Assembly: GCA_948144175.1 (NCBI GenBank)
Contig: CANXME010002323.1
Location: 1-64,000, forward strand
Direction: 5' to 3'
From: Closterium sp. NIES-65
Lineage: Eukaryota; Streptophyta; Zygnematophyceae; Desmidiales; Closteriaceae
DNA: 64,000 nt
Shown here: positions 1 to 64,000 of the stretch, in pieces
Position numbering within the stretch: position 1 is the first letter of the stretch
Layout of the letters: each line of letters starts with the position of its first letter
The notes under the pieces: generated by a model
What the model saw: only the letters and a program-made list of their open reading frames with translations
Told to the model about the DNA's origin: nothing
Database searches by the model: none
Program-made: the position numbers and the translations under genes

Positions 1-2869
1 GCTGCAGCAAATACCTGACCCGACACAGCTACATGACCAGATGCAATGAGAGGAGGAGACCCAGTGGTCAGTGTGTACAGGCTCAACCCCGGCCATCGTG
101 TAAACTGGCTAGGTGCCGGCCTGTGCGATCGTCCGTGGAGTGGGTCACTTGCTGACTCGAAGGAGTGAACTGGACAACCCCCGCATCCTGTAGCTCAGCA
201 CCACTCACCAAGTTCGTCGAGAACAAGGGGAGGTAAAGACCAGACAAGGTGCCAGAGGGGGCCGCCGAACACGGGAGGACAGTGGAGAAGTGAGAAAGGA
301 TAGGACCCCCTGAGGGGTCTGCCCGAGAGACTGCAACTGGCCGACTAAGCGGCGCGAGTGTGGTGCGGTCTCGAAAGAAGGAGCGAGAAGCCCCTGAGTC
401 AAGGGTGAAAGTGAGGGAGGCCGAAGCCGACGCGGTACCTGAGAGCGCAGACTCACCAGTACCTGAGGAAGCAGACGCACTGGCACCTAGAGCAGCAGCC
501 TCGCTAGCACCCAGAGAAGCAGCCTCACCAATACCTAGAGCAGCAGTCTCAATGCCCGGGTCGGGCGGAAAATACCGGTAACAGTCACCCTCATCACTAC
601 TAGTCACGACATACATGGCAGGAAGAATAGCACCGAAGTCAAGGTCAAAGATGGCTACTCATGCCCTAGACCACTCACCCTAGCGGGGGATCTCAGTGGC
701 CTCTGGGAACTAGTGACACTAAGCGTCCAACTGGCGGCCAAAGCAGCGCTTGGTTGGGTGCGCACCCCCACACTGCTCACCCGCGCGGTCGCCAGTGCGT
801 AGGACGTAGGTGCACGGACCAGTACCCCCACCCTGCTGACATGCAGCATACCACTCACAGAGCTGCTGAGAGGGGGGGGTGTCCCGAGTGCGCTGCTGCT
901 ACTTGCTGCTGCTGCTACTTGCTGGCGCGGACCACCACCGGAGCCGACCCGGACCAGCTCCACCTCCTCCGCTGCGTAGCGCCACCGCTGCGTAGCGCCA
1001 CCCCGACCAGCTCCACCTCCTCCGCCACCGCCTCCGCCACCGCCGCCACCTCCGCTACCTCCGCTCCCACTGCCACCGCCGCCACCAACACTGTCACCCC
1101 CGCCACCACTCCCACCACCACCCCCACTCCCTCTGCCGCCTCCACCGCCGCCTCCACCACCCCCGCTAGCTCCTCCAGCGCCCTGGCCCTCCTTGCCCTT
1201 GCCAGAGCGGGGTCTCCCGCTAGGGGTAGACGCCGCACCGACCGACTCAAGACCAACGAGGTCGGCCGCAGCAGCAGAGGCAACACAGGGCAAAAGGGGG
1301 AGGGGGAACAACCCTCAAAGATGGGGGTGCGAGGGTCACCACGAGAGGCTCCTACAGCGACTATGATCTTCTCTGCTGCTAGGAGGGCCTTCTCAAGGAG
1401 GTCAACGATGAGAGTGGTGGGAAAAACTGAGAGGAAGTGGTCCCTGACTACGCGAAGAGAGTCAGGGAGCCGGGTGACTATGTAGTAGAGGGTGATGTAC
1501 ATTGGGGGGGGTTCTTGGCGCAGAATTCAGCAGAAAGCGCAGTGTGGTTGCGAGTGTCACTAGTGCGCAGGTGCGTAATGAGGTCAGCGATTGTGGGAAA
1601 GGCAAGTAAGGTCAGGGAAGAGGTACGGTAACATGAGGCGGCTCAGTCCAGCAGTGGCAGGGGAGGAGTAGCGTGCAACTACAGCGTCGTACAAGGTCTG
1701 AGCACTCTTGTACTGGCTAAAGTGCGCACGCACAGAGGTAGGCAGGTGGCGACGCACAGCAAGACGTGCAGCAGCATCGCGTGTGGCCAAGTGTGAGCGA
1801 ACAGTGGCGTCAGCATCAGCAGCAGGGGGAGGAGAGGCACCATAGGTGAGGTCATAGAGGGAGGAGACCGTTCGCCCTATCGCACTGTAGGAAAAGCTGC
1901 AGGTCATCTATCCAGACGTCAAAGTCAATGGCTCGACCCTCAGCGTCAAAAGCGAGGACACTAGGGGTGGCCATGACAGCAGTAGTCTAGTAGCGCGAAC
2001 AGTGGGGTAAGGGCAATGCAGTGGTAGAGGCGCTGCTCTTACAAGACAGGGCCGGCTCAGGCGGTTTGGGCGGCAACTGCGGCTCGGCGGCTCGGGCGGG
2101 CAACTGCGGCTCGGCGACTCGGCGGCTCGGGCGGCTCGGGCGGCTGGGGCGGTAGGGGTAGGCGACGGGGTCGGGGCCGCAGGTAGGCGACGGGGCCGGG
2201 GCCGTAGGTAGGCGAAGGGGCCAGGGCTGCATGTAGGCGACGGGGCGGGGGCCGCAGGTAAGTGACGGGGCCGGAGCCGCAGGTAGGCGACGGGGCCGCA
2301 GGTAAGTGACGGAGCCGGGGCCGTAGGTAGGCGACGGGGCCCTAGGTAGGTGACGGGGCCGCAGGTAGGCGACGGGGCCGCAGGTAAGTGACGAGGCCGG
2401 GGCCGCAGATAGGCGACGGGGTCGGGGCTGAAGGTAGGGTGGCACGAGGGCCGCGGGGTAGGTGACGGGGCCGCAGGGCGGTTGATCGGGGCCAGGAAGG
2501 GCGGCGCCGGAGCCGCAGGGCTAGGCGACGGGGTCGTTAGGGCGGCGGATCGGGGCCGAGAGGGCGGCGCGACGCAGCTGCTAGGGGGGCGCGACGAGAT
2601 CAGAGAGGGGAGCGCGACTCGGGCAAAGGCTGAGCGCGCTCCTGGCAGGAAAAAAAACAAATCGAATCGGTGGGCCCTAGGAACAGTTCCCACGAGGGAA
2701 CCGGCTAGATACCATGAGAAAACTGAAATGAGAATGAAATGACTAAGTGAAAGTTGGGTACAAATACAAAGCCTAGAAAGCTATACCCCATATGTGCTAC
2801 CCCACTATAGCCTGCAATAGCTATGTCATATAAATCTGACAGTCCGTGGTTTAGGAGGCATATTGAACA
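1..2869 (-). mobile_element. Ty1/copia retrotransposon, 5' part (fossil, cut by window edge)
   Basis: Reading on the minus strand, a gag-like start (MATPSVLAFDAEGRAIDFD) lies near 1975. It is followed by a plant-copia gag stretch (RSHLATRDAAARLAVRRHLP) at about 1800-1740 and by an aspartic protease with the FTLDSGAS motif near 400. The rest of pol would lie to the left of the window. A putative primer-binding site (TGGTATCTAGCC, minus strand) at about 2703-2714 and a candidate short LTR at 2715-2869 mark the upstream end. The 1980-2560 leader is very GC-rich and internally repetitive. The copy is broken, with several breaks, and looks older than the two elements inside ATM. The family call is firm; the LTR boundary is tentative. 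Confidence 0.75.
2715..2869 (-). repeat. candidate LTR of the left-edge copia element
   Basis: Read on the minus strand, this 155-bp segment starts TGTTCAATATGCC and ends GTTTTCTCA, giving TG...CA termini. It directly abuts the putative primer-binding site. The partner LTR would be outside the window, so the right boundary cannot be confirmed. Confidence 0.4.
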
Positions 2870-3848
2870 GCAGAACTGATGCGAGGCTGTGCTCGGCGGT
2901 GAAAAGTCTTATTCCTTGTTCCCGTAATATATGCTCCAAGCCTCTTCCGCGATTTCCACTTCCAAGGGGACTGTTGCCTTTGGAGATTCCAGGGGTACCT
3001 TATCACCTATGTGTGACTAGGACAGTTCTTGATGGCAGATTCCGTTAGGCTAAAAATGCATTGTCGGAATGGTATGAACCCAATTAAAACCTGACAGCTG
3101 GTTCCGTGCGACGCTAAAACCAGTGGATAGCTGCTAGGAGACCCCTTGGGAAGACGTGGCGAGCTTACTAGCAGCGAGCTGACAGATCCCAGGGTCGACT
3201 CAAACTGATAGCCTGGAATTCGATAAGCATGCAAGATACCCGCATGATGGGTACAATTTAAATGTTTGCTTATAGAAGAACTCAAGCCGCATCTAATGGT
3301 GTAGTCTGTGTTGATAATATGAATCTCTAGCCTAGACATCGTCAGCTTTGAAGAGCTCGTCAAGATCCATGGCGACCTTAGCTGGACAACAGAAGCCATC
3401 ATATTTTTTTTTTGGCATTGGTCACATACATGTTTCGTGTGTGTTCGCTTGTTTGGAAGACTGGTTGGAACTTTGCCTTGACTGCTTGTATGTTCACGTC
3501 GACAACGACGTTCCCGACACGTTACGTTCGCCACAATCAGCTTGTTCCAACAGATTTCGTATCAACTCAGATGACAGTTCAGTTCTAAGCTTTACAAAAT
3601 AGATGTACAGCTCGTGTCAAATTGTACCTAGGTTCCCCACGAAAGCAGTTAAAAAACTACACTCTTGCTTGCGAAGTGACCACGTCCTCGCCAAACAGTT
3701 GAGCTATTAGCAAGCGCGTGGACGCAAACAGTGAGGTGAATTGCGATGCAGTTGTGCGAAGAATACATTGTTACTACTAGCCATTAGGGCGCGTCTTGCA
3801 GGGCGTGTTTTGTTCAATTGCATTTTTCTTTACGTAATTGTATGTGTG

Positions 3849-3880
<32 letters not shown>

Positions 3881-5130
3881 TGCTGTCCGCACGTCCAGAA
3901 ACCGGTTTGTGTCCGCCTGACGCGAGCCCACTTTCTTTCACGCCGACATACAGTCTCGCCCGAACAAAACTGAGTACCGTTTCAGATGTCGCGAGCGGTA
4001 ACCTTGCCGCCTTTAAAACAGAAATAGGCGTGGAAAAATGCCCTCGGGCATTCGTTAATTTCGTTTGAAACGTGCTGGTGATTTTCGCACTTCCGAGAAC
4101 AGCTTGGCAAACCCAGAAATGTGTGTACATGTTATGTACTCGAGTGCATGGCACGTGCTGCACACGATCTAGGACACGTAAAAATATCGATGCAAGAAAC
4201 GAATCCAGAAGGGACTGTCTGGCTCGCTCGTCAATTGCACGTGTTACAGGATATTATTGGGAATACCCGAAAATGAATGTACTTCCGCCTAACAAGACAC
4301 GCCCTTATTGACCAGTCTCGATCTGGCATACGAATTGATGGTGTAATGAAGACGTGATTTTCATTGAGCCAGGACGTTTCGCAAATGAACCAAGTCGTGG
4401 CTCGTTTCGTTTCCTGCTTCGATAAAACCATTAAGTCTGGTTACATTGCAAAGTAGGGTACGGGTCCGTAGATTGTTTGAAAACGAATGGACCTGATCAT
4501 CCTTAGAAGGCGTTCCCACAGTTTCCCGAAGAGAAAGTTCGCCCAGGCGGCTTGCAATTTGGCCAATTATGAGAAATTTGCCAACATGCGGCTCGAAGTT
4601 TGACCACCAAGATTCCCATCAAATTGGTCGTGCAAGTGTTCATCCGCAGCCGTATACGATCTCATCTGACGGCCCACGACGCCTACCGAATTATGCTACG
4701 ACCCAACAAACGTTTCTGTGCTATTGCCCGAAGTTCAGCTGTCCGGTTTGCGAGTCAACGCCATTCAATAGCAAATGTTTTTTGTTTTCGATTTTTCGGG
4801 CAACGTTTTACGCGGTAGTCAGAAATCCCAACCGAGTCGTTGAGTCCATCCGATTGTCAGATGTGAAGGCCTATTGGGTGCGACTAGATTTTTTACGTGT
4901 GTACTGGTCAGAAGGTCGCAATCTGGTCGTAACGGCTCGCAAGGATGCGGTGTCCAGAGTGGGGCAGTACCCCACTCTGACCACCATCCCGATAATTTTT
5001 GAGCCTGGTGGGCAAACTTCAGTGTCGGGAAACTGTGGGAACGCTATCTTAGTTGAGATTTGCATGTAGGATATCATACCTTCCAGGATTGCAGTTCAGA
5101 ATAGCAGACGCAGGACGCAAACGACGCAGG
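2870..5130. other. intergenic DNA, no gene recognised
   Basis: This is lower in GC than the rest of the window. It has a run of about 28 T at 3849-3877 and a 10-bp-arm hairpin with a CAGTA loop at 4955-4979. Open frames here (for example 4569-5069 plus, 3007-3534 minus) show no family motif and no splice-delimited structure. Near 3192-3208 there is a weak half-match to the GAGTCGAC palindrome family described below. Confidence 0.6.
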
Positions 5131-5133
5131 TTT

Positions 5134-5264
5134 CCTTCTCACTACGCCCGCTGCTTCCCTTCCGCTACCGCGCGCGCTGCTTCCCTTCCGCTCACCGCGC
5201 GCGCTGCTTCCCTTCCGCTCACCGCGCCCGCTGCTTCCCTTCCGCTCATCGCGCGTGCTGCTTC
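5134..5264. repeat. tandem repeat, about 27-bp unit, upstream of ATM
   Basis: There are about 4-5 imperfect copies of a unit containing GCTGCTTCCCTTCCGCTCAC, ending about 240 bp before the ATM start codon. They could lie in the promoter or 5' UTR. I see no convincing TATA box. Confidence 0.7.
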
Positions 5265-5324
5265 CTTTGCAATCACACCGATTGTATCGCAGTGTCCACC
5301 GTCGCCCCGCTGCTAAGACCTGCT

Positions 5325-5415
5325 TGCAGCCAGCTCACAGCCATCTTACTTCCAGCTCACCGCCGTCTTACTGCCAGCTCACCGCCGTCTTACTGCCAGC
5401 TCACCGCCATGTAAC
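5325..5415. repeat. tandem repeat, 21-bp unit, upstream of ATM
   Basis: There are about four copies of a unit containing CAGCTCACCGCCGTCTTACT in the region immediately 5' of the ATM start. The function is unknown; the position suggests promoter or 5' UTR. Confidence 0.7.
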
Positions 5416-5499
5416 TGCTTACTGCGCGCTGCTCGAATTCGGATTCGATTAGATTCCATTTTGTTAGTGCAGGGGCGGCAGGAGTGAGGAGCGCACAGC

Positions 5500-7134
5500 A
5501 TGGCGGCGGTGGTGGCGCGGTCGGAGGTGGAGGCGATGGTGCAGCTGCTGGGCGCGGACAAGGCCAGGCAGCGCGAGGTACGGCGGGTAATGGGGGCCTT
5601 GTGGGGCGTCTCAACAGTTTTGCGGGAGGGGCTTTTCATATCTCTCAAGAGGTGATGATGGCGCTGTTGGGCGCGGTCAGGGCCAAGCCGCGCGAGGAAC
5701 CGCGGTAGGTAATGGGAGGGTGCTGCCAGGCCAGGGGTTGTGATGCGGGGTATTAGGGCGCCTCGGAAGGCGGTGGTTCAGCTAGTGGGGGTGGAGTGAG
5801 CCTAGCAGCACGGGGTGCGGCACGGGGTGCGGCACGGGGTGCGGCACGTGACAGGGGGCTGAACCTGGCGTTATCACAGGGGCTATGTTGTGCGATGGAT
5901 ATGGTGTGCGGTGGAAATGGTGTGCGGTGGATATCGTGTGCGGTGGATATGTTGTGAGTAGTCCCTTTGCTGCTGCTTGGATTCAAGCTCTTCTCCCATA
6001 CCTTTCTTCTGTGTTGTTATTTGTATACTGTGCTTCGCATGCTGTGCGTCTCGTGCTGTGCTTCTTGTGCTGTGCTTCTCATGCTGTGCTTCTCGTGCTG
6101 TGCTTCTCGTGCTGTGCTTCTCATGCTGTGCTTCTCGTGCTGTGTTTCTCGTGCTGTGCTTCCCGTGCTGTGCTGGCAGGAGGGCTTTAGGAGGCTGCAT
6201 CGCTACATGCACGACTCGTGCATGCTGTCCTTCTGCACCGCTCTGGACCGAGGTACTGACCAGAGGGTACTGCCCCGTTGCCCCTTTGCCCCATTGCACC
6301 ATTCCTGCATTTCCCCATTTCCCCATTTCCCCATTTCCCCATTTCCCCATTTCCCCATTGAACCATTTCCCCATTGAACCATTTCCCCATTGAACCATTT
6401 CCCCATTGAGCCATTTCCCCATTTCCCCATTTCCCCATTGAACCATTTCCCTATTGAACCATTTCCCCATTGAACCATTTCCCCATTTCCCCATTTCCCC
6501 ATCGCCCCATTTCCCCATTTCCCCATCCCCCATTACCTCCATTCTCCCATTCCTCCATCAATCACTAATCATTCCCCCATTTCCCCAACTCCCTTTGTCC
6601 CACTGCCTTAGCGCCCCTGCCGCCGTGTTGGCGCATGAGATAGCTCTGGTGCACGCGCATGGCAGTGCTGCGCACGCGCATGGCAGTGCTGCGCACGCGC
6701 ATCCAAAGGGACGTGCTCGCCACACACACCACCTTTTGCCATATTCTAATGTTCTCCTGTCTCCATATTGCCCTGTTTCCCTGTTGCCTTGTTGCCCTGC
6801 TGGCACACACACACATGCAACAGAGGACCTGTGGTGGCATCACTGTGGTGGCATCACTGTGGTGGCATCACTGTGCACTGCCGTCCAAAGGGACGTGCTC
6901 ACCTCACCACACACACCACCTCTTGCCCTGTTGCCCTTCCCTGTCACCCTGTTTCTCTGTTGTCCACGCTCACACGCAACAGAGGAGCTGTGGTGCACCG
7001 TGGTGGCAGCGCTGTGCACGGCCATCAACAGGGACATGGTCGCCACACCGTACACACCACCCTTTGACTTGTTCCCCTGTTGCCCTTCCCTGTCACCCTG
7101 CTCCCTTGCTGGCACACACACACACACACACACA

Positions 7135-7171
<37 letters not shown>

Positions 7172-7180
7172 ATACACACA

Positions 7181-7248
<68 letters not shown>

Positions 7249-10075
7249 CATCAGAGGAGCTGTGGTGCACCGTGGTGGCAGCGCTGTGCACGGCCATCAA
7301 CAGGGACGTGCTCGCCACAAACGCCACGCGCACGCGCCGCACCCACAGGCAGGAAGCAGCGAGGGAGCTGCGGAGGCTGATAGAGGCGGCAGATGAGAGA
7401 GGTGCTGTGAGGGAGAGGGGGGGAGGAAGGGGGGGTGTGAGAGGGAGTTGGAGGGGTTTGCATGCAGAGGGGGGTGGGTGGGTGGATGCAGTGAGTGAGG
7501 CACACGCAGGCAGGAAGCAGCGAGGGAGCTGAGGAGCCTGTAGAGGCCGCAGCTGAGAGAGGTGCCACGAGTGCCGGGTGAGGGGGTTGTGGTGGAGGGG
7601 GTTGTGGTGGAGGGGGTTGTGGTGGAGGGGTTTGGGTGTGGAGGGGTTTTGGGTGTGGAGGGGTTTGGGTGTGGAGGGGTTTGGGTGTGGAGGGGGTCGG
7701 GAATGGGGATGCTTCTGTGTGAGGGTTATTTTTGAGATTTCTCAAATGCATCTGTCAGGGAGGGATGCAGTGAGTGCGGCTCGCACAGCTGCCGGAGTCA
7801 CTGCTGTCAGAATCCCAACCACTTAGACCATTGGGATAAAAGGGCTTGTTTGTGTAGCGGGTGAGTGCGCCCATAACCCCCCAGGCCAACATGCCTCTAA
7901 CCCTTCCCTAGGATCAATCAGGGAACTCCAATGCACCTCTGACAACTGCCTCCATCCCCCCGCTCTTCCCCTCACTTCCCCTCACTTCCCCTGCCTCCCC
8001 CAGTACCCCCACCCCCTCTAGCGCTCACCCCTTGTGCCTCAGCAGCAGGGTGTGCACGGCGTGTCAGCACATAGCATCCGCACGACCCAATTCACTGCCT
8101 CCACATCCCCCCTCTCGTCCCTTCCCCTCCCCTGCCTTCCCAGTCCCCCCACCCCCACTGGGCGCACACCCCTTGCGCCTAGCCACCAGGGTGGGCACGG
8201 TGTGTCAGCACATAGCAGCCACACTAATCGTCTAATTCTCCTTCCTCCTTTGCTCCCCTCCCCTGCCTTCCCAGTCCCCCCACCCCCACTGGGCGCCCAC
8301 CCCTTGCGCCTAGCCAACAGGGTGCGCACACTGTGCCAGCACATATCAACCACGCTGCCCCTGGCGCCCTCCTTCCTCACCGACTACTGTCACACGCTGC
8401 TCGCGCTGCTTGCCGTGCCTGACTATGCGCTCTGCATCACCCACACCAAGACACTGCGAGGTGAGACGTGGTGCGCACCGTGTGTCAGCAGATAGCGGCA
8501 ATGCTGCACTGCCTCTGGCGCCCTCCTTTCTCACCGAATACTGCCATGCGCTGCTCGCCCTGCTCGCCGTGCCCGACTATGCGCTCTGCATCGCCCACAC
8601 CAAGACACTGCGAGGTGAGATGGGGTGCGCACGGTGTGTCAACACATAGCAGCAATGCCGCCCTGCCCCAGGCGCCTGTTTTTCTCAGGTGAGATGAGTG
8701 CGGTGCTGTACGGTGAGAAGGGTGCTGTGCTGCGAAGTAAACTCCGAACCTTTTCATTTGACCGTGCCATGCCGTAGAGTCTGAGAGGGCAACGTTGCAC
8801 AACATATCACATCACATAGTCTTCCCCATTCCCACTCATCACTTGTTTGCCTCCTCGCGTGTGTCCTCTGTGCCCTCTTTGCCCTCTGTGCCCTCTGTGC
8901 CCTCTGTGTCTTCTGTGCCCTGCGTGTGGGCTGCAGAGCTCATCACATTCTTTATGAGCCACCTGGAGCTGGCAGTTGGAGCAGCTACCGCCACCACAAC
9001 ACCAGGAGTGCTCCTCCCGCCCGCGTCGGCATCACCTGCTGCTGGTGCCGCTACAGTGTCCAGTCTGGAGGCCGCTTCCTCCGTGCTGGCGCTGACTCGC
9101 TGTGCTGCGGGCGGAGCCTCCCTGAAGGTGCAGCAGCAGCGCGACATGGTAGCCAGCTTTACCCGCATCTTCACTCACCTCAGGTGCGAGTTTTGAGAAT
9201 TCACACACCTCAGGCATGGTGCTCCTGCCGCTGTTCACACATGTCAGGTGCGAGTAAGTTTTGAGAATTCGCAAAAGCAGCAGCGCGACATGGCGGCCAG
9301 CTTCACGCGCATCTTTACTCACCTCAGGCAGGTTGCTCGTGCCTCCGTTCCCACACCTCTGAGAGTAATCAAAAGCAGCAGTGTGGAGTCGCTACCAGCT
9401 TCACACGCCTGAGGTTGCATTCGCCGCCACGTTCCGATCATTCCAGCTTGTATTTTCACCTCAGCTTGCATTCTACCAGAAAAGCTGTGGCAGCCCTTTG
9501 TTTGGCGCGTGACAGCCCATTGCACCTTTGATAACCTCACCTTCCTTTTTTTCATCCTTTCTGCACTCTTGGGCTGGGTGGGCCCCCTTCATCCTGTTGC
9601 ACGCAGCAGGTGCACCGACAGGGTAGCGGCACAATCAGGGGCTTGGTGACTCGCGGTGTGCCTTGCGGACAGACCACTTAGTGTGCCCATGCTCCTCATG
9701 CTCCTCATGCTCCTCATGCTCCTCATGCTCCTCATGCTCCTCATGCTCCTCATGCTCCTCATGCTCCTCATGCTCCTCATGCTCCTCATGCTCCTCATGC
9801 TCCTCATGCTCCTCATGCTCCTCATGCTCCTCATGCTCCTCATGCTCCTCATGCTCCTCATGCTCCTCATGCTCCTCATGCTCCTCATTCTCCTCATTCC
9901 CCCACACCGCAGTGACGACGGCCGGTTGGCACGCAAGCTGCTGGCGTGTGGGGCAGCCTTCCTCGCAGCGTGTGGGAGGGGCCTTGCTGCAGCAGGGGAA
10001 CTGGCGGGGCTGCTAGGTGCACTCAGGGGCTTTGTGGTGCGCACGTGGCACTGCACTCGGGATGAGAATGTCATG
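5500..10075 (+). CDS. ATM: ATM exons 1-6 (TAN motif and N-terminal helical repeats)
   Basis: Exons: 5500-5577, 6180-6252, 7255-7401, 8275-8460, 8937-9183, 9913-10075. Exon 2 ([18 protein letters not shown]) follows the TAN motif. Exon 3 ([19 protein letters not shown]), exon 4 ([19 protein letters not shown]) and exon 6 ([17 protein letters not shown]) align by eye with the N-terminal 250 residues of Arabidopsis ATM, where the last reads DEGKLSRKLIECVNTFL. Phases chain as 0, 1, 1, 1, 2, 0. The exon 4 acceptor could also lie slightly downstream of 8275. Exons 1, 3, 4, 5 and 6 each have partial copies close by. Confidence 0.88.
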
Positions 10076-13000
10076 GTGAGTCAAGATAGCAGTGCATGTG
10101 ATGGCGAGCGCAGACTCACTGGTGATGCCTGTGATGGATCATTGCACTGACAGGGTTGCTGGGTGCACGCGGGGACTTTGTGGTGGGCACGTGGCACTGC
10201 ACACGAGATAAGTTTTGAGGCGCCACAGCACACAGGACGAGAATGTCATGGTGAGTCAAGATAGCGGTGCATGTGATGGCGGGCGCAGATGCATTCGGTA
10301 AGCCCTCCCAGACACACATCTGCTGCATATGATGGACATCGTTCCAAGGGGGATGCTGGGTGCACTGCACTCAGGGGCTTTGTGGTCAGAACAGAACGTG
10401 GCACTGCACAGCACACAGAATGAGATGAGAATGTGAGGATGAGGCAAGACACAGTGTGCATGGGATGGGATGGGATGGATGGGATGGGATGGGATGGGAT
10501 GGGATGGGATGGGATGGGATGGGATGGGATGGAGGGCTCCACACCACAGCTGCTGCAACGCATGTCATGGCTTCACACGCTCTTCCGCCCCTCGCCCCTC
10601 CCCCTTTTCCCTTCAGGAGGGCCTCGTTCTCTCTGCGCGCATGCTCGTGCGCCTCACAGCAGGAGGGGAACTGCACGACGGCGATGATGGGAGCGAGGAG
10701 GGGGCGGAGGGGGCACCGCTGGCAGCAGGAGGGGGTGGAGGGGGCAGCAGCAAGGTGCAGAGCGAGTTGCAGAGGGAGGTGCAGAGGGAGGTGCAGAGGG
10801 AGGTGCTGTTGCTGGTGGTGAAGGAACTCTCGCGCTCCTCCACTGCTGCTAGCACCACTGCCTCTGCCAGCCTGCTTCGAGGGTGCGTGGCGGGGCGGGT
10901 GATAGTGAGCGGGTGGCTGGGTGGGTGCTGGCTGGATGGCTGGCTGGCGTGGCAGGGTGGGTGGGTGGGTAGATGTGAGGATGGTGGGTGGGTGGATGGG
11001 AGGATAGTGGGTGGGTGGGTTAACTTGTGCTCTGCAGTTTCGTCGTTCCACTCTGGAGTGTACGGGGCGTGACATAGGTAGACGCTGGGCCAGTTGACTT
11101 TTGAGTCGACTCAAAAGTCAACTCTGGAGTGTACGGAGCGTGGCATAGATAGATGCTGGGCCAGCTCCCCCAGCAATGCACTGCTTCCCTCCCTGTACGC
11201 CTCACTGCTTCCCTCCCTGTACGCCTCACTGCTTCCCTCCCTGTACGCCTCACTGCTTCCCTCCCTGTACGCCTCACTGCTTCCCTCCCTGTACGCCTCA
11301 CTGCTTCCCTCCCTGTACGCCTCACTGCTTCCCTCCCTGTACGCCGCACTGCTTCCCTCCCTGTACGCCTCACTGCTTCCCTCCCTGTACGCCTCACTGC
11401 TTCCTTCCCTGTACGCCTCACTGCTTCCCTCCCTGTACGCCTCACTGCTTCCCTCCCTGTACGCCGCACTGCTTCCCTCCCTATACGCCTCACTGCTTCC
11501 CTCCCTGTACGCCTCACTGCTTCCCTCCCTGTACGCCTCACTGCTTCCCTCCCTGTACGCCTCACTGCTTCCCTCCCTGTACGCCTCACTGCTTCCCTCC
11601 CTGTACGCCTCACTGCTTCCCTCCCTGTACGCCTCACTGCTTCCCTCCCTGTACGCCTCACTGCTTCCCTCCCTGTACGCCTCACTGCTTCCCTCCCTGT
11701 ACGCCTCACTGCTTCCCTCCCTGTACGCCTCACTGCTTCCCTCCCTGTACGCCTCACTGCTTCCCTCCCTGTACGCCGCACTGCTTCCCTCCCTGTACGC
11801 CTCACTGCTTCCCTCCCTGTACGCCTCACTGCTTCCTTCCCTGTACGCCTCACTGCTTCCCTCCCTGTACGCCTCACTGCTTCCCTCCCTGTACGCCTCA
11901 CTGCTTCCCTCCCTGTACGCCGCACTGCTTCCCTCCCTATACGCCTCACTGCTTCCCTCCCTGTACGCCTCACTGCTTCCCTCCCTGTACGCCTCACTGC
12001 TTCCCTCCCTGTACGCCTCACTGCTTCCCTCCCTGTACGCCTCACTGCTTCCCTCCCTGTACGCCTCACTGCTTCCCTCCCTGTACGCCTCACTGCTTCC
12101 CTCCCTGTACGCCTCACTGCTTCCCTCCCTGTACGCCTCACTGCTTCCCTCCCTGTACGCCTCACTGCTTCCTTCCCTGTACGCCTCACTGCTTCCCTCC
12201 CTGTACGCCTCACTGCTTTGTCACCGAATACGCACGGTCGTGCATATAAGGTGCCAGTTATGTTGAGGTGTAGTTCTGGTGCAGCAATGTTGAGTATGAA
12301 TATTCGAGGGTAGGTAGTTGGGGAACCAGGGAAGTTGACGCGAGGTTGGTAGGAGAGCACCAAGGGAGAAATCCACGCGACCAATGTGATTGAACCAACC
12401 CAAGCTCGAGCCGCACATTGAGAAATGCACGGTTCGAGGCCAGGCCAGGTAAAGTCACTCTCTCACACATCCCTGATGCTTTCCGTTTGTTATCCTTTCG
12501 CATAGTGGAGAGTTGTTTCCTTAACTCACAGCTAGGTGGCACACCACTCAGAGAGGACCCTTGAGGTGGGAGTTCCGACTCTTTCATAAGAGAATGGCTG
12601 AGAAGTGGCTGAGGCAGCAGAAGGAACTGAGAAGAAGAAGAGAATCAGAATGCAGGCAGATGACTAGCAGAGCTGTTTCTCCAACAGCTTTCCTCCCTGT
12701 ACGCCTCACTGCTTCCCTCTCTATACGCCTCACTGCTTCCCTCTCTGTACGCCTCACTGCTTCCCTCTCTGTACGCCTCACTGCTTCCCATGAGCTGCTC
12801 GTGCATCCCCCACTCCCCCTCCGCCTTCCCTCTCCGCCTCAAACCCCCTCGCTGCAGTCTGGATGTGCGGGCAGTGACAGCAGCGTCCAGGTCATCGCTG
12901 CACGCATCATCCTCCGTGGCGCAATCCCATTGGCCAATCATGGACCTCGCTGCCTCGCTCCTCTCCCAGGTGCCATCGCCTCACCTCCTCTCCTTCCCAA

Positions 13001-16000
13001 CATTCCCCCTTCTCCCGCCATTACTCACTCTATCTCCTCCCCTCCCTTCCACCTTTGCCCGCCACCTCTCATGTCATACATTCACTCTCCCTCCGTCCCC
13101 GCTCCCTTCTCCCCCATACTCCCTTCTTGCTCTCTTGTTCTCGTCCCATTGTATTTTGCATCCAACAGCGCACCCGTTGCGGCTCAGCTCTCGTTTATCC
13201 CTCATTTCCTTGTGTCACTTCTAACAACCTGCCACTGTGGCATTGTGTTTCTGCATTGCTCGCTACCGATACATGCAGCAACCGCACCACCTACCACCAC
13301 CATCACCACAGTCACCGCCACCAGCAGCAGCAGCACCACATGCTGCGGAAGAAGACGAAGACGGCCGCCCGGCAAAGAGGCAACGGAGAGGCGCTGGCGC
13401 TGGCATTGGCACATTGGGCACGGCACCAGGCGGCGGCGTGGGAGCAGGAGCACTGGCAGGTGTATGTGTGGGCGCTGCTTATGAAGGCAGTGGTGGTGGT
13501 GCGGGTGGCTCCTCGGTGTGGGCCGTGTTGGAGGAGCATATCACACTCGGCACTGCTCCCTGGTGAGGCACTGCTCCCTGGTGAGGCACTGCTCCCTGGT
13601 GAGGCACTGCTCCCTGGTGAGGCACTGCTCCCTGGTGAGGCACTGCTCCCTGGTGAGGCACTGCTCCCTGGTGAGGCACTGCTCCCTGGTGAGGCACTGC
13701 TCCCTGGTGAGGCACTGCTCCCTGGTGAGGCACTGCTCCCTGGTGAGGCACTGCTCCCTGGTGAGGCACTGCTCCCTGGTGAGGCACTGCTCCCTGGTGA
13801 GGCACTGCTCCCTGGTGAGGCACTGCTCCCTGGTGAGGCACTGCTCCCTGGTGAGGCACTGCTCCCTGGTGAGGCACTGCTCCCTGGTGAGGCACTGCTC
13901 CCTGGTGAGGCACTGCTCCCTGGTGAGGCACTGCTCCCTGGTGAGGCACTGCTCCCTGGTGAGGCACTGCTCCCTGGTGAGGCACTGCTCCCTGGTGAGG
14001 CGTGCCCGCTTGTGAGGCGTGCCCGCTTTTGAGGCGTGCCCGCTGGTGAGGTGCTGTCCCGTTCATCTCCCCACCCCCCCACGCTAAACCTTAGAATTCA
14101 AAGCCCAGCCGTACTCTACTTCCGCCAGTCTTGCTTCTCCTCAAACCTTCCTTCTTCCAGCACTTACCGCTCTCTTCGTTGCTTCTGCATCTCTTACCCC
14201 TCCCTCCATCCCTCCCCCCCTCCCTCCATCCCTTCCCCCTCCCTCCATTTCTCCCCGCTCCCTCCACCCCTCCCCTTTCCTCACGTCTCTCCCCCATTCC
14301 TCCATCTCGTGCCTCTCCCTCCATCGCCCCCGCTCCCACCACCTGCAGGCTAACAGCCCTGTGTGTGCTGCTCTGCGACCACAGCCACTCCATACCGCCA
14401 CACACCCTGCACCGCTGGCTTGCCCTCCTGCACTCGCACCTCGCCAGGTGACCTGATGCTGCCTTCCCATGTGCATCGAGTCGAATAAAAGAGTGCAACC
14501 TGGCTTACTCTCGTGCCCTCGCTCCTCTAGGCCTGCTGCTGCCATCCGCTGCACCCATCATGCATTCACCTTTCATACCACTCATCATTTCCCCACTAAG
14601 TGTACTGCCATCGTTCCTCTCTGCTGGCTGGCTCGCCTGCCATCTTCTGCCTACCAACGTCTGTAAACCACCACTCCCCTGCAACCGCACTGCACCTCTT
14701 CAGCGCGTAAACACGCCCCTGCCTGCACGTGCACATGCCCCCCTCCCTAACCCCAGGCGCTTCTTGAGGCGCCACAAGTCCGCTGTCTGCGTGTGTACCT
14801 CCGTGCCTCCGGGGCAGCAGGTGGATGCAGGATGCGCGGCACAAGGGCGACTTTTGAGTCGACTCAAAAGTCAGCCCGCCCCTGCTTCCCATGTGCATGC
14901 CTGTGGCCCTTTCCCAGAGCAGGTGGATGCAGGATGCGAGGCACAAGGGCTCGTTGCCAACACCCATCTGGGCGCTCAGGTGAGGCTCTGCGCTGTGCTG
15001 CCACTTGCCCATCTGCCAGATGGGTTTTCTGCTGTGGAGCGATTTTTTCACCCTGTGATCCCACCGACGGTTGTCTTGTCTTGTTCCTGTCCCATTTTGT
15101 CCCTGTTCCTGTCACAGTCAGCAACAGGGTTGAAACAGATCCCTCCCTCTCTGCCCTAGATCTTGCCCTGAGGCACAGGGCCTCAGCCATGCAACTTTTA
15201 CTGTCTGCCAGGGCCCCACCCCACCAATGGCATGTGCGTGTGTGCAGGCACAGCTTGCCTCACCTCACACAGCTTGTCTCACCTCACACAGCTTGTCTCA
15301 CCTCACACAGCTTGTCTCACCTCACACAGCTTGTCTCACCTCACACAGCTTGTCTCACCTCACACACTAATCATCCCATCTCCCTCCCTTGGCCCATCAG
15401 GTGCCTGCAGCAGCTGTGCACGCTGCTCACCGCTCCTCACCCTCTGCATCGGTCAAGCCAAGTTCCTCTCAGCAGCAGCCCCGCAGCAGCTTCACCACAG
15501 CACCCGCAGCACCCTCCTCCGCAGCATCTGTCGCTTGCTGCTCTGTGGCAGAGCGTGTGGGGCGAGGTCACTGCTGCTCTCCCTGCGCTGCCTCTTGCAT
15601 TGGTAATTGCTGCCCTGCCGCGCTTCACCCAACCTGTCTCCTGCATCTGCAGTCGTCAAGTTTTCTGCTTCTTGATGTGCCCCTTTCTTCTCCGAGCTTC
15701 CCTCTCCTCTTCGGCCCCTGTCCCCCAGTTTCTGCTGCTGCCTCGCTGACTTTTGAAATGAAATGAAATGTACCACTTTGCCAGGTTGATTCTATTATAA
15801 GGCGCCTAAAAATCCTTCTGCTGCTGCCGTGCTGACAGCTGTTGACTATGAGGTCCAATCTCCAACTTGGGCCTTCCGTTCCGTTCCCCCCTTTGCCATC
15901 TCGCCAGGTGGAGCCATGCCTCTCGCTCCTCTCCACCTTACTGCAAGCGGTGAGTGCAGGTGCCATGTGCCATTTGCAACCATGTATGAGTGAATGGATG

Positions 16001-19000
16001 TGCATGTGCCATCCGTACAATGATGCAATACATACAGATGAGATGGCAACTCATGCAACTGTATGGATTGCATCATTGTACGGATGGCAACTCGTAAACG
16101 CAAGCGAGTGCTGCTCACCTCGTGAGTGCATGACGTATGTAAACGCAAGTGTCAACCGCTGCACTGTATGATGCTTTCCGTCTGTTCAATGTCCAGAGAA
16201 AGGCAACCGTGACGCTGCGTATTCATAGCCAACCACTGCAGAACCAATCAAATTAATTAATTCCCTGCAACTATTCCATTCATGCCCTTCTGTGTAATGC
16301 TGTTGTCTTAACTGAAATGGTCTTTCCTTCTGTTCCGTGTATGCCTACCATTCCCCTCTTTTATCCCCCATGCGTGATGACTCTACACAGGGTGTTGTGC
16401 AGGACGTGATTCCTCCCAGGGAGCTGCTGGCATTGCCGCAGTTCAAGGAGGGAGCAGCACTCGCGAGGTGAGCAGCACTCGCGAGGTGAGCAGCACTCAC
16501 GAGGTGAGCATGGACCTGGCATTGCCAGCCTACTCAAACATATTATTACTCAATCGTTTCGCCATGCCAGAAACAATAGTTCCTCTAGCCAGCAACGACC
16601 CACCTCCAGCTCTGCCATGGCCCATGGCCTGGTTGGGCTTCTGTTGAGCCACCAAGGTCCGAGCATACCTCTGCCCTTTCGGATCTTCGTTTTTTGCGGC
16701 ACTCTATGTTGCGTTTTCATGCTCCCACACGCACGCCCTTTCCTTCCACTCCCATGCATGCGCATCCCAGTGGTATGGGCCTCTTGCTTCCGCTTTCTCC
16801 CTTGTTCCCGTCACCAGTGCAACTCTGCAGTTTGCAGCTGCACTTCTATCCAATACAGCCTTCCAGGTACTATGCTTTGCTTCTTGCATCGCCCGTCAAC
16901 TACTTTGTTCTCTTTTGCCAACTCTGCCCACACAGCTCTCCCCGGCCTCCCATCTTTCCTTTGCTGGACCCGCAAGGATTCTTGTTTGTGTAAGAATCTT
17001 CAGCAGGCTGGGAAACAAAAAACATTTGTGATTGTATCAGCAAAAATTAGGGTCTACTTCACACAAGTACCTGAAAAGGAAAACAATCGATGGTTCATCC
17101 AACCCACCTTCCACTCCACCTCCCCACTCTTCTCCCTACCAGCGCCAGGAGGCAGCACTGCTGGCGCTGAATCCAGCTGCCACGTCACCGCTCAGCTCAG
17201 CACGCGTGGCATTGCTGCAGTGGCTGCTTGCGGGAATGGCCAACGAGGTGGGCAGCTGCAGTGCGGTGCAGTGAGGTGAGTGTCAGAACTTGAGCTTAGA
17301 ATAGATACTATAGTAGTGAGCTCAAAGCTCTTTAAGTACATCCGGAATGAGCAAGGTAGGGATGAGGAGGGAATCAGGAGGCAATCCTAGGGAATCAAGG
17401 GTAATCCCAAGGCAATCTCCAATTGGTGGGTTGGAGATTGCTTGGAGATTACATTTGGGTTTGGTTGGGATGTGGGTGTACACCCAACCAAACACAAAGT
17501 GCAAACTACACTAAACTAGGATATAAAAGTACAAGTACAAAATGTGAGATTGGGGCCTAACACCAACACCCCCCCTGAGGCGTCAATCGAACTCATGGCG
17601 GAGAAGGAGGAGCGCAGAGCCCCATGGCGCCAAGGAGACGATGGTGGGGAACCTTCCCAAGGGGCTTGGTGAACAGGTCAGCCAGGTTGCAGTCAGATGC
17701 CACGTATTCCACCTTCAGCTGCTCTTGTTGCACAAGGTGACGAATGAAGAAGTGCCGAAGTTCAATATGCTTGGTGCGGGTGTGATACACAGGGTCTTGA
17801 GAGATGTGGATGGTACTCTGGTTGTCACACCAGAGGGTGGGGGCTGACTGAGGGAAGCCAAGCTCTTGGAGTAGGAAGGTGAACCAACGGGCCTCCTGAG
17901 CAGCCATGGTGCCTGCGTAGAGCTCCGCCTCACAGGAGGAGAGGGAGACTGCAGACGACCTGGTGGAGCGCCAACTGACAGTTCCGCTCCCGAGGGTGAA
18001 GCAGTACCCCTGAGAGGAGCGCCGGTCGGTCTGGTCATCAGCCCAGGAGGAGTCTGTGTAACCTTCCAGGCGAGGAGGGGAGAGCCCACCGAGTGTGAGA
18101 ACGTGGGACTTTGTGCCCTTAAGATAGCGCAGCACCCGCTTTGCTGCCTTCCAATGAAGATTAGTGAAGCGACCCGGGGCCACGTAACGAGAGAGAACAC
18201 TGACTGGGTAGGCCAAGTCCGGTCGGGTGCACATCATGGCGTACATGAGGGACCCAACAAGTTCCGGGTATGGCTCAGAGCAGGCCTCTGGTGTGGGTAC
18301 AGCAGGAGCTGTAAGGAGGTGTTGCAGCGGCAGCGGGGTGGCAACAGGTGTGCACAGCTCCATCTCAAACCGCTTGAGCACATTGTCGATGTAGAACTCC
18401 TGGGAGAGTGAGATGGTGCGAGCCTTGCGATCACGAGTGATCTCCATTCCCAGGTAGTGCTTGAGGTCACCAAGGTCTTTCATCTGGAGGGCCTTGCTCA
18501 GGGCTGCCTGGACAGAGGTCATTTGGGCCGAGTCCTTGGCAACGAGGATAAAATCATCCACGTAGACTAGGATGTAGAATGGCTCAGAATGACGACGGAT
18601 GAAGAGAGTCGGGTCAGCAGTTGAGGGGTGGAAGTCCAGGGAGAGGAGGACTTCTTTCACCTTGTTGTGCCATTCGCGAGGGGCTTGTTTAAGGCCGTAG
18701 ACGGGGCGATTCAGCTTCCAGACTGTGTTGGGAGGGAATTCTCCTGGGAAGCCTTCTGGTCTGTCCATGAACACTGTCTCCTTGAGACGTCCTTGTAGGA
18801 AAGCGGAGGAGGCATCCATGGATTTGATCTCAAAGTCTTCTCGAGCTGCAACATCCATGAGCGTTCGAATGGTGGGAGGTTTGGATGTGGGGGAGAAGAT
18901 TAGGTCGAAGTCGCGGTACCGCTGCTGGGTGAAGCCCTTGGCTACGTAACGCGCTTTGAACACCGGTGCCTCGTCTGGGAGCTGTTTTACACGGAACAAC

Positions 19001-22000
19001 CACTTGCCCCCGACGATGTTGACTCCTGGAGGTGGAGTCTCGTCATCGAAAGAGTGGTTGCGAGTGAATGCTGCAATCTCCGCGTCCATGGCAGCACGCC
19101 ATTCGGCAGCATGAGGGCCTGAGAGAGCCTCTTGGACGGTGAGAGGGATAGGGATGGTCGGGTTCTCCGCGAGGTTGAGGGAGGGTGAGCCAGTGATATC
19201 GGGGAAGATGTGTGAGAGCTGAGGAATGACTGCATGGAGATCACACAGCTCCTCATGCCTGTCTTCTAGAAGGGTAGAGGGCACATCCCCCCCAGCAGGA
19301 GGAGGCGGTGTGATCATTGTGTATCGAAGAACCATTGCGAGTGGAAGAGCAGCGCGATGGGAGCGGGTGCCATGAGCCACCGGTGAGGAGGGCGGGGCAG
19401 GCGGTGTCGGAGAGGGTGACTTAGGAGGCTTGGGTGGGGGAATGGGCCGCCGGCGGTACGTGCTCAGCTCGGGCGACTGTGGGAGAGCGGGTTCCTCTGT
19501 GGTGGGGGGAACTGGGGGAGGAGGTGGGGCCGGAGGGTGGGACCGCCGATGGTAGGTGATAGGTGCGCTCGGAGGGGGCGGCGCAGCGGGAAGTGAGGAA
19601 GGTGAGGGGGGGGGCGGAGCAGCCGCCGAAGACACCGGTGAGGCCGGGTCAGAGACCTCAGAGGGAGATGGTGGGATGGCAGGAGAGGGAGGAGGTGAGG
19701 GGGCAGGAGCAGGCGGGAGGTCGGGAGGCGCGTCAAAGTCTGCCCACACGAGGGAGGGTGGATCAGGGAGAGGGTCCCGTCCCGAAGGGGAGTAGAATGG
19801 GCGGGTCTCATCAAAGACAACGTCGCGGCTCCTGACCAACTGTTGAGTGGAGGGATTGAGGAAGAGGTAGTCAGGTGAGTCGGCGTTGTGCCCAAGGTAG
19901 ATGCACGTTTGAGTCTTGGGACCGAGCTTGCCACCGTTCTGGCGTCGAGCCTGAGGGTTGAGGAGGACATAGGCGGTGCATCCCCAAACGCGAAGAGAGC
20001 GAGCAGTGGGCGTTTTCCCGAGCCAGAGTGTGGTTGGAGTGGTGTCGGGAAGGTGCGGATGGGGGTAAAGGTTGTAGAGGAGGGCGGCGTGGTAGAGAGC
20101 GTATCCCCAGAGAGAGTGTGGAGCGTTGGAGTGGCTGAGGAGGCACCGAGTGATCTGCACTAGAGTGTGGTTGCGGCTCTCAGCTATGCCGTTCTGTTGA
20201 GGGCTGTCAGGGAGGGTGACGTTTTGCTGGATGCCTTCGGAGGAGCAGAAGGCTTTAAGCTTGTCGTTGCAAAATTCACCCCCCCCATCCGAGTGAAGGC
20301 GCTTGACCTTGAGGTCAAAGGTGGTCTGTGCCTGCTTGACCCACGCCATGATGACCTCTGGAGCCTCAGCCTTAGTGTGGAGGAGGTGAACAGAGACGTA
20401 TCGTGAGTGGTCATCCACGATAACTAGGAAGTAGCGATATCCACCTCGTGCAAGAACAGGGGCAGGGCCCCAGACGTCCATGTGCACTAGGTCCAGTGGT
20501 GCCGCTGCGATTGTGGGTGAGGCAGTGTGGGGCTGTTGGCGCAGTTTGCTCTTGGTGCAATCAAGGCACGTGGGAGCGGGTGAGTCAGGTGGTGGAGGAA
20601 GTGTGGCTGGCAGGCCGAGAAGAAGTTTCTTGGAGGCCATGTCAGCAAGCGTGCGGAAGTTTGGGTGCCCTAACCGATGATGATAGAGGATGGTCGGGTT
20701 GGAGAGGCTGCGACATGTGCATGGTGTGATGGGAGCCTGTGCTTGGGTGGTTGAAACCTGTGGGAGAGGAACGCGTAGCGTGTAGAGGTCGCTGCTATTG
20801 AGGGTGAAGCGGGCCAAGACCTTGTTGGTGAGTGGGTCAATGATGTCGCAGTGGTCCTCATTCTCCGAGAAGATGGTGCGTAGCCCTGCTTTCTGAATTT
20901 CTGTTTGAGCCACTAGATTGTGGCGTAGTGAAGGCACGCACATGCCAGTGACGGTGCCGGAAGGGAAGGCTGGGCATGGGACTGTGGAGGTGCCCTTGGC
21001 TAGGGTGGTGAAGCTGGAGTCAGCTCCCAAGAGAGGGATAGGTGCTGGATAGGGTTTGAAGGAGAGTGTCTCCTTGAGCACAGTGTGAGTGGCCCCACTG
21101 TCGAGTGTGAACTCTATGTACTGTGGTGCCTGTGATGAGTCGATGTACTGGGAAGTGGCTTCATTAATCATGGCAGTGCCAGGAAACAACAGGTTGATAC
21201 GCACATCAACAGGAGCACTGTCACTAGCACTAGCCGAAGAGGGGTCCTGGACCTCAACGAGATTGGCCTTACGAGCGCGCATCCAGTTTGGCGGCTTCTT
21301 GTCAACCCCGTGGATGGCATACCACTCGTCGTCTTTCTTCTTGAAGCACGTGGCAAGGGGGTGGTTAGTGCCACCACACACTTGTCCCTTGCGGTTGCCA
21401 TACTTGACGACGTAGGTGCACGGAGGAAAGCGGTTGCGCTGGAAAGGCGCCGAGGCAAGGGCTGCTGCAACACTTGCTAGGGGCATGGGAGCACGGATGG
21501 CGTATGCCTTGGCCTGAGCAGTGGAGTCTTTCTCGGCAGAGAGGAGTGCGGTGGAGACCTTAGCAAAGGTGAGGTCTTCCGCTGAGAGCGTGAGGAGCAT
21601 CTTCCTCGTCACTTCATATGCCGAGGAGAGACCAACAAGAAGGGCGGCTGCAGGGGCTTGTTCGGGGAAGACTATACCCAGCTCCTTGAGTTCACCATGA
21701 ATGGTCTGCACCTTGGCGATGTAATCAGCCATTCCTGAGCAGTCCTCAAGGCGGACTTGAAACATGCTGGGGATGAGAATCGCCACTCCGACCGCCGTCT
21801 TGTTCATGAACCGATCCTGGAGATACTTCCAGATGGCGTTGGAGGTAGGGTAGTTGTGGAACGTGTTGACAAGTTCGGGAGGGGTGGAGGCAATGAAGAC
21901 GCTGATGATGGCAGCATCGGCCTTCTCCCACTTCCGGTACTTCTCAACAGCTTCTTCGTACGTCATCACGTCAGCATCACTTGAAGATTCGGTCGGTTCA

Positions 22001-25000
22001 CGGGGAAGAGTGGGCTGTTTCCCCTTGCCACGGTTGAGGAGGACGTCCTTGAGGTCAAGGCCCTGCACGTCACGGCTCAGGAGGTGCTTGTCAACTCCGT
22101 AGCTCCACGCCTTGAAGTTGGAGCTAGAGCCATCGGCTTCAAGGCGGAGCGGGGTGATGGGGTTCGCCATGGTGGAAGACGAGAAAGCCATGGTGGAGAC
22201 CCCTTAACTTCTCGCGCGGAGCGCCGCTCTTAAGTCACCAATAGGAACTTGAGGTTTGGGGTTTCCAAAGGAGATTTTGAAGAACCGGAGGTTTAGGGTT
22301 TACGAAGGAGAATTTGACTGAGACGCCAATTTAGTGTCAACTACCTACTAGTCCTATTCCCACACACCCCCCCACACACCACCCTCAGCTTCGCGGCTAC
22401 GCTGCTGCTCGGCTGCGTTGCTGCACCTGTTCAGCTGCGGGAAAGAGGGGGGATGGGGGTAGGAGTGCAGATGCGGGGCGACGGGCGGCAGCCCGAAGAT
22501 GACGCTGCGGGGCGACGGGCGGCGGCCCGACGAGAAGCTGCAGGGCGACGGGCGGCAGCCCGTCGAGGAGAAGAAGTGACGAATTGATGAAAACGAGTGT
22601 TAGGTTAGAGCGCCGACGATGCGCTTACCAGAGAAGTTTCCGTCGATGGTGACGGGAAGATTTGGCGGGAGAAATTCCGCCGATGAATGTCGCGAATCAA
22701 CGGCGACGAGATTGGCGATGGCTTCCCCGAGGTTTGCGGGACAAGTATCCGCAGAGATGAGAGGATCACGATCCGCGTATGCGGTTGAGTCGCTCTGATA
22801 CCATGTCAGAACTTGAGCTTAGAATAGATACTATAGTAGTGAGCTCAAAGCTCTTTAAGTACATCCGGAATGAGCAAGGTAGGGATGAGGAGGGAATCAG
22901 GAGGCAATCCTAGGGAATCAAGGGTAATCCCAAGGCAATCTCCAATTGGTGGGTTGGAGATTGCTTGGAGATTACATTTGGGTTTGGTTGGGATGTGGGT
23001 GTACACCCAACCAAACACAAAGTGCAAACTACACTAAACTAGGATATAAAAGTACAAGTACAAAATGTGAGATTGGGGCCTAACACCAACAGTGAGGTGA
23101 GGTGAGGTGAGGTGAGGTGAGGTGAGGTGGTGGTGTGATAAAAGCGCTGGTGTGTGAGTGCCTTTCTGCTCCACATTCTGCTCCCTCCATGCCTTCCTTA
23201 CTGCATCCGTATCCACATGCACTGTGCTCATCCAATTTGAGGTGGTTTTGGAGGCGACTCAAAAATCACTTCATCCGCATGCCCTAAAAAATCACTTCAT
23301 CCGCATGCCCTTCCAGATTGGCATTGTGCATGCCTCCAAACTCCAACCCCCATGGCCTTTTTTCCGCATCCGCCTATTGTTGCGCTTCAAAGAATGACCT
23401 CCCACTGTGCTGCCCTGTGTTCATTTCAACCCTTCCACCAGGCTCACGGCCCATCCCTCTCCTCCAGAGACTCCGAGCCCTCTCACCCCATCACCCTGCG
23501 CACCGCTCTGCACCGCACTCACCGCCCACCGGAACCATTTCTGCTTGCAGCTGCCCTGTGCGCAGCAGTGACAGGCGAAGCACCCTGCACCCGCATATCC
23601 GCTCCTGCAGCTGCTGCAGATGCTGCTGCTGCTGCCGCCTCTCGTGCTGCTGTGCCTGGCGCCGCTGGTGCCCCGTCCTGTCCTTCCGTGTGCTCCGTGC
23701 CCACCTCCTTCCACAGTGACTGGTGGTTCCCTGTAAGCACTTGGCGGATGTGTGGGATGGTTCTTGTCATTGCCTTGGAGCATTGGTGTAGACGAAGAAA
23801 GAGAGGGCAACTTCATGAGAGTTCCTGTGCATGTGCCGAGCTGCCAACTTTCTTTCTGTCCCCCTGCCCACATTCTTTCTGTGCCCACAAGCCATCCATC
23901 TCTGTGCGTGCACCTGTGGGCGTGCCCCCATGCCCCACCATCAGCTGCATGAAGATGTGAGAGACATGGAGCCAGCGCTCCCTCACCTACACCGCACCCC
24001 TCACTGCCTCGTTGCAGCAGCTGCACGGGCAGCTGGAGCTGCAACATGCGCCCCTCACACTGCCTTGTCGCTTGGCGTGCCACACTCTGCTGCTGCTCCC
24101 CCTCTGTCGTCGTCCCCGCCGTGGCTTGCAGCATGTCAGGTAACCAAGGGAAGGTGGTGCCGTTGGTAGTAGAGCTACTTGCATGTGAGGGTTACTTGCT
24201 GTGCACAGGGTAGGTAAGCAGCGCGTGCACTTTCAAAATCTTGTCTCTTCGCCACCCCAACTCATGTTGCCTCTACACCTTTTCACATAATTTGGCATTC
24301 CCTCCTTGTATCGTCTAAGGTTACGTGTCGCTCTTCGTGTACTTCTGATGTTACTTGTTGCTCCTCTACTTCTTGTCTTGCAACATCTTCATCCTCACCT
24401 TTCTCTTCCTCTCTTCCCGTCCCTCCCCTTCATCCTCCCTCACACGTCCAGCAGCACAGGGACAAGCACATACCTTCCCTCGCCTCGTCCCCCTACTCCC
24501 CACCCTCGGCCGCCCTCACACTCTCCCGCTCGCTCCTTGACTCCACGCGCGTTCTGCCGCTCTCCCAAGCAGCCCTCTCCACACTCGCCGCGCTCATCTG
24601 CCCGCCAACCAGTGCAGCAAGAGACGTTGGCTGTGGTGAGGCAGATGTGGTGGGAGGAGGGTCAGGAGGAGGAGAAAGGGAGTGGGTGGAGGGTAGAGGC
24701 TCAGCTGGCAGCTCTGGGGAGGGCAGTGGGGATGGCGCTGGTGGGGGTGGGAGGCGGAGCAGTGCTGCTGGTGGTGGCAGTGATGGCGGTGGTGGAGGCA
24801 CAAGAGCGAGCAGTCTGTGGGTGGCAGCAGTGGGGCTGCACTGCTGTCGCCTGCTCTCCCGCTCCTCCTTCACCAGGTGCCTTCACTTGCCCACGTTTGA
24901 GGCTTCACTTGCCCACGCACATCCATCCACCCAACAACACGACTCTACGTCTTTTTCTGTTTCGTGTGTGCAATTGGACTGCTTGAATGGTCTGTGTCAC

Positions 25001-28000
25001 AAAGGAGGAGGATGGTATTTGACTAACAACCGGCAATGACTACAATTTTGTGTAATATTCTCTCCCTTCTACCCTCTGCTGCAGAACGTTTTTGAGAATT
25101 CTCAAAAACACCTGGCAATGGCTACAATTGTGTGTAATATTCCCAACTTCTCAATGGTTCTACCCTCTGCTGCAGAACCCTTCCTCCCAACTTCCTCCCG
25201 GTTCCTCTTGACTCCTCTGAGTCATGAGGGCGATGCCCTGTGATCTCTCTCTCTCTCGAATGGACCTCTATTAATAATCCGAAATTGGTACAGCACACTA
25301 GTAAGGAGGTGGTACCGGGGACCTCTTGCACGTGCTCGAGCCACTGCTCAAGATGCCGTAGATAGTCCTATCTTGCCTGTTTAACCCCCTTACTAGTGTG
25401 CTGTACCAATTTCGGATTATTAATAGAGGTCCATTCGAGAGAGAGAGATCACAGGGCATCGCCCTCATGACTCAGAGGAGTCAAGAGGAACCGGGAGGAA
25501 GTTGGGAGGAAGGGTTCTGCAGCAGAGGGTAGAACCATTGAGAAGTTGGGAATATTACACACAATTGTAGCCATTGCCAGGTGTTTTTGAGAATTCTCAA
25601 AAACGTTCTGCAGCAGAGGGTAGAAGGGAGAGAATATTACACAAAATTGTAGTCATTGCCGGTTGTTAGTCAAATACCATCCTCCTCCTTTGTGACACAG
25701 ACCATTCAAGCAGTCCAATTGCACACACGAAACAGAAAAAGACGTAGAGTCGTGTTGTTGGGTGGATGGATGTGCGTAATATTCCCAACTTCTCAATGGT
25801 TCTACCCTCTGCTGCAGAACCCTTCCTCCCAACTTCCTCCCGGTTCCTCTTGACTCCTCTGAGTCATGAGGGCGATGCCCTGTGATCTCTCTCTCTCGAA
25901 TGGACCTCTATTAATAATCCGAAATTGGTACAGCACACTAGTAAGGGGGTTAAACACCTGGCAATGGCTACAATTGTGTGTAATATTCCCAACTTCTCAA
26001 TGGTTCTACCCTCTGCTGCAGAACCCTTCCTCCCAACTTCCTCCCGGTTCCTCTTGACTCCTCTGAGTCATGAGGGCGATGCCCTGTGATCTCTCTCTCT
26101 CGAATGGACCTCTATTAATAATCCGAAATTGGTACAGCACACTAGTAAGGGGGTTAAACAGGCAAGATAGGACTATCTACGGCATCTTGAGCAGTGGCTC
26201 GAGCACGTGCAAGAGGTCCCCGGTACCAAGGGGCTCCTTCTGGAAGGAGGTCGGGGCAGCTGCGGCCTCAAAGGCCGTGAGGGTCTTGGCGACAGTGAGG
26301 GGCTCATCGTGCGCTTGTCTCTCATCGTGCGCTTGTCTCTCATCGTGCGCTTGTCTCTCATCGTGCGCTTGTCTCTCTCTCCCTTCCTCCCTCACCTGCA
26401 GATCCCTTCCTCCCGACCTCCTCCCCGGGGGTCTTCTGGAGAAGCAGAGTCTCCTGTCAGCTGTAACAGCTCTCGCGTCTTCACCATCCATCACTCCCAC
26501 CACCTCTCTGGACCTTCCCTCCCTCCCACTCATCCGCGACCTCCTCTCCATCTTCCCCCGCTCGCCTGCCTCCCTCCCTCTCCTCTCCGCCATGCTTCGA
26601 CTCGCCACCACCTCCTATACCACCGTGGCCGAAGCAGCCGCAGCAGCCGCAGCAGCGGCAGCAGGGGCGGGAGGCGGAGCGACAGGGGGTGGTGAAGCGG
26701 CAGTGTCGGCCCTCTCCCTGCCTCCAGCCTCTGCTGTAACCTTCGCCACGAGGAGTCGCCTGGACAACGATTTTGACGACGACTGGGAGTTTCAGCAGCC
26801 GTCTGCTGCCACCAGTGGGCTGCACGGTGGGCGGCAAGGTGGGCACAGTGGGCTGCAATCTGCTGGCGGAAGGGGCGGGAGAGGCGGGGCAAGAGGAAGA
26901 CTGGGAAGAATGATGGGGTCGAGATCAGGAGCAGTTGTACCCATCTTTCAGCCTCAGCTGCAGCAGCAGGTGATAGAGCTAGAGGAGGAGGGTGGGGAGG
27001 GGGAGGAGACTCGGATCTTTGACAATGAATTGGATGCGCCTGGAGTGCTGCCGTCCCAGGCTCCCCTGGTGCGCAGCAGGAACACACAGAGCGCGTGGCG
27101 GGACGGAGCAGGGGGCAGTGGCGCTGCCGCCGGTGCTGCTCGTGCTGCTGCTACTACTACTGCTGCTGGGGTGCTGACAGGTTTGAGTGGTGGTGGTGGC
27201 AGTGCAACAGCAGCGGAGGTGGCGGAGGGAGCGGTGTGGATGGTGGGGTGGGTGGCGGAGTTCCTTCCAGCAGCGGCGTGCAGAGAGGTGGTGCTGCTGC
27301 TGGAGCTTAGTGAAGACTCCGAGGTGTGTGCTGGGCAGTGCTACCCTGGCCACTTGGTGCTTTGCAGTCGGCACTGGGAAGTGGTCAGTGGGCAGTGGGC
27401 AGAGGGCAGTGGGCAGAGGGCAGTGGGCAGAGGGCAGTGGGCAGAGGGCATTGGGGACAATAAAAGTGTGAGGAGCAACAACGACACGGATGCTGGAAGT
27501 GATGTCACTTGCTTCGCCCCTTGCAAACACCACCCGTCCCACGTTTCCCACTCTCTCACTTCACTTCACTCAAACGAAGGAAACGGATAGAAAGCTGCAA
27601 GCTCGGTTGACCGACCTAAGTAATCTGAGTAGAAAAGTTCACTGAGTAGAAAAGTTCACTGAGTAGAAAAGTTCACTGAGTACTAGGCGAGAACACGTGT
27701 AGGTAAGCGTAGTAGTATCAGAAGGCAGATTACAAGTGGTTCAGAAAACGTACGCGCGTTTCGGCTTTGTGGGCCTTCATCGGCGTTTCCGATTCCGATT
27801 CCCTTTTTTTTTCTGGACCCCCCCCCCCCCTCCTCAGTGCTACTGGCAGTTGCTCTCCGTGCTTGCATCACACGCTGAACTATTGATAGCACTCGAGCCT
27901 GTGGTAAGACCGCACTTGTTCCGATCACCCTTTCAGTCGACTAAAACTATTAGAACTGTCAATAAATCGCACTTGAGCATGAGGCAACTCTGCACTGCTC

Positions 28001-31000
28001 CAGGTCCGATTACACTGCCTGCAGCAGACTGGTTTCAACAGCGCTCTCATGACTGAGTCGTCACCAGCACAAAGCATTGCTTGTACCATTTCTCTATGGT
28101 GGTCTCCATGTCCGGCTACTTTGCATTCCTTGCGCTTCTGTCTCCCATCAGCTGTTGGCATGCGTCGTGTGGGACACGGGGCCCCTGTTTCCATCCCACC
28201 CATCCCCCATGTTGTACTATCTTTTATACAACGTGCATGTCCACGGACCACGGCCACGCCCTGGAAAAAATGACACTTTTTTATAACAAGTTTGAGTGCA
28301 TGCATGGCAACGCCAGCATGTGAGGGGCATCGTTCTTGTCACCTCCACCACCCCTTCCACTTACCCCATTTTACCCCCCTTTTGCCCTCTTCCGCCTTGC
28401 AGCTAGCAGCCCTGGAGTCCCATGCATCCACCACACTGCACTCCCACCAGCAGCACCTCCTTCACCTCACAACCACAACTGCCTGCCGCCTTGCAGCGCA
28501 CAAGGACGGCGCCCTGCCGCCCGCCCTGCTCCGAGATGAGGGCGTGGGGGTTTTGGGGGGAGTGGAGCGGATGGAGGGCGTGGGGAGCGTTGTGGAGTTG
28601 GCAGATGCGTGGGGTGGTGGAGCTGACACTGCAACTGCCAGCGACACAGATGTGAATCGGGTGAGAGGTGGTGCAGGTAAGAGGTGTGAGAGTATCATTC
28701 TCCTTGTGTCCTACATTTATCCCACAAACTTGGGTACAGAAAGGCACCCAAGCTTAGATTGAGCCCACAGCTAAGGTAGGGTTATCCCTAGTTGGGGGTT
28801 TGGGAACTCAGCGTGCATGGTTGAGAGGCCAGAGAGAGTTCTTAAGCAGGCATCTCATCTCCTTTCCATAACATGCGTCTTCTTGATGTGCTCGCGAAGC
28901 TAGGCTGGAGTGGCGATGCTGAAACCTGTGCTGTGTGTGCCTCCCTCTCCTCTCCTCTATTCCCCCTCCTCAGGCGCTGCAGGTGATGCAGGAGGCCCTT
29001 GCCCCCATGTTGGGCAGCAAACCCCTGCCCACCCCAGCTGCGCGCATCCACCTCGCAGATGCCCTCCTCGCACTCATCCTTCTCAGCGACTCTGTACGTG
29101 TCTCCACCTCCCATGTCCTCTCTGCTGTCGCAATGCCACTCTGGCGTCCACCTTGCAGATGCCCTCCTCGCACTCATCCTTCTCAGCCCTCTGTGGATGT
29201 CTGCTCTTCGCAGCTCTTCGCAGATGCCCTCTGTGGATGTCTGCTCCACTCCACTGCCATTCCATGTGTCTCAAACCTCCTCCCTCCCATTCAAGTTGCG
29301 GAAAACGCCAGGACCGTCCTGCGTCTAGCGTCTAGACGCTAGAGGCAGGACGCACCCGTAGACGCTAGACACAAGGGGGAAAAGTTTTGGGGCAGGCCGG
29401 AAAAAAAAATGGGGGGAAAAAATCAAGACCTAAGAAGAAATTGCCTCAAATGTTAGCTACGTCCATATCCCCCCCTCCCCATGCCTCACAGAAGGCTTTT
29501 TTCTACATCTCATGCACTCTCCCTTTTTCATCTCTTCCCATTTCCACCATCCATGCACACACCTGCACCGCTCAGGACCTCTTTACTACGCCGCTCCTTG
29601 CGCTGCTGCACGACCGGGACTACGGGGTGCGCCTGCACATGGCCCACCTGCTGCCCGCGCTCTTCCTCAAGTGGGAGGACCACCCCGCCTTGCTCACCGA
29701 CACGCTGTGAGTCCGCCTGTGCTGTAGGTGCCTCCCAGTGTGCAATTTAGCACTTTGGCCCGGCCTCTTTCTGCCTGCTCCCCCCATACACCTGCTGCCT
29801 GCGCTCTTCCTCAAGTGGGAGGGCCACCCCGCCTTGCTCGTTGACACTCTGTGAGTCCGTTTGTCAGAATTTTCACCTGAGATGTAATCCCGACTAGATT
29901 CCGCTGCTCGCTGAGAATTATGTGAGAATATCGACCTGCTCTACTTCAAATGGGATGGGAGGGCCACCACGCCATGCTCGCTGACACGCTGTGAGTCCGT
30001 CTGCTCTTACCTCCCCCGCGTGGGAATCCGACAATTTGGCACTCCGCGTACGCTCCACATTCTGTAAAACTCTCAACACTCAACTGTCACCTTCCACTGC
30101 CTACCTTGTATTGTGCGCGCGCAAGTGAGTGAGCAACTGAAAGGTTGGTTGGCACAGCCGTATTGTGAGTGCGACCGTTGCCATTGAGTTGGGAGGATGC
30201 CACGGTGCCATCCGTGGCAAGAGCACAGCTGAGCCAAGCCGGTTCAGGTCAAGCCGGGACAAGCCCGCCCCTTTTTCAAGTCGATCCTGCTCGGTTTGGG
30301 AGTGAGGGCCAGCCAAACCTCGAGGTCAGGTGGCAGGAAATCCATCCAAACCTCGTATGAATGCAAGCAAGGTATGTATCATGCAGCATGCAACCCATCC
30401 CATTTTCTCCCTCCAACGCAAAACGGTTTGCAGGAAATACTTGAAGACGCTTTGTCACGCGCCCGCACCCACCCTTTCCACCTCCATGCTCCACTCTACA
30501 TGCTGCTTTTTTATCGCTCTCAACTCAATTATCACGTTCTCTCCCCCAACATGTAACAGGAAGGACTTGAAGACGTTGTCGCTCGCTCCCGCACCCACCC
30601 TCTCCATCTCCACGCTCCACCTGCCCTCCGCCACCGCCACCTCCACCAGAAGCAACACTCCTACCTCCACCCCCTCTTCCAGCCCTGCCGCCTGCCGTAG
30701 CTTGCCTCTGCTGGCAGGTCCTGCAGGGAAGGGCGCTCTCTTGGGACTCATGCGCAGCGGGGGAGGAGGTGGGGGAAGAGATGAGGGAAAGGGAGGCAGT
30801 GGAGGAGAGGGAGGGGAAGAGGGAGGAGCAGGAGGGAGTGGGGAGACAGATGAGGAGAGAGTGAGGAGGGAGGTGGAGCGAGTGGACAGGGCGAGGGTGG
30901 AGACGGGTGTCTTACTGCTGGGGAGGATAGCCGAGAGCAGCGACCTGGTGGAGGACGAGGTGAGCTACATGCCGCCCTTGTTCTCCCTGTCTGTACATTC

Positions 31001-34000
31001 ACAGCAGCTCCAGAGCTTCCTTTCGTGCCGTGCCATACCGTACCGTACCATGACCATGCTGCTGGGAGGAGAGCAGGGAGCAGCGACCTGGTAGAGGACG
31101 AGGTGAGCTGCAAGGCGATTTTCCCTGTAACCCTTTTTCTCTGGATACTCACCGCTTCCCTACGTGCCATCTGAAAAATGCACTGACCTGACTGATGAGT
31201 TGCGTTTCGTCTCTTCTCTACTGTGGTTGTCACTAGGCTATCCTGCGTTCATCTGGCAGGCATGGTGTTCTGACTATAATCTTTGCCTTGTTTGCCTCTG
31301 CTGCATGGTGGTCGTGCTCTGCCTGCCCCTCTCCTCTCATCCAGGTCATATTCCTCATCGCCGCAGCTGCTGCTCTCCGCCTTGTGCGCACGTAAGTTGT
31401 TTGCTTGGTCTATATCACAGGGAAGCATGTTTGCAGCCTTGTGAATCAAATGCAGATCGGACGAGACGCCATGCATCCTTGTTGACTGCTGCACATCCTC
31501 CCTTCATGTTTCTCTAAACTGCACCTCCCCTCATTCTCATCGCATTAGCCCCTCTTTCTCTCCTCTTTCACCCTTCCTTGCTCTCCTCTTTCTTCTGTGT
31601 TTTCCTGTTTTTCTCCTTGCATCTCGAGCCTCTCTTCCCAATCCAACCGTCCTGTGCAGCAATTTGGCTGCTGCAGTCCTCACCACAGCTGCAGCATCGC
31701 TGGGCTACCCCAGTCTCAGCCAGGTCTGTCCGCCCCAGTCTTGGTGCCATTCCAGCCAGCCACTTTCCGAGCCATGTGTGTATTAGATGATTCTCAGTGA
31801 CACCTAAAGTCTTGCAGCACTGTGTGGCGCTCACGGCTGCTTGTACGACCCTCCATCGCTTCCCTCCTTCGCTTCTTCTTTTCCTCCCCTGCTCACCCCT
31901 ATCCTATCCAGTACCTGGACATTCTCCTGCCCTCTGTGGCCACACGGTGGGTGGCAGCAGACCCCGTGCTGCTGCCGCTGCCTGCTCTCGCACAGGTGAG
32001 CTCAATTGCTGCCACTGCCCTGCGCAACCCCTTTCGTGCCACTCCTCACACCCCCCCCCCCTTCCACACACGCACGTGTTAAAAACGATATGAATCCGTG
32101 TCTGTGTGTGTGCGTGCGTGCGTGCGTGTGTGTGGTCACCACCGCGGGCGGGTGCACCGTGCAGGTGGTGGTGGCGTTGGAGCAAGCAGGGGGGGGTAGG
32201 GGGATGGGTGGCGCAGGCTGTTGGACAGCTGGTGGCGGAGGGAGGCAGATGCTAGAGGAGAAGGGCGACCATGAAGCGGGAGGAGACACTGCATGGGTGG
32301 TAGCAGCAGGAGTGGGGGGTGCAGGAGCACTTGCAAGGGCGTGGAAGAGGCTGGCTCCGCTGGTGCTGCCTGCGCTGCTGCTGCTGGGGAGGGAGAGTGA
32401 CGTGCAATTCCTGGCCGAGGTGAGTGAGAGGCCGAGTCTCACAGCGGTGGGCATGCCGGAAGTTGGGTAGTGGTGTGAGCGATGGGAGGAATCCAGAAGG
32501 ATCACCTGAAGAGTACCAATGCATTATTCAACTATCTTCGTTTCTTCCACCGTTTTCCCACTCCTTTGTCAGTGCACCTGTCCCCTTCATTCATTTCTTG
32601 CCTCTTCGAAATTTATCATACCTCTCCGGATTCCCCCCCACTGCCCCAACTCACCGCTCCTTCCTTCCTTCCACTCACCAGCCAGGCTCCCCAGGCGCCT
32701 TCCCATCGGGCCTCGGATCCTCAGGGCAACTTTCCCCCATGTGCTGCTCTCCCCCCACCCGCCCTCCCCCCTCACTCATGCCACTCACCAGGCCCTCCAG
32801 GCGCCCGCCCCTCGGCTCCTCAAGGAGTCATTCCCACATGTGGTTGCTGCGCTCCTGCCATTCCGCCAGTCAGAGCTTGACACGTGGCAGAAGGAGGCTG
32901 CGACACGTGTGCTCACGACAGGCCTGCTGGCCACGGCGGGGTGGAGTGAGGTGGAGAGGGATCAGCTTCTGACCAAGCACATGGTCAGTCTGTTTCCACC
33001 CGTCGTTTTGAGTCGGCTCAGCGGTCACTCTGTCGTGAACCCTAAATACAAAACCCTTGTCCGTGTTTTGCTACGGCTGGAATTCGATTGTGTGCCTGCG
33101 ACTGACGAGCCTTCTCTGGTCATGCTTCGAGATCCCAACTGAGTGCCAGTTGTGCAGTCGATTGTGCTGCCGCATTACAGCAATGCTTCAGAATTGAAGC
33201 AATTTCTGAAGTGCCTCAAAGAGAAGTCTTTGAATGTCCTCATTTGCTGTTACTTGCGCCGCCCTTCTCAGGTGGCCATCATCAGCAGCAGTCTCGTTTT
33301 GAGATGTGTCAAAATTCAGTCTATGAGGCCCCTCATCTCAATAGCAGCACCCTGCTGCGCCACACACATCCTCCCAGCGGCACCCATTGAGGCCTTCAAT
33401 AAAAAAAAAGAGTAACTCGAATTCCCCATCGGCCCCCACCTGCATCCCCTTCCCCAGGTGCCCATCATCACCAGTCTGCTGCAGCACACGTCCTCCCAGC
33501 AGCACCCATCGTTGCCGTCCTTCCCCACCGCGTGCATCCGTGCCACCATCTGCACCCTGGTGGACAGCACTGCTGACTCGCATGCCAGCAGCAACAGGTA
33601 CATAGAGGCAGTCACAGCAACCACGATTGAATAAATGGAGTTGCCTTGTAGGAGTGCAAAGAAGGGGCGATATGACGCGCTGCATTGCGCAAGCATGTTT
33701 CATCCACCACAGTGCCTGCAGTTGCATCATCCTTTCTCTTTGTGTCATGCACACTGTGTGTACCGCTCTCTGTGTGTTATGTGTGCCTGCCATGCATCCC
33801 TCGCCTGCATGCAGCATCAGTACGAGCGCACTGCCCTCCGCGCCTCCCCTCGTCTCAGACCACCTCAACATTTTGCGCCCGGCCAATGTCTTTCCAGTGA
33901 GTCGGCAGTTTCTCATCCTTATCGCCTCTACGCTTCCACCTGCGCACGCACATAAACATCCTCTTTCCTCGCCTTCATTGTCGTTCCTCTCGCTTCCCTC

Positions 34001-37000
34001 CCCTCTCACTCACCCTTTCTCACCTCTCCTGTTTCCCTTATCATCCTGCCCTACTGACCTAGTAATATCCCCCGTGTCTCCCCTATCTCTTCCTTGTCTC
34101 TTTACCAGTTGCTCCTCGCCCTGCACAAGGCGGCTGTAGCAGCCTGCAGTCCACGTCATCGCTGCCACATCATCGCTGCGCTGTCAGTGCTGGTTGACAT
34201 CCTGGGGAACAGAGTCACAGTGCCGCCCACTTTCAGGTGAGCCACTGTCGCTCAGGTGATTTTCTGTGCCGTAGTCACATGATCCCCTTAAAATTGTTCA
34301 CAGAGCTAGCCCTCCGTCCTTCCAGCCACATGCCTACCCCCTATGTATGAACCTTCTTCCCTCCCTTCTCCCACACTGTGACGTCCCTCCCCCCACAATG
34401 TGACGTCCCTTCCCCCACAATGTGACGTCCCTTCCCCCACAATGTGATGTCCCTTCCCCCACAATGTGACGTCCCTTCCCCCACAATGTGACGTCCCTTC
34501 CCCCACAATGTGACGTCCCTTCCCCCACAATGTGACGTCCCTTCCCCCACAATGTGACGTCCCTTCCCCCACAATGTGACGTCCCTTCCCCCACAATGTG
34601 ACGTCCCTTCCCCCACAATGTGACGTCCCTTCCCCCACAATGTGACGTCCCTTCCCCCACAATGTGACGTCCCTTCCCCCACAATGTGACGTCCCTTCCC
34701 CCACAATGTGACGTCCCTTCCCCCACAATGTGACGTCCCTTCCCCCACAATGTGACGTCCCTTCCCCCACAATGTGACGTCCCTTCCCCCACAATGTGAC
34801 GTCCCTTCCCCCACAATGTGACGTCCCTTCCCCCACAATGTGACGTCCCTTCCCCCACAATGTGACGTCCCTTCCCCCACAATGTGACGTCCCTTCCCCC
34901 ACAATGTGACGTCCCTTCCCCCACAATGTGACGTCCCTTCCCCCACAATGTGACGTCCCTTCCCCCACAATGTGACGTCCCTTCCCCCACAATGTGACGT
35001 CCCTTCCCCCACAATGTGACGTCCCTTCCCCCACAATGTGACGTCCCTTCCCCCACAATGTGACGTCCCTTCCCCCACAATGTGACGTCCCTTCCCCACA
35101 ATGTGACGTCCCTTCCCCCACAATGTGACGTCCCTTCCCCCACAATGTGACGTCCCTTCCCCCACAATGTGACGTCCCTTCCCCCACAATGTGACGTCCC
35201 TTCCCCCACAATGTGACGTCCCTTCCCCCACAATGCGACGTCCCTTCCCCCACAATGCGACGTCCCTTCCCCCACAATGTGACGTCCCTTCCCCCACACT
35301 GTGACGTCCCTTCCCCCACACTGTGACGTCCCTTCCCCCACAATGTGACGTCCCTTCCCCCACACTGTGACGTCCCCCCCCCAGGTACCTGGTGCACATT
35401 CTGCTCGCCTGCCTGCCCACCTCGGCACCCACCTGGCCTCCACCCGCCCCACCGCTCGCCTCCTCCCAGCTCTCGCTCTCTCAGAGCCCCTCCTGCCCCT
35501 TGCCCTCGCCCTCGACACCAGCAGCGGTGGCGGCAGTTTGTCTAGACGTGCTGGCGCGGGTGGTGGCTGCAGCACAGAGCAACGGTGCCAGGGAGGGTGG
35601 TCACAGTGGAATGGCGTCTGCTGCTGTGTTGGACCAAAGCCAGGTGAGACACTTTCTGAGTCACTAAGAAAGCGTGCTCGCGCAGATGGTTGCTGCAGTA
35701 CAAAACGGAAGTGGCAAAGGGGATGGCAGCAGTGGAACGACAATGCCTACTGCTGTGTTGGACCAGAGGCAGGTTGGCGACTTGGTGCAAGCAGGTCCAT
35801 TGGTGCGTGTAAAGCCTTGCTCTGCTGGTCTACTTTTCATTTCCCTGCTTCTCCTGTTTCCTTGCTACAAATGCTGCTGCGTCTTGTGTGTTTCATGCGC
35901 CCTTATTACCCCCCACGTCTTCCCTTCTCCCCGCAGATTCCGCCATCCCCTGCCACTCTTTCCGCTCCGCCCCTCCCCCTCTCGCTGCAGGCCATAGTGT
36001 CTCGCCTACTGGCCCTCTGCACTCCCCCAGCTGCAGAAGCAGCAGTGGGAGCGGCGGCGGCAGGGGCAGGAGGGGGGGCAATAGGAGTGGCAGAAGGGGG
36101 AGCAGCAGCAGGGGCAGCAGGGCAGGAGGGGGAGCTTCCAGAGGCGCTGGTGGAGCTGCTGAGAGCGTTCACAGTGGATGCCCCTGCAGCAGTGAGGGCT
36201 CGCCTGCAGGTGGGGCATCACATGCATCACATGCACCACATGCATCACATGCATCACATGCACCACATCACATGCACCACATGCATCACATGCACCACAC
36301 CACATGCATCACATGCACCACATGCACCACATGCACCACACCACATGCATCACATGCACCACATGCGTCACACATGCATCACATGCATCACATGCACCAC
36401 ATGCACCACATCACATGCTGCGCTCCTTTGTTCATACAGGAAGGTTGCCTGCGCATGCACAGACCATGCCTTGCTTGCCTTACATACACCTGTCCTGCAT
36501 TCACGCAACAAGCTGAATGAACCCTTAATTTATATACGTTGCCCTACCAAGGAACCCTCCGGTCGTGGGGAGAGTGGGATTATTTTTTAGTCGACTCAAA
36601 AACCAAACCTCTGTGAGTGGGGTTATTGCAGCATCTAGCCAGTTATTGTTCCTGGCGTGATGCGATGCTTTTTCCTACTACCCCAAACAATGCTGTAGTG
36701 TCTCTCTCTCCATATTCCTCCATTCCTGACTCACACCGCTCCCCTCTGCAGTTGCTGCACATGCCAGCAGCAGCAGTGGCAGCGCACCCGTCTTTGGCTT
36801 GCACGCATCGCAGCAACTAGCTAGCTATCATTGTTGTTTTGATTTGACGTTCGTTTTTTTACTAGTCCAACCAAACCTAGTATCTTCTACCTCTCTCCTT
36901 GTCCCTCCATTCCTGACTCACTGCTCTCCTCTGCAGCTGTTCCACATGCCAGCAGCAGCAGTGGCAGCATACCCCTCTCTGGCACCCATCGCGGACTCTC

Positions 37001-40000
37001 TCTCCTCACTCTCCCACGACTTGCCCCTTCCACAACAGCTCGCACAGGTGTGCTTTCTTTTCGATGCAACCGATATGCTCAGCTTGGCTGGTCTGATCTA
37101 CCACAGGCACAGGAGGGTCAGAATTCAGATGTCAGTAACGGCTATATGCACTCATAGGGTCTACTTGTGATTGTGACTTTTGAGGCGCCTCAAAAGGGTC
37201 TACTTGTGATTGTGACTTTTGAGGCGCCTCAAAAGGGTCTACTTGTGATTGTGACTTTTGAGGCGCCTCAAAAGGGTCTACTTGTGATTGTGACTTTTGA
37301 GGCGCCTCAAAAGGGTCTACTTGTGATTGTGACTTTTGAGGCGCCTCAAAAGGGTCTACTTGTGATTGTGACTTTTGAGGCGCCTTGTCGCGTGATTAAC
37401 ACTTAGCTGGCAACTAAGTGTGAATTACACAGCAGCCAAGGTGAGGTGTACTATAGTTTACTGCTTTTTGCATTTTACTTTGTTTGCTCTTTTGGAATGT
37501 TACTGTACTATACAGAGTCGAGCTGCTGAGGATTTCGAGGTGGTTGGGGGGGAGGTTGGTGGCGAATTCGATTCCAGCCAGCCTGGGAATTCAATTCGCC
37601 ATTCACCAGGCTGGAAGGCGGTGCATGCCTAGTGGGCCGAGTGGGACCCAGCTAGCACCTTGAAGCCTACGCGATCAGCTCGGCTGACTCGCGCTTAGGA
37701 GTAGAGGTAGCTTGCGGGACAAGGCACCTAGGCAGGAGGGGATGTAGACTGGGGTAGCGCTCAGACTCGTTGCTTTTTGCTTGTATGTTTCTCGTTTACT
37801 GCAATTGTGATTTCCTAAACCACGGGGAACTAGCAGTAGAGAGGAGCTGAAGCAAATCGGCGGAGCCCTTGCGAGGGAGTTAAGTCTTGTTTCATACAAG
37901 CAAAAAGGGTAGTCAGGATTACGATTGTTGAGAGAAGAGGTGGCAGGATCTACTGCCTGGAGTTGCCCACGGTGATGCACCGTGAGGAATGAGTAATTTC
38001 GACCGTGAGCTTCACACTCATCAACTGCGCTCTGGACACCGATTCCCGGCGAGGATGATGGAGGGACGTGATCCGCCGGTCAGGATGCCTGGATTTCGGG
38101 CGGGCGAAGGAGGGACGATCTCGCGCGGTAACCAAGGCGGGGATCGGGAGGAAGAACGAGGTGTACACGGAGAACAACAGTCGAGCTCTGCATGCGACTC
38201 GCCCGCGGAGAGGAGTGGAGGGCGACCTGTGGGGAGTGGATCTCGCCGAGGAAATCCAGATCTGGGAGGAGACGATCAACATGAAGATCGACGAAGTCAG
38301 AAGGGAGGGGAAGATCATCGAGAAGAACGGCGGAGTCAGAGAGGAGAAGAAGATCAACGTGAAGAAAGGCGTAGTCTGAGGGGAGGAGACGATCAATCGG
38401 TGGAACGACGAAGTCAGCGAGGCAAGGAAGCATATCACGGATTCTCTGCTGGAGGATACGAAGCCATGGAGGCCGGGAGAGCAGGGCGACCTGCAGGGAG
38501 TGGAGAAGGAGGGAACACAAGCTGGGGGACAGGCAGGTCGATGAGTACTACACCCCCCAAAATTGAGGTACCAGACCGCTTCTCGGGGGCACCCGGAGAG
38601 GAGCCCACGCTGAAAAACTACCTGATGATGATTGAAGACATTCGCTACTGCTGGGATAGGGAGCGACTGGATCCTATTGAATTTTTCAGAGGCTTGGGGA
38701 GGACTCTCAAAGGAGAGGCGTTGACTCATTACCGCGTGGAGAGGCAGGGGCTGCTGATGCGGAGCAACAGAGGAGATATCTTACCGGCAGATATTACGGA
38801 CCGTTTCTTGGAAAGCCTGCAGGAGCAGTTCCCGGGGCATTCGGCGGACCGGATGGCGGAGTTTCAAGACTTCAGAAGAGCGCCGGCAGAGTCGATGTTG
38901 GCCTACTATAACCGTTTACTGGAGCTGGCAGAGGATATGGGCTGCGTGGAGGAGCGCATCCTAGTGACCAAGTTCGTCAACGGACTGGATGGGGACTTGA
39001 TACGAGACATGAGAAGCCGACTATACTCCTTGGGGGGTACGGGCGAAGCTGCGACAGGTGTACCAGGTGGCGAAAGAAGTGGAGGATGGAAAGAGGTTTT
39101 TCGAAGGAATGAGGGGGTCAAGCTCCAGTCGGCCGAGCGAACGTCGGAGGCCTGCTTGGGCAGCGGTGGAAGGGAGACAGGGGGAAGAGGAACGAAGAGA
39201 GAGGCCGTCTGAAGATAGACGCAGGTGTTACAAGTGCGGCGAAAAGGGGCACGTGCGGAAGGACTGCGCCATAGACATAGTGTGCGACACCTGCAAGATG
39301 AAAGGACATTTCAGACGTGACTGCCCCAAGGCACCTATCTGCACCGGGTGTGGGAAAAGGGGGCATACTGAAGACAGGTGCTACAGCAAGGGAGAGAGAA
39401 TGCGAGGAAAATCGGCAAGGGAGTTACAGTTAGAGAGAGAGGTGGCGAAGCTGAAGGGACAGTTGGAGAAGACTGAGATTAGTGAGGACCCTGAGAAGGC
39501 ATTGCTGGCTTGGGAGGACGATGAAGAGGAGGAGTATGAGAGAGAGGAGGCAGAGTACGGGGCCATGGCCATACCACCTAGAGACCGAGAGGAGTTGGGG
39601 CTGCGCAGCGGCGGGAAGGATGGCAGGACAGAGCAGAAGCAGCCTGAAAGGAGAACCCCTCGGCAACAAGAAGAAAGCCATAAGCCGAGGACGGCTCGAC
39701 GGCATCCTGAGGAGAGACTCGTCTGCCAACCCACGGCCCTGGTGGTAGAACCTAAGGCAGTGGCTGTCAGGGGCATATTAGTGGAGAACGCCGTGGTGGA
39801 TACAGGCGCACAGAGTGTCCTGCTGGGAAGGAAGCTGACAGAACAGTTACGGGAGAAAGGGGACTTGGAAATAGTAAACAGAGGCATACTGATCATGACA
39901 GCCGAGGGAGGGGCACCAAAGTGGATGCCCTGTACTAAGGACCCCATCGAGATTACTCTGCAGCCGGGAGAGAAGGGAGAAACGACGATAAGAGTGCAAT

Positions 40001-43000
40001 GTGGGCTGACCGAATCGGAGGATTATGATGTTCTGCTGGGGATGGAGCTGCTATTCAAGATAGGTACAACAATTTGTACCTGGCAGGAACAGGTGCTCTA
40101 CCGCTCGGATTTCTGGATTGAGGGAAAGGAGTTGAGTGAGCTGCCAGTGCGGTTTGTCAAGACAGAACCGAAGAAGGCTTGGAGGGCGGAGGGCATGAGA
40201 AGAGAGAGCGTAAGGAGGGGGAGTACCAAAGAGGGCAAGGTCGGAGCTAACCTGAACCAGTATAGCGTTACCTTAGTGGAGCTGTTTGGAGGGCTGGGGG
40301 CAGGCTTAGCGGCGGCACTGGAAGCAGGGCTGAAGGTGAAAAGATGGGTGTATGTGGAAATAGACCCGGAGGTGAGGAGGATGGCTTGGAAGCATGCACA
40401 GATACTGCAGCAGCGGTACCCAGCTCAACTGGCGAAGGAAGTGATACGGGAGGCCATGCAGAATGAGAAGTGGGATGTGGGACAGCTTACCAAGGAAGAC
40501 GTGAACCGCTGGGGAAAGGTGGACCTGTTGGTAGCAGGGTGGGAGTGCCAGGGTACTTCCCGAGCGGGGAAGGGAAGAGGAATGCAGGATGACCGCACGG
40601 CGATGGTGACAACACTGCTGACGATTATGAGGTGGGCGAGAGAATCTGGCGGGGAATATGCGTACATCCTAGAACATGTGGATATGAGGAGTGATAGCAG
40701 GGAGCCGGTCCGAGCCGTACGCGAACTGGTGGAAGCAGAATTGGGAAGGGGAGTGAGTTGTGACGGGGCACAGCTGGGGGCAAGGTGTCATAGAGTGCGG
40801 CAGTACTGGCAGAACGTCCTGCCAGAAGGAGAACTGAGGGCGAGATTAGCAAGGGTGGAGAGAGATGAGAGCCGAATCGTGGAAGACATTCTGGAACCAG
40901 GGAGAGTGGCCGCCCCAGTGGTAAAGCCAGATCATCCGCGACAGTATCAGTGTAACCGAGTGGGGGAAGCGAGGAGGGCCTGGCCGACACTGGTGGCCTA
41001 TGCAAAGGCACGGGGATTTGTCGAAGTGGAAGGGACTCCAGGTCCAGGGATGGTGTATGATCACCGTAAGAAAAGATGGGAGGAGCCGACTGCTTTGGAG
41101 AGGGAATTAGCCATGGGGTACCTGCCGGGGGCAACTGCAGCAGATGGAGTAGGGGAGGAGGTGCGCAAAGCTGCCTTGGGCCGAGCCATAGACCAGCACT
41201 CACTGCGATGGCTAATTAGTGAGATGAGAAAGGGGCCAGCCGAGAAAAAGGGAAAGACGGAAGAGGAGAAGTGCAGGGGTAGCAAGCAGGCTGCTTACGC
41301 CGCTGTCAGCAAGCTCACAGACGAGAAGGAGATCAAAACTGCACCACCAGTAGGGACGGAAGCAGAGCCGGGCAAAACCTGGGAGCTGGGGGCAGGTATA
41401 GGGGAGCAAGCAGCCGAAGCAATCAGGGAGGTGTTGCAGCAGCATAGGGGCACCTTCGCCTATAACCTGCAGGAATTGGGGAGATACAAGGGGAGAGAGC
41501 TGGAGCTGAACCTCACGACTGAGCTACCTACATACCAACGCAGGAGGCGAATGAATGCGGAGGATGCAGCCATCTGCAAGGAGAAATGTGAGGAGTTGCT
41601 AGCTGCAGGGATTATTCGCCCGTCAGAATCAAGTTACGCGGCGGCCACGGTGGTGGCTGCTAGGAAGGACATCACGGGAAAGATTCTAGCGAAGCGGATG
41701 TGCGGGGATTTTCGGGAGCTGAACAAGATTACAAGCCCAGACAGATACCCTATGCCGACTGCTGAAGACATTTTCGACCGGCTGGAAGGGGCCACCGTCT
41801 TTACCACCTTGGACCTGCGGCAGGGCTTCAATCAAATAGGCATTAGAGAAGCAGATAAACGGAAAACAGCATTTCACGGGGTGGACGGTTTGTATGAGTA
41901 CAACGTTATGCCTTTCGGGCTTCGTAACGCACCAGCAGTGTTCCAGAGAGCCATGGATCAAGTGCTGAAGGGGGTTCCAGCCGCAGCATGCTACATTGAT
42001 GACGTGTTGATTTACAGCAGCAGCAAAGAACAGCATGTGCAAGATCTGAAGCAGACTCTGGAGGCAATAGCAGCTGCGGGGCTGACGTGTCACCCAGATA
42101 AGTGTAAGATAGCGAGGCACACGGTGGCTTACCTGGGGTTTGAAGTGAAGGGCGGTCGGCTGGCCATACAAGAGGCAAAGGTTAAGGTGCTGGAGAACCT
42201 GGCAGCGCCAAAGGATAAGACAGGGCTGCGGGCGTTACTCGGCTTCCTGAATTATTACAGGAAGTTTGTGTCAAACTTCAGTCGCCGTGCCTACGTGCTG
42301 AACCAGCTGCTGAGGGAAGGGAAGAGCTGGCAATGGGGAGAGGTGGAGGAGGCAGCAAGGCAGGACTTGCTCGAAGCAGTTAGGACAGGGACCTTACTGC
42401 AGATACCGAGGGCAGAAGCGCCTTTCATCCTGTACACGGACTGGAGCAGTACGGGAATGGGAGCGGTGCTCTGCCAAGAAATCGAGGGAGAGGAAAGAGT
42501 GATAGCCTTTGCCAGCCGAAGCTGCAGCCCATCCGAGGCTAACTACTGCTCATACGAGGGAGAGGGCCTGACGGCAGTGTGGGGAATCACGCATTTCAAG
42601 GTATACCTGCAGGGCCGGCACTTCACATTAGTGACTGATCATCAGCCACTGCTATGGTTGATGACTAATCAAGAGCTGACGGGAAGAAACGCTCGATGGG
42701 CTATCAAGTTGTTGGGATTTGACTTTGAGATCCGGCACCGACCGGGTAAAACACTGCAGCATGCAGATGGGCTGTCAAGGAACCCACCACCGATGCAGCC
42801 GGTAGCGCAGCTGGCGGCCTTAGCCCACACCGTGGCCGTAAGCTGGGGGCAGGAGAAGGGAGAGAAGCGGTTAGCAGATATATGGGAGGACGAGGAGACC
42901 ATGAGCTGGATCAAAGGGGAGCCACTGGAGGAGGAAGGCGTAAGTGAGAGAGCAAGAGCCAGAGGGCAGCATTACAGATGGTTTCAGGAGCAGCTGCAGC

Positions 43001-46000
43001 TGAGGACCAGCGAAGGATGGAGGGTAGTGCCGCAGCCGCAAGAGAGGAACAGGATCATGGGGAAGGTGCATGCGAAGCTGGGACATTACGGCATCACCAG
43101 GACACGGCAGCTGCTGAGCACCATGTACTGGTGGGCAAGCATGGGGAAGGATGTGGCAGGACTGGTAGCCAGCTGCGAGGCTTGTCAAAGGAATAAAGCA
43201 AGGCTGGAAAAGGAGAGGGAGGAGCTGCACTCACTACCGATTCGGGGGTTAGGTTACAGGTGGTCGCTGGACCTGGCAGGAGAGTTACCATTATCAAAAG
43301 GAGGGAAGCAGTACATCCTGATCATGGTTGAGCACACGAGCAAATGGGTGGAGGCGCGAGCATTACCAAGCAAGAGTAGCGCACTGATAGCGGACGCATT
43401 CGAGGAGTTAGTACTGACCAGGTACGGTGCATGTGGGGAGGTGCTTACCGATCAAGGGACAGAATTTCAAGGGAGCTTTGATGAGCTGCTAGAGGAGATG
43501 GGCATTACGCATCGTGTCACCTCAAGGTATCACCCTCAATCGGACGGGCTGACAGAGAGGCTCATACAAACCGTGAAGAAAGGACTTCGGGCCTATGGAG
43601 AGACACACAAGAGGAGTTGGGACAGGGATCTCTGGTGGGTGCTTGCGGGATACCGGTTTGCGAAGCAGGCAGCGCTGAAGCATTTGTCCCCGTATCATCT
43701 ACTGTACGGACGGGACCCGGTGCTACCTGTGGATGCACCGAAGCTGCTCTCGGCGACGATTGAAGCGGACGAGCCGAGCCTGTGGGCGGGATTAGCGGAG
43801 AAGAGGGCGAGGTATCTGAAAGAGCTGACTCCAGCTGCCTTGGATAATCTACACGTGGCGCAGCGAGGGATGCAAGGCGGTACCAGCAGCGCAAAGCAGG
43901 AGGGATGGGAGGAAAGAGTCACCAAGTGGAAGCGGGGCAGGAGGTGTACCTGCGCAGGGCTAAGCGAGATACGCTGGACTTAGCTGTGGGACCGGAGCGA
44001 TGGAGGGTGAAAGAGGTAAGGGAGTCGGGGGTGCTAGTGCTGGAGGATGATCGAGGGGAGTACCTGAAGGAGCATATCACCAACGTGGCCAGGGCGGGAA
44101 GGGAGAAGCCTCAGGCATTGGATCCCGTGTCTGGAGCAGCTCGGGTGCGTGCTCAGTCACGGGAGGGGGCAGGGAAGCCTGAGATACGAGGAGGGGATCA
44201 GAACAGAGTGATTACATACGCCAGGAGGAAGAAGGGATGAGCCGGTCACCTGGATGAGAGGTGGAGGGAGAGGGAGTGAGGAAGTCAGGCAGGGATGCAA
44301 GGGAGAGTGAGAAGGAAGGGACAGCAGAGGGGATTCACGACAGCTGTCGCGTGATTAACACTTAGCTGGCAACTAAGTGTGAATTACACAGCAGCCAAGG
44401 TGAGGTGTACTATAGTTTACTGCTTTTTGCATTTTACTTTGTTTGCTCTTTTGGAATGTTACTGTACTATACAGAGTCGAGCTGCTGAGGATTTCGAGGT
44501 GGTTGGGGGGGAGGTTGGTGGCGAATTCGATTCCAGCCAGCCTGGGAATTCAATTCGCCATTCACCAGGCTGGAAGGCGGTGCATGCCTAGTGGGCCGAG
44601 TGGGACCCAGCTAGCACCTTGAAGCCTACGCGATCAGCTCGGCTGACTCGCGCTTAGGAGTAGAGGTAGCTTGCGGGACAAGGCACCTAGGCAGGAGGGG
44701 ATGTAGACTGGGGTAGCGCTCAGACTCGTTGCTTTTTGCTTGTATGTTTCTCGTTTACTGCAATTGTGATTTCCTAAACCACGGGGAACTAGCAGTAGAG
44801 AGGAGCTGAAGCAAATCGGCGGAGCCCTTGCGAGGGAGTTAAGTCTTGTTTCCAGGGAAGCCTGAGATACGAGGAGGGGATCAGAACAGAGTGATTACAT
44901 ACGCCAGGAGGAAGAAGGGATGAGCCGGTCACCTGGATGAGAGGTGGAGGGAGAGGGAGTGAGGAAGTCAGGCAGGGATGCAAGGGAGAGTGAGAAGGAA
45001 GGGACAGCAGAGGGGATTCACGACAGCTGTCGCGTGATTAACACTTAGCTGGCAACTAAGTGTGAATTACACAGCAGCCAAGGTGAGGTGTACTATAGTT
45101 TACTGCTTTTTGCATTTTACTTTGTTTGCTCTTTTGGAATGTTACTGTACTATACAGAGTCGAGCTGCTGAGGATTTCGAGGTGGTTGGGGGGGAGGTTG
45201 GTGGCGAATTCGATTCCAGCCAGCCTGGGAATTCAATTCGCCATTCACCAGGCTGGAAGGCGGTGCATGCCTAGTGGGCCGAGTGGGACCCAGCTAGCAC
45301 CTTGAAGCCTACGCGATCAGCTCGGCTGACTCGCGCTTAGGAGTAGAGGTAGCTTGCGGGACAAGGCACCTAGGCAGGAGGGGATGTAGACTGGGGTAGC
45401 GCTCAGACTCGTTGCTTTTTGCTTGTATGTTTCTCGTTTACTGCAATTGTGATTTCCTAAACCACGGGGAACTAGCAGTAGAGAGGAGCTGAAGCAAATC
45501 GGCGGAGCCCTTGCGAGGGAGTTAAGTCTTGTTTCCAGGGAAGCCTGAGATACGAGGAGGGGATCAGAACAGAGTGATTACATACGCCAGGAGGAAGAAG
45601 GGATGAGCCGGTCACCTGGATGAGAGGTGGAGGGAGAGGGAGTGAGGAAGTCAGGCAGGGATGCAAGGGAGAGTGAGAAGGAAGGGACAGCAGAGGGGAT
45701 TCACGACAGCCTCAAAAGGGTCTACTTGTGATTGTGACTTTTGAGGCGCCTCAAAAGGGTCTACTTGTGATTGTGACTTTTGAGGCGCCTCAAAAGGGTC
45801 TACTTGTGATTGTGACTTTTGAGGCGCCTCAAAAGGGTCTACTTGTGATTGTGACTTTTGAGGCACCTCGTGCACTTCTGCTTCTGCGTGTGCTTTCTTC
45901 TGTCCGCGGACCTCGTTCCTTCCTCACTGCCAACTCTGTCGCCTATGCTGCCCACTGCCCACACCTCACTCTAGGGCTCTTTCTTTCCTCCTCCCCCTCC

Positions 46001-49000
46001 CCCCCCCCCCACTCCCTCCCTCCCTCCCTCCCTCCCTCCCTCCCTTTCTCCCCCCTACCCGCCCTCCACCGTCTTGCAGCTTGCATCTCGGGCCATCAGC
46101 CTCTCCCCAGCTGTTCTCGCACAGAGGTGTGCAGATCAAATCTTGTGTGTTGTTTTAGACTGGGGTTTGAGGGCGAAATTTCTGTTGTGAGGATTGATTG
46201 GTCATCTGTGCATTGCATTTCCCCCAGCAGTATCAACCGACCAACAATCTTCCATGACTATCTCTGCCTTCCCACTGCCCATATCAAATCAAAGTGCATT
46301 GCATTTCCCCCAGCAGTATCAACCGACCAACAATCTTCCATGACTATCTCTGCCTTCCCACTGCCCATATCAAATCAAAGTGCATTGCATTTCCCCCAGC
46401 AGTATCAACCGACCAACAATCTTCCATGACTATCTCTGCCTTCCCACTGCCCATATCTCCCCTCCCATCTCCTCCCCCCACCTGCCCTCTCAGTCTGGAA
46501 GCTCTCTGCAACCACCTCGCCTCCACCAAGCACCTCCTTTGGTGCGACGAAACTGCCCCTGCAGCCAAAGGCGTGGAGGGAGCAGCAGGCAGCAGCAGTC
46601 GTGAGCTGGACGCAGGGGGGCCTGGGGATGGACTGCCACGCCCCTCTGCTGAGGCCCTTACTGCCACGTGGCAGATGCTGCAGGTGTCACGACGGCTGAG
46701 CGAATCAGACCCCTGTACGAGCACCATCCGGGCATGCCTTGGCAGGCTTCTGGCTGCTGTGAGTGACTAGCCTTGCTCGTCCGTGGATGTGCTAGTTCAC
46801 GTCAGCATGCTAATATCCCTGCATTCTAGCTCCTTTCCCCACATACCTTACTACCTTCCATCCTTGTGCTGTGTCATCGTGTCTTGCTGGCAGCTGGGGA
46901 TATGGGATGCTTCCGCCGTTTCCTTCAAGCCTCCAGCCACAGCAACTTCAACAGCAGCACCAACAGCAGTGTCAGCACCCACGGGTGGTGTGACAGTAGT
47001 GAATGCGGATCCAGCAGGAGAGGGCGTTCACGAGGGGGTGATTGTATCGGTGCTTAAGCTGCTGGCCACCCTCCTTGTTGATCCAGATGTCCATGCCATT
47101 CAGCTCGCCGCACAAACAATCGAGGTCCGTCCGGTGCTTGCTCTGCTCCTGCCTTCCTCCTGCCTGCTTAAGCTGTTGAGTCAAGATCCGTCGCTCTTCC
47201 CTGTTGCATCAGCGCTGCGACTGCACCGTGTCACAGTGCATTGAAAAGCCTGTTGGATCGCTCTCGACAGTAACTTCACAGCTTGTCCTTTCTGTTTCAG
47301 GGGCCTCACAGAGCACTCGCTTCCATCCATCTATTCCCTTGTCCACCACATGCCCCTGCGCTGTGCTGCCCGCTTCCACGGCAGGCCATTCTCATGACAG
47401 AGAGGGGCCATCGGGTCTTTACTGCAACAGGCTTTGAGGAGAAGCAGTACCTCGAGGTGGGCTGAGCTGAGCCGCGGATGATCTAAAAGTTGTGCATGGT
47501 GATGGTGCTGCTATGGACGGACCTGAACTCCAATGTTGTACCTTGTCTTGCGTGAGTTGCTGTTTGTGACTTGGACGGCCCGCTGCCATCCTGTGCTGCT
47601 TTGGTCAGAGCCACCTGTTTGTATCCTGCCACGCGCACCAATCCCTCTGGCGCCATCGTTTATTGCTTGCCCTGCTGTCTTTTTCTCCAGGCGCACATAA
47701 AGACGGTCAACACCGCCCATGCACAGCAGATTATCCAGCGCCTAAGAGCCGATGCAGGAGGTGCGTGTCTCGAGCTGCTGGCAATTGAGCCGTGCTCATC
47801 AATCGCCTCCCGCCTCTGCCTCCCTCTCACTCACTCACTCGCTCACATTTTCCGAACAGTCTTTTCTCTTTTCAAACACCTTCCTCGCTCTGTCTCTCTG
47901 TCTCTCTGTCCCTCGCTCTCTCTCTCCAGCCTCCATGCCTCCACTGGACGACCCCGCAGTGTGGCAGGCAGTGGGCGCATCTCACGAGGCGTGGGTGTGC
48001 CGCGTGGTGCATTTGCTCATTCTGCACGCGCCAGACGACATTCTCACGTGAGTGACGAATTTGAATGGTTTGGGGTGCTGGGTGGCACTAGCATTGTGGC
48101 TGGCAGAGTTGGTTGGCTTGTGAGAACCCTACAAATCCTGCCAGGCAGCATTCCATTACCATCAACGAGGAACAGTGAGAATTCTAGCATTCGTCTCTCC
48201 CCTCCATCACCGGAATCTTGAAACCTGTGCCAGTTCTGTAGAGTGCATGCCTGACTCTGCCCTCCCTATCTGCATTATGCGCTCTTCGTCCCTCCCCAGT
48301 TTGCATCAAGCACTCACTCACCAACATGCAAGTCTCCTTCCCTTCTTCACTCCCTTTCTCTGCGAGCCACCCTGTCCAATGCTCCCCTCCTCCCACCCCG
48401 CCCCCCACTTCCCCCAGTCTGTGTGCGCCGCTGTGCCGTGTGAACGCCTCACTCGCTGCACTGCTCCTCCCCCACACACTCGCCACCCTCGCTGCCTCGC
48501 ATGCACCCACCAGTCTCCTCTGCCGCACTATCTCAACCCAGGTGGGTCGCCCTCTCCTCTGCTAAAATAAGTCAACCCATCTCCTCCGCCCCTCTCGTGC
48601 CCTTTCTCTCTCTACTATCTCCCCCCTTCCTGCCCATCCGCTTCTACTGCATATTCTGCTCAACCTCAATGTCCCCCGTCCCCCTCTCAACCCCTCCTTT
48701 CTGCCTCTCCTCTCACACCACCCTGCCCTCCCACGTGCTGCATCCAGCGCGGGGGTATCTCCCCTGCAGCTCCTATTGGACGCGCTAACAGCCCTCAGAT
48801 CAGAGCCTGCCTGCCACACCCTTTAAGAATCGTCAGAACCACACTCTCTCCCACCACCCCCTTCCCCCACCCCCACCCCTCCTGCAGCTCACCACACACG
48901 TGCTGCATCCACCTCGCACGCTGCAACTCCTCTTAGACGTGCTCACCGCCCTCAGAGCCTGCCACACTTTTAGTTATTATCAAAGCACTCCTCTCTCCGC

Positions 49001-52000
49001 CCCAACCCCCTCCCTCCTTGCAGCTCACCACTCACGTGCTGCAGCCAGCGCATGCGGTGTCTCCGCGCACGCTGCAGCTCCTCTTAGACGCGCTCACCGC
49101 CCTCAGAGCCTGCCACACCCGCGCTCGCATCGCCCCTCCCCCCACTGCTGCTGCTGCTGCCCGTGCTGCTGCCTCTGCCATGGGCGCTCGAAAGAGTGCT
49201 GCCAAGGTGCTTCTACTTCTCCTCACCCCACTTTCTGGTACCTGGTGTTGTTGCTGCCATGCTCAGTTCCCCTTGTTTTCCTCTTCGCCTTCTTCCTTCC
49301 ACAACACGCATTATTTTTTCAAACAGCGGTTTCCCTTACTCCACTGCAATGCTCCTCACCTCTTGCTGCTCCCTTCTCATCCGTCTGTCTGTCCCACGTC
49401 TCCTCCTCACTTTCTTTCCTCCATCCAGGCAACATCAGCAGCAGCTCCCTCCACTACCACAGAGGCCTCTACACGCACAGCAGCAGGCGTGGCTGGCAGC
49501 AGCAGCAAGGGCAAACGAGGGGGCAGACGGGGGACCAAGAAGAGTGCTGCTGAGTCTGCTGCAGGGGGGCAGGAGGGGCCAGCAGTTGGGGCAGAAGCAG
49601 AAGAAGCAGGTGCAGCTCAACTGAGGGCAGAGGAGAAAGGGGCTGAAGTGGATGAGGACGAGCCAGAGGCTCCTCAGCACTGGCAGTCTGTGAGCCTCCT
49701 TGCCTCCTTACCTCTTTGCCTCCTTGCCTCCTTGCCTCCTTGCCTCCTTGTCTCTTTGCCTCTTTACCTCCTTGCCTCTTTGCCTCTTTACCTCCTTGCC
49801 TCTTTGCCTCTTTACCTCCTTGTCTCTTTGCCTCTTTACCTCCTTGCCTCTTTGCCTCTTTACCTCCTTGCCTCTTTGCCTCTTTACCTCCTTGCCTCCT
49901 TGTCTCTTTGCCTCTTTACCTCCTTGTCTCTTTGCCTCTTCGCATTTTTGCCTCTTTGGCTCTTGTCATTTTTGCATCTCTGCCTCTTTGCGTTCTTGCC
50001 TCCTTGCATCCTTGCCTCCTTGCCCCTTTGTCTACTTGTCTCTTTGCCTCTTTGCCCCTTTGCCTCCCTGCCTCCTTCCTTCTTGTCTCTTTGCCTCCAT
50101 GCCTACTTTGCCTCCATGCCTCCTTGCCTCCTTGCTTCCTTCACTCCTTGCCTCCGTGCCTCCTTCCCTGCTTCTGCCTTTTCCTCCATGCCTCCTTGGC
50201 AGCACGCGACCATCTCGTCTGCTTGGTTCTTGCCCACTGCCACACCCACCCATGCCCTCTCATCCATTCCACTCCACCCTCCTTCTGTGCCGCCCCAAAT
50301 GTGTCTCCCATATTTTCTACGTCCCCCCTCGTGTACATGTGTGTGTGTGCATGTGTATGTGCATGACTGCCTTCCCTCCCTCTGCTCCGTCTCAGCCTGT
50401 CTGGTTGCAACTGGACTTGCTTACCCTGGCACAGGCTGCACAGGTAACACCTCCCCCACATGCACCTTCACCTGAGGGGCATAGAGAAGTAACGTAGAAC
50501 AAAGGGAAGCTGCTTGTGTGTTGCCTAGTCATGTACCTGACTTTGATGGATTGGCCAGCAGAATAAGTGCAGACGCAGCATTGCATCATCTCATCTAATG
50601 CACCGTCCGTGTGAGCGCTGTAGCACTGTGCACTGTGTGTGTTGATGCGCGCGTGCTTCCTTCCGCTGTGCAGCACTGTGGTGCGACACTCACGGCCATT
50701 CTCTATGCCGAGCTCTGGTGTGAGGCACACTTTGGACGGCCCACTCTCGGCGAACCAAGCTTTGATGAAGACTCCGACGCGGTAACCACAGGCACACACC
50801 TGATGGTCACTGGAGCCCCGCGTCTTCTTAATACACAGTTGAAACGGCCATGCTTCTTTGCTCTGGATCTTTGGAGTTTCAATCTTGCCTCGACACCTGT
50901 TGTGTTGTGCTCTTTCCCCCACCTTTCCCTCCCCTTACCCTCAATGCGCACTTCCTGCCAATGGCGATTCTCTCCTCTCCCACATCACCTTCTAAGATCC
51001 TCCCTCTTCTGCTCTGCTGGCAGGTGGAGCCCCACGAGGCGCTGCTGATGGGGTGCTACAGTGCCGTGAACGAGCCCGATGCCATCTACGCTGTCGCCCG
51101 CACCAACAAGGTGCGCGTGGAATGTGAGGCGTGGCTTTTGTTTTCGAGGCGACACAAGAGTCACCTTGCTACAGCGCTGTGAATGAGCTTGATGCCATCT
51201 ATGCCGTCGCTCGCACCAACAAGGTGCGCACGCAACGGAGAGAGGGAAGGGGGGAGGGGAGGGGGGGGGGGGGGGGGGGGAAACTGCAATGCACTCAGCT
51301 CAAATATCGCTGCATAGCATCTGTACCACACTACTCACGCATGACAATGCCCCGAACTGCCCTTAGTGTGTCGGGACGGGCTGGTCTGACTTTCCGTCCT
51401 CTTTCTCCCTGCGTGCCCATGCATGCATGCAGCTTCCGTCCCGTCTGGCCATCGACCGCCACGAGGGGCGATGGGAGAAGGTTCTAGAGACGCTGGACCA
51501 TGCCATGTCCCACCGCCCTGCACCTGCTGGTGCTGCTCTTTCCTCTGGTGCTACTCCTGCAGTGCCCTCGTTACAGTCACAGTCACAGTGGCAGGGGCAG
51601 TGGGCGCAGCAGGGAGTGGTGGCAGCACTGCAGCACATGGCATGCTCCCACGTGTTGCAAGCGTACTGCCGCGGTGCCGTCTCAGCACCTTCTGCTGCTG
51701 TTGCCACTGATGCTGCCGCTGGGGGTGCTGGTGTTGTTGCCGGTGCTGCTGTGGGCACAGCAGGTGCTGCTGGAGGGGCGGTGCATGGAGCTCTTGGGAC
51801 AGAAAGAACGGATTTTCTCGAGCTTCAGGTTTGATTTTGTGTCCAAGTTCCCTTTTGTTACCAATGTCATCCACAACATGCCCACCTCTTGCACCGCCCA
51901 GCATGTCCCTTCTCCCGCACTCACGCACGTGGTATCATATGGTCAATGAGAAATATTACATGTCTGTGAAGTGAACGTTCACGCTCTCATGTGCCTCTTT

Positions 52001-55000
52001 CGCCCAGAATTTCTTCTTGGCTTGGCAGCAACGACGCTACAGTCTTATCTCAACTCAACCCGGTCTCTCTGTTCACACCCACACACAATCTCTCTCTCCT
52101 GTCTTATCCCTGCTGTTGTTCCGCACCCCTCATCTCATCCCTCTCATCTGCAGTACGAAGCTGCCTGGAAGATGGGCAAGTGGGACCTGCCAGCAGCTCA
52201 GCTCCCGGACTCGTCCAACTCGTCACCCTACCCGCCCTCCACCTTGCTCATACTCACAGCCCCACCTGGCAGCAGCAGCACCACTGCGTCCACCATGCCT
52301 GGTGCTGCTTCTGGCTTCCACGCCGCTCTCTACAGGTGTGTTGCAGCCTCCTTTAGAGAGCGGCGCCCCCTTTGTCACACTCACAGCCCCACCAGGCAGC
52401 AGCAGCACCACCACGTCTGCCATGGCCATGCCTGGCGGCGCTGCTGCTGGCTTCCACGCTGCGCTTTACAGGTGCGCTGCAGCAGCCCTTTCTTCCGCCT
52501 GTGTTCCTGTGCCGCCCGTGTCCGCTGCAGCTTGCTGGTTTCGAGCGTGAGCACTACAGGTGCGCTGCAGCAGTGAACATCCCATCCCCATCGCTCCCCA
52601 TCGTTTCCTCCTCCATGCTTCCACCCGCTCCCCTCTCTCCTCGTCCACCCATCCATCGCCCTCTCCCGACAGTGCTCTCAAGGCTCTTCATGATGACGAC
52701 TGCACTTCCGCTGCCGCCGCTGCTGTTGCTGCTCAGCAGGTGCTGCCAGCCTCGGCTCCTCCCTGTCATGAACACTCTCACTCAACTCAATAAACTTGCT
52801 CTTCCAGTACAGCACATGCACGTGCTATCTTGCGCCACTTTCTCAAAATGCACTTACGAGCATTCACGTTCTTCAAAATACCCCATGCTCCATTCCATGT
52901 CCGTCCATCCAATGCAACCCCCACCCCTCCCTCCACACACAACTGTGCTCTCACACACACCCTTGCGCACTCTTCCCACTGCAGCATTACCCGTTTTTCT
53001 TACTTCTCAAAGAGTCATTCATCTGCGCATGTCTACCTGCTCTGCACATCAAGCATCGTCGCATGCACTCACTCGCTCACACATGTTTTCCTCCACCCAA
53101 TGTCACCGTGTCACAGACTATTGTGTGCCAGCTGGCGTCCATGTCAGCAGAGAGTGCCCTCCACATCAACTCACGCCTCATCCTCCTCCAGGTCAGCCAG
53201 ACTCCCCCATCCACTCATCCACTCGTCCACCCATCTTCTCATCCCCCATTCTCCTCCCTCTCAGCGCCGCCTACCTTCCATCCACCATCATCGTTCCATT
53301 CCCTGTTCCTCCCCTCCCCCTCCCCCTCCTCCCTGACTCTTACCTTTTGCTCGTCCCTATCAAAACTGATTTCCCCCAGCTCTTTCGTGTGGCTGTCTAA
53401 GTGTCTCACCCGTCCCGTTCTGCCTTCCTGCTCCCACAACGATCCATCTCGGGTGTGAGCAACTAGCAACTTTTTTTTTACGGCCACAGCTGCACTGCAC
53501 ACACTCTTTCCCCCACTCATCCCCATCTCCCTGTGTCATTCAGGCCCTGGAGAACGTTCGAGAGGCAGCAGCTCCCACACTCGCCCGTGGAGGGGGCCCG
53601 CCCATTCACGCAGGGCAGGCACGGCACACAGAGGTGGGCAAGGCAGGGATGGATGGGGAATGCAGGAGTGGGGAATACAACTGCTGAATCACAACAAAGA
53701 AGCTACTGAGATTGGTTTCGATACGATTGAGTCGGGAGTGAGCAAAAGCTGCACAACAAGGTTGGCCTCATTTGGATGTCTGTATACTACTTTCTTTCTT
53801 ATGCATGACTCCTTGTGCCTACATGAAACGCTGCTTCCCTTGCCCGAACCCTCTCTACCTACCCTACGCCCACTCGCCCACACACTCGTCAGTTCATTCA
53901 CATCATATTCTCCCGCCCACATTACCCTAATTCTCCTCCCCCCCCCCCCTCTGTTGCAGCTGCACACGTGGCAGCGCCAGCTGGCAGCGTGTGGGAGCAG
54001 CTTCGAGTTACAGGAGCCGCTGCTGAGCTGTCGGGGGGCGTATCTGCGTGCGAGTGGGCAGCATAACGCCCTGCCGCTGCACCTGCTGGAGGCTGCCAGC
54101 CTCTGCCGCAAGGTGGGTTGACTGCCGTGCTGCTGACTGCCGTGCTGCTGACTGCCGTGCTGCTGACTGCCATGCTGCTGACTGCCGTGCTGCTGACTGC
54201 CGTGCTGCTGACTGCCGTGCTGCTGACTGCCGTGCTGCTGACTGCCCTGCTGCTGACTGCCCTGCTGCTGACTGCCCTGCTGCTGACTGCCCTGCTGCTG
54301 ACTGCCGTGCTGCTGACTGTCCTGCTGCTGACTGCCCTGCTGCTGACTGCCCTGCTGCTGACTGCCCTGCTGCTGACTGCCGTGCTCCTGATTCCACATG
54401 CGTTGGATGCTTTCTTCTTCTTCTTCACTTCTCTCCACCTTCCATTCATCGTATGTCACTCTTCCTAATTTCTCTCTGCTGCAACAAACCATTGTGGCAC
54501 CCTCCCTAATTTCCCTCTCTCTTTCACCCACCCCTCTCCGTTCATCCCATGCCTCTCCATTCATCCCATGCCTCTCCGTTCATCCCATTCCTCTCCGTTC
54601 ATCCCATGCCTCTCCGTTCATCCCATGCCTCTCCGTTCATCCCATGCCTCTCCGTTCATCCCATGCCTCTCCGTTCATCCCATGCCTCTCCGTTCATCCC
54701 ATGCCTCTCCGTTCATCCCATGCCTCTCCGTTCATCCCATGCCTCTCCCTCCCAACCAGGCGCGCCTTCTGAGCCAGGCAGCAGTGCAGGTGCAACATCT
54801 CAAGGATGCCTGCCGCACCCTCACAGCACGCAGCCACACACCCACCACTGTGCCGCACCTGCCACCAACAAGCAGCGCTGCCACAGCATCGGCAGAGGAG
54901 GGGACGTGGGGAGTGGAGGGGGTGGCATTCTGTGGGCGGGTGGAGGAGGCGAAGCTGCTGGCATTGGAAGGGCAGCAGGACATGGCCGTGCGCCTGCTGC

Positions 55001-58000
55001 AGCACCTGCTGCGCCCAGACCTGCCACCGCACGCTTCCCAGGGGTCTGCTTCACCTTCTGCCGCCTCTGCTGCTGTTACCACTGCTGCTGTTACCACTGC
55101 TGCTGTTACCACTGTTGCTGCTGCATGTGTACCAGTGTCTGACCGCGTCTACACGCTCGGCTTGGCGGCCAAGTGGCTTGGGGAGACGCGCTCTATAAGG
55201 TTGGGCTGGAGTGGGAGGCTAGAGGCGTGGGAAACGGGATTCATTGCCACTCACAGCTGAGATGAGCATCATAAAGCGGGATTGAATCTTTCCACAATCA
55301 AAAGTTGTGTGCATGGATCTTTGAATCTTGATGCTCATGGAGTGAAGTGCACTGTTTGTTCGACAGCTGCCATTGGCCCAAAATTCAATCCTTAATTCTT
55401 CTCTCTCTCTAACGTTCGAAGCTGTTGCATTGGTTTCCCTTAACTTTCTGGGGTTCCCGTCGTTCCTTCTCCCCTCTCGCTTCTGTTATCTCATTCTCCT
55501 GTCCGACGCCCACCAGCTCGCGGGTGGTACTGAATGACTACCTGTGGCGCGCAGTGGACCTCACAACCCACCCGCCCACTGCCTCACACTCCGCCTCGCC
55601 CTCTGCTGCTGCTGCTGCTGCCACTGCACCCCCAAGCTATGCCTCCCTTCCGTTCGCCAATAACTGGCACCAGCAGAAACAGGAGCGGCAGTGGAAGCAG
55701 CAGCAGCAGCAGCAAGGGGGATATGGTGGGCAGCAGGGGGGTGAGAGGGAGCAGGGGGGACAGGGGGGGGAGCAAGGCCAGTGGCAGCAGCGGCGGCAGT
55801 GGGGAGAGGTGCATTTTCAAATGGCGCGCTACGTGGATGGGCTGTTTGTGGTGCTGCATACTCGGCTGCACTCGCAGCAGTGGCGTGCGGCACAGGATCT
55901 CACAAACCACAAGGTGCATTGCGATTGAGAGTGAGAGTGAGAGTGAGAGTGAGGCACAAGGTGGGGCGGTAGCGAGGCATGGCGGCACGGGAAGTGCACA
56001 CAAGACGCACGGCACGGGAAGTGCACACAAGACGCACGGCACGGGAAGTGCACACAAGACGCACGGCACGGGAAGTGCACACAAGACGCACGGCACGGGA
56101 AGTGTGGAGTTGGGAACATGCGAGTTGCTCTCACCTATTCATCTGCTCACCTCTGTCGTCCCATGTTCTGCTTGACTGCCCTCCACCCCCTCTCTCTCTG
56201 CCTTCCTGGCATGGCATGGCATGGCAGCGGAAGGAGTTGGAGGAGATGACAAAGCGACTAAAGGCTTCTAGACGAGTGAGTACCGGCTGTGCCCGCGGTG
56301 CCCGCTGTGCCCCCCACCTCTCTTCTGAACTGCACCCTGCTCGCTTGTTGTGTCCACGCACATCCACTATCAAGTCAACCCAACAAGATCCTCTTCCGGA
56401 CTTGACATGACTGACACTGCCTCACCCCACCGCACGCATGGCACCGCATTGCACCGCACGGCACCCACCTCGTATCAGGAGGACGAGAGGCGGGTGTACG
56501 GGATGAAGATGATGGAGCTACAGAAGCAGCTGAGCATGGACGACCAGGAGGCCAACGACCTGCAGGTGCAACCCCCGCACCTTGCCATTCCTCCTCCCTG
56601 CCATCCCTCCTGCCTGCCATCCGGTGCTCCATCCACCTACCATCCTTGGTTAGTCCGCAGAAGGCTATAAGCCAAAACTGCTTGTTATCAAAGTTTACAA
56701 AGGTGCAAACACAGGGAAGCACCACACCCTAATATGCTTGCCAGTCTCTGCCTTGTGTTCGCTGAAACGGGTCCTGTGGTCTCCTCTACGGCTCCCGTCT
56801 GTATGCCTTGCTGTGCCGTGCCGTGCCGTGTCGTGCTGTGCTCTGCTCTGCTCTGCTCTGCTCTGCTCTGCTCTGCTCTGCTCTGCTCTGCTCTGTGGTG
56901 CGGTGCTGTGCTGTGCGGTGGTGAGTGCAGGGAGAGCATGACATGTACCTACGTGCTGCTCTCGAGAACTACAGGAACTGCCTTCTGGCGGCCGACACGT
57001 TCAACATCAAAGGGGTAACTGTTGAAGTGGTAACTGTTGAAGTGGTAACTGATGAAGTGGTAACTGTTGAAATGGTAAGTGTTGAAGTGGTAACTGTTGA
57101 AGTGGTAACTGTTGAAGTGGTAACTGTTGAAGGGGTAACTGTTGAAGTGGTAACTGTTGAAGTGGTAACTGTTGAAGTGGTAACTGTTGAAGTGGTAACT
57201 GATGAAGTGGTAACTGTTGAAATGGTAACGGTCGAAGTGGTAACTGCTGAAGTGGTAACTGCTGAAGTGGTAATTGTTCAAGTGGTAACTGTTGAAGTGG
57301 TAACTGTTGAAGTGGTAAGTGTTCAAGTGGTAACAACTGTTGAAGTGGTAACTGTTGAAGTGGTAACTGTCGAAGTGGTGACTGTTGAAGTGGTAACTGT
57401 TGAAGTGGTAACTGCTGAAGTGGTAACTGTCGAAGTGGTAACTGTTGAATTGTTAACTGCTGAAGTGGTTGGTAACCATCAAAGTGGCTACTGTTGACGT
57501 CTCAGTGGAGGACGTATCAAAGTGATGATACACATGAGCTGCGAGCAGTAACATTTGGAAGCGATCCGGCTGTGCTGTGCTGCATCAGGGTGGTAACAAG
57601 CTGAGAACGTGACAGTAGCTGATTGGTTCGCATGCACCTTTCCACCAATAGCACCTCCCCGTTCCCACCTTGCCTAGCGCTCATTTTTGTTTCCAACCAC
57701 CACACCCTGCCTCTCCTCCTTTCTTCCTTGCCCACTCGCCCGCACGCCCACAGGTGTTCCGCCTGACAGCGCTCTGGTTCACGCTGCTCAAAAATACCAA
57801 CGCGGACACAGTGAATGCGGAGATGCTCACAACCATTTTTTAGTCGACTCAAAAGTCAACTTCTTGTCATCTCCCCCCCCCCCCCCCGCCTCTATGCCCA
57901 CAGGTGTTTCGCCTGACAGCGCTCTGGTTCACGCTGCTCAACGATGCCACGGCTGACGCAGTCAATGCGGAGATGCTCACAACCATCCAGACGGTCAGTC

Positions 58001-61000
58001 ATTTCGCTTCTCAGTCACAGATGCATCATTTTTTCGTGGCGAAAATTTCTCTGCGAGCACGTGTATGCGAGTAACCAATGAGACCAAGAATGGCCAACGT
58101 CCACCCCCAATAGGGGCTGAAGAACGTGCAGCAGCACATGCTCCCCTGCTTCTAGCAGCACGTGCTCCCCTGCTTCTAGCAGAGCCCTCCCGCATTCCTC
58201 CCACTTGAAGCCACCCACGCCCTCCTTTCCCACTCAATTGCCACCCCCTGCCCTGCCTCGCCCTTCCCCTCTCCAGGTGCCGTCATACAAGTTCCTGCCA
58301 CTCGTGTACCAGATGGCATCACGCATGAGCGAGCGAGACCCCCACGGCTCACCGCCGCTGCACCCTGAGACACCCGACTTCCAGGTGGGTGGTCCGTTCA
58401 GCTCAGCTTTCCAAGGCTATCACACTTGCCTGTTCAAATCTGACCAACTCTACCCCAATTGCCCAATTTGACCACTTCAGCTGTTTGTTCGGTCATGTAT
58501 GTATGCATGAAAACTCCTCCGCTCTCTGCTATTGCTCTCTGCACTCGCTCTCCGTGTTAGACGTTCACAATGCAGTGCATGTCCTCGCTGAATCAGCATG
58601 CTCGACTTGCGTGCATGCTGCTGTAAGAAGCTCTTGCACAATGCAGGCGTTTTGAGACGTCACCTCAAAACACTTCTTCAAACACATGTATGCATGCTGC
58701 TGTAAGAGCCTCATGCACAATGCAGGTGTGCTGTGCGGGCAAATGTGCTATTGCGCACCCTCGGCTTTTGCAATGAGTCAACGGGTTACTTACGCGTCTG
58801 AGAATTCTCAAAAGTGATTTCGATGAGTCAACGGGTTACTTACGCGTCTGAGAATTCTCAAAAGTGATTTCGATGAGTCAACGGGTTACTTACGCGTCAA
58901 GCATTGTTTGTGCTGACGGAAGTTGGCAGAAGATCTTCTTCTTGCTGAAGCTCTCCCCCCGTCCATGTTCCCAACCCAACATCATGCCTTACTTTCTCCC
59001 CACCCACAGTCAGTGCTGACAACGCTCGTCAAGCGAATGGCGGACGACCATCCCCTGCACACCGTGCCTGTGGTACGCACTCAGTCACCCCATGTTCGGC
59101 CATGCTTCATAAAAAATCACAGCATTCGAAGCCTGGCTCACACCTACCTACACAGCACCGCAGTGCACACACTATGCCCCAAAAACTCCTCCGACTTGTT
59201 TCAACACTCCCCTCCCCTCCCCTCTCTCCCCTCCAACCCAACCCCTACCTACCCACCTCCACCCTCCGCCCTCCCCCTTCTCCGCAGCTCATGGCGCTGG
59301 CCAATGGCAACAGGGTGCGTAGCAGCCAGCGCGGGCGCAACCTCTTTGTCGTGGATGAGGACAAGATCCGGGCGGCAAAGGCTGTCCTGGGCGGCATGGC
59401 TGAGCGGCACAAGCCCATGCTGGATGAGGTAAGACAAGAAAGTAGGCTTGCTGCCATATCGTCTGATCCGAGTTGACTTTTGAGTCGACTCGAAAGTCAA
59501 CTCATCGGGTCTGATACAACTGTAAGCGTGCTGGTATTAGTTCCTCCAAGGACTGTGTGGTGCCTCCAAGGACTGTGTGGTGCCTCCAAGGACTGTGTGG
59601 TGCCTCCAAGGACTGTGTGGTGCCTCCAAGGACTGTGTGGTGCCTCCAAGGACTGTGTGGTGCCTCCACGGACTGTGTGGTGCCTCCAAGGACTGTGTGG
59701 TGCCTCCACGGACTGTGTGGTGCCTCCACGGACTGTGTGGTGCCTCCAAGGACTGTGTGGTGCCTCCAAGGACTGTGTGGTGCCTCCAAGGACTGTGTGG
59801 TGCAGCTGCTTCATGCAGCTACTGGTGAAGAGAAGAGCCAAGCCCACCATTCCTCTTTCATCTTGCTTCCCGCCCATCCTCGCCCTACCTGCCTGTCTGC
59901 CAGCCAAACCGCCCCTTCTATCTTCCCCCAGAATTCACCAGCTGATGGATATGTGGATATGGAATGCCGCCCTCATTCGTCCTGTGGTGTGCCCCACATC
60001 TCCCCAATGCGCCATCTTCACTCAACCCGCTTGCCTGCCAACCAAACCACCCCTTCCTTTGTATGTCCCCACAGATGCAGCAGCTGATGGATCTGTACAT
60101 CCGCCTAGCGGAGCTGGAGTCCAGCAAGGAGGTGGGTGCGGTGCGGTGGAATGCGGTTACAGAGTGTGAGGAGGTAGATGGTGGTTGTCTATTCCACATG
60201 GGATGCTTCGTCCTCAGGGTCTCACCTCGCGCATGCTTGTTGCTGTCACAGTCACTTGCAGTCTGCTGCACTTCTCTCCTTGCTCCACCGGACCACCGCT
60301 TTCCACTTTCCTCTCCGTGTTCTTGTCTGTGAATCTGCAATCCACTTTCTTTCCACCATCCCACTCGCCTCAGGATCTCATGCGTTCAAAGCAGCTACCG
60401 AGAAACTTCCGCAGCGTCAGGGACCTCTTGCGGGTGAGTGGTGGCCTGGGAAGCAGAATGCGGGTGGTAGTGCTGGGGTATTCTTCTGAACCACAATTGT
60501 CATTCACTATTGAGAACTCTCAAACCCGTTGTTGTAGATTTCACTTGTGTACAACAGCATGCCGGCGATGCTGAGTGTGTCACAGCCACGATTGTCATGC
60601 ACAGCAGGCGTGCAGGCTGTACCTGGCTGTACCTGGCTGTACCTGGCTGTACCTGGCTGTACCTGGCTGTACCTGGCCGAGCATCTTTGTGTTCAACTTC
60701 TGTGAACGACTTTCAACGTCTTCATATGATGGGCCGGTCGCCTATGCAGATTAATCTCCCGGCCCTTGCCACCTTCCCTCAGTTGTCAGTTCCCTATGAT
60801 GGTCAGCTCTCTCTGCCCCCCTGCCACCCACCCCCAGGTGCCGGTGCTCACAGCCTCGGTGCCTGTGGAGTTCTGAGGCTCCTCAAAAACCATCTCCTCC
60901 TGTCCTCACCGCACGCACGTGAGGCCCCCTCTCCTCCTGCTGCCTGCCCCCAGGTTCCCGTGCTCACAGCCTCGGTGCCTGTGGACCAAACCTGCTGCTA

Positions 61001-63826: not shown

Positions 63827-63831
63827 GTAAG

Positions 63832-64000
63832 ATGGGATGTGAAGGCATGCGATCCATTTGATGGGATGTGAAGGCATGCGATCCATTTGATGGGATGTGA
63901 AGGCATGCGATCCATTTGATGGGATGTGAAGGCATGCGATCCATTTGATGGGATGTGAAGTCATGCTATCCATTTGATGGGATGTGAAGGCATGCTATCC
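63832..64000. repeat. 29-bp minisatellite, continues past the window
   Basis: About six units containing GCATGCGATCCATTTGATGG, starting right after the exon 69 donor. Confidence 0.94.

Follow-up and report, generated by a model that had tools for sequence, protein, structure and literature searches.

Within the window, the 64,000-nucleotide stretch of Closterium DNA analysed here, the association between one family of very short palindromes and local direct duplications is real. In its full form a site consists of a single palindrome lying between two direct copies of the neighbouring sequence (X-palindrome-X'), the clear copies being 47-127 bp in length; this arrangement occurs in excess of chance in the window, the palindromes prefer the inner borders of the duplications, and the arms of the palindromes and the duplicated copies have decayed to approximately the same extent. 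On balance, each such site is probably the footprint of one insertion of an ultra-short palindrome at a widely staggered, filled-in break. All of these observations were made on one gene of a single genome.

A gene with many exons lies on the plus strand of the window. Two exons at approximately 62.7-63.3 kb were joined to give a 58-residue piece of its kinase part, which matched Tel1 (E 1e-12) and ATM (E 2e-11) in a search of the PDB, and the gene is therefore identified as ATM/Tel1; two short ATM exon peptides found no match in the PDB, and when ten open reading frames were compared with Pfam, only the polyprotein of a Ty3-type element scored above the cut-offs. A copia polyprotein encoded at 17596-22191 (minus strand) gave 30 matches; 23 of these, including all of the top 22, are from Closterium sp. 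(NIES-53, -54, and -64), thus identifying the window as Closterium nuclear DNA. The copia element itself (17281-23091) has identical 288-bp LTRs and a minus-strand ORF of 1532 aa, and lies within a GTGAG microsatellite. Splice sites were assigned by eye from the sequence.

The palindrome family is described by the motif TTTTGAG-NNNN-CTCAAAA (TTTTGAGNNNNCTCAAAA), which was found with 0-2 mismatches at 24 places; ten order-1 Markov sequences of the length of the window contained no match with ≤2 mismatches, and at three mismatches there were 11 matches as opposed to the 1.6 expected from Markov shuffles. Eight of the 24 places belong as repeat units to two tandem arrays (37178-37351 and 45739-45834), the place at 25585 mirrors that at 25090 within an inverted repeat, and 58846 repeats 58796, so that approximately 15 of the 24 are independent. 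Family members range from 18 to 34 bp. The best-preserved copies (11092-11123, 14849-14872, and 25088-25109) are perfect, loop-free inverted repeats 22-32 bp long, and in the best copies the insert consists wholly of inverted repeat, with arms of up to 16-17 bp. The central four bases are variable; among 24 sites listed by hand they are self-complementary in 14 (TCGA in six, AATT in four, and GCGC in four), and other cores recur, namely ATTT at 7730 and 61094 and GCGA at 23247 and 51142. A left arm reading TTTTTAG in place of TTTTGAG is found on the plus strand at 57837-57854, 36584-36601, and 61094-61111, with the same variant in the right arm at 15795. Such recurrent variants suggest that the palindromes would have been copied from a source rather than formed afresh on each occasion. 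Exact patterns of the TCGA form had no matches in viral contigs or in prokaryote genome contigs, and a search of Rfam at the gathering threshold was negative.

A 34-bp palindrome of the family (59470-59503) has no significant flank duplication. Two arrays contain the palindrome together with its neighbouring sequence in each unit: a 39-bp tandem array (20-bp palindrome and 19-bp spacer) with 5.9 copies at 37156-37385, the remaining part of which resumes at 45709-45869 with 4.1 copies, and a 50-bp array with 2.5 copies at 58773-58898. Both are read as later expansions. The two parts of the 39-bp array are separated by a Ty3-type retrotransposon (37386-45710; polyprotein ORF 39058-43983), for which a 4-bp target duplication (GCCT) in the middle of one GGCGCC palindrome can be seen by eye; a weak preference for palindromes has been reported for plant LTR elements (PMC6911290). 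The polyprotein includes a C5-cytosine methylase domain (PF00145) at 22.8 bits, barely over the cut-off of 22. The 3' end of the element (44170-45710) carries a tandem 683-bp unit (a 508-bp LTR match plus 175 bp) with copies that are 100% identical, which suggests a recent or unusual insertion.

A self-comparison of the window with tandem arrays masked gave 44 local direct-repeat alignments, for which the inner border was defined as the end of the left copy or the start of the right copy. Among the 12 palindromes with ≤1 mismatch outside masked arrays and retrotransposons, six (9259, 14852, 25090, 25585, 57837, and 60871) lay within 3 bp of an inner border, compared with a mean of 0.10 and a maximum of 2 in 2000 random placements; with the mirror site 25585 removed, this becomes five of 11 independent palindromes against 0.098 expected. 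None of the 12 was at an outer border or inside a copy, and the absence of well-preserved palindromes from outer borders implies that the duplicated unit did not include the palindrome. When matches with ≤3 mismatches were taken (n = 27), 12 were within 8 bp of an inner border as against 0.62 expected, and two (9357 and 10213) were near an outer border as against 0.66 expected; a 4-mismatch match at 14762 is also near the outer left border of the 14852 duplication. As the list of duplications used here lacked the 11047/11118 pair, the border test is conservative at that site.

The flanks themselves were also compared. Eleven of 23 family sites (the 23- and 24-site family sets are hand lists with arrays collapsed) were positive in the flank-duplication test and none of 15 non-family palindromes were; these controls were what remained of 39 once family members, five LTR copies and four from the 25-kb repeat had been excluded; of the 15, five lie within the two retrotransposons, and all were scored without the extensions of a few bp granted to family sites and random points. 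Random points were positive in 115 of 1500 cases, and points away from family palindromes in 87 of 1500, both counts being inflated because points within tandem duplications themselves cut the copies. In a dovetail test 14 of 24 sites, one of which (35654) was included after its duplication had been noticed, reached the level met by 10% of random points and only six of 24 the 5% level, a weakness caused by random points hitting other duplications, for which reason the border test was used. It is scarcely credible that the association is due to chance or is a by-product of the many satellites. The window is certainly rich in tandem repeats (120 rows in the tandem-repeat listing) and random points do have similar flanks at the frequency given above; however, the arrays were masked, the inner-border matches exceeded those of all 2000 random placements and the other palindromes showed no flank duplication. 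Within the window this explanation is refuted at the level stated.

The first-pass annotation had placed palindromes at the breakpoints of local duplications with ten examples, of which eight hold by flank alignment (9259, 11093, 14849, 25088, 51134, 57836, 60870, and 63171). The two others do not: the palindrome at 23245 merely adjoins a 26-bp tandem repeat, the unit of which starts within the palindrome arm, with no clear flank duplication (score 7.3, P 0.48), and at 33296, where a 27-bp copy does end 8 bp upstream, the flank similarity is not significant (score 7.9, P 0.30). Twelve of the 23 family palindromes show no such duplication, and where a long target duplication was lacking, a short one reached P < 0.05 at just one of 11 sites.

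Alignments running from border to border were obtained at 57837 (127 bp), 11099 (47 bp), 25090 (63 and 72 bp for the two copies), 60871 (~98 bp), 63174 (~97 bp), and 35654 (~110 bp), and at the first three of these only the palindrome lies between the copies. The clearest case within an exon is at 57837 (exon-bearing copies are given on the plus strand throughout): the left copy (57710-57836) comprises the intron end, the acceptor and the beginning of an ATM exon and stops mid-exon at a 23-bp palindrome, TTTTTAGTCGACTCAAAAGTCAA (57837-57859; one mismatch to the motif), and the right copy (57860-57986), identical to the left at 102 of 127 positions, runs on into the remaining exon. At 11047-11093 and 11118-11164 the two 47-bp copies are identical at 42 positions, and the perfect 32-bp palindrome (11092-11123; arm 16, loop 0) overlaps both with its outer bases. 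The copies at 25025-25087 and 25107-25178 (57 of 63 non-gap columns identical) flank a perfect 22-bp palindrome at 25088-25109, and the mirror image of this insertion is found at 25583-25604, within an 863-bp near-perfect inverted repeat (24915-25777; 94%) from which further direct and inverted copies extend to 26228.

At 25025-25178, 35547-35783, 60771-60985, and 63068-63283 identity is lower in parts and the layout is kept. The copies at 35547-35654 and 35673-35783 (79 of 111 columns identical) have as the sole sequence between them a strongly decayed, palindrome-like filler, TCTGAGTCACTAAGAAAG (35655-35672), an imperfect palindrome with a best motif match of five mismatches (P 0.026 for a random segment). 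At 60771-60869 a left copy made up of intron end and exon start is broken off, followed by the palindrome TTCTGAGGCTCCTCAAAA (60871-60888; one mismatch) and by a right copy with the intact exon (60889-60985; 73 of 101 columns identical). Similarly, the left copy at 63068-63169, an intron end and exon start (..VVPFTPSAG), breaks off at the decayed palindrome TGACTTTTTATTCGACTGAAA (63170-63190; four mismatches), and the right copy (63191-63283; 73 of 104 columns identical) carries the intact ATM kinase exon, the intact reading of which aligns to Tel1 with no gap across the breakpoint.

The layout is less clean at 9132-9368, 14816-14950, 51054-51246, and 58593-58729. In the first of these, the left copy (9132-9257) spans the end of an exon and its donor site and includes a second, degenerate palindrome (9191), and the right copy (9276-9368), an exon fragment with the start of the intron, begins at the border of the palindrome TTTTGAGAATTCGCAAAA (9259-9276; one mismatch). 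At 14816-14848 an exon start is broken off at a perfect 24-bp palindrome (14849-14872); the conserved part of the right copy, in the intact exon, lies at 14918-14950 (32 of 33 identical), and weaker gapped similarity (56/82) extends to near the palindrome border. The left copy at 51054-51133 is the intact side, with exon end, donor site and intron start, and is separated by a decayed palindrome, TTTCGAGGCGACACAAGA (51142-51159; three mismatches), from a truncated exon fragment at 51167-51246 (65 of 81 columns identical). In the last, copies at 58593-58650 and 58675-58729 (44 of 58 columns identical) flank the palindrome TTTTGAGACGTCACCTCAAAA (58650-58670), which has three extra central bases. 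A further palindrome, TTTTGAGGCGCCACAGCA (10213-10230), is at an inner border with respect to one duplication and at an outer border with respect to another, a position which would point to nested events.

The sites within exons share a pattern of one intact exon and one partial echo. As judged by eye, the left copies at 57837, 60871, and 63174 run from part of the intron through the acceptor into the exon start and then the palindrome, the right copy being complete, and each of the broken readings hits a stop inside the palindrome; 14852 is of the same type, and 9259 and 51142 are the mirror case, in which the donor site and the intact exon are in the left copy and the right copy is a fragment. 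In all six the copy that remains intact is the one on whose side the duplication retained the splice site, and the splice-like sites fall within the flank copies and not within the palindrome (again by eye). Going by the sequence, this pattern would be the expected residue of selection if long target duplications occurred freely and, in exons, only those restoring a splice site survived.

The association was also approached from the side of the duplications. The 44 alignments were trimmed by hand to 27 events. Alignments that overlapped or were redundant were dropped, as were the mirror pair 25550/25632, the array at 58768 and any alignment whose copies lay >150 bp from each other; the 11047/11118 pair was added. 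In 13 of the 27 the gap held a motif match better than 95% of random segments (P < 0.05), against 1.35 expected, and in nine the match was within ≤3 mismatches. The other 14 have no palindrome trace, thus local duplication also arises without a palindrome; taken with the 12 of 23 palindromes that lack a duplication, this makes the link strong but not one-to-one. Five of the 14 have short unrelated fillers of 8-18 bp. Duplications with unrelated fillers of 8-17 bp and no palindrome trace, at 29044-29226, 6855-7128, 36625-36983, and 52239-52490, make up a second class within the same gene.

Small tandem duplications have been described as arising from offset nicks, the complementary overhangs being filled in before joining, with CST/Pol alpha-primase and cNHEJ implicated in the fill-in (PMC8355091, PMC5730883). 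The Closterium sites resemble these in having a local direct duplication between putative offset nicks, adjacent copies and occasional junction inserts; however, the portions of that literature available describe no recurrent junction sequence, whereas in Closterium one palindrome family is found at the junction and the duplications reach ~127 bp. Direct, adjacent local duplication with short or no filler is thus common to both, and a filler without fixed sequence is seen in 14 of the 27 events and not in the other 13. Ordinary repair of staggered breaks (patch-mediated, by NHEJ or by polymerase theta) could have made the duplications, with the palindrome a favoured filler from an abundant donor and no dedicated mobile element. 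The 14 trace-less duplications and their unrelated fillers are in keeping with this, and staggered breaks are known, from the accounts available, to yield tandem duplications with occasional inserts templated in cis. We nevertheless consider it rather unlikely, since one sequence family recurs in the gaps, since the recurrent variants (the ATTT and GCGA cores and the TTTTTAG arm) suggest inheritance from a source, and since palindromes are also present without detectable duplication.

The relative age of palindromes and copies bears on whether the palindromes were there first. Arm compared against arm at eight sites, there were 11 mismatches where 11.5 would be expected from the divergence of the copies, and arm decay and copy divergence were correlated (Spearman 0.79, P 0.02); two of the ten sites were dropped because of indels in the palindrome and the arm spans were picked for each site, so that this result counts as moderate evidence. 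An earlier decay test, of motif mismatches against copy divergence, gave a rho of 0.36 (P 0.25, n = 12), or 0.23 (P 0.53) for ten sites. Together the two tests moderately favour an equal age of arms and copies. Were the palindromes older, they could have acted as cruciform-prone fragile sites that break, repair or template switching then duplicating a flank. Palindromes are in general fragile (PMC7999016, as far as the available text goes), two decayed motif matches do lie at outer borders and, as predicted by such fragility, one repeat copy of the 25-kb region starts at a family palindrome border (25106/25952); the palindrome is here at the breakpoint of another rearrangement, and this counts as evidence against simple insertion. 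However, if a tandem duplication had taken in an older palindrome, two palindromes should be left or a single one at an outer border, which is the case for none of the 12 well-preserved ones, arms and copies look approximately equally old, and palindromes outside the family have no duplication. We therefore regard an origin from older, fragile palindromes as improbable.

Insertion at a staggered break, the reading preferred here, would proceed as follows. Two nicks on opposite strands, tens to >100 bases apart, would open the target; fill-in of the overhangs would turn the stretch between the nicks into the direct repeat X/X', and the ends would be joined via an 18-34 bp palindrome of the one sequence family. 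The palindrome may be supplied by a minimal mobile hairpin, or by a short template ending in CTCAAAA and copied by both 3' ends; the latter route would give both arms TTTTGAG from the target inward, joined at self-complementary cores. Exon events would survive where X carries a nearby splice site, leaving one intact exon and one echo. A single event had already been proposed in the first-pass annotation, for example as a very long target-site duplication or as hairpin-primed template switching. The former fits: one palindrome lies between direct copies, well-preserved palindromes are at inner borders only, arms and copies are about equally decayed at eight sites, and the intact exon, by eye, is on the splice-site side. 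Template switching with inversion of the flanks finds no support as a general mechanism: once each palindrome and the 8 bp on either side of it are excluded, flank similarity is direct at ten of 23 family sites and inverted at one, 25585, which is within the large inverted repeat.

A more specific proposal, which we put forward tentatively as one possibility, is that the bare 18-34 bp palindrome is itself a nuclear mobile element, inserting with long, variable target duplications (~50-130 bp), primed by both 3' ends of a staggered break on the same template and leaving partial exon echoes. This would account for the start of both arms, TTTTGAG when read inward from the target, and for the self-complementarity of 14 of the 24 listed cores. 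If true, introns could be created or enlarged where the duplicated target holds a splice site.

MITEs and other DNA transposons have terminal inverted repeats flanked by direct repeats, with a target-site duplication of fixed, short length. The Closterium insert is similar in that inverted arms lie between direct repeats and form terminal inverted repeats; it differs in having no internal sequence and a duplication of 47-127 bp rather than of fixed short length. Target-primed insertion of LINEs and SINEs with twin priming produces a target duplication of variable length and an element body with a 3' tail. The variable duplication length (47-127 bp) is shared, and both arms read TTTTGAG inward as if two ends had primed on the same tail, whereas the insert has no element body, long A-tail or linked reverse transcriptase here. 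Introners, as far as they are described in the available text, are also short genic elements with a duplicated target and sometimes inverted ends, for which splice sites can come from the duplication; however, they are whole introns with flanking repeats of 3-9 bp, and the Closterium palindrome is probably not itself an intron (PMC9860276). A further parallel is with the selfish short palindromic repeats of the organelles and nucleus of Volvox carteri, likewise short dispersed palindromes in a green alga that are partly intronic (PMC2670323). These average ~50 nt with a loop of 3-5 nt and are said to be organelle-derived, whereas the best Closterium copies are loop-free, a separation made by description and not by sequence; the word 'duplication' has no match in the portion of the Volvox text available (PMC2670323). 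Similarly, the available text of the Closterium genome paper (PMC10407611) has no match for 'palindrom', and no description of a palindrome combined with a long local duplication was found among titles and the opening lines of abstracts.

If the association holds genome-wide, ultra-short palindromes and long local duplications would be linked through one insertion process, which would account for exon echoes and for the growth of introns in this alga, a relative of the land plants. It would also provide a natural, sequence-tagged record of staggered-break repair, in which the palindrome tag makes duplications recognisable and roughly datable, as untagged tandem duplications are not.
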